Assembly (NCBI GenBank): GCA_963924555.1
Contig: OZ004591.1
Coordinates: 1 to 64,000, forward strand
DNA: 64,000 bases
DNA from: Crambe crambe
Taxonomy: Eukaryota > Porifera > Demospongiae > Poecilosclerida > Crambeidae
Reading direction: 5' to 3'
Positions 1 through 64,000 of the stretch are shown here, one piece after another (the first letter of the stretch is position 1; every line of letters begins with the position of its first letter). The notes beneath the pieces were generated by a model that saw only the letters and a list, made by a program, of their open reading frames with translations, had not been told where the DNA came from and made no database searches. The translations under genes were made by a program, and so were the position numbers.

Positions 1-3000
1 CTAGCCCTAGCCCTAGCCCTAGCCCTAGCCCTAGCCCTAGCCCTAGCCCTAGCCCTAGCCCTAGCCCTAGCCCTAGCCCTAGCCCTAGCCCTAGCCCTAG
101 CCCTAGCCCTAGCCCTAGCCCTAGCCCTAGCCCTAGCCCTAGCCCTAGCCCTAGCCCTATCCCTAGCCCTAGCCCTAGCCCTAGCCCTAGCCCTAGCCCT
201 AGCCCTAGCCCTAGCCCTAGCCCTAGCCCTAGCCCTAGCCCTAGCCCTAGCCCTAGCCCTAGCCCTAGCCCTAGCCCTAGCCCTAGCCCTAGCCCTAGCC
301 CTAGCCCTAGCCCTAGCCCTAGCCCTAGCCCTAGCCCTAGCCCTAGCCCTAGCCCTAGCCCTAGCCCTAGCCCTAGCCCTAGCCCTAGCCCTAGCCCTAG
401 CCCTAGCCCTAGCCCTAGCCCTAGCCCTAGCCCTAGCCCTAGCCCTAGCCCTAGCCCTAGCCCTAGCCCTAGCCCTAGCCCTAGCCCTAGCCCTAGCCCT
501 AGCCCTAGCCCTAGCCCTAGCCCTAGCCCTAGCCCTAGCCCTAGCCCTAGCCCTAGCCCTAGCCCTAGCCCTAGCCCTAGCCCTAGCCCTAGCCCTAGCC
601 CTAGCCCTAGCCCTAGCCCTAGCCCTAGCCCTAGCCCTAGCCCTAGCCCTAGCCCTAGCCCTAGCCCTAGCCCTAGCCCTAGCCCTAGCCCTAGCCCTAG
701 CCCTAGCCCTAGCCCTAGCCCTAGCCCTAGCCCTAGCCCTAGCCCTAGCCCTAGCCCTAGCCCTAGCCCTAGCCCTAGCCCTAGCCCTAGCCCTAGCCCT
801 AGCCCTAGCCCTAGCCCTAGCCCTAGCCCTAGCCCTAGCCCTAGCCCTAGCCCTAGCCCTAGCCCTAGCCCTAGCCCTAGCCCTAGCCCTAGCCCTAGCC
901 CTAGCCCTAGCCCTAGCCCTAGCCCTAGCCCTAGCCCTAGCCCTAGCCCTAGCCCTAGCCCTAGCCCTAGCCCTAGCCCTAGCCCTAGCCCTAGCCCTAG
1001 CCCTAGCCCTAGCCCTAGCCCTAGCCCTAGCCCTAGCCCTAGCCCTAGCCCTAGCCCTAGCCCTAGCCCTAGCCCTAGCCCTAGCCCTAGCCCTAGCCCT
1101 AGCCCTAGCCCTAGCCCTAGCCCTAGCCCTAGCCCTAGCCCTAGCCCTAGCCCTAGCCCTAGCCCTAGCCCTAGCCCTAGCCCTAGCCCTAGCCCTAGCC
1201 CTAGCCCTAGCCCTAGCCCTAGCCCTAGCCCTAGCCCTAGCCCTAGCCCTAGCCCTAGCCCTAGCCCTAGCCCTAGCCCTAGCCCTAGCCCTAGCCCTAG
1301 CCCTAGCCCTAGCCCTAGCCCTAGCCCTAGCCCTAGCCCTAGCCCTAGCCCTAGCCCTAGCCCTAGCCCTAGCCCTAGCCCTAGCCCTAGCCCTAGCCCT
1401 AGCCCTAGCCCTAGCCCTAGCCCTAGCCCTAGCCCTAGCCCTAGCCCTAGCCCTAGCCCTAGCCCTAGCCCTAGCCCTAGCCCTAGCCCTAGCCCTAGCC
1501 CTAGCCCTAGCCCTAGCCCTAGCCCTAGCCCTAGCCCTAGCCCTAGCCCTAGCCCTAGCCCTAGCCCTAGCCCTAGCCCTAGCCCTAGCCCTAGCCCTAG
1601 CCCTAGCCCTAGCCCTAGCCCTAGCCCTAGCCCTAGCCCTAGCCCTAGCCCTAGCCCTAGCCCTAGCCCTAGCCCTAGCCCTAGCCCTAGCCCTAGCCCT
1701 AGCCCTAGCCCTAGCCCTAGCCCTAGCCCTAGCCCTAGCCCTAGCCCTAGCCCTAGCCCTAGCCCTAGCCCTAGCCCTAGCCCTAGCCCTAGCCCTAGCC
1801 CTAGCCCTAGCCCTAGCCCTAGCCCTAGCCCTAGCCCTAGCCCTAGCCCTAGCCCTAGCCCTAGCCCTAGCCCTAGCCCTAGCCCTAGCCCTAGCCCTAG
1901 CCCTAGCCCTAGCCCTAGCCCTAGCCCTAGCCCTAGCCCTAGCCCTAGCCCTAGCCCTAGCCCTAGCCCTAGCCCTAGCCCTAGCCCTAGCCCTAGCCCT
2001 AGCCCTAGCCCTAGCCCTAGCCCTAGCCCTAGCCCTAGCCCTAGCCCTAGCCCTAGCCCTAGCCCTAGCCCTAGCCCTAGCCCTAGCCCTAGCCCTAGCC
2101 CTAGCCCTAGCCCTAGCCCTAGCCCTAGCCCTAGCCCTAGCCCTAGCCCTAGCCCTAGCCCTAGCCCTAGCCCTAGCCCTAGCCCTAGCCCTAGCCCTAG
2201 CCCTAGCCCTAGCCCTAGCCCTAGCCCTAGCCCTAGCCCTAGCCCTAGCCCTAGCCCTAGCCCTAGCCCTAGCCCTAGCCCTAGCCCTAGCCCTAGCCCT
2301 AGCCCTAGCCCTAGCCCTAGCCCTAGCCCTAGCCCTAGCCCTAGCCCTAGCCCTAGCCCTAGCCCTAGCCCTAGCCCTAGCCCTAGCCCTAGCCCTAGCC
2401 CTAGCCCTAGCCCTAGCCCTAGCCCTAGCCCTAGCCCTAGCCCTAGCCCTAGCCCTAGCCCTAGCCCTAGCCCTAGCCCTAGCCCTAGCCCTAGCCCTAG
2501 CCCTAGCCCTAGCCCTAGCCCTAGCCCTAGCCCTAGCCCTAGCCCTAGCCCTAGCCCTAGCCCTAGCCCTAGCCCTAGCCCTAGCCCTAGCCCTAGCCCT
2601 AGCCCTAGCCCTAGCCCTAGCCCTAGCCCTAGCCCTAGCCCTAGCCCTAGCCCTAGCCCTAGCCCTAGCCCTAGCCCTAGCCCTAGCCCTAGCCCTAGCC
2701 CTAGCCCTAGCCCTAGCCCTAGCCCTAGCCCTAGCCCTAGCCCTAGCCCTAGCCCTAGCCCTAGCCCTAGCCCTAGCCCTAGCCCTAGCCCTAGCCCTAG
2801 CCCTAGCCCTAGCCCTAGCCCTAGCCCTAGCCCTAGCCCTAGCCCTAGCCCTAGCCCTAGCCCTAGCCCTAGCCCTAGCCCTAGCCCTAGCCCTAGCCCT
2901 AGCCCTAGCCCTAGCCCTAGCCCTAGCCCTAGCCCTAGCCCTAGCCCTAGCCCTAGCCCTAGCCCTAGCCCTAGCCCTAGCCCTAGCCCTAGCCCTAGCC

Positions 3001-5403
3001 CTAGCCCTAGCCCTAGCCCTAGCCCTAGCCCTAGCCCTAGCCCTAGCCCTAGCCCTAGCCCTAGCCCTAGCCCTAGCCCTAGCCCTAGCCCTAGCCCTAG
3101 CCCTAGCCCTAGCCCTAGCCCTAGCCCTAGCCCTAGCCCTAGCCCTAGCCCTAGCCCTAGCCCTAGCCCTAGCCCTAGCCCTAGCCCTAGCCCTAGCCCT
3201 AGCCCTAGCCCTAGCCCTAGCCCTAGCCCTAGCCCTAGCCCTAGCCCTAGCCCTAGCCCTAGCCCTAGCCCTAGCCCTAGCCCTAGCCCTAGCCCTAGCC
3301 CTAGCCCTAGCCCTAGCCCTAGCCCTAGCCCTAGCCCTAGCCCTAGCCCTAGCCCTAGCCCTAGCCCTAGCCCTAGCCCTAGCCCTAGCCCTAGCCCTAG
3401 CCCTAGCCCTAGCCCTAGCCCTAGCCCTAGCCCTAGCCCTAGCCCTAGCCCTAGCCCTAGCCCTAGCCCTAGCCCTAGCCCTAGCCCTAGCCCTAGCCCT
3501 AGCCCTAGCCCTAGCCCTAGCCCTAGCCCTAGCCCTAGCCCTAGCCCTAGCCCTAGCCCTAGCCCTAGCCCTAGCCCTAGCCCTAGCCCTAGCCCTAGCC
3601 CTAGCCCTAGCCCTAGCCCTAGCCCTAGCCCTAGCCCTAGCCCTAGCCCTAGCCCTAGCCCTAGCCCTAGCCCTAGCCCTAGCCCTAGCCCTAGCCCTAG
3701 CCCTAGCCCTAGCCCTAGCCCTAGCCCTAGCCCTAGCCCTAGCCCTAGCCCTAGCCCTAGCCCTAGCCCTAGCCCTAGCCCTAGCCCTAGCCCTAGCCCT
3801 AGCCCTAGCCCTAGCCCTAGCCCTAGCCCTAGCCCTAGCCCTAGCCCTAGCCCTAGCCCTAGCCCTAGCCCTAGCCCTAGCCCTAGCCCTAGCCCTAGCC
3901 CTAGCCCTAGCCCTAGCCCTAGCCCTAGCCCTAGCCCTAGCCCTAGCCCTAGCCCTAGCCCTAGCCCTAGCCCTAGCCCTAGCCCTAGCCCTAGCCCTAG
4001 CCCTAGCCCTAGCCCTAGCCCTAGCCCTAGCCCTAGCCCTAGCCCTAGCCCTAGCCCTAGCCCTAGCCCTAGCCCTAGCCCTAGCCCTAGCCCTAGCCCT
4101 AGCCCTAGCCCTAGCCCTAGCCCTAGCCCTAGCCCTAGCCCTAGCCCTAGCCCTAGCCCTAGCCCTAGCCCTAGCCCTAGCCCTAGCCCTAGCCCTAGCC
4201 CTAGCCCTAGCCCTAGCCCTAGCCCTAGCCCTAGCCCTAGCCCTAGCCCTAGCCCTAGCCCTAGCCCTAGCCCTAGCCCTAGCCCTAGCCCTAGCCCTAG
4301 CCCTAGCCCTAGCCCTAGCCCTAGCCCTAGCCCTAGCCCTAGCCCTAGCCCTAGCCCTAGCCCTAGCCCTAGCCCTAGCCCTAGCCCTAGCCCTAGCCCT
4401 AGCCCTAGCCCTAGCCCTAGCCCTAGCCCTAGCCCTAGCCCTAGCCCTAGCCCTAGCCCTAGCCCTAGCCCTAGCCCTAGCCCTAGCCCTAGCCCTAGCC
4501 CTAGCCCTAGCCCTAGCCCTAGCCCTAGCCCTAGCCCTAGCCCTAGCCCTAGCCCTAGCCCTAGCCCTAGCCCTAGCCCTAGCCCTAGCCCTAGCCCTAG
4601 CCCTAGCCCTAGCCCTAGCCCTAGCCCTAGCCCTAGCCCTAGCCCTAGCCCTAGCCCTAGCCCTAGCCCTAGCCCTAGCCCTAGCCCTAGCCCTAGCCCT
4701 AGCCCTAGCCCTAGCCCTAGCCCTAGCCCTAGCCCTAGCCCTAGCCCTAGCCCTAGCCCTAGCCCTAGCCCTAGCCCTAGCCCTAGCCCTAGCCCTAGCC
4801 CTAGCCCTAGCCCTAGCCCTAGCCCTAGCCCTAGCCCTAGCCCTAGCCCTAGCCCTAGCCCTAGCCCTAGCCCTAGCCCTAGCCCTAGCCCTAGCCCTAG
4901 CCCTAGCCCTAGCCCTAGCCCTAGCCCTAGCCCTAGCCCTAGCCCTAGCCCTAGCCCTAGCCCTAGCCCTAGCCCTAGCCCTAGCCCTAGCCCTAGCCCT
5001 AGCCCTAGCCCTAGCCCTAGCCCTAGCCCTAGCCCTAGCCCTAGCCCTAGCCCTAGCCCTAGCCCTAGCCCTAGCCCTAGCCCTAGCCCTAGCCCTAGCC
5101 CTAGCCCTAGCCCTAGCCCTAGCCCTAGCCCTAGCCCTAGCCCTAGCCCTAGCCCTAGCCCTAGCCCTAGCCCTAGCCCTAGCCCTAGCCCTAGCCCTAG
5201 CCCTAGCCCTAGCCCTAGCCCTAGCCCTAGCCCTAGCCCTAGCCCTAGCCCTAGCCCTAGCCCTAGCCCTAGCCCTAGCCCTAGCCCTAGCCCTAGCCCT
5301 AGCCCTAGCCCTAGCCCTAGCCCTAGCCCTAGCCCTAGCCCTAGCCCTAGCCCTAGCCCTAGCCCTAGCCCTAGCCCTAGCCTAGCCCTAGCCCTAGCCC
5401 TAG
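1..5403. repeat. Telomere, (CTAGCC)n on + strand
   Basis: About 900 uninterrupted copies of the 6-mer CTAGCC begin at base 1. The complementary G-rich strand therefore repeats CTAGGG, which differs from the common animal TTAGGG at one base. The C-rich strand runs 5' to 3' into the chromosome, so this is a left chromosome end and the 3' G overhang would be on the minus strand at base 1. I see only two deviations: a G to T change at base 160 and the loss of one C near 5381, just before the junction. No ORF is possible because every frame contains TAG or CTA. Confidence 0.97.
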
Positions 5404-6380
5404 ATATGGTGGGCATCAATTAGATATGGTGGGCATCAATTAGATATGGTGGGCATCAATTAGATATGGTGGGCATCAATTAGATATGGTGGGCATCAAT
5501 TAGATATGGTGGGCATCAATTAGATATGGTGGGCATCAATTAGATATGGTGGGCATCAATTAGATATGGTGGGCATCAATTAGATATGGTGGGCATCAAT
5601 TAGATATGGTGGGCATCAATTAGATATGGTGGGCATCAATTAGATATGGTGGGCATCAATTAGATATGGTGGGCATCAATTAGATATGGTGGGCATCAAT
5701 TAGATATGGTGGGCATCAATTAGATATGGTGGGCATCAATTAGATATGGTGGGCATCAATTAGATATGGTGGGCATCAATTAGATATGGTGGGCATCAAT
5801 TAGATATGGTGGGCATCAATTAGATATGGTGGGCATCAATTAGATATGGTGGGCATCAATTAGATATGGTGGGCATCAATTAGATATGGTGGGCATCAAT
5901 TAGATATGGTGGGCATCAATTAGATATGGTGGGCATCAATTAGATATGGTGGGCATCAATTAGATATGGTGGGCATCAATTAGATATGGTGGGCATCAAT
6001 TAGATATGGTGGGCATCAATTAGATATGGTGGGCATCAATTAGATATGGTGGGCATCAATTAGATATGGTGGGCATCAATTAGATATGGTGGGCATCAAT
6101 TAGATATGGTGGGCATCAATTAGATATGGTGGGCATCAATTAGATATGGTGGGCATCAATTAGATATGGTGGGCATCAATTAGATATGGTGGGCATCAAT
6201 TAGATATGGTGGGCATCAATTAGATATGGTGGGCATCAATTAGATATGGTGGGCATCAATTAGATATGGTGGGCATCAATTAGATATGGTGGGCATCAAT
6301 TAGATATGGTGGGCATCAATTAGATATGGTGGGCATCAATTAGATATGGTGGGCATCAATTAGATATGGTGGGCATCAAT
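5401..6380. repeat. Subtelomeric satellite, 49 identical 20-bp units
   Basis: The unit TAGATATGGTGGGCATCAAT is repeated 49 times without a single visible difference. Its first TAG is shared with the last telomeric CCCTAG, so telomere and satellite join without spacer. Because 20 is not a multiple of three and the unit begins with TAG, no long + strand ORF exists. The perfect identity points to recent amplification or homogenisation, or to assembly collapse into one consensus. Confidence 0.97.
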
Positions 6381-7487
6381 TGGAGAAATATGCGTAGTTG
6401 GTAATTGATATGCGCAATTGTCTTAATTATATGTGTTAAGAAAAGTTGAACATAATGTGCGTGAATATTTCGAAAGTTAATAGTGAAGAGACTGTTCTGG
6501 ATAGTTGAACTTTGTCGATATGGACAAAATATGCATATTAGCAGAAAGCTTACACAGACAGCAATGTTATGATATCAAAATTATATGTATATACTTGATA
6601 TTTCAAAAGTTATGATAGCCAGAAGTCACCATCAGTTATGAACTTTGAAACATTACCATATTATTTTAATTATAGGAATGGAAAAAGTAAGCATATGAAC
6701 AGAAAGCATACATAAAGATTAATGCTATGGTATTAAAATTATATGTATATACATGATATTTCAAAAGTTATGATAGCCAAAAGTCACCATCAGTTATGAG
6801 TAGCTTGGAATTTTGACGACCCTTTACCATTGTTTTGAAAATTGTCGGAATGGAGAAAGTAAGCATATGAACAGAAAGCTTACGTAAAGAGCAATGCTAT
6901 GATATCGAAATTATCTGTATACACTTGATATTTCAAAAGTTGTTAATCGTCAGTTATTTTGAAGACCTTTTACAATATATATTTTCGAAATTATCAGTAT
7001 GGCTAAACTAAGCATATCGATAGAAAGCTTAAACAGAGGGCAATGCTATTATATTTCAAAAATTTTGATGGAATGAAAGTATTGTGGGTATCATATTTTA
7101 CTGATATCCACAAATTAAACATGTGATCAGAAAGTACACAGAGAGCAATGTACTGATATTAAAATTATCTGTATAGACTTAACAAAAACATTATGAGAGC
7201 GAAAAGAAAATTCTATATTATAGAGGTACCGTCTATGTGTATTTTAAAGTTAGCTGAAATGGCACAACTGGCTCGGTTTGAGGTATGAAATTAATCGTTT
7301 GTAACCGGTTACGTGGGCTTCTGGGGTTACGACCGATGCAGACTGGGGCAGAGTACTTGCTATCATGAACTCTGATAATGCAGTGAAGTGTCTTTTTCCA
7401 CCCTTGTGACCATCCAATCTGGAGGCAAGTTTCCAATGTTTTTGTATTTCATGATGTAGCAATGATACAGCCCTTGTTATATTAGTA
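6381..7487. repeat. AT-rich subtelomeric DNA with degenerate tandem repeat
   Basis: A word like CAGAAAGC(T/A)TAC followed by an AGCAATG-type segment recurs at about 6542, 6700, 6872, 7021 and 7128, giving units of roughly 158, 172, 149 and 107 bp. Neighbouring units also share the segments GATATTTCAAAAGTT and AGTCACCATCAGTTATGA. The copies are clearly diverged, unlike the adjacent perfect 20-bp array. I see no gene here. Confidence 0.7.
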
Positions 7488-9772
7488 GAGCTGCTTAGCA
7501 TTTCTTATGTGCACTTTGTGATAGAAGCATGAAATTTGGTCCATAGTCTCTTCACATCCTAAATATTCATTTGAGATTAGGACCCATCTTGGTGATGACC
7601 TTTGTAACCTTTAAGTGCTAATTAGGAAAATATTACGAGTTTAGCCAGTACCGATTGTATTCTACAGAAACACTAAGTGTTTGGTATCAGGATGAAGCTG
7701 ACACTCTAAGGAGTAAAATAGAACTGGAATTATGTTCATATCTCGTTGCATTCCAAAGCTATGAGTAATTTAAGTTTTGCAAGTGGTCAATACCTTGTTA
7801 ATTAGCCTTGTAGATGCTTGATAACTAGAGTGCTTAAGCTGCAAAGACAGGTCTAATTAGGCAAGAGCAATCATGCATGAAGGTGCGAGCACATGCATGA
7901 AGGTGCAAGCACATGGTCCACAGTCCACAGAGTGTCTAAGAACCCAGTGAGTTTGAAAAAGCTAGAAGACATTAAAGTAAGGAACTAGTGTGCTTTTAGT
8001 ATGTTTGATGTGTAGGTGTATCAGTAGCTGCAGCTGGCCCAATGGCTAAACGTCACATGGTCATAGATGCTTGCACATCTTCACCAAAACGTGCTACCAT
8101 TAGTACTGACTGGGATCTGTGCGTGCTCCGCCAAGAAAAAACTGGTGAAGGATTGCAGTGTCAATATGGATCTAAAGGCAAGCTTGGCACTGGCTACAAA
8201 TCCTACAGATCATCTCATTGGCTTTAGCCAAATTGGGTACATGCCAATGAATGTAGACTTACTACAACTTGATGATGGGGATGGTATAGAGTCAACTTTA
8301 ATGAGGCATCATGCTGACTGGCATAGGACATGTCGCTTGAAGTTTAGCCAATTGAAATTGGAACGACTACAGAAGAAATCAGAAGAAGGGACTAGCACAA
8401 CAGCTTCTGTTTCAACACGTTCAAACAAAAGCACGAATGATCCTGCAATGGACAATCTTTTTTTTTGTGATAAGCCCGCCGGGTCGGAGGGCTTTCACAA
8501 TGCATCTACTTACAATATCGATCCAAAAGTTCAGAGGTGTGCGCTGGAACTAGAGGACACTAATCTGTTGGCAAAACTTGCACCAGGAGACATGATTGCT
8601 CTGGAGGCCAAATACCATCTTAAGTGCCTTACTAATCTCTACAACAGAGCAAGAGCTTTAGAGAATGCAGATGCTGAAAAGGGTAGTAATGAACATTTTC
8701 ATGGAATTGCATTTGCAGAATTGGTGTCATTTATGGAGGAACTTAGAAGAGAAGAAAGTATTGCTCCCATTTTCAAGCTCACTGATCTATCGTACATGTA
8801 CAAGACACGGCTGGTGTTGTTGTAGAAGGCCGCATACACACTTCAAGACTGAAGACCAGGTTGATGTCGGTGTTTCCAAATCTCAGAGCACATTCACAGG
8901 GGAAAGTCATAGTTCTGACTTTCGATGATGATGTTGGTGGTGCTCTGAAGAAAGCCTGTGACTATGATAATGATGCAATGCACTTGGCACATGCTGCAGA
9001 AGTTGTGCGTAAGGAAATTTTTGAGATGAAGTATTCATTTAATGGATCATTCAAGGAAACATCTGAACAAGATGCAGTGCCACCTTCTGTGATGGCTCTG
9101 GTTAGCATGATCCTTGATGGTCCTAGCATCAAGTGCCAATCTGAGATTGTTTCAGCCAGCACAAGAGCAGCTCTGTCCATTTCTCAGCTTCTGATGTTCA
9201 ACAGTGTGAAGAAGGGACGCAACACACATTTCTCTCGTCACAAGCATGACCGTGAAACACCACTTCCATTCCTCTTCAGCAGGGGCTTCCTGAACCGACA
9301 GACTGGGGATGGACAAAAACTTCTTCAGGTTGGGAACCACTGTGGATAATTCTTTCAGAAGCTTCACAGGCGTGCTCTGAGTTGATACATTGTGGATGCA
9401 AGAAAGGCTGCAATCAACGATGCAAGTGTGTGAAAGCTGCCCTGGACTGCACTGCTCTCTGTAACTGTGGTGGCAAATGCCACTAATTAAGTACTACAAG
9501 ATTTACAACTATAATAATTATTATATTCAACTAATTGTTACATTAATCCCACACCTAAATACCCATCGATTTGAGACCTAGTTGTTTTACCTCTGTAAAA
9601 TAGGAATTTGCGCACTTTCCGAAGTTAATTGACCTTTAAAGGTCACCAAAGGTCAATCCAAGATGGGTCTTGATCTTAAAATGATCAATAGGATATGTAA
9701 GAACTGTGTACCAAATTTCACGCTTCTATCATTAAGTGCACAAAACTCACTTTTTTTAATGCTAAGCTGCTC
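7488..9772 (+). mobile_element. Decayed DNA transposon with long inverted arms
   Basis: The segment 7488-7627 is an imperfect inverted copy of 9625-9772; for example GAAATTTGGT(C/A)CA(T/C)AG and GACCCATCTTGG occur in opposite orientations in the two arms. The arms enclose a + strand coding relic (8042-9486). Arms, enclosed relic and subtelomeric position fit a class II element. The true ends may lie further out, since 7410-7440 and 9810-9860 share short words in direct orientation. I could not find a target site duplication. Confidence 0.55.
8042..9486 (+). pseudogene. Relic of a cysteine-rich, transposon-associated protein
   Basis: Open segments follow one another in changing frames: 8042 to about 8170 (STDWDLCVL), 8170-8825 (a DPKVQRCALELEDTNLLAKL segment and a C/H cluster near FFCDKPAG), 8861 to about 9275, and a final piece ending at the TAA at 9484-9486. 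The last piece has the pattern C.C..GC...C.C.KA.L.CT.LC.C.G.C, a cysteine-rich tail. I know this layout from multicopy uncharacterised proteins predicted in sponge, cnidarian and mollusc genomes; it is probably mobile, but the superfamily is uncertain. Frameshifts lie near 8170, 8825 and 9345. There also seems to be a large internal deletion near 9275, where the family-like sequence jumps to its C-terminal end. Confidence 0.6.
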
Positions 9773-10204
9773 CACTATATAGAAATGTTGAATCTCGAGG
9801 CAAGTGTCTATTAACCGTCCAATCGTGAGACAAGTTTCTAATCACAAGTTTCCAATGTAGCCACACCCATTTAGGGGGTGTCTCCAAACTATTTTTGGAA
9901 AATGTAACGTCATTGACATTATATTCTGACCCCTCCCTCCCCCACCTTGTAATGTCCCATAGTCGTTAGGCTATTGGCATAGACTAAAATCATTATAGTA
10001 TGACGTGTATGAGAAAAACTGATTTGTGCTATTAGCTTTTCAAACAAACGGGGCAAACGAATCTGGATCGGTATACCGAAAGGGATATTTTTCTGGGAGA
10101 CACCTAATGTGTGTCCAGTCGATGAAGCTTCCACCCACGTGTCTCCTTCTTCGTCTTTCTTTCCAAAACCACAAGCAATGCACACTTCTTTATCGGTTGA
10201 TGTA
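9773..10204. other. No gene seen
   Basis: Between the transposon arm and the 27-bp minisatellite I see AT-rich unique sequence with no supported gene. A minus-strand ORF at 9919-10218 lacks any recognisable domain and overlaps the minisatellite. Confidence 0.5.
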
Positions 10205-10545
10205 GCTAGGTTCGCCAACAGCTGTAGCAGACGTGGGTTTTCCAGTTACTGCAGCTATTGTGGATCCACCGGTCGAAGTAGGTTCACCGACAGCCGTAGC
10301 AGACGTGGGTCTACTGGTTGCTGTGGCTGTCGTTGATCCACCAGTTGCTGTAGCTAACGTGGACCCACCAGTTGCTATAGCTGATGTGGATACACAGGTT
10401 GCTGTAGTTAATGTGGACCCACTGGTTGCTGTAGCTGTTGTGGATCCACCAGTTGCTATAGCTGATGTGGATCCACCGGTTGCTGTAGTTAATATGGACC
10501 CATCGGTTGCTGTAGCTAATGTGGATCCACCAGTTGCTGTAGGCT
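10205..10545 (+). repeat. 27-bp minisatellite, about 12 units
   Basis: Units of the type GTTGCTGTAGCTAACGTGGA plus CCCACCA recur with point changes. In the + frame that opens at 10233 they read as nine-residue repeats such as DPPVAVANV. Because the unit is a multiple of three, the frame stays open by construction. The array ends in GTAGGCTGA with no flanking coding sequence, so I treat it as non-coding repeat with moderate certainty. Confidence 0.8.
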
Positions 10546-12403
10546 GATGTGGATTTAATATGCTATAGGCTAGGGCTAATATATAGATTTAATATGCTAT
10601 TATCTATGATGCTATGGTATCTAAGTCTTAGTGTCTACGACATCCCGAGTCTTCTTTGAGGAGCGAGGAGTAAGTTGCAAGATTTTCTAGCATGGTAGAT
10701 CAATTTCTCTTTGAAGTGATGGAGATAGCTACTCTTCTGGATAGTAGAAGTCTTCTTGCAACAAAGTAGCCATGGTTGAAAAAAAGAGAAGAGGATTTCC
10801 TGTGTAACCACCCAGGCCTTCACTAGTAGTTGCACAACCCTCACTTCAGAGATGCAATGAATAAAATATACATTCCAGCCACTAGTACATTAACAGTGTG
10901 CACTTGTCAGTCTGTGAGTTCAGTTACCGAGTATTCAGGTAACATCACAATCAATTCCATCCATATCTTGCTATCTACACCTAGCTAGGATCCTTGTCCC
11001 TGGGTAGTGTGGACTTACATAACAGCCCTCAATTTCCCTCCAACTATAGGTTGATTTCACCAGTCCAAAAATGAAACATACAAACATATACACACAAATG
11101 TGTCAATATATAGCCACAGTACTGTGAGGGGTATGTTCGTGTGGTGCCAAGTGTGTGGTCACAGAGGACACTTCCGGTTGCTTATGATGTACTAGAGGGT
11201 GTGCAGCTGCCGCCAGCACTGGCACAGTCCAGGCCTGGCCTTGAAGCGGCAAACAACAATGTTATCAGGTCCATCACACTTGCCCTAGTGCCCAGCTCTA
11301 TGCTCGACAATTCCTTCACACACAGGATGCCATCTCTGCACGTGACCATCAGTACTCTATTCTGTAATACATGTGTGCAAAGGTGTGTGCAATTGCGATT
11401 ATATAATCTACGAGAAAATTATTTACCTTCTGCCCTGACAATACCAACCCGAGAATTGAGGAATGTTGAGCAGCAGACCTCAGGAGCATGTGCATGCCCA
11501 ACTGGGATTCGCCCAAGGCAGTGGGAGACTTTTTGATCTGATGGGAAGGAAATTGTCATCTCATTCTACACAAAGCATGAATACCCTTCGTACCTCAAAG
11601 TCAAATACAGTATTTCCTCTAACGAAGATTTCAACATCACCAATACTCTATTTTTAAAACAATGTGCCTGATTTCAAAGTACATGATTACACTAGCCAAG
11701 GGCTCATGTACTATGAACTACTACTACTACTTCAGCTGAGATAGATGATTTGTTGCTTATGACATTGAAATCACCTTGTAATCCTAGGTGGTAGTAGTAG
11801 TAGTAGTAGTAGGACCATCAATTACAGCACATGCAGGTAAATTTGTTCTTACCACAAATTCGGTTTCCGTCCCATCATCAAAGGTGACTTTAGCCGTTAT
11901 GCAGGTCCTCCCTTTGGTAGTAGACAAACAACTACGAGACACATAATAATATCAGGTCCAAGCTATTATGATCAGTGAGGGTCCATCAAGGTTACGTTAC
12001 CTATTGAGGTTAAGTAGACCCACAAATAGGTAATATTTCTTCACGACTGTGGACCAGATTGCTCAGAATCAGGTCAATGAGACATGAAGCAATGGCTCAG
12101 AATGTAGAAAGTTCCTGGGGCTTATGGTTATTCTATGCCCATAGTGGGTGGTTTTGAGGCTCATGGGTTAACTAGCAGGAGGGTGTTATTGAATCAATCA
12201 ATAGAATTAGGGTAGCAGGCCACCTTAATCGGAACCTTATAGTATTTACTCAATTGTTACATCAAAGTGGTAGTATTGTTATTACATCATCATCACTCTG
12301 GTCACCATCCTCTGGATTCCCAAACAAGGACGCAGTGACTTTGTCTACGATTCCTTCCTATTATGAAAGTGATAAATGCTGTAATTAGCTGTAATTTGGC
12401 AGG
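10546..12403. other. Gene-poor stretch, nothing recognised
   Basis: I found no gene I can support. There is a short GTA microsatellite near 11790-11811 with a complementary CTA run near 11720. An open frame at 11141-11536 (+) has no recognisable domain, no partner exon and a composition like the surrounding DNA. Confidence 0.5.
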
Positions 12404-12509
12404 ATAGGTTATAGCACTCGGTTTCAGTGATCTACAACACTGCTTCGGGCCTGCAGCCCTCGGTAGTGTAAATCCTGTATAGAGACCTCCACCTCGTGCT
12501 ATAACCTAT
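12404..12509. repeat. Small hairpin element
   Basis: ATAGGTTATAGCAC at 12404-12417 is matched by its exact reverse complement at 12496-12509. The interior contains a second, GC-rich inverted segment around CTTCGGGCCTGCAGCCCTCGG. This looks like a very short foldback or MITE-like element. Confidence 0.6.
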
Positions 12510-12700
12510 AGGCCAGGCCAGTTACTATTCCTTTTACTACTCCTCTATGCACGTAACAATTGTCAGCCTTATATCTAAATTACTGCACAGAGATAGCTGT
12601 ATAAAGACGATTAGAATGATGAAAAATGAATATGTCGTGCAGGAAGTTGTACCACCTAAACTAGCATTTTTCCGTTTATTGGCCTATTCACTAGATGTTT

Positions 12701-13510
12701 TCATGTAGAATTCCAGTTCCTCTTAATGTTAAAGATACTTACTATGCCTGGAAGTTCTTCTCCAAAACAGTTCTCGTCTTTTGGTAGCCACCTCTCAATA
12801 CACAATAATAAAAATTTTAGTTTCTGAATTTCAATATCTGAAAGCCTGAACTCTTCAAACAGGCACCCCGAGTTTAGAACATTTTCATATAAACTTTTTG
12901 AGCCAGGATTTTGATGGGGTATGGCTGGCTCTCTTGAACACAATGGGATGGTCATTCACTGAGCACAACAGCTGTTCTGTCAATGTGCTCAGCAACTCCA
13001 TCTCCAGGTCACTGGCACAAGGGGTCTTATCGATATCCTTCTTGTTTTTTTTATACCTTTTGCGGTAGTCAGCAAGGGTCAGAGCAAACGACATCTGTAA
13101 GTAAGAATACATGTGAACATGGACTCCAAGTACTCCCTTCATAGAACTTTAAAATTTGCCACTTTCATCTGTGCACTCACAGAATGCTCTAGCTTGCCCA
13201 CAAGCAAGGCACACAGCCTTCCTCCATTAGGTTTTGTTTTTGGTAAGTGTTCTGTGCGACGCTTAAAAAATTGCTTCTCGGGAAACAGGAATTTTTAAAA
13301 ATACCATGGGGATGGGAGTCACATCCATCCAAAGTCCTGTCATTGCTCTACTAAAAAATTATATACAATAACAGGACTTAATTTGGATGCGACTTTTTTT
13401 TTTTTTTGGTCTTTCTTTCAACAAATGCAGGATACATTAGCAATGGAGAGCAGTATACTCACCTTAAGACCTGAATCACCACCACTGAAGCTTGCCATCA
13501 TGTCCAGCTG
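12701..13510 (-). other. Possible exons of an unrecognised gene
   Basis: The minus strand has protein-like segments: 13094 to about 12930 (begins MSFALTLADYRKRYKK), 12900 to about 12745 in another frame (contains FLLLCIERWLPKDENCF), and a short one before a good GTGAGT donor near 13462. The composition is charged and protein-like, but I recognise no domain and cannot join the pieces with confidence. They may be exons of a gene or a decayed mobile element. Confidence 0.2.
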
Positions 13511-13649
13511 AACAAGCCAAGCAGGCACCAGGCAAACAGGAGTGGGAGGAAGACTGACAGCTAAAAAATAAAAAATATTTCAATTCACAAGTAGCTAGCA
13601 AATAAATCTCAAAAATGACAGGTTTTGAATGTTAGTTGTGGTGTGTAAA

Positions 13650-13945
13650 CTATGCTGAGGAAGACAGGCCAGCCGCAGGCCAGAGAGAGCCAGCTGCGGG
13701 CCAGAGAGCCCCAAGCCAGAAGCTGCAGGCAAGAGAGCCACAGGCCAGAGAGAGTCGCAGGCCGTAAGCACGAATAAGACACGAGACAAGACATAGGAGG
13801 AAGCTATGTAGGGATATCACTATAGACAGATACAAAGGCAACACATACTAGTTGAATCCCAAGGCAGAGCTGCAGGCCAGAGAGAGCCACAGGCACAAAA
13901 CGATCAAGACATGGGGACAAGACATGGGGACAAGACATGGGATTT
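13650..13945. repeat. GC-rich short tandem repeats
   Basis: CAGGCCAGAGAG-like words repeat from about 13660 to 13890, and GACATGGGGACAA repeats about three times near 13906-13940. Open frames across this stretch are low-complexity by-products of the repeat. Confidence 0.7.
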
Positions 13946-14289
13946 TGCTGTCATTTTAAAATTGTAATTCTGTTAATTTCGTTGTCATTTTAAAATTGTA
14001 ATGGTTGTTCTAGGGCTATTACACAAATTATTTCAATTCTCAAGAATAGCTAGCTATAAATGTGACCAGTTTTTACAGCCAAGGAACAGCCATTACACTT
14101 CAAAAAACAAAAACAAAGCTTAACTGGGAAAACGGCAACAGGTCGAGTAGGCAAACAGGGAGACTGACAGCTATTACACAATAACGAATGTTAGTTGTGG
14201 TGTAGCTTGTTCTATCTAGCTAGGTTGAATACTTACAGGTTAGGAGACCGATGAAGGAGGGAACAGTCCCACAACAGGCAGAAGCAGGA

Positions 14290-15060
14290 GGAAGACTCAG
14301 TGACAGCTACCACACAATGAAATATTTTTAATTCACACAATGATAATTAAAGAGTACCTAGCTAGCAATAAAAGTCTCAAATTTGACAATTTTGCCAAGG
14401 AACAACCATTACATAAATGACAACAAGAGTAGACTAGTTTGCTGCAAAAGTGTTTCTTACCAGCAGAAGAAGGCCAGCAAACAGCTCCAACTGTGAAAAA
14501 TTTGATAGAGAAATGCAGGCGATTAGCAAGTAATTCACGCCATTATTCATAGCTCACCAAGGAACAGACCTTACCAGTACACTTACCAGTTAACGGGAAG
14601 AAGGCCAAGACCAGAAGACACAGATACTGACAGTAACAAGCTGAAGAGGATACAGTCGCAAAAGCGAGAGGGAGACTCAGTGACATCTACCACACAATGA
14701 AATATTTTAATCCACACAATGATAATTCAACAGTATCTAGCTAGCAATAAAAGTCTCAAATTTGACAATTTTGCCAAGGAACAACCATTACATAAATGAC
14801 AACAAGAGTAGACTAGTTAGCTGCAAAAGTGTTTCTTACCAGCAGAAGAAGGCCAGCAAACAGCTCCAACTGTGAAAAATTTGATAGAGAAATGCAGGCG
14901 ATTAGCAAGTAATTGTAACAATTTAGGCCATTTATATTCATAGCTCACCCAAGGAACAGACCTTACCAGTACACTTACCAGCTAACGGAAAGAAGGCCGA
15001 GAGCAGAAGAAACACAGAGACTGACAGTAACGAGCTGAAGAGGATACAGTCCAGCAGCAG
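14290..15060. repeat. Tandem duplication of a 380-bp unit
   Basis: About 14291-14670 and 14671-15060 are two closely similar direct copies. Both carry AATGAAATATTTT, the CAAATTTGACAATTTTGCC block, the CAGCAGAAGAAGGCCAGCAA block and GACAGTAAC(A/G)AGCTGAAGAG. A shorter, more diverged relative lies near 13520-13620. No coding capacity was recognised. Confidence 0.75.
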
Positions 15061-15099
15061 GCAGACAAATAGGTTTCTCTAGCAAAAGGCCTTCACATG

Positions 15100-15180
15100 G
15101 TACTTTACTTCACCCACGAAGTAGCTACTTTACTTCACCCACGAAGTAGCCACCCACGAAGTAGCTGGAAGTAGCTGTAT
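15100..15180. repeat. Short direct repeats CACCCACGAAGTAGC
   Basis: The word CACCCACGAAGTAGC occurs three times within about 60 bases. The stretch that follows to about 15540 holds GGGCG(T/C)GG words and no gene. Confidence 0.6.
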
Positions 15181-15539
15181 GGCACGGAGAAGTACTGGTT
15201 GCTGAAGTCTGCAGTGCTGTTGTGGCGTTGATAGTTAGTACCCACAGTACAGTGCACATCAAGTGGGCGCGGTTTAATCAAAATGGGTGTGGTTAGATAA
15301 AAATGGGCGTGGCCAGGCAAAAAATTTTCCGCGCTTATGCGCGGATAGTATTGGAACCCCCCTTTCCATTTTCTAGATCCGCCACTGAATAGTCACTGGT
15401 TCGAGATGACGATACACCAGTAGATGATGATAGCAAACACTCCGTTTGATACACAATCTTACCTACGTATCTTGTTCGAGTAGACCACACACTTTAGTAG
15501 ACGATGATAGCAAACCCAACTCTTTTGATACATAATCGG

Positions 15540-16100
15540 CAATAAGACGGATAGCACTCAAATGTGAATGTAAAGAAATATTCAGCATGATGCCTAGACT
15601 CGCTCTTGACTGTTAAAATCCAGGTCACAGCTCTTTTTCAGAAATTTACCAAGGCTATAGATTTTTTTTAAATTTAACCAATTCTTTTACAATACCAATA
15701 GCACTCTAATGTGAAGCTAAACATTTAGTATGATGCCTAGACTAAATCCAAATTGGTCACAAAAATTTTCGACTATATGGACTTTGGGAATTTCAAAAGA
15801 TGGCCGCATCAGCAAAAATCGAGTGCACTGTATATTGAACCTTCTGCTGTCCATTCATACATAAAAGACTGTTAAAAATTTACCCGATTTGAATTTTAAC
15901 AGTCAAAGTGAATCTAGACATCAGATTCACATTTGAGTGTTATTGGTCTCATAAAAAGATTGGCCATTTGCCTTCTAGTCATAGATTCCATACGCATATC
16001 CACAATTCTCACTTTATAGACAGTTTTTTTAGCTTTAAACACCTGGTATTATTTTTTCATAAATGCGTATTATAGCCTTGGTGAATTTCTGAAAATGAAA
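15540..16100. mobile_element. Foldback (MITE-like) element
   Basis: The left part (GATAGCACTCAAATGTGAAT, TTGACTGTTAAAAT, AATTTACCAAGGCTATAG) recurs in inverted orientation at about 15880-16090 (GATTCACATTTGAGTG, ATTTTAACAGTCAAAG, TATAGCCTTGGTGAATTT). An internal direct copy of the first block is at about 15700-15735. There is no coding capacity. The stretch from 16100 to 16473 contains nothing I can name. Confidence 0.55.
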
Positions 16101-16473
16101 TGTACTGTAATTATTATTCCATGATTCAACTTTATTACCTATCTAATTTTTGGGACCTTCTTATCAAAAATCAAGGCCTGCCATAAAAACTAAAGAAGTA
16201 AATTAGAAGCTATGTACGTCAAGGTTGAAGTACATGGAAGAGGAAGCCCCATATTAAAGAATAGGATGGGGTGCTACTTTTGCAAATTAATGTCTTGACA
16301 CTTTCATTTATTCCTTTGGCTCTATAACTAGAGCACATAAGAACAAAATTAATTATATGCATAAAATTGATACCGTGAGTAGCCTAGGTAACAGCAGAGG
16401 TGACCCTTACCCAACGCAAGGGAGGCTAAAAAATGTGCACAACTCCAATATCATTATCAAAAAAATCGATACA

Positions 16474-19400
16474 CTAGCTTAATGTTTTCTCGCAGGTTTC
16501 TTTAAGTGTAGCAACACTTGTAGTATTGCTATCAGTGTTTCTAGGTCGTGCTGAAGATGCTCCCACTTCTCCCATCCCCACCAATCCGTACGATTCATTC
16601 CTCATCATGGGAACACCACCCTCTGCACTTTCCAACGTTTTGCTTCCTTTCAACTCCTCGTACATGGGATATGCTACTGTATCAGCATGAGGCTGAGGAA
16701 CAGACTGCTGGTTTGCATATTGAGCAGGTCCTGGGTCACTTTTGGCAGGCTGTGGGTAGGCATCTGGCTTATCAATGGCAGCATATACTGGATTAAGTCC
16801 AGATATATCAGGCAAGATAGCACTACCGTTGCTACTGAAGGTGGTGGTTAGCACTCTTGTTTCAGAGTATACAGGATTGGGGGTTGATTTCAAGGGGGGA
16901 GGAGGACTGGTAGAGGTACTGGGAGTGTTTGAGGACCCAGTGGGGCCATACACAGGATTTGGAATTGCTGGACCACTTGCAGTTCGCATCTCCTTCTTGG
17001 CTGATTGGACAGTCTCATAAGTGGGATTGGACGGGGTTGTGCAACCATTAGCAGCTTCAGGATGGGGGAAGTCATATGTATTGCTCCTGACATGACGGCC
17101 ATTCTCTGCTGGTGGGTCACAAGGGTCGGCCAGGTGTGGCAGGGATCCCCTCTCTCCATACATGTAGTTGGACTTGAGCTCATCACCACGGCCACCCGGT
17201 GCCAGTCTGAGAGCTACAATAACAAAATTATGACATTTTGGATGCTAGCTACAAAACAACTTACAACGAAAATCTCTTTTCTTTTTTCTTATGTGGCGGC
17301 ATATTGCACACATAACAATAACTATGATGAAGAAGAGGAGGACCACCACTCCTGCCACCACACCAATGATGATATACAGGGTGTCTGCATAACGTACATA
17401 CATATATAACCAAGCACTGAAGTGTTAACCCTCAGCAGCAGTCAGCACACACAGTTGCAATAGTCGGTTGATATTTGCATTACATTTTAGTCAACTTACC
17501 TCCAGCTAGGTTGTTGGGATCAGTAGTCATTCGAAAAGTGGGTACTGCAAAAAATAATAAAAGCACAGTAATCGATGTAACTACACAACTACAAGGAAAT
17601 GCACACATACACCCACATCAACAGATACCACATAATTATATCAGATACCAATAATTATATCATATATACCACAACATAACTAGTCACACTGACAAGAGGT
17701 TTCATTCACTTCTTCAGTTGAGGTGAAGTGATAGGAGGTTGCAGCTGGAGGGCCTAGGGTGGGAGGATTGGTCATACAGGATACCAGAACATGAAACTGT
17801 CGGGGTGCATGGGAGGGGCCACAGCAGGTAAGAATACCAGCCCACTGCAGACTAACCCTCACTAAATCACCACTGAAAAATACATTCACAACAATGATCA
17901 ATCACTTACTTGTGGGTTGAATTAATGTAACAAAAGTGGGTGTGACAATGGAAGAGAATGAGCCATCAGAGAGTATCTCGACCACAGTCACCATCACTTG
18001 GTTAGAAAGATTAGCTGGCACACTGACACTATCAGTGGCAACATCAGCATTAGGTGGATCACGTGTGACATTAACCTGAAATGAAACACCAATGGATACT
18101 TGGCATCCCAAGGCGCTGGCCCCACTAGCAAAGGAGCAAGTAATATCAGCATTCAAAGAGTTGAAATCCACTTCCACTCTGGACGACTGCAAGTCAGTGG
18201 TATCTGCATACACACTAAATGGTTACCAAGTCCTAATTATCATGTAATGACATAATACTTACAGACAATGAGGCTGCTTTCTGAGGAGCCAACTTGGTTG
18301 AAGGCAGTAATGGTGGTATTATACTGTCTACCTGGAAGGAGACCATCACTAGAAGTCACCATCAAAGAAACGGGTCCATCATCCTCAAAGCGAGAAACAT
18401 TCAAGATATGAAGAGGTACCATCCCAAAAGAGTTGGCCTCTTCAACAAGTACAAGAATGTAACGATCTACTCTGTATTCTAGACAGGGAGAAGGAGCCTG
18501 CAAATAGTCACATTCTAATCACACATAACTACTGATTTTCAGAGACCCACATTAAACGAAAACGTGACAGCAGGTCCTGCTTGCAGTGATGTGGTTGTGG
18601 TGATACTGTCAGCTTCCAGATCAGAGGGAGCTGCATAAATAGCAGTGCTATAAAAGGTCATCAGTGGTCACACACTGACAGATATATATGACTACAGCAG
18701 GTGTCTAAGTACTGACCTGAAGGTAAGAGAGTGATATTGCTCACTCCAGATAAGCTACGACTGAATCCATTCTCAGAGTATACAGTGATATTGTACCTAG
18801 GACAGGTCCCACTTTCAAAAGGAGGGGTCAGAATATAAGATGTGCCATTGACTCTGGACTGCCTTTGTTGATTAGAGTCAAGGTTATGAGATATGACAAT
18901 GAAAACTACTTCTTCCCCATTCAGGACAAAACCAGGGTTCCATGTGATGAGGACCCCTTGACGTTGGAGCAGAGGAGTCAGGGTAAGATTAGTAGGAGGC
19001 GATGGTTCCCCTGCAGCAATACCAAATATTTCTTAAGTTTCCCAAACTGTAGCAATCAATTGCATATTCCAACTAGAAGTGTTGCAAGGCATATCTAATT
19101 AAAGAGTCATGGCATTTCTACTAAACAGTATAATGTGAGGTGTCACATACCATCAATAAGTAAGTCCTGCAAATCTGTCTACTTACCATAAAAAATGGCA
19201 GTTACTACTTCACTCCGTTCAGGGAAAAAAATTCGCCCCACAAAACATTGCAGTCCTGTTCCATTATTTAGACTGCTTCCTAAGATGGTTACTCTTGAAA
19301 TGTTTGGCATAGGGAAGGGTGCAAAGATGCCACGACCGAACAAGAAAGCATGAAAGTCATCATCACCAACTTGCAATTGTCTGGAACCATTTGTTTGTGG

Positions 19401-19651
19401 CAAGGCAATGCCCCAAGTGATGTCGCTAGTTGCAGTGCAGTCAAAGGTAGCATTAGAACTTTTAGGTGCCACCACTGACTCAGGAGACACAAGAAGTCGC
19501 TCTACAAAACATATAATACATGAATAGACTAGATCCACTTAAAAGTTGGCACGTATTTATAGCTATGATTACCATCACCAGCAATCACTTGTAATGTCGA
19601 TGTTCCCACGTACACGTATACCAGTAGCAACAATAATCGTTTACAAAACAT
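16474..19651 (-). CDS. Receptor A: Ig-FN3 type I membrane protein, seven-tyrosine tail
   Basis: Nine exons on the minus strand: 19651-19573, 19501-19187, 19010-18717, 18630-18551, 18497-18263, 18203-17910, 17544-17500, 17384-17265, 17213-16474. They join in frame to 733 codons. Exon 1 is a signal peptide (MFCKRLLLLLVYVYVG). Exon 2 is an Ig-like domain, exon 3 an FN3 domain, and exons 4-5 a second FN3-like domain split by a phase 0 intron. Exon 6 is the group 1 membrane-proximal domain (TDLQSSRV, ITCSFASGASALGC). Exon 7 is a short stalk and exon 8 the membrane span (LYIIIGVVAGVVVLLFF) with a basic stop-transfer. The tail has NTYDF, NPTYETV, NPVYGP, NPVYSE, NPVYAAI, YPMYEEL and ESYGLV, which suit PTB or SH2 adaptors. 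It has neither the B/C terminal motif nor YTVM. The start lies 121 bp from divergent gene B. The ligand is unknown. Confidence 0.85.
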
Positions 19652-19772
19652 TCTCGATATTCACAGATCAACAAACTGTACCCTATACACACATGACCTC
19701 GCCCCGGCTTGCACGTTACTGCTCACCAGAGGAAGTGGTCGACTAGAACTAATTACCGCTTATTATGAAAGT
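19652..19772. promoter_or_regulatory. Shared divergent promoter region of A and B
   Basis: Only 121 bases separate the start codons of A (minus) and B (plus), so 5' untranslated regions and promoters of both must overlap or abut here. It contains a GAGGAAGTG word resembling an ETS-type site. I see no clear TATA box. The regulatory role follows from geometry only. Confidence 0.55.
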
Positions 19773-22230
19773 ATGTCGATAAGCATTAAATGTCTCGTGT
19801 ATTTGTTGTGTCTTTGGTGGTGGCAGTTGTCTGATGCTGGCATAGTAGTCTCTCCTCCCAACAACCAGCCTGTCGCTATTAACTCTACTGACAATGTCAC
19901 TTTCGTCTGCAACATCTCTGACACTGACGCTGGGCGTGCTAGTGGTGAGGCTCTCTGGCAGGTGCAGGATTTCCAGATACCCAATGGACAAAATAACGCC
20001 CTCAGGCTCTCTTTTGTAGACTTTGGAGTGATTGTGGAGGAATTGGTGAGAGGAATCACCAGGGTCACTATCAATGGTCAGGCTAGGGAGGCCTATCGTA
20101 CTAGGTTCAGCCTCTCAGACCCAAACACCATCATTGTGAGGTGTATAGCCTCTGCTGTTGCTCCAAACAGGGAACCAATCATTGACACTGGAGAGCCGCT
20201 TTCTATCATCTTGTTTGGTATGTTGCAAACACCCTTTCAGCTGTAATGTGACATTCCTTCCACCACCATTGTCATGTAGGTGCACCACTCGAACCTACTG
20301 ACCTGACTCTGACCCCTAACCCTAGCAATCTAACTGTGCTAAGGTTGAGCTGGACTGCTCCCGCCAACCCCCCACCCCCTGGAGTGGAGGTCACCTATGT
20401 CCCCTCTATCACTGGCCCTTCCTTCAATGCTTCGTCCACCACATTAAATACCTCCATCATTTTCATTGATGATGCTGACCTTGACTGCCAAAGGCATACT
20501 TTCTCAGTCTTTGCCTTCAACCCGGCTGGGAATAGTTCTGTTGTCTCTATCTTTGAGACGATTCCAATATGTTAGTGTCTCCTTACCACTGCACGTTTAT
20601 TAGTGCTGTCTCACTCCCACAGCCCCCAACATCACTGCTCTTAACGAGAGCTTTCTTGTGACTGACGTCTCCCTGGCTGACCCAATAACTCTCACCCTCT
20701 TCTTTCCTGTGAGCTTCTTTATTTGAAGTCCTTTTACCATGATTACTTGCACGTTTTTCAGTTGGCAGTCAGCTGCAGTCAGAACTTCCCCATCCTCAAC
20801 TACTCCCTCTCCATACCGTCTCTCTCTCTCAGGCAATTGATAGTGAACACCTCTGCTGAGCAATTGCAAGGAAATCAAACTAGGCAGGTCCAAGTCCGTG
20901 GACTCGATGCAGATGGAGTATTCAATGTATCCATAGAAGTCTGTATCTCCATTGCTTGTCAACAGTCTCGCTTCCAAGTGATCAGTGAGTCACTTCTGTA
21001 TGAATAGTTACCTGTTTATTGTGTATCTTTTCTCAGGAACTACTGATGTACAAAGTGCACGTATTGTTTTCTTTGAGAATAATATTTATATCAGCTGTAC
21101 GTTTGCTTCTGATTCTAATGCTGAAGGGTGCATGTTCCAACTGACACTGAGCAATGGAGCCGAGACTTTCATCCTGCTTCGGTCTAGTTCCAATGTCAGT
21201 CAGTGTACCCAGACCCGGAACCAGCCTGATGCCTTCCTTGAACTGACGGTCAGTGACAGAGAGAGAGATGGAATGATCGGCATGCAGTCCATTGTCCCAA
21301 GCATTCTGATTCTCAATAGGACGTCCTACATCACTCTGACTGGCTGTTCCATTCCAGAACCAATACCTCCCATAAGTCCAGGTAAGTACTGCTGTGAATG
21401 AAGTGCAGCTCCAAAGAAAGAACATCGTAATTAGTGTCTACCCTTCTCTTGTCAGGAGCCATTGCAGGAATAGTAATAGCAGTACTTGTGGTGGGAGCTG
21501 CTGTAGTCACTGTCGTGGTACTTCTACTAGTGTACCGTGTTAAAACTGGACACTGGTTCAGACTGGAGGGTGGTGATGAACATATGACTGCTAACTTTGA
21601 AAAGACGCTGCTTGTGGATGACAGTAAACTCAAAGCCAAGAAAAAATCAAAGGCATGATACCTATCAAACAGTACTGTATGTTTTTCAATGTTTGTGTAC
21701 GTGTAGGTTGGGGACAGCAGTTTAGGTCATTCTACTACTAGTAGTACAAGGGAAGTCATAACCTTTCAAAAAGGGAGTGAACAAATCGAAGCTTCTCCTC
21801 CTGGTGAAGGAGAAGATACTGATGGCATGCTAGCAAAGCCGAGGAAGGTATGTGCTGTATGTGTTAATTAAGTTTCACTTGGATGACTGTATTAGTGCCA
21901 ATGTACACTTGCTGACACATAATTATGGTTTGTTTTGCAGGAGCAAACAGCTCCACCTAACCCAGATGCAGCTTTCACCTTAGACATTACATTTGACAAG
22001 AAGGTGAAGCTCCACTTGAATCGAGCTCTCATCAAGCGTGTGTTGCATGAGCAGAATGCTATGGGTACCATGAAACGTAACAAACCTCGTAACCAAGTGA
22101 GTCTATAATAAAGCATAAAGATTCACCGAGTATTACCTACTGTTCTTTCATTCAGCAATTGAAATGCAAACACGAGTTATTACCAATTCACTATTGTGAA
22201 GTGAGGGTTGAAAAAGAAGAGGAAAACTAG
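19773..22230 (+). CDS. Receptor B: Ig-FN3 membrane protein with ITIM-like tail
   Basis: Nine exons: 19773-20217, 20280-20570, 20623-20708, 20762-20984, 21037-21381, 21456-21652, 21707-21847, 21941-22096, 22156-22230; 652 codons in frame. Exon 1 holds the signal peptide (KCLVYLLCLWWWQLSDAG) and an Ig-like domain with NVTFVCN. Exon 2 is FN3, exons 3-4 a split FN3-like domain, exon 5 the group 1 domain (TDVQSARI, ISCTFASDSNAEGC), exon 6 the membrane span (AGIVIAVLVVGAAVVTVVVL). The tail has AFTLDITFDKKVKLHLNRAL, shared with C, and ends in IHYCEV, matching the ITIM pattern (I/L/V/S)xYxx(I/L/V). The ectodomain is nearly identical to C, introns included. Exon 6 needs a GC donor at 21653; without that splice a TGA at 21656 ends the protein before the ITIM. 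Confidence 0.87.
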
Positions 22231-22302
22231 CAAGCAGCCATCAACCTTCATCAATAACAATTACTATGAATTAGCATACTAAGCTACTGTACTTGTAGAC
22301 AC

Positions 22303-22308
22303 AATAAA
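22303..22308 (+). terminator. Likely poly(A) signal of gene B
   Basis: AATAAA lies 73 bases after the gene B stop codon and about 50 bases before the start of C, so B and C are packed very tightly. Confidence 0.45.
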
Positions 22309-22356
22309 TAATTGTGGGAGGGTCTCGATTGCTTCCGCCCCAGGCTAGGTCCAAGG

Positions 22357-24781
22357 ATGAATATTGCAAACTGTCTCGCACATTTGTTGTGCCTTTGGTG
22401 GCAGTTGTCTCTTCCGTCTGATGCCGGCATAGTAGTCACTCCTCCCAATAACCAGCCTGTCGCTATTAACTCTACTGATAATGTTACTTTCGTCTGCAAC
22501 ATCTCTGACACTGACGCTGGGCGTGCTGGTGGTGAGGCTCTCTGGCAGGTGCAGGATTTCCAGATACCCAATGGACTAAATAACGCCCTCAGGCTCTCTT
22601 TTGTAGACTTTGGAGTGATTGTGGAGGAATTGGTGAGAGGAATCACCAGGGTCACTATCAATGGTCAGGCTAGGGAGGCCTATCGTACTAGGTTCAGCCT
22701 CTCAGACCCAAACACCATCATTGTGAGGTGTATAGCCTCTGCTGTTGCTCCAAACATGGATCCAATCATTGACACTGGAGATCCGCTTTCTATCATTTTG
22801 TTTGGTATGTTGCAAACACTCTTTCAGCTATAGTGTGACATTGCCTTCCACCACCATTGTCATGTAGGTGCACCACTCGAACCTACTGACCTGACTCTGA
22901 CCCCTAACCCTAACAATCTAACTGTGCTGAGGTTGAGCTGGACTGCTCCCGCCAACCCCCCACCCCCTGGAGTGGAGGTCACCTATGTCCCCTCTATCAC
23001 TGGCCCTTCCTTCAATGCTTCGTCCACCACATTAGATACCTCCATCATTTTCATTGATGATGCTGACCTTGACTGCCAAAGGCATACTTTCTCAGTCTTT
23101 GCCTTCAACCCGGCTGGAAATAGTTCTGTTATCTCCGTCTTTGAAACAATTCCAATATGTTAGTCTCTCCTTACCACTGCATGTTTACTGTGATCATTAG
23201 TGCTCTCTCGCTCCCACAGCCCCCAACATCACTGCTCTTAACAAGAGCTTTCTTGTGACTGACGTCTCCCTGACTGACCCAATAACTCTCACCCTCTTCT
23301 TTCCTGTGAGCTTCTTTATTTGAAGTCCTTTTACCATGATTACTTGCACATTTTCATGCTCTGAAGTTGGCGGTCAGCTGCAGTCAGAACTTCCCCATCT
23401 TCAACTACTCCCTCTCCATACCGTCTCTCTCTCTCAAGCAATTGATAGTGAACACCTTTGCTGACCAATTGCAAGGAAATCAAACTAGGCAGGTCCAAGT
23501 CCGTGGACTCAATGCAGATGGAGTATTCAATGTATCCATAGAAGTCTGTATCTCCATTGCTTGTCAACAGTCTCGCTTCCAAGTGATCAGTGAGTCACTT
23601 CTGTATGAATAATTATTTTTATCTATTGTGTGTCTGTCCTTTTCTCAGGAACCACTGATGTACAAAGTGCACATATTGTTTTCTTTGAGAATAATATTTA
23701 TATCAGCTGTACGTTTGCTTCTGATTCTAATGCTGAAGGGTGCATGTTCCAACTGACACTGAGCAATGGAGCTGAGACTTTCGACCTGCCTCGGTCTAGT
23801 TCCAATGTCAGTCGGTGTACCCAGACCCGGAACCAGCCTGATGCCTTCATTGAACTGACGGTCAGTGACAGAGAGAGAGATGGAATGATCGGCATGCAGT
23901 CCATCGTCCCAAGCATTCTGATTCTCAATAGGACGTCCTATACCACTCTGACTGGCTGTTCCATTCCAGAAAGTGGCCTCAGTCCAGGTATGTCCATTTT
24001 CATTGTAACTTTATAGTTCACTGATGTCCGCTGGTTTATTTCATGCAGGAGCCATAGCAGGAATAGTGATTGCTGTGCTGGTAACATTGATAATTATTGT
24101 TGTGTTAATGGTGCTACTGGTGTACGTGGCAAGGAGGAAAGTTAGCCCCAAGTATAACAGAGTGGATATTCCATGGAGTTGGTTTTCACACAAAAAAAAG
24201 GATAAAGAGGTGAGCCTCGAGAATCTGGTATTTGTGGGTTTACTGTTGCACATAGGATAGTGCTGGTGATAAAGAGCTGATTCCACTTAAAGCTAGTAAA
24301 GTGGTTGAGGATGGTGGTGAAGCCACTGTGATTGAGGAAGTGGATGGTGGTAAAGCTCTACCTGTGATTGAGGTACATTTTGCACTCTTCCTTGATCTCA
24401 CTAACACAAAATGATGGCTGAAATATGTATTCAGGAGACTGATCAAATGACAACTAATCCCAAAGCTGCTTTTACATTGGACATAACATCTGACAGGAAA
24501 GTGAGACTCCACTTGAACCGAGCACTTATCACACGTGTACTAAAACAGCAGGAGATATTGAACACTATGCCTCGCAATAAACCCCGTAAAAAAGTGAGTA
24601 GGTCTCTGTAGACATATTATGTGGTATAGGTATACTAATCTCACAAGCCAAAGTATAATAACCTGGCAGTCTGTATTAAACATCATACTTTACTCAACAG
24701 TCTACATCAACAAACAAGCAACCATTGCTGCCATTAGACGAACTGAAATATTGTGAAGTGAGGGTAGAAAAGGAAAACTGA
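22357..24781 (+). CDS. Receptor C: tandem paralogue of B with ITIM-like tail
   Basis: Nine exons: 22357-22804, 22868-23158, 23220-23305, 23367-23589, 23649-23987, 24049-24209, 24256-24372, 24435-24593, 24701-24781; 634 codons. The start at 22357 is chosen because it aligns with the start and signal peptide of B (LLCLWWQLS). The domain order equals B: Ig-like, FN3, split FN3-like, group 1 domain (CTFASDSNAEGC), membrane span (IAVLVTLIIIVVLMVLLVYV), tail. Exons 1-5 and their introns are almost the same as B. After the SIPE at the end of exon 5 the two proteins part company, so span and tail differ much more than the ectodomain. The tail keeps the block AAFTLDITSDRKVRLHLNRA and an ITIM-like LKYCEV near the C-terminus. 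All donors are GT. Confidence 0.88.
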
Positions 24782-24896
24782 TCTTCATCGTGACCTCTAA
24801 TTACAATACCCCTCCTGCAATTCTTGAAATTTAGATCTCAATTGACTTTATGATGATATTCACGTGTACATTTTAACCAACTAGCTACTGTATACT

Positions 24897-24902
24897 AATA
24901 AA
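24897..24902 (+). terminator. Likely poly(A) signal of gene C
   Basis: AATAAA is found 115 bases after the C stop codon, with another AATAAA at about 24908. Gene D converges from the other side. Confidence 0.45.
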
Positions 24903-24970
24903 AATTTAATAAATATCAACGAGGTTATAAAAAGTGAGTTTCTTTCAACGAGATGGGTGGACAGGCAATC

Positions 24971-24976
24971 TTTATT
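24971..24976 (-). terminator. Likely poly(A) signal of gene D
   Basis: On the minus strand AATAAA lies 13 bases beyond the D stop codon. It is only about 70 bases from the signal of convergent gene C. Confidence 0.45.
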
Positions 24977-24989
24977 ATTTGAATGATGA

Positions 24990-27900
24990 TCAAGGACTAC
25001 TAGGAAGAATACACCAGCTTGTTTCATCTGGTTCTTCCTCTTCCTCTCCCTTTTCTTCGTCCACTTGTGAGAGATGACGACATGCAGAACTAAACTCCTT
25101 TGTCATCTTCAATCGTGACAGGGATAAGATGGACTGCTCCTCTTCTTGGTTGGGACCTATGCTTCCATCTGAACGGGACTGGAGTCTGGAAACTGAACGG
25201 GCCATAGACTTCAGTGCAGTCTGGTTCACCTTCAGCCTTATCTTATCATGTTGAAACACTAATTCACAGGTTGGGGGTCGCTGCGTGGGCTGTAATTATG
25301 TAAGTATCACCTTAATGCAGGTTTCTGAGCCTCACTTTGAGAGGTACAGTGATTACAATATATATGACTGTAGTTGCAACTCCACACGATTATGGAAGGA
25401 ACTACCCAGAAGAAAATAATACGGGCACTTACCAGGGACAAGGAGACAGAAGAAGTGCCATCAGCCTGGACACTGACAATGGGGAGGCTGGCCTGGGGGT
25501 TAATCTTGGAGAGTGAGTGAGCTGTTACAGGCACAGAACTGAACACTCCAGTAGGCTGACGCTTCCTTGCAGGAGGTGTCTGCAAACACATGAAAATTAT
25601 ATGTATGTATGTAAGTATGATACAACTAACAGCAAGTAACAGTTTATTGTCAATGTCAAGGAAGAGCGTGTCTTGGTTGTCAGTTTCTGGCTGTAACTTT
25701 GGTTTCCTCTTCTGCATAACAAGGTGTAAGAAGAGAAGAAAGTAATGGAACATCTTAAGGTAACTATTATTTACGGGTACGAAATTTAGCATTTTTGGGT
25801 ATTAATTTAGCCTTCACCATTAAAGGTATTGTATTTCAAGCAGGAACAATATCAAAATTCACATCATCGACACCTAAAAGATGACATGGTAATATACCTT
25901 CAGTCTGAAATAGACCACAATGATGACTATAGAAATGACCACTAAAGACACCAAGAGCAAGATCACCACGATGGGCACCGCAATTGCCACAGCTCTACTG
26001 TCTGTCTCAACCACCATTTCTAGCAGGAGGGGAGGCAAATCAGGGGAACACTACAAGTGGCTATTACCTACCTCGTACGACCACACAACCAGTTTGGTCA
26101 GTGAATGACTCCTCACTCTCGATCACCATCTCATCAACTGGAATGAGAATCTGACCTACCATACCATCTGATTCCAGGTCCAATGCATATAGAGTTGTGT
26201 ACCCATTACGCTGATTGGCACTCGCATTACACTGTTTGGAACCAAACACTCTAAATTCTTCCGTCTCATTCTCATTCTGGTTGAGTTGGAACCTGAAAAG
26301 ACATCCTTGGGCACTCGACTGATTTGCAAAGAAACAGGTCAAGTATATATTATTCTGAAAGAAAACGACTCTGGCACTCTGTACATCTGACGTGTCTGTG
26401 AAGAGAGGAACCTCACATAATTGTCATGGCATACATGCACATGGTTACCCTGAGTACAAAGCTATAACACTTGACCTTTTTAATGACCCAGCTAGATACA
26501 ATTTCAGCTTCTCCATAATTTAGAGTCTCAAGAACTCACTGAGTGTGCAAGTTGTAGAGTTACGGCAACTTAGATCGCTGCACGCAGTGACACCGATCTG
26601 GAACCGCTGGTCACTAACAAGAAAGGGTAGAACAGAAGAACTGAGCTTGGTTCGGACGAGAGATGTATTGGCTGTGTCCGGTACACTTGAACCAAGTCTT
26701 CCATCGACTGTCACATTGTATAACCTGACAGGAGAGGTGGTGCTACAGGATTCCACAGGCTACAAATAGTAGAGTCTGATTACTACACCTTTGAATGGCA
26801 ATGAATATTAGTACAACTGGATTCCCAAGTGATCTTGGTTAGGCTTCTAAGTACTTTCCACAACCACAAAAATTACAGCTCCCAACAAAGTGATTCATGC
26901 CAACATAAAACAATGTGAGGCTTACCTTGAAGGACACATATACTGTTATGTTGTTCCCATTGCCAAGATCCACCCTGTCTATCCTCAGTGATTCATTGAT
27001 AGAACTAACATTAGTAGCTGAAAAATAAAATCTGGGTAATTGAAACATCATTCTTTATGGGCAACTCTAAAGATCAAAGGAGTGTATGTGAATGTCTCCA
27101 TGACATGTAAGAGGAAATTACATGATCAACAACTCACAGAGAGGTACAGTTTCCATAATAGAAGCTGCAACACTGTCCTGCACATCTAGAGCACTGGCCA
27201 CAACAAAAAATTGAAATACTTGACATCCACTATCAGCCATGCGCACAGCATCTTCCAAAGATTTGATGGAAAGTTGTGTGATGTTAGAGAGGAGTGTAGT
27301 GCTGTTTATGCTTGACGATGTACTATTGATGATAACACTATAGTTAATTGGCACTGAAGGATGAATGTTGGTTGGTCTATCCCATGTCAGTGTGATGAAC
27401 TCTGAACCCTCTACAAGACGCAGATTACGTGGCACTTCAGGCTGTCCTGATGATCACAATCATGATACATTAACAGTTAGAGGCAAGAACTGGCAACATT
27501 CACATACCATATGACCCCACAATAAACTGTCTGCCCAGTTCAATGCCAAAATCAGAGGAAGTGGTTATGAAGGCAGCACATCTGACATTGATCCCTGTAC
27601 TTTGAAAGTGTCGACGAGCATCACTGTTTATAACCACCCTAGCTAGAGTTGCCCCTAAATATTCTATGAAAATCCCCAGCTCTTCAAACCGAGTCGAAGG
27701 TTGGTTCATTCTGATTTGTCTGCCCAGTACTTCCCACACCACCTCCCTGTTGACGTCAGAAGAGTTCGTGGGAGCCATCCCTACATCACACGTGTATGAC
27801 ACATTATCAGTTGAGCTGCTGGATACCAGTTGATCCCTGTCAGGCTGTACATCTATCATCTGACAGCCTGTATATGCACAGTCAATGCATGATTAGTTAC

Positions 27901-28024
27901 GGCACTAGTAATAGTTTTGATAAGAGGTAGCTACCGCAAATTGGATTAGTGTACTTGGATTAGTGCACTCACCAGAAAGTCTTAGCACAATCGTTACGAC
28001 GAGGAAGTAGAACACACCTTCCAT
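24990..28024 (-). CDS. Receptor D: group 1 Ig-FN3 membrane protein, no terminal tyrosine motif
   Basis: Ten exons: 28024-27973, 27867-27508, 27446-27138, 27017-26926, 26759-26540, 26395-26072, 26019-25898, 25711-25631, 25579-25433, 25289-24990; 668 codons. Signal peptide MEGVFYFLVVTIVLRLS, Ig-like domain (VSYTCDVG), FN3, split FN3-like, group 1 domain (SDVQSARVVFFQNNIYLTCF), membrane span (VPIVVILLLVSLVVISIVII) and tail. The tail has CELVFQHDKIRLKVNQTALK, a diverged version of the B/C intracellular block. Where B and C end in YCEV, D ends in SWCIL, so the tyrosine is a tryptophan. Intron 8 is 51 bp, a multiple of three and stop-free; retention would add 17 mostly hydrophobic residues. The exon 8 donor (GTTAGT) is the least certain splice. 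Confidence 0.83.
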
Positions 28025-28203
28025 AGTTTACCACTGCTCAATACCCTTCAGCTAATAATTCACGCCGCGAGCACAAAGACCAATTTTTGAATGATGTCAT
28101 GCATGATGTGGCCAGCCGGCCACGCATGCGCTCGTGTCGTGATACTAGCCCCGCCCCCTTAGCATCTGAATTCACACAGATCTCCATTGACTAGCAAATT
28201 CAC

Positions 28204-29103
28204 TTAATGGTTACCTATCACAGTAATCATGTCACTCATTGAAGAAATGATTATACCAGTACTATTAGTTTGAGCAATGGCCTGCAGAAACTCTGTGACA
28301 AGTGCTGTCACCTCGGAGGGGTAATCACTCAGCCGACAGTAAACCAAGTGGTCTAGTACCGTCCCGGATGCTGGGCTCTTAAATTCATCTCTGAACTGCT
28401 GAGTGAGGTTGAAAGTGACAGGTTCCCTGCTGATGTGGTGGGTGAGTTGTAGGTTCGTCAGCTCTCCAATGACACTCTCTGAGGTATGCAGGTGGTGGTT
28501 TCTCTGGTGGGACCAAAAGCGTGTAATCAACTGCTCGAAAGACTGCATGCTGGAGCTGATGATTAACATTTTCCCTGAAGGTTTGAGTAGCTGTATGGCT
28601 CCGTGGATCAGAGGTGTCAGAGATGAAGCATAGTATGTGCAGTTGACCATCCATATCAAATCAAAGGGTTCAATCGTCAGACTCTTGACTTCTTCCTCGT
28701 CCAGTTCTTCGTAATCCACCACTTTTGTACTCACTTTTATATTAGGGGAGATGTCTGCCAGTTTATCCATTGCTGCTTCACACATTTGTTCGTCTGCTTC
28801 CATCCCCAGATACTCTACTTTGATGTCCCTCAACCCCTCGAGGATGATACGGTCAAGTGCTCCATCTTCACAACCAAAGCTACACACACGGAGAGTTGTG
28901 TTGACTCCCTTGGCGTGCTGTAGTGCAGCTGCTATGATCCTGGCTGATGTCACTTCTTCGTGATTGCCAAGAGTCTTGAATGAGGCCAAATGAACGGGAT
29001 TGGCAAGATGAGAGGTATCTGAAGGTGGCCCTTTCCATTTAATGCCTGCCAGTATAGAATCCAATGAGCTGAGAATCTCTTCTTTTCTACGATAGCTTGT
29101 CAT
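28204..29103 (-). CDS. Gene E: class I methyltransferase, histamine N-methyltransferase-like
   Basis: An intronless 299-residue protein, close to the 292 residues of human histamine N-methyltransferase. A Rossmann-type SAM-binding start is visible as VCSFGCEDGALDRIILEGL (roughly residues 73-91; the usual GxGxG is replaced by FGCEDG), followed by YLGMEADEQMCEAAMDKL, where an acidic residue would hold the ribose. The core strand-helix DLIWMVNCTYYASSLTPLI and GKMLIIS resemble the HNMT family (MIQMLYYV...AKMLII). I infer small-molecule N-methylation; the substrate cannot be told. It lacks introns while all neighbours have many, which suggests a retrocopy or acquired gene. It lies between receptors D and F on their strand, 179 bases before the D start. 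Confidence 0.72.
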   Translation of the reverse strand: MTSYRRKEEILSSLDSILAGIKWKGPPSDTSHLANPVHLASFKTLGNHEEVTSARIIAAALQHAKGVNTTLRVCSFGCEDGALDRIILEGLRDIKVEYLGMEADEQMCEAAMDKLADISPNIKVSTKVVDYEELDEEEVKSLTIEPFDLIWMVNCTYYASSLTPLIHGAIQLLKPSGKMLIISSSMQSFEQLITRFWSHQRNHHLHTSESVIGELTNLQLTHHISREPVTFNLTQQFRDEFKSPASGTVLDHLVYCRLSDYPSEVTALVTEFLQAIAQTNSTGIIISSMSDMITVIGNH

Positions 29104-29511
29104 GTTTCAACTTTTACTTTACCTGCTGTGCTTGCACACAAGCTGTACGTATTTGGAAATGTGGTGTAGTATCGTGAATGAGTGCTTATTAGTGAATATG
29201 TATGGCATTATGTCATGCACATGGGTAGGCTTGGCAACTGATCAAGTGGTAGGTGCTGTCATGGTGAATACAGGAATAATCCATAAAGGAGAGCTGAATG
29301 AAAAACATGTCTATGATTAGTGTTAGCTACATGTGTGAGCAGTTTTCCTTTTTCTTGGAGATCCCAATATTTTTTTCCATGGGAAAAGTATAATGCACTT
29401 GGAATCATTATACAGCCAATAGACACACAGTACAAGTTCCGTTCCTATTAGGCACACAGACACGCAATCTAACTAGATTCATGCAGAAATGTTGAGAAAA
29501 GTGTGTTTGAG
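29104..29511. other. No gene seen
   Basis: This is the spacer between the E start and the F stop. A small + frame at 29102-29320 has no recognisable content; the stretch would include the E promoter and the F 3' end. Confidence 0.4.
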
Positions 29512-32371
29512 TCAGTCGTTGCATGGACCGGCCTGCCTTTTGTGACCTTCAGCGAGGTCTTGATATGGTGACCTCACTCCCATAATCTTGTCATTTATCA
29601 TCTCGATAGCCACTGCAGCACTGTCTTCATCTCGTAACATTTGAGCAGCCACTGTTCCTGCTGGACTCATTACTGTATAGGCATCCTCACCCACTGCTGC
29701 TACTCTTGCTGCTGCTGCTGCTGGAATCTGGAGAAAAGCAGTTACTGCTTAATCATAGGTACTAGTTATTGTGTATCGTATTGTTGACCTTGTAGTGATT
29801 AGTGGGATAGTTGTAATGTGGAGACGAGTCCTTAAGGTGATTATAATGTGATGGTGAGTTGTTCCTGTTCATCTTAGATGGTGTGACAGAGACGTAGCCT
29901 TCTTCCCTCTGGTTATTCTGTCTTGGGAGTGGCTTGTAGAAAGTGGAGCATGAAATCTCCTCATAAATTGCTCCCCCGGCATAAAGAGGGTTGGAAGTCA
30001 TGGGGGCTGAGATCTTTGATGTGTGTCCAGACCTTTTAACTGATTAAATTTGGTGTATAATTGTGACCACATTATACGGGGACAAGTGCAGACATAATGA
30101 GATAATTTTTACTTTTAGGCTTGCTGTGCTCTTCGCAATAGTAATTCCCAAGCTGGTCAGCACATGGTTGAGCTGTTATTACTAAGAATTATGACTCTCT
30201 AAGTAGGGCCTTTTCTCAGATCTTTGAAGTGATACCCTTACGTACCTGTTTTTATGCAACAGTGCAGTCCCTTTTTCCTGCATACTGCAATGATTATACC
30301 AGCTACGACTAGCATAAGCACAAATCCTGCTCCTCCCGCAGTCCCTATGACTGTATAAACATGCGTGCATTAACATAGTGGCCAAGACCACTTAATAATA
30401 TTACTGACTTGCAACGTCAGCTGTTCCATGATTCCGTGATAAACTCAGACTCTGAGAAGTGGGTATAAAAGTAGGTGGTACACTGCTTCCAGGGGAGCTG
30501 TCTGCAAGGGCAGAGGTATGAACAAACAAAACGTCCAATAATTATTGTAACAGCTATCCATTCCACTAGCTAATGCAAACTGTGGTTGGTGCCACCTCAT
30601 TTTGTCCACCCACAATCTCTTCAGATTATCAACAAGGTCTTGTAAAAACTGACCTGGACAGTGAAAATTGGATTTTTCTGCACTTCCTACAGAGGTGTCT
30701 GTACAGAGAAAGGAACACCATCACTTTCATAAACATCTTTGTCGCAGTAATCTATCTAGTTGACCACCATTTTGTGTACTTGGGTACAGTAGATGCTCTA
30801 CTTGACATTTCCCCTTGATTTCATGCAACATACTCTTGCCCAACTACCTGATTGCTGTTCTCTACTCACTGAACTGGAATGAGGTGTGTATCTTGCCAGC
30901 CAAAGTTGCCACAGTGATATTGCCCATATAATGGGTATTCGAGTGAAGTACCGGTCTTCTTATATCCATTCTAACTTGGGAACCACTGCCCATCCAATGC
31001 ATGTGATATGGTCCATGTGTGCGTACCTCCCCGGTGCATTTGTCCTGAAGCACCACCTTATAAGTGGCATTATTGTAGGAGCATAGAAAGGGGAACTGCA
31101 GTGGAAAGGACGTTAATTTTTCATGACGGGACATATACCTGCGTGCAATACTAAACATGCTCCGATGATACCCATTAGTTGCTCTGTTTACAACAACACT
31201 GGGAGAGTTTAGTTTAAGGACCATTAGTTTTAGTGCCACGCTATCTCTCAACCATTATCGTCACCATCAACCCAGTTAAATTGTCTCCTAATTGCAGCAT
31301 ACAGTGAATGAAAGGTTCAGGAGAGGTGTTCCTTCAGACGTGAATGTCACAGTACTTCTTGGAAGTGCCACGAAAATACCTGGAACTGAAAAGCATCAAT
31401 TTTACTGTAATCCCATAAAGTTAGCTATATTTATTCCGTTTCAAAGTAGAAACCTCGTACCTATCTTACCAGTGGGGAATGCTCCATAGGTAATTCCAGG
31501 TGAACTTTCTCCTATCGTACTATTGGCATATACAGCAAAGGAGAGGTTTGTGCAAGGCAGTGGCTCGACATTCGTGTGGTGGTGACTGAAACTGAATGTA
31601 TCTGGACTGAGCGTGCTGCTAGCTAGTATCTCTCTGCTGGTCATGTTCGTTACTTCCACTCTGTAATTGATGATGGGAAATTCCTTCCAGGCAAAAGGTG
31701 CATCCCATTCCACCTGCACACTGAACCGGTTCGTTACAGAGAACTGGGGACTTGGAGAGAGTGGAACGTCTGCAGAACATGATGCAGCGTACATGTATCT
31801 GGTATGCATATTTTTTGGTGCATGCTAACCAGCAATGGTAATGACTGCAGTGGAGCTAGCAACATGAGGTGGAGTCTCTCCACTACACTTCAGGACTGTA
31901 TTGTTGGTGTTTCGTCTCGCATCGATATTCACAGTTTCTCTGATAGTACCATTTGGTAGGTAGTGAAGGCCTAGGAATGTGAAACCTCTTTGCTGCAGCA
32001 TGGTTCTGGTCCCGTGATTGAGCCAAGTACCGTTAATGTGCCAGAAGAGGCTATCGGCCCTGACTTTGCAGGTCATGACCAAAGGTCCTCTACCGAGGGC
32101 AAAAGATCTGTTTGACAATGGCTGCAGAATACCTGCACGGTCATGCCATGGATCATTATGGATTAATTGGCAACCATTAAACAAACAATAACAAACTGTA
32201 TAATGTAGGTGCCACAAAGCTAATATGGAGAGGTTGCTACTGTGTTTCATGTAGCAATGGAAAGCTATATATATTGTGCTGAAACTCACTTGGAGGCTCA
32301 TGATCGGTTGACATATCTATATGTCGCACTAGCAGTAAAAGTGACAAAAACGTGAAAAATTTAGCAAACAT
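29512..32371 (-). CDS. Receptor F: group 2 Ig-FN3 membrane protein with YTVM tail
   Basis: Nine exons: 32371-32290, 32132-31830, 31769-31470, 31385-31303, 31095-30870, 30501-30409, 30350-30246, 30039-29789, 29727-29512; 552 codons. Signal peptide (MFAKFFTFLSLLLLV), Ig-like domain (LVMTCKV...LFWHING), FN3 (VQVEWDAPFAW), FN3-like domain split at a phase 0 intron, Ser/Thr-rich stalk, membrane span (AGGAGFVLMLVVAGIIIAVC), tail. Tail motifs are NPLYAGGAIYEEI, EGYVSV, EDAYTVMSPAG (YxxM, a PI3-kinase-type site) and SPYQDL. A five-alanine run near the start of exon 9 comes from a GCA repeat. It is paralogous to G, which lies 174 bases upstream on the same strand with the same exon plan. An NRF1-like CATGCGCA lies about 30 bp upstream of the start. 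Confidence 0.86.
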
Positions 32372-32545
32372 CTTGTTCGATTCTTGCTTTGGAACTGCAC
32401 ATGCGCAGTGAGAATTACTAATAAATGACACACTAGACCTCGAAATAAAATAATCTGATGATATGAATAATATGACCTGTATGTATGTGGATGATGTGAC
32501 CTGTATGGTTGATATGTATGGATGAAAATGAGAATTTTGTGAAAG

Positions 32546-35211
32546 TCAACTGATAGTGACATAACGTCCCTCAGTGGATGGCATTCCCTTAGCACTTGCT
32601 CCATCTACTTCATGCAATGAAACACTTCCTTCCTGTTCAGTGAGACTCCTTGCAGCTGCTCCTTCCCTCGACTGTCCCAGCAAGGCGGCACCAACAGGTT
32701 TCATAGTTGTGTATGTCTCTTCGCCCAGGCCTCCCATGCTGTTCACTTCTCCCTGAAAGTTATAATTGCAGTATTTTCCTTTGTTTTTTGTTTGCTGTAC
32801 ATAACAGCTACCTGACTATTTTGACATGAAAAATGCTCTTGAATATTGAGACATGATAATAATGCTAAAACTCAACTATAGTAGATAATGTATGCATTAA
32901 TCAAGCTAACACTGTGTAAACTAAAAAGAGTGATAGCAAAAGGAAGTTTGATTACCTTTTCTAACATGGGATAATCACTGTTGATCTTGGCAGATGGTGA
33001 AATGGCAATATAGTCATCCTCCCTCGCATGATTATGTGCAGGAAGTGGATTAAAGTTGCTGGGACCAGGTATCGTCTCATAAATAGCCCCACCTCCCTCA
33101 TAGATGGGATTAGGTACCATCCCTTTACTGACATCTGGGTAAGCATGCTCAGTAGTACCATGACATTCTATACACAATGATTGATAATGAATTTAAAAAA
33201 GCTGTTTTGTTATGCCTGGCTCACCTCTCTTCCTGTTGACACAGTGTTTATATATATATATAGCAAAAAAACAGAGTCCCCCCAGGATAAGCAACAGCAA
33301 GAAAGTACCCAGTGAAGCACCCACTATTTCAAATGTAGAAGTCTTGGCTGTTGCTAATAGCAAAGATAAAAGTAGCCATTGAAGGAAGATCTACATTCAC
33401 TAGTTGATGAGAATGCTTTTGTGTGTAGCTACGTGAGGAAACACAACAGTGAAATTGAAACTTCATAGATACAAAAATAATTATCAACTGGCCTTAGTGT
33501 AAATATACATCCTGAGGTGAGATGAGGCTCTCAGACATGCATTACCATTACTTAGAAAAAAACCTAGTTCTTATAGTATTTGACAACATTATTCGTTCAG
33601 AAGAACAGTTTATTCCAAGTGGAATAGAATGTGGCAGGGATAAGTCTAGAAGCATTAATTGTTGGAACTGTTAGGCACGGAAATACAAAGTATTCATTAC
33701 CTGCAGATAAGTGTATGACCAAAGGAGTAGAAGGTTGAGTAGGCTGAAGAGTAGGCTCACTGAAAGAGGTGTCTGTGTGCATGCACGAGTGAGAGATATG
33801 TCACTTCGATAGTGCATGCTAACAGGGTGACGGTGATAACCAATCATAAACAGTGCCAAAATTCACCGAACTGACTTATGTAAATAAACAGCAGCAGCAT
33901 GAAAGCATAAGCTAGGGCTAGGGAATATTCCTTTATCGTAATAGTCTTATAATAACATGGGAAAGTGAATACAATCATACACTCACTGAATCCCAAACTG
34001 ACATACGCCTTGCCAACCAATGTGCTGACAGTGATATTGGCAACATAGTGTGAGTTGATTCGAAGTCCTCCTTCTCTTATCTGCATGGTAACTTGGGAGC
34101 CACTCTCCCTCCAATGATGGGTGTGGGGTCCACTGGTATGGACCGTGCTTCCATTGGCATCCTCTATGTCCACTTGGTATGTCGCATCATGATAAGGGCA
34201 CAGAACAGGAAACTACGACAATTGTAATTATTTTCTTTCATGTTTGCCTAGTTTACTTTTCAAAATTAAAAATGAGCTTTGCATCCACTTAGATACTTTA
34301 TTATTGACTACTCACAGTGAAATTGATTTCAAGCAGTGGAGAGCGATCTTTAGTGAATGTCACTTCTTTGCTAGGAGACTCTAAAAATTCTCCAGGTCCT
34401 GAATTATGACATGTCAATGATGTTCTTCTTCTATTTTAATAAACTTACTGTAGGGAAATGCACCGTGCACGATGCCAGGCACACTGTATCCGACACTGTT
34501 GCTGGCCCTGATAGAGAAGGTTAAGTTTGAACAAGAGAGATTCCTTTGAGTGAGAGAAAGCGAGAGTGTGTCTGAACTGAGTACCATGCTACTATATGTC
34601 TGTGTGCCTGACAAAACTTCCACATCGTAGTCGATGATGGGAAAATCATGCCAGGTGAAGGGTTCGTCCCATTCAACCTGCACAGTGGACCCATTTACTA
34701 TTGAAAAACAAGGTCTGGGAGGAAGTGGTGTATCTGCAGAATGATGAAAAATATGGCATCAGTTTCTACTAGCATGCATGCATACCAGCAATGAATATAA
34801 TGGAAGCATTTGATTTGATATGATCTCTACCAGAAGTAGCAACACAAGCAATAGCAGTATTATTGTTGGTCCTAGTCACAGATACACTGCCTGACTCGGT
34901 GATGATGTCGCCATTTGTACTGACGTGTGTGAAGGTGATGCCTCTTTCCCTGAAATCTCTGGAATTGGTATAGCCATAGGTGAGATTATTCACCGTCCAG
35001 AAGATGTTTTGTCCTCGTATGCGACAAGTGAGTTGCAGAATAGGATGCCCCAGCCCCACACGCATACTTGCAGGAGCTGCCAGAATTTCTGCAAAATAAC
35101 AATTACTCTAGATGACTATAGGAAGGTAGCTATCTAACCTGGTTGGGGTTGAGCTGCAACCACAGCTACCTGTAAAAGCAGCAGGAGAAATAGCGATCTC
35201 TCTCTCCACAT
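32546..35211 (-). CDS. Receptor G: group 2 Ig-FN3 membrane protein with YTTM tail
   Basis: Nine exons: 35211-35139, 35088-34786, 34733-34449, 34398-34316, 34212-33987, 33772-33701, 33347-33225, 33167-32956, 32752-32546; 527 codons. Signal peptide (MWRERSLFLLLLLQVAVVAA), Ig-like domain (LQLTCRI...IFWTVN), FN3 (VQVEWDEPFTW), split FN3-like domain (CPYHDATYQVDIED), short Thr/Pro stalk, membrane span (ASLGTFLLLLILGGLCFFAI), tail. Tail motifs are NPIYEGGGAIYETI, DDYIAI, SDYPML, EETYTTM and a C-terminal RYVTI. The tail is longer in YxxI/L/M motifs than F. The start is 99 bp from divergent gene H, so both may share a promoter. Confidence 0.87.
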
Positions 35212-35310
35212 CTTTCCTCCGATAATAAACGTTATTCATAGCTAATGTTGCGCATGCGTTAAAATGTTGGACAACGAGCCCCACCCACTTTTTTTACATC
35301 GAGGTCAGGG
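35212..35310. promoter_or_regulatory. Shared divergent promoter region of G and H
   Basis: Ninety-nine bases separate the start codons of G (minus) and H (plus). At 35248-35260 there is TTGCGCATGCGTT, close to the palindromic NRF1 consensus. It reads the same on both strands, as would suit a bidirectional promoter. Confidence 0.6.
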
Positions 35311-36763
35311 ATGTGTTGGAGAGTTGTTTTGTCGGTGTTATTGATATTGACGTTCAGAAGCCTCGCACAGAACACGCAAGCTACTGGTACAGTTTTCTCA
35401 CTCGCATAAAATTACCCAGTGAGCCTTTTCATTTTCTGAATTGCAGCTGATTCTTCGTTCTCGCTGAGAATATCTCCAGCTGGAGCAGTTCCTCCCAACG
35501 CTGTGGTTGTTTTCACATGCCAGACCACACGTTTAAATGTATCGTGGCAAGTGGGTGGATTTCCAGTCGTTTCTAGTGATGAAAATGTTATTCAGTTTCT
35601 CCCCAACACTGCTAACTCTACCATCTCAACCCTCACCACAAGAGCAAAGATGAATAATAACAATACGCAAGTGAGCTGTGTTATCACAGATGGAACTCTC
35701 AGCCAGAGAGATAATCGCTCTGCCCACATCTTGGTAGCTGGTAAGATTTTTAGTTGAGCTTTTCTTAGTGTTATGCTGCAGTAATGTCCCCCTGCCTGTA
35801 GCCCCTCCCCAACCACCATTCCTGAGGCTCTTCGTGTTCTCCAATGGGAGTGGCATCCGGGTACAATGGGACCGCCCCTTTTCCATGTCTGGATATCCTA
35901 TCACGTCGTACACCGTTACAGTGACAAATAAGACAACTGGTACTAGCTTCAAAGTAGTTGTAATCGACCAACGAGAAGTCCTTGCATACAACCTCCTCAG
36001 CCAAAGCCCCTCCACAGCCTGCCATACCCTTTCTTTTTCGGTCCTAGCTACCAATTCTCGAGGGGACAGTCCATCAAGTAACACCGAGTCTCTTGGCTTT
36101 CCAATCTGTGAGTCATTATCAGTGCGGCAGATATCATTGTGTATACCTCAACGTCCCTTCAGTTCCACAGACCGAGAATGTCGTGCTGCATGTTGATCTT
36201 AATCATACAGCAGAAGATGTTCCTCTGCTCTACATCACTTTCCAGGTATGCGCTCCCTCTAAGTAGCATGGGCTCCAAAGTTACCACATGCACTGCAGGC
36301 ACCAGTGATCTGTTCCTACCAAGAACCGGCCATGTACAGTGTAGATATCCTTGATGATGAAGGTGTCCTGGTCACTTCCACTGGCATACACCCGATTGAC
36401 AACTCCACAATAGTAAGTACTTTGGGGGCAATGCTAGAGAGAGGCCACACCTACTCTGCAGAGCTTATCATAACACACGAACATGTCCCTGGAGAAGCCT
36501 TCAGCACATTCCTGGGAATAGGTAAAGTGTAACTACACTGACATGGATACATAGCTTAACAATAGTTAATATCTGACTCTATCAGATTTCCCCTTTGATT
36601 CCTCTCCCTCAACTGGAGGTAAGTAGCTACAGTGCTACAACTAATATGATCAAAAGTAATGCATTTTTCAGGTTTGAACGGAGCTAGAAAAATATACTCA
36701 TATACTTCAACAATGACAGTTATTATCATTTCAATTATGATGATTATGCAGTTGGTTATGTAA
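35311..36763 (+). CDS. Receptor H: Ig-FN3 protein, probably GPI-anchored
   Basis: Seven exons: 35311-35386, 35447-35740, 35802-36107, 36163-36245, 36299-36521, 36586-36618, 36672-36763; 368 codons. Signal peptide (MCWRVVLSVLLILTFRSLAQ), Ig-like domain (VVVFTCQT...VSWQVGG), FN3 (IRVQWDRPFSMSGYPI), FN3-like domain split by the usual phase 0 intron (CSYQEPAMYSVDI), short Ser/Pro stalk. The last exon ends in TVIIISIMMIMQLVM followed directly by the stop. There is no basic stop-transfer and no cytoplasmic tail. This is the layout of a GPI-anchor signal, with small residues (GLNGA, STS) upstream for the cleavage site. It therefore binds outside but cannot signal by itself. It is head to head with G and convergent with I (97 bases between stops). 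Confidence 0.83.
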
Positions 36764-36860
36764 TACAAGTTGCCATTATAATTATGAGTTAAGTCATTTA
36801 TAACTAATGAATGTGAGTGAAAGAAAAAACCAAAATTGAATGCAATGTGACTGCGATATT

Positions 36861-39104
36861 TTACATCAAAGTGTTATTGCCATTGCAGCTGGGCAAGTCT
36901 TCATACAGTGCAAAAGAATTCTTTGTAGAGCGTGGATCTGTGGAGTGTAGAGGTTTCATTTCGGTGTATGTTTCAGTATCCACACAACTTAGCTCTACAG
37001 GTTCCTCAGGGATCCCTGGAGGCAGCTGTGGCATGGCACACACTGATGCTTTCCTAGGTGGAGGAAGGCTAGGAGGCATGTCAAAGTATCGAGGGCTCTC
37101 TGGTATTGGAGTGGTAGGTACACTGGCACAACCAGCAGGCACTGTCGAACCCTTTCTAGGTGGAGGGAGACTAGGAGTTGTGTCAAAGCAATGAGGTGTG
37201 GCACACAATGTATTGGTCAAGGGAGTGTTAGTCATTGGAGTATTAGGTGTGCTGGAATTCCCCAGCAAACACTTGAAGGACTCTCCCCCAGGGCTGTCGT
37301 ACATTGGACCTTCATAAATAGGATTAACTGCCATTGGAAGCAGCGATGTCGGAGGCTTTGCTCTCCCTTTGCCTTTGGGGGGTGGGGCCAATTTAAATCC
37401 TGGATTTGGTGAAATAGTCTCAATTGGGACTTCAATGTGTCCTGAGAAAGAAGCAATGCTTTGTGAGTATCATGTTGCTACGTACCACACAAAAACATTT
37501 GATGCAGGCTCTCCCCAAACCTCAGGACTTGAGATAATGGTTAACACTAGCAAGTTGGCTTTACCTGAAATTGCTGGCCTCCTGCCTCTTTTTCGGACAC
37601 AAATTATGGACACGATGATAGCAGTCACCACAAGACACACCACTACAGCAATCACTACTAACACCATGCCAATAGTCACAAGCTTATCACTTGAAGTGCT
37701 GTCTGTTGTTATCAATGTTGAAGTGCCGTCTGTTGTTAGCGATGTTGAAGTTCTTATTGAAGCAACTGGGTGATAAACATTGAGGGTCACAATAGAGACT
37801 AGCTACATTACCGGTATTTAGCTATTACCAATATCATTCCTAATAATGACAATTTCTCCGGGTATATGGCAGTGGCTGAATGTGAGCACAGCACTATATA
37901 TGTGGTTCCTCTCTACACCAGCAATGAAATCCTCCGTGATCAGACCAGAAGTGGAGTTTGCAGGTTTGGGTCCGTTTGAAGTCACCACATTACCACTTTC
38001 ATCCACTATCTCTATAGTATAGTTGGCGGGCAGCTGGAAAGGACATGCCCTGGGCACCTTTTATGCACACAGTTATTTGATTGCTTATAATTATAACACT
38101 GAAGCTATAAGCATCACCTGAAATTGTGTCGTTATCCTAGGGTTGCCATTCACCAGAAAAACTACTTCAGCTTCCAAAAATACATCCTGTGGGACTAGTA
38201 AAATAATTAAAATTAGCACTGCAGCTGGATATGATATGGCAGCTATACAGCTATATTATACTGACTTATAGGGAATCCCCCTGAGACGTTATCCTCTTCA
38301 CTGCTTCCCACACTGTTAATGGCTGTCACTGAGAATGTGAGGGTGTGGCAATTGGTGCTGGAGACCAGTGGATTGGAGATGTTGTATTCCAGTTGTGGTG
38401 GATACATCAAGTGTGAGTATGAACTGCCAGAGGTATGATTATACACACTGAGGTTGTAGGAGGTGACAGGAAACCCATCCATTGAGAATGGTTCCTCCCA
38501 CATTACAGTGAGGATGCTGCCATTCGATTCAAAGCCCATAAATGGGTGAGGAGAAAGGGGAGGACCTGCACAGGTAAAAAATTTTGCACTCTACATAATA
38601 AATTGTTTTGTACACCCGTACTACAGCTATAGCTATAGCTAGCTAGTTTGTTTAACAGAGCTAATTGGCTCCTGCTACACTCACCAGCAATCCTGATGTA
38701 TGCAGTCCTGGTGTCATGCTGGTTACTTGTGGTCCCTCTGGCAGTGCACTCTATTACAGTATTGTTGTATTGGAGAGTTGCTGTGGTGGACAGAGTGAGG
38801 TTCCAATGATCGAAATTCCCACCAATGAAATTTGCAGTGATAGTAAATCCTGAGAAGGAGCGGAGTCTTGTCGTTCCATTAATAATCCAGTGAGCATCTT
38901 CTGCTATTGCTTGGCAGTTGAAAATGAGATGTGTACCTGCAGTCACTGGACCACTGACACTGTTGTTGAAAGAGGTCACACCTAGCACAAAGAAAGTGAG
39001 GAGTTCAAATATTCATTAATTAAAGGTGACTCACGTCCTTCTCTCACAGCAATGATTATGTGCAATAATGTGGGAAAACACACCAGTATAAGCAGAAGAG
39101 ACAT
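36861..39104 (-). CDS. Receptor I: group 2 Ig-FN3 membrane protein with proline-rich tail
   Basis: Seven exons: 39104-39035, 38981-38685, 38565-38266, 38194-38118, 38057-37829, 37765-37565, 37441-36861; 584 codons. Signal peptide (MSLLLILVCFPTLLHIIIAV), Ig-like domain (HLIFNCQA...AHWIING), FN3 (LTVMWEEPFSMDGFPV, very close to the H FN3), split FN3-like domain, Ser/Thr stalk and membrane span in one exon (IGMVLVVIAVVVCLVVTAII), tail. Tail motifs are NPIYEGPMYDSP, two copies of PSLPPPRK preceded by CFD and YFD (possible SH3 sites), ETYTEM (YxxM) and ALYEDL. The stalk contains imperfect repeats of TSTLITTDS. FN3 similarity to convergent H suggests these two share a recent ancestor. Confidence 0.86.
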
Positions 39105-40279
39105 GATATTACCTAGCTAGCCACAATTGCTTCTCTGTTAGCTCCTGAACTATTGCTATATAGGACTCTCAACTTTTCGTCAATTGTTTGCTAGCCTATT
39201 TATAGTTTCCCGGCATGTAGGATATGAACATTCCTCATAGTGTATAATTATAGCAGCTAGTTACTGATCCTTATGACAGAGTAAACAAGTCATCCTTTAT
39301 TCTAGTGTTGATACAACACATACATGAGAATGATAAACTATGCGATACAGTTTATGTGTTTTAGCTGATGCCCACATGGTCTGCATGTCATAAAACATTC
39401 TATGTCAACACACCCTTTACTGAATGTGCATGTGCGCAAGGATTGAGATGCAAAGTTTGCTGGATCTGTAAAGAAAGCTCCTTTAATAATAGCTACCTAG
39501 ACCCACTTCACTCTGTTATCTTATATAGGGGATCTAGCTCTCTCATGCATTGACCAACTCTAGATAGCTAGCTAGCTGAAGAAATAGGAACCTGATGCAT
39601 CCATGCATGTGGCTTTATGGAAGTAGTGCATTTGTAATGCGATATTATACATGCCACTGCGTATGCATTATTATAGTAGCTAACAATAAAGGTTCATGCA
39701 GCAGTGCTCTGCTTGATGTGTTGTTTTCCCTCAAAGGTAAAAATTCTCACAGTATTGTCATTCATGAGCCTAAGGAATGCAAAAGTTTCAATTTGAACAC
39801 AAGTACAAACATGCTTATTCCAGTAGAAAAATCCACCACAAAGCAACCACCAACATCCCATGGGAAGATAAACACATTTTGTATGGAGGACATGTAGTTT
39901 TATCAAATAGCTATAGCTACCTGCCATTCTTGAGAAATTCACAATAATAATTATCATTATGTGTGCATTGTGGGCTATAGAGTGGAACCTCTCAAATAAA
40001 AATGAAAAAGTATTAAGAAGTTGTCCGGTTGTCCCTTATTCAGAGCGTCTTTTTAGAAATTTCTCTGCAGATTAAGTTTACTCATAGCAATCGTTAGCTA
40101 ATACATAGTTAGTTATATACTTCTGGTTTAGAGAACAGATAAGGGAAATTTATAATAATAATGAGTGTTGCAATAACACACACAAAGTGATTACCATGTG
40201 TCACTGATCTTTATAAATTATAGAACCGGTTATTTTATGCACACAATAATCTACAATTTCTGTGAGTTACAAAGTTCAA
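39105..40279. other. No gene seen
   Basis: Upstream of the I start I see AT-rich sequence with TAGCTAGC runs and no supported gene. Open frames near 39595-39957 on both strands overlap each other and have no domain. Confidence 0.45.
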
Positions 40280-41066
40280 TGTACTTCTTCAATGCTTTTC
40301 AGGTGTGACCTCTGCACAGCCACCACTTTGAGTACCACTTGCTGCTGCTGTGTGTAATTATCCTCATTGGAGAAATCTCTGTCTGGCTTTGTTCCTCCAA
40401 GGTTAGTAGCTGCAAGTCGAGTATGAGTTGCAGATCCACCAGTATCATTCGACACAGCAGGTTCCAGGGAAAGGATGACCTGTACTCCTTTGAGGTTTTG
40501 GGAAGAACTGCAGGGACAAGTGGGACATCTGAGGCAGTGGAATCTGGAACAATAAGCATGAGAATCCCTGTTAGTCCACCAAGCACTGCCACAACCACCA
40601 ACAGTTGATCTATTTTGTAAAATCTCTAAATTGAATGTTAACTGATGCTAATAATTTACCTCTGCTTTTTCTAAATTTCTGGATCTCAAACTGATCTAGA
40701 CCTCTAATATTGAGTTGGATAACGATAAATAAGAATGTGGTAACTGTGATTGATTTACCTATACTTTCATTGCCATTGCTACAAGTTACATCCACAGGTG
40801 TGTATCTAGAAGTTAAGGAAAACAAACATCTGTTATCATAATCCCATTTCCCAAGAATTTTTTTCTTTAATTGTTATTGATCTGTCTAATAAGAAGAGAA
40901 GAAAACTACCAATCATTGATTTTCCTGATAGATTCCTTCCTTCAGGCATAGATGTGATAGCCTCGACCTGGATCCAATACGTTAGGTTCCTTTCTAATAG
41001 TCCTTCAGAGACATCTTCCTCCACTTGTTCTTTTCCGTGGGACCCTGAAAAGCACATTACTGCCAA
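40280..41066 (-). pseudogene. Receptor J: broken inverted copy of receptor K
   Basis: Minus-strand segments match K exons 4-7: 41066 to about 40905 (KEQVEEDVSEGLLERNLTYW), about 40800-40760 (TCSNGNESIG) and 40601-40299. In the last piece the membrane span (LGGLTGILM) jumps straight into the middle of the K tail (PDSTASDVPLVPAVLPKTSK). The second half of the span, the next intron and the NPIY block are therefore deleted. After KTSK the frame shifts away from K. Exons for the signal peptide and Ig domain are absent. The copy is probably the remains of a head-to-head partner of K, now separated from it by the P-like transposon. Confidence 0.8.
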
Positions 41067-41787
41067 TTATCAATAATAGTATAATGAAAGCACAGTAGTG
41101 CTGAATCCTCGGCGTTATTCACATTACATGGAGCAAAAATTAATGAATAATGAGTAACTGTGACAAGGTCAGACTTGTCACAAGATGGTCAACAAAATAA
41201 TGGGTAATGGTGATAAGTGAATGGGTACTCAAAAATTGGTGGGTTGGGGTAATTCCGAATGATTGTTGTGGCCACACAAAGCATAAAGCTGCTTAACCTT
41301 ACAACTTGCTTTTCAAAACTTCATCTCTAGTGCCACCTTCAGAGGGCTAGATCAATCACTCATCATAGTTTGATTCTGTTGACAATCTCCAATAAGTTTT
41401 AGCTAGGAAGTTCAAAATCAAGGGGCATTATTCAGAGTTAGCTAGCGGCCTCAAGCTTGACCTTCAAGAACTGTTACAAAGATAGAGCAATGGGAGTAGT
41501 TTATGTGTGTGTATCAAGTTTGAGCTTGAAACTCCTCTTCCTTTTGAAGTAACCTCAGGTATTCAGAATTATTACCCAGTATTCGTAGTACCTATTATGT
41601 GCGCGCGCACCATCCGGCTCCGCCCGCGCGCGCCGCATATAGGAAGCTCCGCCCACCATCCTATAGCTAGCTAGAGCTAGCTAGTTAGCTTCGAGGCTTT
41701 GTTGCTATAACAGCTCGTGTAAAATGGTAGTTAACTTACCAGTAGCTTTCTACGCGTGTTTTCGTGTATATGAACACTTGTTCAAAC
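41067..41787. other. Spacer, no gene; CG-rich patch
   Basis: This is the DNA between pseudogene J and the transposon. At 41600-41640 there is an alternating CGCGCG patch (GTGCGCGCGCACC, CCGCGCGCGCCGC) that could form Z-DNA. The last eight bases, GTTCAAAC (41780-41787), are the left target duplication of the transposon. Confidence 0.5.
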
Positions 41788-41901
41788 CATAGATACTATA
41801 TACTGCGCACCCTGGATAGGAAATTGGAATTATTTCAGTGGTCACATCCGCTTTTCGGGGGGCGTGGGCGTGCAGCTGCTTTATTAGTATCTGATAGCTA
41901 G

Positions 41902-42336
41902 ATGGATCCTGACGCTATCCTGCGTTTTAATAACATATTGGAGGAAGTTACAAAACAAGAAGAGTTCAGTCTAGACACTCCAGTAAACAAAAGTATCTTG
42001 AAAGATATAGAGGACATTAAAAGCAGGACAGAGAAGCCCCTTTTGCTATTTACAACCTTAGAAAGGGAATGTTCGGAAATTATCAGCAAAGGAGGCAGTC
42101 TACATTCAGTTGAACTATTAAAGAAAAGAAGTATTCCTAGGTTTCATAGGTTTAGGACATACAAGCTTCCAGAAATCTTGAGAAAGTTTCCATCCTTACC
42201 AACAGGTCTTTTCCTTTGGCAAATTGTTGCAGAAAAGATATTTTTGTCATTTTTCAAGGCTCCTGCTCGAACACAAAGTATGCAGCGACAAAGGTTCATC
42301 CCATTCCTTCAAGTATTCCAAAAAGGTCGTCTTTAG
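41902..42336 (+). CDS. Unrecognised 144-residue ORF inside the P-like transposon
   Basis: An ORF begins 78 bases inside the left terminal repeat and runs opposite to the transposase. The protein is charged and plausible in composition (starts MDPDAILRFNNILEEVTKQE) and no domain is recognised. Its last third overlaps the antisense of the predicted last transposase exon (42330-42247). A possible GT donor after FPSLPTG suggests it might be a first exon. It could be an accessory ORF, a captured exon or chance. Confidence 0.35.
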   Translation: MDPDAILRFNNILEEVTKQEEFSLDTPVNKSILKDIEDIKSRTEKPLLLFTTLERECSEIISKGGSLHSVELLKKRSIPRFHRFRTYKLPEILRKFPSLPTGLFLWQIVAEKIFLSFFKAPARTQSMQRQRFIPFLQVFQKGRL

Positions 42337-44785
42337 CCACTATAATTATGATGCATGGTTTGACATAATAATTGTACATATTACTATTTACCACATCACA
42401 CCTTAAGCCTGGAATCCTTTGGGCTAAAATATCCCCTGAGATCAGGTTTTCTCTTCTCCTTGGCCTCCTTCAAATTACGTGTATTCATACAGTCAAAAAA
42501 CTTGTCAAATGTTCGACAGAATCTCTCTGTTTCCACTGTCATTTTCCACACATAATTTTCTGGCTCAAGCTCCCTCATTGAAGCAAATGAATCCGCTACA
42601 GATTTGCTGAGAACCTATAAAACAAGTGAATAATGTAATTAAAAAGGCGATACATTAGCTAGTACCTGAGCTGCGAGTCGCACATTCATCTTCGAGTAGG
42701 ATGTCAACTTCAGATGCTCTAATTTGAGTCTCTTGCCAATGTACAATCCTGTCTCACTTTGTGTTCTTTCATATAGTTTAACAAGATGGTACCACATTAT
42801 CTTTTGTCCATTAATCTAAAGACTTAAAATATTAATATTAATAGCTATGTAGATATCATTGCATTACCATCAGATTCCGAGTTCCTTTCTCTGTAGAATT
42901 TGCCCATGCATTTCTTGTTGTTTTTATAAGATGCGGGACATCAGAAAAAAAGTAGATGAATTTTCCAGATCTATATATATTTGGGGTTTTATAAACTACT
43001 CCTTCCTTCATGTATGTCTTGTGCCTGTGATCTCGGAAAAATTTTCTGTTGGGTTTCGCACCATCACACACAAAAGCAACGACGTGAAGTCCAATTTGCT
43101 CAATGCGTCGTGTTGCTTCCCAAATGATAGCATTTAAATCAATTCCCACAACACCTGTGTTATAGCTAGATGGATTAAAGTATGACTACATTTTAGCTAA
43201 GTGTTATTACCTGATGTAGGAAACTGTGCATAGGGAAAATTCAACCTGATAAATATTCCTCGAATCATCAGTGTCAACATATGGGTTGCAATTTCATTAT
43301 TATTGCTGTTTTTACACCGCTGCTCAAATGACCTTATCTTGTTATTAAAATCACCAACATCAACAAATCCAATAATTTTCCCATTTCTATCAAACACTAA
43401 ATCTTCATGTATTTTCATCTCATCAAATACAATGCTAACACTTCTATGGAATAATTTAATAAATAATATAATTACATATTATGATAATCATAATACCTCT
43501 TCCAATCATGCTCCAATTCTTTAATATTTGCTTCCTCCATTAAAAAAGCATCAACTTCTATTTGAAATCCAGGTTGTGATTTGAAGAAATGTGTATAATC
43601 ACGCAATGTCCGTTTAGATGGAAGAGTAATAAAACCGGAGTCACGCATTATATCATAGGTTTTAGATGACGTAAGTGCAATATTTAAACACCATCGAATA
43701 AACAATGGATGCCATCTTCGTCCTGTATTCCCTTTCACACTCATTGCAGAAACCTAATTACATGTAAATTCCATATGTAAGAGTCTGTTAAAACAGCTAT
43801 TAACTAACTTGTTGATCCCAAAATACTCTTTTGAAATTCTGCACAGGTAATTTCTTCATTTCACCATCATGACTCTTTATTATACTTTTAAAATCATCCT
43901 CAAGCTCTTTTGTGACTTCAACACCATGCTTCTCAGTTAGATTCTTAAACCTTTTTTTCCATCTTTGTATCTGCCTTTCCTTATTATGCAATACTTCCTT
44001 CATCCTTAATATTCTTGCTCTCTTTTGTGGTGAACGCATGTAGCGTAGGTTGGTTGTACTGGTCAACACTGAATTTTTCTTCCTGGTGTAACTGGAATGC
44101 ATAGCCCTCAAATTACAACGGTACTTGTGGCACTCTGCACATGACACCTCTTTGACCAACAATTCACATTTTGTATGTCTGACAGTGCAAGGGTAAAGAT
44201 TGCCATCCATAGTTACACAATGGTTGTCCAGATAACACACGAGTTCTTTATTGGGGGACAAAATTTTTCCTGTACGCGATTCTGCCATCTTAACAAAATT
44301 GGCATCAGGATTCCCTGCACACACATTATGACTCATTATGAGGGAGAGCAACACCTTGAATGTATCAAATGTCAGTGTGCTAGGGATGTCAAAGAGGGCT
44401 GAACACTGTATTGGGTTAACCATTTGGCTATGTATATGGACCATCCATGTTAAGTCCAAATGCACAATCAATGACTTTGTTATAACTATAGGCTTAGTAG
44501 AAGGATGCTTTTGACGATGCAATCTAATAATCCTCAGTTCTGTCAAACTCTCATTCATTTGAAATACCCAATCAGGTGAAAAAGATTGTGATTGTAAGTG
44601 AAGAAGAAAACCTTGAAGGGTATCAGAAGTACACTAAAATAGAACAGTGACAAGATATCAAGTAAAACAAGTCTGATATGCTGTCATAATACCTTAACAG
44701 CATACGTTTCTTTCCTCTTCTTTGGGGGGGCTAAACGTGACTTGCTTCTTGATCCATGCCCCTTCTTTCCTCGTTTACCAGGCAT
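42247..44785 (-). CDS. P-element/THAP9-like transposase
   Basis: Eight exons: 44785-44693, 44633-43809, 43753-43497, 43443-43211, 43154-42868, 42815-42666, 42614-42402, 42330-42247; all phases agree, 713 codons. Family signatures are GRRWHPLFIRWCLNIALTSS, the RNase H-like segment IVFDEMKIHEDLVF followed by VGFVDVGD, VVAFVCDGAKPNRKFF, FSDVPHLIKTTRNAW, and the C-terminal RFCRTFDKFFDCMNTRN with FLEYLKEWDE. Acidic residues in FDEM and VCDG are candidates for catalysis. Known P transposases are 750-900 residues. An N-terminal THAP zinc finger is not visible; the protein starts with a basic MPGKRGKKGHGSRSKSRL stretch. The C-terminus also looks shorter than THAP9. It encodes excision and insertion of the surrounding element. 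Confidence 0.8.
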
Positions 44786-45394
44786 TATAGCTACAGGTGT
44801 AATATTTTTTGTTTATTTTTATGCCCCTATTTTCTAAGCACTTCTGAGACACCTGCTATTCTTACCCCCCTAACTTTATTATGTCATAACTGGATCTCAA
44901 TTTATGATTATGTTCAATACAGCAGCTCAAAGTACTTGTTGGATTATGTGTGCAATTTGCTATGTCCTAATTGGAACAAGTTTGTAAAAAATATACCTAA
45001 AATAAATAGAAGAAAGAATAATGACTAGATTACTTCATGCATACATAAATGAAAAAGAAGCTGTAAAGTTACTTGGCTAAAAATATGCAAGCAGTCTGGA
45101 GTTTATGTGCTCACAAATTCCATGCAACCTATTCTTCCTACTAAACTCTAGTTAAAGTTGCGTAAGCAGGCAATACTTAAACTATATTTTGTTTAAGTAA
45201 GTGGTTAGTAATGAGGCTACTACAAACTTACCACTTTGGACGAAAGAAATCGCTAAACTTGATGCAGTCAGCCTGTAACTAAGGCCATCCCAACGTGGAA
45301 ATAATTATTTTCGCGAAAAGCGCATGCGGCAAACGTGCCAATTAATTGAGAGGTGGAGTTTCCTATCCAGGGTGCGCAGTATATAGTATCTATG

Positions 45395-46000
45395 TTCAAA
45401 CTGACAAAGATCCTACAGCTTAGTGTAAGTATAAATAACGACATATCTTACGAACCAAGGATTTTCATAAAATTTCACACATTTGTTTCAAAGAATATGC
45501 TATTTAAGTCGTGTTGGTACTTTAGTTTCGATCTCAAGACGAACTACTTCGCTTATTAAGCGGTAACAGACAGGCAGAACGACTACCGTAATCCTCGCTG
45601 CGCATGCGCGCCGAGGATTAATTATAACTGACTGGTGTAGTCTATAGTATCTATGGTTAGAGCGGCACCTAGAGCCACCATACTTTAGGCTTTTAGAGCT
45701 GATATTGCTTCAACTCCTTAGATTTTGCTGGTGAGTAATGTAAGTGGCAGGCAGCGCTGTAATGCAGCACTTAGATAAGCTTAGAGCCTACAATCCACTT
45801 AGATAAGCCTATCCAGAGAGGCTGTAGAAATTAATAAAGCAATCACAATTAGAGCATGCGCGTGCATTACGACATAATTGTATAATTATAATAGCTATGT
45901 TATCATGACTCAATCAAATTGAATAATTTACAATTTCAATGAGAGTCGGCTCGCTCCGCTCGCTCGCTGTATTGATAGTGGCTTAAAACACAAGGTCAAG
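45395..46000. other. Spacer before K with NRF1-like sites
   Basis: No gene is seen. GCGCATGCGC occurs at about 45599-45608 and GCATGCGC at 45855-45862. The latter is about 140 bases upstream of the K start and may be part of its promoter. A second CTATAGTATCTATGG near 45640 resembles the outer bases of the transposon end and could be an older relic. Confidence 0.45.
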
Positions 46001-47817
46001 ATGATAATATATATATCGATATTCTTTTCTTCTCTAGCAGTGGGACAGAGTAAGTTCATAATGTATGATTTCAATAATTATTTTTTCATCTTTTCTTTCC
46101 TAATAGTGCATTTTCTTGAAAGACCAGAAAATCAATATGTAACTCCTGGAAAAAATGCCACATTTCATTGTCAAACTCGATCATGTTATCAAACCTACTG
46201 GCTGATAAATGACTCACAAATTGTTGCGCCTGGTTCCTCAATCACTTACACCAATTTAACAATATATATATCCTCAGAAATTTATAAGAATAATACCTCT
46301 GTTGTGTGTTTCTGTAGTGTCGCTGGTAGGAAATTTCTGAATAAAACAGCTTATTTATTTGTTGTTTCATGCTTAGGTACTATGCATGCTAGTTATCCTA
46401 TACGAAGTTAATCATGATTATGACTATAATTATGATGCAGCTCTTCCTTCTGCTATTACACAAATTAGACAAACCAAGATTTATATGGACTTGGATGGAG
46501 ACTGGTTTGCAAGAGTTATATTTGAGGTAACTTGGCCAGCTACATATAGCTATACAGTCACTGTTGACTCATTGTTTGATGCATGCAGGTGCCAGAGCTG
46601 TGTGTGGATCAGTCAGTTAATTATACTATATTGATAATGGACAGAGATGAGAATGCCATTACTTCCCAGGGTCCCACGGTATACATGGGAAAAGAACAAG
46701 TAGAGGAAGATATCTCTGAAGGACTATTAGAAAGGAACCGAACCTATTGGATCCAGGTCGAGGCTATGACAGCTCTCCCCGAAGGAAGGAATCTATCAGA
46801 AAAAATGATGATTGGTAGTTATTCATTTCTATATTGGACTGCTAGCTAGCTGACATAGAAATTAAAGAAAATTCTTGGGAAATGGCTGGGATTATGATAA
46901 CATTATGTTTGTTTTCCTATTACTTAGATACACACCTGCAGCTCAATATGAACACAACTTGTAGCAATGGCAATGAAAGTATAGGTAAATTAATCACAGT
47001 TACTGCATTCTTATTTGTCATTATCCAACTCAATATTAGTGCAAATAAGAGGTCTAGATAAGTTTGAGGTCAGAAAAAGCAGAGGTAAATAATTAGCATC
47101 AGTTAACATTCAATTTGAATAGAGTTTTTATAAAATAGATCAACTGTTGGTGGTTGTGGCAGTGCTTGGTGGACTAACAGGGATTCTCATGTTTGTTGTT
47201 ATCATTACCTGTATAGGTTCATTTATCATATTGAAAAAGTCCCAAAGTAAGACTAATGCTTAATCCTTATAGCTTACTAACTAGCTTATACTATTTTTAA
47301 ATTAATATTTTTGCCAGATAAGAGTGGACACAATGTTGGTCATGCTTCAGTAAGGACCATGGTAACCAACCCTATTTATGATGGGCCAATGTATGAGAGC
47401 ATCCACCAAAATTTTAGCATGGCATGCAGTCCTATAAACTTCAACACCTCTGCAACATCCAACAATGAATCACCCACTTCCCCTCGCTACTTTGTTCACA
47501 CCCACAACTGTGAAGTTGCCAAGCAGTATGCCAATACTCCAGATTCCACTGCCTCAGATGTCCCACTTGTTCCTGCAGTTCTTCCCAAAACCTCAAAGGA
47601 GAGGAATAAACTACAGCTCACCCTTTCCCTGGAACCTGCCGTGTCCAATGATACGGGTGGATCTGCAACTCATACTCGACTTGCAGCTACTAGCTTTGGA
47701 GGAACAAAGCCAGACAGAGATTGCTCCAATGAGGATAATTACACAGTGATGAGTCCAGCAGCAGCAAGTGATACTCAAAGTGGAGGTTGCACAGAGGTCA
47801 CACCTGAAAAGCATTGA
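46001..47817 (+). CDS. Receptor K: short group 2 Ig membrane protein with YTVM tail
   Basis: Seven exons: 46001-46049, 46107-46376, 46441-46526, 46589-46814, 46928-46984, 47139-47246, 47318-47817; 431 codons. Signal peptide (MIIYISIFFSSLAVGQ), Ig-like domain (ATFHCQTRSCYQTYWLIND) and then directly the split FN3-like domain (exons 3-4). The middle FN3 exon present in F, G, H, I and M is missing. A short stalk follows, then the membrane span (LGGLTGILMFVVIITCIGSF) and a long tail with NPIYDGPMYESI, PRYFVH, KQYANT and EDNYTVMSPAA. Phase 1 introns on both sides make loss of one FN3 exon frame-neutral. Pseudogene J is its closest relative in the window. K lies 606 bases from the right end of the P-like element. 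Confidence 0.86.
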
Positions 47818-48102
47818 AGAAGTATTTTGCACTTTGTAATTGTAGATTATTGTGTGCATAAGCTCCACACAGAACCAAATCATTGCATCATTCACAAATT
47901 TCCCCGTTTGCTCTCTTATAATGTACAGAAGTATATAACTAGTATTAGCCATGAGTAAACTTAATAATAGCGTCGACCGGTACTTTATGTCGACCTTTAC
48001 CATTTTTATTGTCGACCTATCACGTGAGCGCGGGTGTAACGGAGGGGCTGCGGAGGTGAACGGCGGTGAACGGAGGTAACAATGCCTAAGCTTAAGGCGG
48101 CG

Positions 48103-48795
48103 GGTATGCGTTTGCTCATGAATAATTCATAAGTTAATGAGGCGAGTAGTTGCACCGACTATGAGATGGTATAGTTGAAAACTACAGTTTCATACTGACT
48201 AGCACTTCCTACTCTACATCTGAGGGCAAACCAGACACTCGAGAACACTACCGTTGCAGAGAAACTCAACCGCTAAGCAGCCATACCTCGATCGATTTTT
48301 TGACGTCAATTTTCTCGAACTACAGGCTTGTGATGACTGTCTTTTGTGCTTATTCCAGTTATATAAACCAAGATGCAGGGCGGCACGGAGAGATTTTAGC
48401 CAGAAAAGCCAACACTCCTGAATTTTGATCGCTTTTAGCCGTCGATCGAACGATCGATGGGCCATAGCTCTCGCGTACAGTGGCTTCTTTTCAAAATCTC
48501 TCCGTCTGGCCCTGCCCACTGGTTCATATAATAAGAAAAAGTACAAAATACGGTCAGCACATGGCTGCAGTTTGAGAAAATTGACGTCAAAAAATCGATC
48601 GAGGTATGGCTGCTTTAATATAGTGGTTGAGTTTCTCTGCAACGGTAGTGATCTCGAGTGTCTGGTCTGCCCTAAGTTGTAGAGTAGGAAGTGTTAGTCA
48701 GTATTAAACTGTAGTTTTCAACTGTAGCATCTCATAGTCGGTGCAACTACTCGCCTCATTAACTCATGAATTATTCATGAGCAAATACCGAATGC
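48103..48795. mobile_element. Foldback element with 240-bp arms
   Basis: About 48103-48345 and 48553-48795 are long imperfect inverted copies: TTTGCTCATGAATAATTCAT, GCGAGTAGTTGCACCGACTA and AATTTTCTCGAACT have clear reverse complements on the right. The centre (48346-48552) is itself partly self-complementary around ATCGATCG. Frames open on both strands only because the arms mirror each other. No transposase is present, so this would be non-autonomous. Confidence 0.75.
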
Positions 48796-48922
48796 CACTG
48801 CAAAGAAAAGCCATAATAAGGAGAATCAGCCGCCGGAAAGTTAGCATAAAGCTCCTAATCGGCCTGCTAAGCTTCGTAGCTGGTCGAACCAATCTATGTT
48901 GGGGGCCATGGAAGCAGTGAGG

Positions 48923-50250
48923 ACCGGTGTCACGTAAATTTAGGGACCCCATAAATTTGGGGACCCCCGACCCCAAAATTATCGTAATATCAGGGTCCCC
49001 CCTGTAAAATTAGGGACCCCATGCGCATGCGTATGCCAGCTTTGAAAAGGGTGACAAACTAAGAAAAAAAGTGCAAGTTTTTCATGCTGAAGAGGCTGAT
49101 CTGTACTGGTGAGCTAACTGGGGCATAATAGTTATAAACTCTAGTCTACTATAATAAAGCAATAATATTAAACAACAGTTGCATGCGGCTAGCCTTGTTT
49201 CATAATATAGGTAGCTAGCTATGAGCCCTTAGGCTTATATTGATCATCCATGGAGAGAGAGAGGGGGGAGGGAGGGAGGGAGGGAGCCCTTCAATAAAGT
49301 CATGAGACCCTGGTGCATTAACAATCCATGAATTGGTGCACAACTAACATTTCCATAGCCCTATAGCTATGAGGGTAGAGTTTATAGCCATGTTCAGGGC
49401 ATTTATGTCTATAGGCGATTATATGACTGTATTTGAGTAGGTAAGGCAAATTCTCGAGCTTAATCCAAGCTTATGGCAGGTTGAAGATGCTGCAACTATT
49501 CATGATGATAGCCGCACCGAACCAATGATCTAGTCTGTAAAAAATATTATTGGCCTGGTTATTATTTCAACCTATGTAGCTATCGTGGCTAAGCAATTCA
49601 TTTGTATTGAAGTTTTCCACAGGTTGGAACATGTCAACGTAAACTCATGAATAATTTTATTGTAGAAAGAATGATCTTGTTTATAAGCCTGTTCAATATT
49701 GGAAGAAGGATTTGATGAGGACAAAACTGCCTTACTACAGGGCAAGTGGCTTACTGATGCAGCTGGTACTAAATTTCTCACCAAATATGAAAGGATTACA
49801 GCCCACTTCACTTGCAGTGCAGTGGATTTGACATCAAGAGAAGGGACTGCCTGAATGTGTATGGCTCTCACTGGATAACTATAGCTAGCTGATGATAGTT
49901 CTCCTGAGGACTGTCAACGTATATGATAGCCTTCCTAATCGGTGTGCCCATGTACCACCAGATTTCTGGAAGAACAAAAAAAAAAGGATTGGTATTGTGC
50001 TAAGTAGCTATAGCTACAGATAAAAAAATCATTAATATCGATATCTTGTCCATATCAGGGGGTCCCCAAAATTCTTGAGGGATCCCCATTAATTTGGGCA
50101 TGGGGATCCTTAAAAATACGGGGGTCCCTAAAATTCTTGAGGGATCCCCATATTTATGATAAATTTGGGCATGGGGGTCCCCAAAATTACTTAAAAATGG
50201 GGATGGGGGTCCCCATTTTGTGGGGGTCCCCATTTTTACTTGACACCGGT
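48923..50250. mobile_element. 1.3-kb element with GGGGACCCC-rich inverted ends
   Basis: The element starts ACCGGTGTCACGTAAA and ends with the reverse complement of ACCGGTGTCAAGTAAA. Inside both ends are runs of GGGGTCCCC/GGGGACCC words in AT-rich spacers (48940-49025 and 50055-50240). The centre has no recognisable coding sequence; it holds a GGGAGGGA run near 49262-49288. I could not identify a target duplication, and the superfamily is unknown. Confidence 0.65.
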
Positions 50251-50282
50251 TTGAATCCTACGTGTAAACGGGGCTATAATTA

Positions 50283-51266
50283 GAGTAGCGATGGGAGTTT
50301 ACGGACAGCGGTAGTTTACGGACACTTTAGACTTTGACCCATGGTAAAATTGGTACCAATTAGGCGGGAGATTTCAAATTTTGCTGACAGTAGTGATTTT
50401 TTAAGAGTAAGAATCTACAGCTAATTCAGTAAATTTGCGTAGTTTTTTCCTGCTCAATTTTTGCTTTGAATGATCATAGTTAGTATCTCGGTCAAATAAC
50501 GAGGCATGGAAAAAATGACTGTAAGAAAAACCAACTTTATAACTGGACATAATAAACAAAAACTACATGTAAACACAAAACATTATATATCAATAAAGAG
50601 CAAATTTATTGCTCTTTCCAAATGTACCCTTCATAAAATAACATGACTGACACAGTATCAGCAATTTTGGCGTAAATAGATTCTTATTGTGGAGGCAGTT
50701 ACTGGACAGTGAATAATAATGGGTAATGATCTTTATAATAGGCCATGGCAACAGCAAGGAAGCGGAGAAATTGGAAATCCGAAGATCTGGAGAGAGCTGC
50801 AGAGGAAGTTAGAGAGGGGAAGGTGTCTGTCAGAGAAGCAGCAGCAAAATATTGTATACCAAAGAGCATGGTACATGATCACTCCAGCTTGAAGGTTAAG
50901 CAAGTTTCAAGTCCTGGACCATCTCCTGTGTTAATGATAGAAGAAGAAACTGAATCATGTTATCTTCTATTATCATTATCATTATCATTTCTTACAATAA
51001 TAAGCACATGTGCAGCCATTTTACCTTCATTTTAAGAGCTGTCCGCCAACTGCCTCTATTGTCCGTTAACTGCCTCCAGTAGGCGCCTACTCTAAATCTC
51101 TCCCAGAAATCAGCATAATAGGACTTGCTTAGCTTCCTGCCTGGATAGAGCGAGGTAGGCCCATAGCTATCCAAAGCCCCCCAGCAATCTTCCTTGCACT
51201 CGCTAACCCGCGCCGCCGGGAAAAACCACAACTTTGTTAACTGTCCGTTTACTACCTCCGTTACTC
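50283..51266 (+). mobile_element. 984-bp pogo-like deletion derivative
   Basis: Left end GAGTAGCGATGGGAGTTTAC pairs with the reverse complement of the right end (GAGTAACGGAGGTAGTAAAC). A TA dinucleotide flanks both sides (50281-50282 and 51267-51268), the target duplication expected for the Tc1/mariner/pogo group. Inside is only an N-terminal DNA-binding fragment of a transposase (50745-50954), so the copy cannot move by itself. The words TTTACGGACA and TGTCCGTTAAC also repeat inside the ends. Confidence 0.75.
50745..50954 (+). pseudogene. psq-type HTH fragment of a pogo/jerky-like transposase
   Basis: About 70 residues beginning RKRRNWKSEDLERAAEEVRE show the psq/CENP-B-type helix-turn-helix pattern: a basic start, VREGKVSVREAAAKYCIPKS as the recognition part, and PGPSPVLMIEEETE leading into what would be the next domain. 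The frame then runs into low-complexity sequence and stops at 51035. The DDE catalytic domain is missing. The fragment could still bind the ends of related elements. Confidence 0.7.
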
Positions 51267-52368
51267 TATATGACTAAACCAAAGTTAACTTGGGAACGAT
51301 TATATACGCATGCGCATTGCTGGTCATATGCATGCGTAGTTGCTATTCAACCTTAGTAACCATTCTGCTCTCAAAAGGCTGCTTGTGTCAAATACAAAAA
51401 TTTATATCCAAAAGGAAAATGACTACTACCAATACCACGGTACCTGCTTTGCCTGGGTCAGCAACAACTCAAACGCCAGCAACTACACAACCGCCACTAA
51501 CCGCCAGCTCCGCCTCAGTTGTAGCTAGTTCCTTCTGATGTCAGCCCCTCTGCTGGTGCCGGTGAGCCTTTATGTATTAGCTATTTTTGAAGCAGCATGT
51601 TAGCTACGTTCAGGCACTTATGTTTGTAATTTTAATTTTGAAAGGGGAGAGAAAGGAAGAGGAAAGAGGAGGCTGTATATAGCAACACCTCAGTTAAACA
51701 AAGCAGTGCTTGCTAAAGCTGCAGTGCTCATAGCAGGTATAGAAGCATAAAAAATATTAAAAAAATAAAAATTTTTAAAGCAGCTTGTGAGCTGTACAGC
51801 TGTATGCTCAGGCGAAGCAGCAGGCAGTTCAAAAAAAATTTTTTTTTAGTGATAATAGTGCAATAGTAATAATACAACATGAGATGTGGGTAAAAATTAA
51901 GAGTCAGTCAATCTTGTGGGATACAACCCTCGGTGGTCGCAAGTGTAATGCATAGGCGGCTGAGGCACTTGAGTCTTGAGTTTTGGGGGGGGGGGGGGGG
52001 GGGGGCTGAGGATGAGGTGTAATGTAGAAAGTGCACCAGATATGGGCCAAGCCATTGAAAGTAGCTAGCTAGGAAGTCTAAGCAGAAGCTTTGCTGCTAA
52101 GCTAATAAATCAAGCTCAATATCACTCAATGCAGTGGTAACCCACTAACTTGATTGTAGCAGCTGCAAATTTTTAATCAGCTATGTGTAAATTCATTGCT
52201 AATCAGTAATCATGTGATTGTTTTAACAGAGCATTGCACATTCTAACAAGTCTAACAGTTCAATGAAAGGTTCAATGAAAAAGATGTAATGTAGGCAAAA
52301 AATTTTGAGGGAGCTGAGCCCCCCCCCCTTTCAGAATTTTGGGGGGCTCTAGCCCCACCCTCAGCCTC
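51267..52368. other. Gene-poor, low-complexity DNA
   Basis: No gene was recognised. There is a run of about 19 G near 51987-52005 and a C run near 52320, with AT-rich blocks between. The ORFs at 51290-51538 are threonine/alanine-rich by-products of simple sequence. Confidence 0.5.
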
Positions 52369-54828
52369 CTATGTAATGTCAGCATCGCGTAGGGCCCTGG
52401 GGCGATGGTTGGATGACCTTGTTTCACGGATGCATAATATAGATGATCTCACAGCAGCAAATGATAGCTTGCATCTTAGCCAGCTAATGACTACTGAATA
52501 TGGTTTGTTTTCTTTTTGGGCAAGCATGTCTGCTAATCTTTTGTAGAAGATGGTTGCCTCCTGTCCCATTCCTCCAGTGGTTGTAAAGACCAGAGGTATA
52601 AAAACCCCATGTTCAATATCACGAACACGTTGACCATGTGCACGTTTCTTGATGGCTTCATCTTCTTGTAAGCTGCTGAGGTGGGTCCTGAGCCATTGCT
52701 TGTTGCATGTGGGTGAAACACCCTTACGTCAAAATATGCATCTTGAGCAGTGGACCAAAACCCTCTCACACGGATGTCAAGACGAGCTTCATTGGTAGTG
52801 ATTGCTGAACATGAGGACATAAGTTCACCACTGAGGGGTTGTAGTCTAGGTTCGGTGGCAACATTGTGGCATACATTTGTGAGTAGTGAAGCTGTTAAGT
52901 CACGTATCTCATTGTGTCGAATTGTCAGGAAGCCTTCCTTTGGACAAATCATTGCATGATTGGCTGAGAATATTGTACCACGACTGCATTTGGAAGGAGT
53001 GTTGGGCAGTGTCCAACCATAGCGAAGACAAACTGCATCTCTGAAAGCTCCCTTGTTGAGGGAGAAGCCATGGTCATCAAGTGGAAGTACAGATAGCCAT
53101 GATGAGGCTGCCTTCTCTTTGGCCAGGTCTACATGGCGTTTTAGTTGTGAGGAGAGCTTGTCATAGACGATGTCTGCTTGATGTGTCTGCCGAGCTCGGT
53201 TGGATTGCCGTATAGCGGACTTGATCTCTTTGACTTTGTATATGTCTACTATTTTGTCTTGGTTTTGTGAAACAATATCTGCAACTAAGGGGGATGTAAG
53301 ATCAATCGATGCCTTGTAGACATGTATTGAGCTTGAGATTGGATTAGTGATTCCCATTTCACCAAGACGGACTGGAAAGGCCAACAAGTCCCTTATCTCT
53401 GTTGAACATGGTGGGTGTCCAGTCAGGGCAGGAATGAGATGTTGAATTGCATCTTCCAGGGGTTGTAGTAAGGTGGCAATGTTTGAGTCAAGAAAGTCCA
53501 GCGGCTTGAGAGGCCATGAATGTAAGCAGAGTAGGCTGCATGGGGTTGAGATTTGGCAATCGTGGCTAACTGTTTGATCTCCTCGGACCACTTTGTCACT
53601 TTTTTGGCCACGTATTCCTCCTTGAAGGATCTGGAGCCAATAGCAGCACCAAGGTGTCTTTTTCCCTCTGTGGTGATGTTAACACCAGTACCTGCAAATT
53701 GCTGTCTTGCCTTCTCTACATGCTCAGCCTTCACCACGAGGTGTGTTTTGGTAGCATTTGGGTGGTAGCCGAAACCAACACCATGTATTTGCAAGCTGTC
53801 CCAGAAGCTTCTTAGGTCTTCGCACGAACCAGCTCGGTGGCATCATCTGCATACCAGACCTGATTCACATTTGGAACATCAGATTGAAATTTTCCAATCA
53901 GGGGTTTTATAGCAAGAGCATACCCAGTGGGTCACCCTGTGTTGTGTCTTCAGAGGAAGAGATTTCTCCATCACCACAGATGATGCAGCTGATTGGAACC
54001 CTGTATGTGTTCGCAAGTATCTGGAACAGAGGTGGACAGATTGATTTGATGTTGTGTAAAGCAGCATGTCTGTTGATAGTGTTAAAGGCATTGGAGGCAT
54101 CAACTAAGATCTCACGCATTGCATGGATTGCAGCCTCACATCCTCCCTCCTGGCCTGCACACACTTGGAGTGGACCTGCGGCATCTTGTATATTGAGACG
54201 GAAGAGACTCAATACTGCTTTGGCTATTATTCGTCTTGGAACTTCACCAATGCCAATCGGACGTAGCACCTGGGCACTTGTTGAGTGGAATCAATCTGCA
54301 GGCCACGAAGACAGTGAGGTCATCTGGATGTATATTGGAGGTACAAATTCTCATGCCAACAGCAGCGAGTGCCTTGCATAAGTCATGAGAAGCTGATTTG
54401 AATGAGGAGCATAGTCTTCTCCATGTATAAGCATCAAGACCTGATAGCCCAGCAGCTCCTTGGGTATGTAGGGCTGCATGGAGTATGCATTCTGCATCAA
54501 GGTTATTGTAAATGATTGGGTTGATAGATTCTTGATTATCCAGCAGGAGGGACTCAGGGCATGCAGGCTTGCCTGGAGGATGTTTGTCTCTAAGGACGTC
54601 ATGAGCGGTCAGACCATTTGTCTCCGGTATCACATCATCGAGACATAAGACACCTCCAGACTGATCACGAGAGAGGTAGTTCAGAGCACTCCTAACCTTC
54701 CCTTGTGCCATTAGTTGTCTGAAGATATGGCCGTCTATGTTGTTTTTTCCTGGTGCCTTCCAGCACTCTCTTACCGCACTCTCTATATGTAGGGATGACT
54801 CGGACGGCCGCGCGCGCCGCCTATACAC
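52369..54828 (-). pseudogene. Decayed reverse-transcriptase element
   Basis: On the minus strand, pieces in changing frames read as one reverse transcriptase: 54828-54244, 54269-53907, about 53900-53795, 53794-53423, 53591-52533 and 52569-52369. Signatures are RPIGIGEVPRRIIAKAVL, LQVCAGQEGGCEAAIH, the motif with a putative catalytic Asp in VDASNAFNTINR, TTQGDPLG, and WYADDA with the YADD box. The C-terminal part ends in YSVVISWLRCKLSFAAVRSS. I know this as a family common in cnidarian and sponge genomes. Its class (non-LTR-like) is my inference, and no LTR, endonuclease or poly(A) tail was seen. Several frameshifts make it inactive, and the 5' part is missing. Confidence 0.75.
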
Positions 54829-55510
54829 TAATACTAAAGTGAAATTTTAGTTCCCCTGCTTAGACCTAACAAAAGCTACTGTGAGCCTACTACAATGTGC
54901 AAACCAAGTTTCAGGACCAGGGAGCTTACCGTTTCAGAAATACGGCAAGCAGATAAATCGCTAGATTCTTCTTCTTCTTCTTCTTAGACAACCATATCTC
55001 TCGAACCACTCAAGCTACAGCTATGATTTCTGGATAAATCAACTCCAAATTCTATGAATTACGATCTTTTCTACTCGTTGATCCTCGAAAGAGTTGATGA
55101 AAAAGGAGACACTACAGAGCACAGCACTCGACTAATTCAATTAGGAAGAAGCCATCTTTTCTATAATACGCATGCGCATGTAGATCCAATTATTAGAAAT
55201 TATAATATTACTCGGCTGTCTCTCTAGCTAGCTAGCTAGCTAGCTAACTCTAGTCTCGCGTAGCCGACCCTTAATGTCTCATGATAGACTACTTTATCGA
55301 TTCGGGGATTTAGATTCACCACGGTAGACTCTATTTCAGCATCTTCGACCACCAAGTATGACTCAACAAAACACAACACCTTGACTCGATAATGATTGGG
55401 CTGGTATGCTATTGGGAGAACTTCTTTCATCTGTCCCTGCATACACATAGAAGAATGAACTCTATACATAGCTAAAACCATAAAAGAGAGGAAAAAAGAC
55501 CAGGAACAAG
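54829..55510. other. No gene seen
   Basis: The sequence contains a CTT microsatellite near 54967-54986 and a TAGC run near 55223-55244, with TACGCATGCGCATG at about 55168. The minus frame 55559-55236 overlaps the palindrome arm and carries no known domain. Confidence 0.45.
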
Positions 55511-55807
55511 TAAGGGAAAAAGCATTTCGTGAAATGAAAAAAGATGTAGGGATGACCACTGCTCAAAAAAGTAAGGAAACAAGAAGGATGGAATGGGATC
55601 AATCTTTGTTCTGTACATCCAGCCAACATTCCCTACATATACGTCGGGTAGCTTCAAGTGCAGTAATGTATGTAGCTATATGTAGGGATTGTTGGCTGGA
55701 TGTACAGAACAAAGATTGATCCCATTCCATCCTTCTTGTTTCCTTACTTTTTTGAGCAGTGGTCATCCCTACATCTTTTTTCATTTCACGAAATGCTTTT
55801 TCCCTTA
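55511..55807. repeat. Near-perfect palindrome, 131-bp arms and 35-bp loop
   Basis: The arm 55511-55641 is the reverse complement of 55677-55807 with a single mismatch (AACATTCCC against AACAATCCC). The loop is 55642-55676. The two strands therefore encode the same first 31 residues (MKKDVGMTTAQKSKETRRME and onwards) in both directions. It lies immediately upstream of the P-like transposase relic. It could be a recent inverted duplication or a foldback element. Confidence 0.93.
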
Positions 55808-55835
55808 TAGTTCTATGCGTTAGCTAGTATCATTT

Positions 55836-56868
55836 CTAGGATAAAGATACAGTCACTATATCTCCCTGAAACACTCCAAAGTTTGTGGGACACCATGAAG
55901 GATATATTCAGAAATGAAGTTATCTCCCGGTTATCATGACTTCCTTAAGAGCATAATAAATGAGGTTGTACTGGTTTTATGTGCATGTTACTTCTATTTT
56001 GGTAGAAATGAGGTAGTATAGCTATTGCATGTCTTTCTCTGTTGCATGGTAATAAATAAGTCTTATACTGGCATATAGAGTAGGGAGACTGAGACTGAGT
56101 TGATGATCATGCATATTAGCTATAGGCATTTTTTCAGGTCTCGAGTGAAAGTGTATCACTAGCACTTCATCTAACTGGAGGAGAACAAGCTCATGAAACT
56201 GCTAACTTCATTGATAAATTTTTTTCATTCTCTCAATGTTACATCATTTGATGAGGGAAGGCTGAAGAGAAAGCCTTTTTTACAGCCTTACAGAAGTTCA
56301 ACTGATTTTCGATTGAAGGTATGATGTAACGAGCTGCTATGTATGCATGCTGTTATTTATATACATTATAGTTTCTTAAAGATGAATTTTTGGGATATCT
56401 GGATGCATGGGAAGGGAAGGCTTCACTGATGTTGAACGAAGAAACATGATGTTAAGCAGGGAAACTTTGACTGGGATCAAAATTACAAGTATGCTCTAAT
56501 ATTATAGTATTTTTTTCTACCACAATCTAGCTATATTAAACGTGATTACTGCAGTTTCTTCATTCCTGGAGTTGGTGCCATCAATAATTTTGAAAGTACC
56601 AGGGGTGACTGTCTTTTTAATTAAGATCCACTTGAGAAGTTTTTTTGGCTGCATTAGACAACATGGTCGAGTTAATGATAACCCTACAGTGCTTCAGGCA
56701 ATGACAGCCACACAAACTTTGCGAGTAGCTAACTCCCTAAGATTTGCAACAATCACTGGCAATTGCAGAGGAGCTAGCAAGAAGGAAGGCAATAATGATA
56801 CATGTAAGCTCCCAAAGCAAAAACAATCACGGAAAAAAAAAACCCAAGAAACATTGAGAATTATATAG
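55836..56868 (+). pseudogene. Relic of a second P-element/THAP9-like transposase
   Basis: Segments correspond to the C-terminal half of the family: ETLQSLWDTMKDIFRNEVIS near 55880, LTGGEQAHETANFIDKFF near 56170, KRKPFLQPYRSSTDFRLK before a GT donor near 56319, then FLKDEFLGYLDAWEGKAS after an AG near 56371, LSRETLTGIKI, SSFLELVP and a C-terminal NPTVLQAMTATQTLRVANSL. The intron after FRLK is at the same place as in the intact element at 42402. Frameshifts lie near 56220 and 56445. It is too diverged to be a copy of the 41.8-45.4 kb element. Confidence 0.7.
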
Positions 56869-57421
56869 CAAATTCCCATGCATATCTTTCATTTGAAATA
56901 TAATAAATTGACTGCATGATTATTAAGGAGTGAGGTATATATAAACTTCTCTTTCTTTCTTTCTTTCTTTCTTTTGGTCCTTGCGGAGGCGGACAGGAGG
57001 GAGTATTAATGGTGACCTATCATGTAGCTAAGTGGTATACTAATCATATACAAAAATATAACAGTCACACTCTTATGCACATTCTCATCTGGTGGTGTGG
57101 TGAGATGTCCTATCATGACTGCTTCATCTCCTGTTAGAGCCTGGGGACGAGGCTAGCCTTAGCCGCCGATTCGAGCTAGCTACTAACTTTCTGTCGTCAA
57201 GAGAGACTCTCGTACGGCGAGGGTTAATTATGATATTACCCTAGGACATGGAGTGCAGGGGTTAATAGGCCGGCCAGCCAAAAAAAAAAAAAAAAAAACT
57301 TACGCATGCGCAATCATAAGGTTACTACCCCGCGAAAAAAATAAGTGGGCTGAGACTTTGCAGGGAATAAAAGTCGAGATGATGTGAGTGTTTAAAGATA
57401 GAAGCTCCCGCAATACAGAAA
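56869..57421. other. No gene; low-complexity and possible L promoter
   Basis: There is a CTTT microsatellite at about 56950-56975 and an 18-19 base A run near 57280. ACGCATGCGCA, an NRF1-like site, lies at 57302-57312, about 110 bases before the L start, and may be part of its promoter. Confidence 0.45.
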
Positions 57422-58121
57422 ATGATGACCTGCTTAATCTGCTTAATCTGTTGCTTTGGTGTCTACGTAAACTTAGGTACTGGTTTAGCTATGCCGTGTA
57501 GTCTTTATTAAATTTTTATGCGTTTAATACCACCTGGCGGCAGGTATAGCTACTGAGACAGTACCAAACATACCAAACTGCCATCGTGAAAATTGCAGTC
57601 AGACTTCTGGGTCTACCTGTCAGTATGGACCTCTTCTCAATACATCAGTAATTTTGGATCAATTGATGGTCACCTGTACAGTTCCTTGCCGTAGACACTT
57701 GGTTCATGGATTACACTTTCTTATTGGTGATAACATCATTTGTAACCCTAATAATCGATCTCCATCCTGCAATAATGGTGCCAAAATTTATTTCGTCAAT
57801 ATCTCCAGATCCTTGATACAAATACAGTTGAATAATAATTCTAATGTATCTTGTTATGCTTTATATGGAAATGAGGTTTGCTATAGTAATGTTTCAGAAA
57901 TCGATTTTATTGATGAAAAAACCTCAAGCTTGCCATCTACAATAGTAACCACTGAATCGCAAACACCTCCAATGATTATCAGAAGTAAGTTGTGGATTGA
58001 ATTTCAGATTAATTGTCAATCTTTTTGCATGCATGCAGCTACTGACCACTCTGGAAGTATTTCAGAACACTTTAACCATTTTTTTATACCATTGATGATA
58101 TTAACTGTAATCATCTCTTGA
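57422..58121 (+). CDS. Receptor L: small Ig-like protein, probably GPI-anchored
   Basis: Three exons: 57422-57476, 57544-57984, 58039-58121; 192 codons. Signal peptide (MMTCLICLICCFGVYVNLG), then one cysteine-rich Ig-like domain (LMVTCTVPC...IQIQLNNNSNVSCYALYGN) with extra cysteines in CHRENC, ICNPN and SCNNG. A Ser/Thr-rich stalk follows, then a hydrophobic end (FFIPLMILTVIIS) directly before the stop, fitting a GPI signal. Intron 2 is 54 bp, a multiple of three with no stop, so a retained-intron form would stay in frame and add 18 residues. It is the smallest member, with no FN3 domain. It is convergent with M (462 bases between stops). Confidence 0.75.
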
Positions 58122-58127
58122 AATAAA
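58122..58127 (+). terminator. Likely poly(A) signal of gene L
   Basis: AATAAA starts on the base after the L stop codon (TGA at 58119-58121). This gives an extremely short 3' end if it is used. Confidence 0.4.
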
Positions 58128-58488
58128 ATTACAACAGCTTACAAATGCTATACAATGACTTGGCTATAATTGTGGACTAGGTTATAATAACAATGATTAT
58201 CATTATAAGTAGCTTCACTATAGGGGGGATTTTTATCATGCCATACCGACCAACTAAAAAGTCTCTTGAGGATCATTAAAAAAAAAAAACTTTCCCTCTA
58301 TAGAATGTGGAGGAGAGTAAGCATCACTTTGTATATGAATAAGCATGGTTTATGTCTCAGTATCAGCAACATAGTTACCAGACTTTTAAATTTCATGTCA
58401 ATGCAGCTGTAGCAGTGTGCAAATATACAGTGCTGCTTGAAAGTAGCTAATTGTCATGATTAAACCATCAGATCTGGTAAATAATACT

Positions 58489-58494
58489 TTTATT
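58489..58494 (-). terminator. Likely poly(A) signal of gene M
   Basis: On the minus strand AATAAA lies about 90 bases beyond the M stop codon, in the spacer between convergent L and M. Confidence 0.4.
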
Positions 58495-58583
58495 TGCACA
58501 ATTCCAACCATAATAGCTAACACTCAAAAGAAGATTAATGAATCATACAAGTTTTGTGTAATGTTTTGTGATATATTGCTGGC

Positions 58584-59092
58584 TCAGCATTCACTGATGA
58601 TCATGCTAGGCTCAGGAACATATCTGTCCACTTCTGAAGAGTCTCTGTCTAGGCTAGACTCCCCCACTGTATCAGAAAAAGTCTTCCCAAGACCTCCTGC
58701 TGAGTTCATGACAGTGTAGGCCTCTTCAGGTGAAGGAGGAAAGGGAAGGGTTTGTTCATGGGGGTAGGCATAGCTAGGATCGACAGTAGAGTTGGAGTAG
58801 GGAGATTCAATCAGGGGACGTGAGTTTGTGGGTGTGGAAGGAGGAGGAATAGTCCTAAAGCGAGGGTCGATGGTCTCGTAAACAGGCTGTCCCTCGTAAA
58901 TTGGATTGGTGACCATAGGAGATCTCTTTGGACTAGATGTCCGATACAGTCCTGATCCTGCAGAGAAAGCAGGAAATTACATAATAATTATCAAAACTTT
59001 GTGTGTGGTATGGCGACACTTTTTATAAACAGTATGGGGGGGGGGGGGGGGGGGTGATGTTAAATGTCATCATGCCCATTATGCATTCTCGC

Positions 59093-59125
<33 letters not shown>

Positions 59126-62100
59126 AGCAATGAGACATTCCACAAAGTGCTGAATGGTATTCACATCCCCTTATGTACATACTAAATAGATTATTATCAA
59201 AGCCTGTTTATCGAAATGACAAAAAATTTCATTCCAGGAATTATGAATAATTTTTTAAAAATAATGAATATACTTATCACTGGCAGCATTAATCAGACAC
59301 TCACTTTTCTTTTTGTATGCACAACAGATGAATCCCAGCACAACTAAAAATACAGCCACTATGAGTATCATGGCACCTCCCACTGCAGCCAGGGGAACCA
59401 CCAACTCCATCGCTAGCCTTTGCTGTGTCCCCCCTAGTACACCAGAGGTGGTTGGAGATTCTACTCCAATACCTGCATCAGAGATACCAATTTACTATAA
59501 ACAGTTTGCAGCGTGAGCGCATTTTCATAGGGACAAGGAAATTAATTCAGAATTAAGAGATTCCATTAGATATAACATATTCAAATTACACATAATAAGG
59601 GCATGTGTAGCTGTAATTTTGCATGTACTTCATAATAATACTTTGAACATGCTTTGAGTCAAGTATTTTCACTAGTATTTGTGATAGTGCCCATTTATGC
59701 AACAGAGGCTGGCTCATCCAAATGATATAACACATACTATGCGCTGAAGGTTAGCACTTCATTTAATATTGTGCCTTATGTGTGCACTGAGCACTTCAGC
59801 GTTTTTTGTTGTTGTTTTTTGTTGTTGTTACTTTTTGTTTTTGTTTTTCATTTTGACCTGGGAGCTCTTCTTGCTTTGACATACAGATAATTGTTCCCCC
59901 TCCCCACCCCCAAATAATAACATATACCGTATAGGTAGATATTTTTGAGGGATTTTAATTTCGTGGTTTTCGCGGTCACTTTGCATTTCAAGGAATTTTT
60001 AATACTCGAAAAAATCAATATAGCTATATTAGTTTTATGCGCATTAGTCATTACGGAGTACTTTGACCTCGATCTTTCCAGATGGGTCTCTAAGAACTTC
60101 GCCTCAGAACTTCGCTTTCAGAACAGCAGAACTTCGCCATCTGAAGCTTCCTATAGACGTGAAATTCCCTAACCATTGAAAACTGGTCATCCTTCCAGCT
60201 GCTCACGATCACCACATGTGCAATTTTTTTTTACACTGCGCGCGAGCGATATATTGTAACGCATGCAAAGCGAAATTAAAATCTTTATAATCTAGCTTGG
60301 TACTGTGAAATTTTAATTCCTCGAAAATATCTACCCATACGGTATACCAAGTAGGAAAAAAACTGTTATGTAATGTAATATAATGTTGTTCGATCTGCTC
60401 TTACAGGCCTTATTTTCCCCATCTCAGTACCACTTACTACATGCCATCTTCTAATTTTCAGCCATTTCTCAGAAAATATAAATGCCATTTTCTTCTCTCT
60501 ATGTAGGTAGCTATGTAGGTATGTAAATTGACATTGTGCGATTTGAACCCAAGTTTGATCAACAATTTTAAAGGATAATCCAACAGCAGAGAGTCTTTCC
60601 AGCTTGTAAGCTTACACTCGGAAATATAAATTTTCTTTCATAATGTCAGAATACTTCTCTCCTACTGTCAGCAACTCCTAACTTGTAGACAGAACACCTT
60701 AGGACTCTAATATGAAGAGCAGAAGATAAGGCACAGCGACTTCATTTTCATCTGGTCCTTTGTCACTGGAAATAAGCTATTCACATACCACTCTACTCAA
60801 AATTGACTGCGTTATGATCCTTTACCTTTAACTTGACTATACGACATATGCATATTCAACCTCAACCTACAACAAGGCAGACATTATTGCAGTAACGTAC
60901 TACATATAATCATGCTCTGCCTCCTTGATTCTTGGACCTTGACCTCGTGTTTGACTTAGTGAATCTAGCTCCTAGTCTACTGTATTTGCTGTCACCCAGG
61001 GTGTAGTAATTGCTCAAAGAAGAAGTGAGCTTTCTCTCTTGAGGTTGGTCTCTCAATGCTCAGAGTGTTGTGAGTGATCGCTAAAACCTAGGCACTGATC
61101 TGGTTATAAATTAAGCCCTAGGCACTAGTCTCGCTATAAATCAAGCCTTGTTTAATGAGTGCTGCAACACTAGGTATATGCATAATAGTAAAGGCCTTTA
61201 AAAAGTATACTGTAGCTATAGATACAAGCTCCATCAGCATTTGCACAGCAATCTGGATCAGATTTATGTACTGTCAAGCTCACTCAAGGCCCATCAATTT
61301 TGCAAACATTGACTTATTGACGCTGTGACTCACTGATTGTTCGCTGTTCATGGATTGGTGAGACTCCAGACTGATTAGGTAGAGTAAAGTTGGTGTTAAT
61401 CAGAAGGTTCTTGACAGCCTTCAGACTTTGGTCTTCAACTGTAAAGGACACAACTTGTCGTTCAGCATAGAGTTGGCTGATGGGACCTCTTTGCCATATT
61501 GGTTCTCGTCCAGTTGGGGAACTTACACTCACCATATATTGGACTTCTTGATAAGGACACACCACAGGAAGCTGTGTATAAACAGTTGATCAGATATTAG
61601 TGGCATGTGTATTGGGTCACCACAACACAAACCACATACTATCTACTTTAAAATTTTGAAAATACCTATTTTATACAATTTTCTGAAATCACTAAAAATG
61701 ATGAATTTCCCCCAGACATCCACTATGTACCAGTAAAATTGAGGCCTACACAAGACCTTAAACAGGACTATAGGAAGCATGTGCATTTTCAAAGTGGATA
61801 TAGCTATAGCTGCAAACAGTTAGTTCCTAGGCTCATGCAAGTAGCTACATTGTTTTACCTCATAAAAAGTGGGTAGCAAATGCCTACCCAGTCAGACTGC
61901 TTCCTACGGCCCTGTTAAATAAATCTATAGCTACACACACCTTTATTGCCAGATGGATGATGGGTGTAAAGTCAGGCCTAAAGGTCACATTTGCTGAGAT
62001 GGTATCCCCTTGAAGTGTTGGATCTGTAGATAGAGAGGAAATCACAATATGATTACTCTATCATCAATACTATAGTTACTAGCACCATGATTACTATCAT

Positions 62101-64000
62101 ACCATCAGTGATAAGTGAGTCATTGTTTGCTGGGAGCTATAAATGGTGACTCTCACTGACATTACTCTGTAGGGAGTAAATTAGCATGAGGACACATGTG
62201 TGCAGAGTAGAGACCATTGTTAGTTATCAACACAGCTTTGACAGATTGCCTGGAGTGGTAAACACAGCTGCACTGCACAATGACCTGTAGATAGCTTCAC
62301 AGGGGGACTAGAGTAGTCATGAATATTGTTATTTTAAAAATTAATACCAGTTGATACATCAACTTGTGTCAAATCTTTCCGAAACAATTATTAAGAATTT
62401 TACTTGTAGTGGGTTCTGTAAAGAGTGTCATATTGTCCTGGTCAATGTAAAGCCTTAGAATCTCATGGAACTGGTTAGAACTACCAACAATGTTTACTAC
62501 CTACTTAAAACCAGACAGGCTTATTAAACCCACTACAGACGGATCCAATTAAGACTTTAAAGAACCTGGACTTACCAATAGGGAAGCCTCCACTGACCCT
62601 CCCTGGATCTCCATCACTGAGACCATTGTTTGCAAGGACTGTGAATGTGTACTGCCTGCACTCTGACCTTCCTCCACTGGACATGAAGAGCAGTGAGGTG
62701 TCCTTCCATGATGACCTATTCCAGTTATCCATGCTATTGTTAACAGAGATCTTGTAATGGTCAATGGAAGTATATTCCCAAGTGAAAGGAACGTCCCATT
62801 CCAACTGCAAGGCAGAGGAATTGATGGCCCTGAATCTCGGCACGGGAGCAGCTGGGCCTCCTGCAAATACAAATCAAGAATCCATGTCCCTAATTGCTCC
62901 CTTGCAGAATAGGGTGAGGCACTCAAGCTACTAATAACACGTTGAAGAAAGTGCTGATAAAGAAGGACCACTGAACCTTACACTGGTCAATACTGAATAA
63001 GGAACTTGTTGATAAGCTCATAAGGATCAGCTACTCAGGTAACTATTCAATTCATATTCAGTTTTATGGTAGCAATCAACCACAACCTTCCACAATTCAG
63101 GTCCCACTTTCGTTCTAGGAAACATCATCTCATCCACCCTTCAGGATGAGTGTGTCTTTGTAGAAGCCAAGCTATTTTTCAAAGGTTGGTGCTCACAGCT
63201 AGAAACTTACCTTGCACAATGAGTGTGACAGGATCACTGAAAGTTGGACTGTCCACAAATACTATGCATCGTACTTCAGTTCCATTATTCTGGACAGTGG
63301 CACGCATCTCCAGGTACATGTTATGCACGATACTCCTGTAACTCCTTCCCTGCTCTGTAGTCTCTCTAAATGTATAGCTATCACTCGACATGTTCCCAGA
63401 ATCATAAGTCTTTCCTCCTATATGCCATAATGTGTTGGAACCAGTAGCTCTGCAGTGAAAGGTGGCAGTGTCCGATAGATTTGCACGTTGATTAGTGGGG
63501 GCAATTTCGATATCTGTATCAACACATTCATTCCAGACAAATGTAAAGCCACTAGTTTATATGGATGCATGAAAATACATGTATAGACGTAAAATTTGCA
63601 GAATGATGGAAAGCATTAATAAACATGTATGCAGGAAATTGGAAGAATTAATGATAGAACATGCAGTAAGCTGCCAGCTGTTGGGATCAATGTGGTTAGA
63701 AAGAGAGGCCAGAAAAAGTCCCAGTATCAGATAGTAAATAGTTGTCTTAGAAGAGCAATATTAAAAGACAACCATCAACCAAACTGACAACAGGTTCTGA
63801 GGAAAATTGGCACCATTCCATACACACTCCCATGCTTCACTCACAAAGACTAGAACAAGCAGGGACCCAGCAATAGTTATTACGGGGAAAAGAAGAATGC
63901 AAGCCTTGGAACCAATTCCATCGGTCATATGAATTTAAGCTAACTTACTGCCTGCATCAGCCTTGCAACTGTACTGGAGCAACTGCAAAATAGCCAGCAG
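58584..64000 (-). CDS. Receptor M (5' end outside window): group 2 Ig-FN3 protein with YTVM tail
   Basis: Exons seen: 64000-63949 (partial), 63513-63211, 62860-62576, 62023-61941, 61571-61334, 59472-59305, 58957-58584; phases agree. The partial first exon is the end of a signal peptide (LLAILQLLQYSCKADAG); its Met is beyond the edge. Ig-like domain (ATFHCRATGSNTLWHIGG), FN3 (LQLEWDVPFTWEYTSI), split FN3-like domain (CPYQEVQYMVSV), stalk plus membrane span (LVVPLAAVGGAMILIVAVFL), tail. Tail motifs are NPIYEGQPVYETI, SPYSN, SYAYP, EEAYTVMNSAGG and DRYVPE. Intron 5 is about 1.86 kb, far longer than the usual 50-300 bp in this cluster, and carries a small inserted element. Confidence 0.83.
59473..61333. 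other. Long intron of M
   Basis: This intron holds a foldback element (59926-60347) and otherwise AT-rich unique DNA. In the neighbouring M intron before the tail exon (58958-59304) lie a G run at about 59036-59054 and a T run at about 59095-59123. No gene is supported inside. Confidence 0.5.
59926..60347. mobile_element. MITE-like element inside M intron
   Basis: The ends ATACCGTATAGGTAGATATT and, in inverted orientation, ATACCGTATGGGTAGATATT border about 420 bp. A TA lies outside each end. Subterminal GATTTTAATTTCG also recurs inverted near the right end. There is no coding capacity; it is probably a non-autonomous Tc1/mariner-type MITE. Confidence 0.65.

Follow-up and report, generated by a model that had tools for sequence, protein, structure and literature searches.

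Vertebrate paired receptors, among them KIR, LILR and SIRP, are a case in which signalling-type and non-signalling-type Ig receptors share one cluster, and the locus examined here resembles them in this respect. At the fuhc locus of Botryllus schlosseri, the fester family (FF) and the fester co-receptors (FcoR) are presented as multigene families of low sequence identity and equal architecture, with signalling and non-signalling genes adjacent as pairs and with Y-x-x-I/L/V, ITIM and hemITAM as signalling motifs (PMC12065747). The Alr genes of Hydractinia are described as clustered IgSF genes, accompanied by pseudogenes and of low overall identity to one another, inside one large genomic region, with Alr1 and Alr2 being single-pass membrane proteins (PMC11067881). 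In sponges, a receptor tyrosine kinase and an adhesion molecule of Geodia cydonium are reported to carry Ig domains on the cell surface (PMC12018476, PMC11999971). According to a 2025 review, the candidate allorecognition proteins of sponges, cnidarians and ascidians are not conserved (PMC12065747).

We analysed a window of 64,000 nucleotides of the sponge Crambe crambe and found, at 16.5 to 64 kb, a cluster of ten receptor genes with a common exon plan, completed by a single-Ig-like gene (K) and a pseudogene (I). The features, with the strand where one applies, are:

1..5403, no strand: telomere-like array (CTAGCC)n, G-strand TAGGGC, 900 copies
5401..6381, no strand: 20-bp satellite, 49 copies
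16474..19651, minus: gene A; signal peptide, Ig, FN3, split FN3-like, X domain, span, long tail with four NPxY
19773..22108, plus: gene B; signal peptide, Ig, FN3, split FN3-like, X, span, tyrosine-poor tail
22357..24611, plus: gene C; recent tandem duplicate of B, last tail exon placed from a profile match and by eye
24990..28024, minus: gene D; plan as in A-C with X domain, tyrosine-free tail
28204..29103, minus: methyltransferase-like gene; single exon, within the cluster and outside the receptor family (Methyltransf_12, 36.4 bits against a cut-off of 30)
29512..32371, minus: gene E; Ig, FN3, split FN3-like, stalk, span, tyrosine tail; four pieces from the gene finder, signal peptide and several splice sites set by eye
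32546..35211, minus: gene F; common plan, tail with NPIY, YETI, YIAI and YTTM; span exon by eye
35311..36763, plus: gene G; Ig, FN3, split FN3-like, GPI-like end (by eye)
36861..39104, minus: gene H; common plan, tail with NPIY, YFDM and YTEM; start of the span exon provisional
40276..41066, minus: pseudogene I; copy of the 3' half of J, with remnants of the second FN3-like exon (profile match E 9.7e-7) and of the tail
46001..47817, plus: gene J; Ig, split FN3-like, stalk, span, tyrosine tail, without FN3 exon; 5' half by eye
57422..58121, plus: gene K; placed entirely by eye, with signal peptide, a single Ig-like domain with two cysteines, and GPI-like end
58584..64000, minus: gene L; common plan, tail with NPIY, YETI and YTVM; overruns the window end, likely signal peptide at 63950-64000

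The first-pass annotation had placed the cluster next to a telomere, in agreement with the array at 1-5403; five CTAGCC units gave 21650/18967 matches genome-wide (reversed control, 0/0), and four CCCTAA units gave 1/1. The cluster extends beyond 64 kb, with related genes up to about 104 kb, and larger multi-Ig/FN3 receptor models adjoin it. Transposon remnants are also present at the locus.

The common plan runs from a signal peptide through Ig, FN3 and an intron-split FN3-like domain to either stalk, span and tail or a GPI-like end, with exon phases of 1-1 for Ig, 1-1 for FN3, and 1-0 and 0-1 for the two pieces of the FN3-like domain. Of eleven genes annotated at first as sharing this plan, nine do so, but J lacks the FN3 exon and K has a single Ig-like domain; the one pseudogene was confirmed as I. 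With profiles built from the cluster's own exons, ten genes score for Ig, ten for the split domain and nine for FN3, and none of the six profiles matched the reversed sequence of 6401-64000 at E<=0.01. The domain exons of the ten genes are free of stops, and two cysteines and one tryptophan are invariant in all ten Ig exons. The structure prediction suggested in the first-pass annotation was run on the Ig exon of gene F only, and the predicted structure is an Ig fold. An AlphaFold2 model of the X domain of A-D was unusable (mean pLDDT 36.9).

We scanned ten proteins (K included, C left out) against Pfam. Gene G matched C2-set_2 exactly at the cut-off, L and J matched Ig_3 below the cut-off, and no Ig family matched the remaining seven at E<=1. 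Gene A exceeded the fn3 cut-off in two stretches, the split domain being the better one. Scores for F, G, L and B stayed below that cut-off, and E, H and D had no fn3 match at E<=1. Gene K was matched neither by the own-exon profiles nor by Pfam. Since most Ig and FN3 domains of the cluster score below the cut-offs, we dropped Pfam as the sole test. An Ig-FN3 ectodomain profile compared with the PDB matched titin, contactins (contactin-2), LAR-type phosphatases and NCAM2, among others, and these matches included the FN3 domains of titin, LAR and contactin. Together, profiles and predicted fold indicate that the genes belong to the IgSF, with FN3 following Ig. The same profile run against a protein collection (7994 best candidates scored) gave no useful relative; the single match, at 11% query cover, was a repeat-rich FN3 protein encoded on a metagenome contig.

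Three types of C-terminus are interspersed along the cluster: A, E, F, H, J and L have tyrosine tails, B, C and D tyrosine-poor ones, and G and K a GPI-like end. In this sense signalling and non-signalling members do lie side by side, as annotated. NPxY is found in all six tyrosine tails and YxxM in five of these. Of the tail motifs named at first (ITIM-like, YxxM, NPxY), NPxY (9 versus 0.29 in shuffles) and YxxM (6 versus 1.34) are above chance, as is Yxx[ILV] (17 versus 6.25), but the strict ITIM is not (3 versus 1.5, a count reached by 382 of 2000 shuffles). The cluster tails contain no ITAM, and the spans of B, C and D carry no charged residue by eye.

The description of the genes as partly head to head holds for two couples on opposite strands, A/B (121 bp between start codons) and F/G (99 bp), each joining a tyrosine-tailed gene to one of another type; the window has no further close couples. 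Ectodomain identity among the nine genes compared is 22-43% (A/B 28%, F/G 31%); B and C, both tyrosine-poor, are 95% identical. Near-identity of adjoining signalling and non-signalling genes was not borne out. We noted that tyrosine-tailed genes tend to lie on the minus strand and the others on the plus strand (P 0.08 in the window; P 0.03 with three genes beyond it added), but did not use this bias because it is post hoc and confounded by common descent. Unlike in vertebrate paired receptors, neighbours other than B/C are not near-identical, strict ITIMs are not enriched, and ITAMs and charged spans are lacking in the cluster tails and in B, C and D (by eye), respectively; as judged from sequence, neither near-identical ectodomains nor an ITIM opposed to an ITAM or charged span marks these neighbours as a vertebrate-type pairing.

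Like the FF and FcoR of Botryllus as described, the cluster is multigene with neighbours of signalling and non-signalling type, here with two clear head-to-head couples. In contrast, FF and FcoR are given as Ig plus Sushi, with further Ig domains in FcoR, where the cluster has Ig plus FN3 (no Sushi family matched the ten scanned proteins, C left out, at E<=1), and ITIM and hemITAM are reported there, as compared to NPxY and YxxM here. The cluster is like Alr in its clustered IgSF genes, its pseudogene and its low identity, a likeness of description rather than of sequence. It differs in that its family has copies on several contigs, whereas Alr is placed in one large region; the word "Fibronectin" is absent from the main text on Alr (PMC11067881). 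The Geodia cydonium IgSF molecules, likewise compared by description, are a receptor kinase and adhesion molecules and are not described there as a clustered Ig-FN3 family.

Close family copies occur on five contigs other than that of the window. A subtelomere-specific family was considered and rejected, as copies are dispersed in the interior of other contigs. To look for coupling of A copies with a gene like B, the genome was searched with gene D, which gave matches only on the window's own contig (12 matches, 20 candidates scored). On one contig, C20, copies of F and H (F' and H') keep their ectodomains and have lost tail motifs or span, although no single intact gene model was obtained for H'; F/F' and H/H' are the only near-identical couples of signalling and non-signalling type, and their members lie on different contigs. 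These copies may be simply decaying duplicates. We also looked for F/G-type coupling on C20 and rejected it, since what resembles G there is a fragment that adjoins H' and is not head to head with F'.

Per-exon dN/dS, proposed earlier as a check, was compared between paralogues of one assembly rather than alleles, and revealed coding constraint with no sign of diversification: 21 of the 22 exon comparisons gave a ratio under 1, the remaining one resting on a single synonymous change, and so did four of four further comparisons of H and H'. The ratio was higher for Ig than for FN3 in five of seven pairs, which we did not use as the pairs are not independent. A concentration of variable Ig residues in loops was rejected (24/50 non-strand versus 17/50 strand positions in four F copies; P 0.22).

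We considered that the family might consist of ordinary adhesion or developmental receptors of contactin, NCAM or LAR type, locally multiplied and with no self/non-self or immune role. The PDB matches, the constraint in place of diversification and the adjoining larger multi-Ig/FN3 models all speak for such receptors, and Ig followed by FN3 is shared with them. Contactin, LAR and NCAM are, however, long multi-domain proteins encoded by few genes, whereas the cluster genes are short, many and variously tyrosine-tailed, tyrosine-poor or GPI-like; we would not expect stripped tails on C20, the near-identity of B and C and alternating tail types of developmental receptors, and we regard this account as unlikely. 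Neutral turnover of duplicates close to a chromosome end, without meaning at the level of a system, would fit a repeat at 14.5-15.1 kb common to many contig ends, A-tail fragments that lie 19-22 kb into two other contigs, the pseudogene and the transposon remnants. Yet it seems improbable, given stop-free domain exons in ten genes, constrained ectodomains and tails (dN/dS 0.16 for F/F', 0.31 for A/A' and 0.13 for the H/H' tail) and a distance of 137 kb or more to any contig end for 10 of the 12 places listed for family copies outside the window's contig.

The third alternative concerns the tails. In relatives of the LDL receptor and in CED-1/Draper/MEGF10, NPxY and YxxM/YxxI serve as signals for adaptors and for clathrin sorting, and YxxM/YxxI also fit the YxxPhi sorting signal, such that the family could serve engulfment or endocytosis, with particles, symbionts or dying cells as cargo. 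The presence of NPxY in every tyrosine tail, far above shuffles, favours uptake, but the ectodomain plan is retained in GPI-like and tyrosine-poor members, and receptors of CED-1 type have EGF repeats rather than Ig-FN3; we consider it rather unlikely but, like adhesion, a serious rival.

The sequence evidence shows the gene anatomy, conserved tail motifs, duplication and coding constraint, and it supports an IgSF receptor family that is clustered, still duplicating and made up of both signalling-type and non-signalling-type genes. We hold, with moderate confidence, that these are type I cell-surface recognition receptors forming a lineage-specific family that evolves by birth and death, in which tails would signal and other members would act as non-signalling partners. 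The outer V-like Ig domain would bind ligand (self or allogeneic, microbial, or another cell-surface molecule being candidates), with the two FN3 domains as a stem, and phosphorylated tail tyrosines (NPxY, YxxM, YxxI) would recruit PTB and SH2 proteins such as PI3-kinase. B, C, D, the GPI-like G and K and the stripped copies elsewhere could share these ligands, or bind related ones, but not signal, and would act as partners, competitors (decoys) or ligands. Divergent promoters shared within A/B and within F/G probably drive co-expression of each couple. Against recognition receptors of this kind stand the constraint between paralogues, strict ITIMs at chance level, the lack of ITAMs, dissimilar neighbours, perhaps decaying C20 copies and variable Ig residues not significantly concentrated in loops. 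Of the paired Ig-FN3 receptor cluster first proposed, the IgSF family and both tail types stand; an ITIM excess, near-identity of neighbouring signalling and non-signalling genes and confinement to a subtelomere are not supported.

Self/non-self recognition by these receptors is possible. The stronger proposal, that the cluster is the Ig-based self/non-self complex of an early-branching animal, with divergently transcribed pairs and tail-stripped, signalling-dead copies, and an independently arisen equivalent of paired immune receptors, is one we find quite unlikely. A chromosome-placed candidate receptor family with both forms makes the allorecognition question testable in this animal with few individuals sequenced at one locus, and the cluster offers a compact case of a receptor family generating non-signalling copies.

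Ten genes in the window have a common plan, in which a signal peptide is followed by an Ig domain, an FN3 domain, a second FN3-like domain, and stalk, span and tail exons. Exon phases are 1-1 for both Ig and FN3, and the second FN3-like domain is split in two exons by a phase-0 intron (1-0, 0-1); genes A-D carry one more exon, X (phase 1-1), after this split domain. To build the models, we trained a gene finder on open frames from the window itself and completed parts of C, E, F, G, H, J and K by eye; signal peptides, spans and GPI-like ends were also assigned by eye. Unaided, the gene finder split E into four pieces and H into two, and recovered only the 3' part of J. Profile searches of all six frames of the window detected Ig and the split domain in 10 genes each, FN3 in 9 (J being the sole one of the ten without it) and X in 4, plus a remnant at 40.8-41.1 kb that is part of pseudogene I. 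Since the profiles were derived from these same exons, the matches show consistency; the reversed window sequence from 6401 on, used as a control, gave no match at E<=0.01 for any of the six profiles. The first-pass annotation had counted eleven genes with the same exon plan. That number is reached with K, but K is a separate gene with a single Ig-like domain and a GPI-like end (by eye), without a profile or Pfam match, and J departs from the plan in lacking FN3. The X exons of A-D (17911-26393) encode a conserved domain, T-DVQS...C-FA...A-GC, for which the AF2 model was unusable.

Tyrosine tails are found in A, E, F, H, J and L, and we compared motif counts pooled over these six tails with 2000 shuffles. 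NPxY occurred 9 times, in 6/6 tails (shuffle mean 0.29, reached in 0/2000), YxxM 6 times, in 5/6 tails (mean 1.34, reached in 3/2000), and Yxx[ILV] 17 times over the six tails (mean 6.25, reached in 0/2000). In contrast, the ITIM-like motif proposed earlier for these tails, counted in its strict form, occurred 3 times against a shuffle mean of 1.50 (reached in 382/2000); of the motifs proposed earlier, NPxY and YxxM are above chance and strict ITIM is not. YxN occurred 3 times against a mean of 2.58 (reached in 968/2000), and ITAM and ITSM were absent from the six tails. Motifs of these types can bind PTB, SH2, PI3-kinase and clathrin adaptors. The arrangement NP-x-Y-x(2-6)-Y-[DE] is common to 5/6 tyrosine tails. 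By profile search, a different tail exon is common to B, C and D; the D tail has no tyrosine and the B tail has one.

Two couples lie head to head on opposite strands, with start codons 121 bp (A/B) and 99 bp (F/G) apart, and each couple joins a tyrosine-tailed gene to one that lacks such a tail. The partners are not close kin (28% identity for A/B, 31% for F/G); G and H grouped in the FN3 tree (support 0.89), but not in the Ig tree, and E and the F copies grouped in both (0.97 and 0.99).

We searched the genome (143 Mb in 119 contigs) for further members. On C14 (7.33 Mb), the contig whose first 64 kb form the window, a complete tyrosine-tailed member lies at 70.5-72.6 kb (minus strand) and two Ig-plus-stalk genes, both on the plus strand, at 66.5 kb (by eye) and 75.8 kb (weak profile match). 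Between 81 and 104 kb there are three larger Ig/FN3 receptor models. Pfam scans of two of these larger models placed Ig over cut-off in both, and fn3 too in one; in the complete member at 70.5-72.6 kb and both Ig-plus-stalk genes, neither Ig nor fn3 matched at E<=0.1. More distant members lie at 832-852 kb. At 850-854 kb (stretches L039-L040), exons resembling NIDO and Calx-beta by eye precede an Ig-FN3 exon set, either as one gene or as two fused by the gene finder. The places on other contigs are as follows.

Copies of window genes on other contigs (identity per matched piece)
C20, 2.762 Mb: F copy, 80-96%
C19, 2.254 Mb: F copy, 81-90%
C5, 1.987 Mb: partial F copy, 75-91%
C18, 5.685 Mb: F copy, 62-74%
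C20, 2.765 Mb: H copy, 87-93%
C3, 9.546 Mb: H copy, 48-93%
C3, 5.368-5.372 Mb: L copy, 75-95%
C13, 3.947 Mb: A copy, 49-86%, mostly 83-86%
C5, 4.199 Mb: A copy, 54-65%
C17, 6.268 Mb: A copy, 45-70%
C11, 21.4-22.2 kb, near contig start: A tail fragments
C9, 19.4-19.9 kb, near contig start: A tail fragments

Because the searches score limited candidates, these copy counts are lower bounds; weaker matches occur on additional contigs, and for D the matches scored were all on C14.

The beginning of the window is repetitive.

1-5403: (CTAGCC)n array, G strand TAGGGC
5401-6381: 20-bp satellite

The cluster was rightly called subtelomeric in that the window begins with a telomere-like repeat, but the term does not extend to the copies, as 10/12 places on other contigs are 137 kb or more away from any contig end; the other 2/12, the A tail fragments on C11 and C9, lie no more than 22 kb from the start of their contigs. 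The repeat upstream of the gene A tail, at about 14.5-15.1 kb of the window, is also present close to many contig ends (among 584 candidates, of which 40 were scored), and contig ends therefore likely exchange sequence over that stretch. The CTAGCC array was directly observed at the window's own end. Five units of CTAGCC gave 21650/18967 genome matches (reversed control 0/0) and four units of CCCTAA (TTAGGG) gave 1/1, one per strand. The CTAGCC matches listed are all on C1, starting at 18.8 kb and not at the very beginning of that contig; from the genome-wide abundance, we infer that the repeat terminates other contigs. To our knowledge, TAGGGC in place of TTAGGG is unusual for an animal. TAGGGC is absent from the TeloBase main text, and no such telomere appeared among the search matches listed.

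The C20 copies of F and H (F' and H') lack tail motifs or an intact span. F' keeps Ig, FN3 (a few codons shorter) and the split domain, with 10 nonsynonymous changes observed relative to F and 33.5 expected if one copy were neutral (P 2e-6, rough Poisson model); its span exon is damaged, and it ceases to resemble F ~39 bases past the beginning of the first tail exon. The H' tail is in frame and retains MYDS and YFDM, having lost PIY of NPIY and the end bearing YTEM and ALYEDL. F/F' and H/H' are the closest approach here to signalling/non-signalling twins. The C20 copies may instead be decaying, since the gene finder gives broken models for H' even though its exons are detected. The C19 copy of F retains NPIY, YETI and YTTM.

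Selection was assessed between paralogues by Nei-Gojobori dN/dS for 22 exon pairs. Values were 0.13-0.95, with one at 1.48 that depends on a single synonymous change. For H/H', dN/dS was 0.70 in Ig, 0.09 in FN3, 0.37 in the second FN3-like exon and 0.13 in the tail. Summed over the ectodomain, it was 0.16 for F/C20, 0.58 for F/C19, 0.63 for F/C18 and 0.40 for H/H' and, including X, 0.31 for A/C13 and 0.45 for B/C. Ig exceeded FN3 in 5/7 pairs (F/C19, F/C18, C20/C19, B/C and H/H') and was below it in F/C20 and A/C13, a raw count over non-independent pairs. Together, these values offer a hint of faster evolution in Ig, with dN not greater than dS. The 38.5 nonsynonymous changes in F/C19, against 36.5 expected, would fit one unconstrained copy.

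Other elements lie among the receptor genes.

28204-29103: methyltransferase-like gene without introns, lying between D and E
42859-44633, minus strand: transposase-like open frames, between pseudogene I and J
52536-54846, minus strand: reverse-transcriptase-like open frames (by eye)

One transposase-like frame had a TNP-like RNase H match below cut-off (23.7 vs 24.6 bits), and the other frame scanned had no Pfam match; two frames scanned at 52536-54846 had none at E<=0.01. Elsewhere, a 1.2-Mb stretch (C9:2.34-3.53 Mb) holds 61 of the 150 FN3 matches scored, out of 2146 candidates, and stretch L008, with several FN3-like frames and then a likely membrane span, may belong to a giant receptor array. 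Dense FN3 arrays also occur at C13:3.547-3.573, C11:1.124-1.132, C12:0.32-0.39 and C20:2.78-2.95 Mb; several C13 matches have identical scores, which suggests recent tandem repeats.

The published work consulted includes PMC12065747, PMC11067881, PMC11999971, PMC12018476, PMC10767889 and PMC12723187. Among the matches listed (titles and abstract openings, with subscription literature mostly outside), we found no such Ig-FN3 cluster in work on Ig and FN3 in sponge allorecognition, sponge Ig receptors, aggregation factors, sponges with ITIM and FN3, or Ig expansion in demosponge genomes, which is not proof of absence. In organisation, the present family is most similar to the Botryllus fester family and fester co-receptors (FF/FcoR) or the Hydractinia Alr family; taken strictly, it belongs neither with FF/FcoR nor with the vertebrate paired receptors. 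We conclude that these Ig-FN3 surface receptors form a real, coherent multigene family in which tyrosine tails are conserved, some neighbours lack a tail or are poor in tyrosine, and duplication is ongoing.
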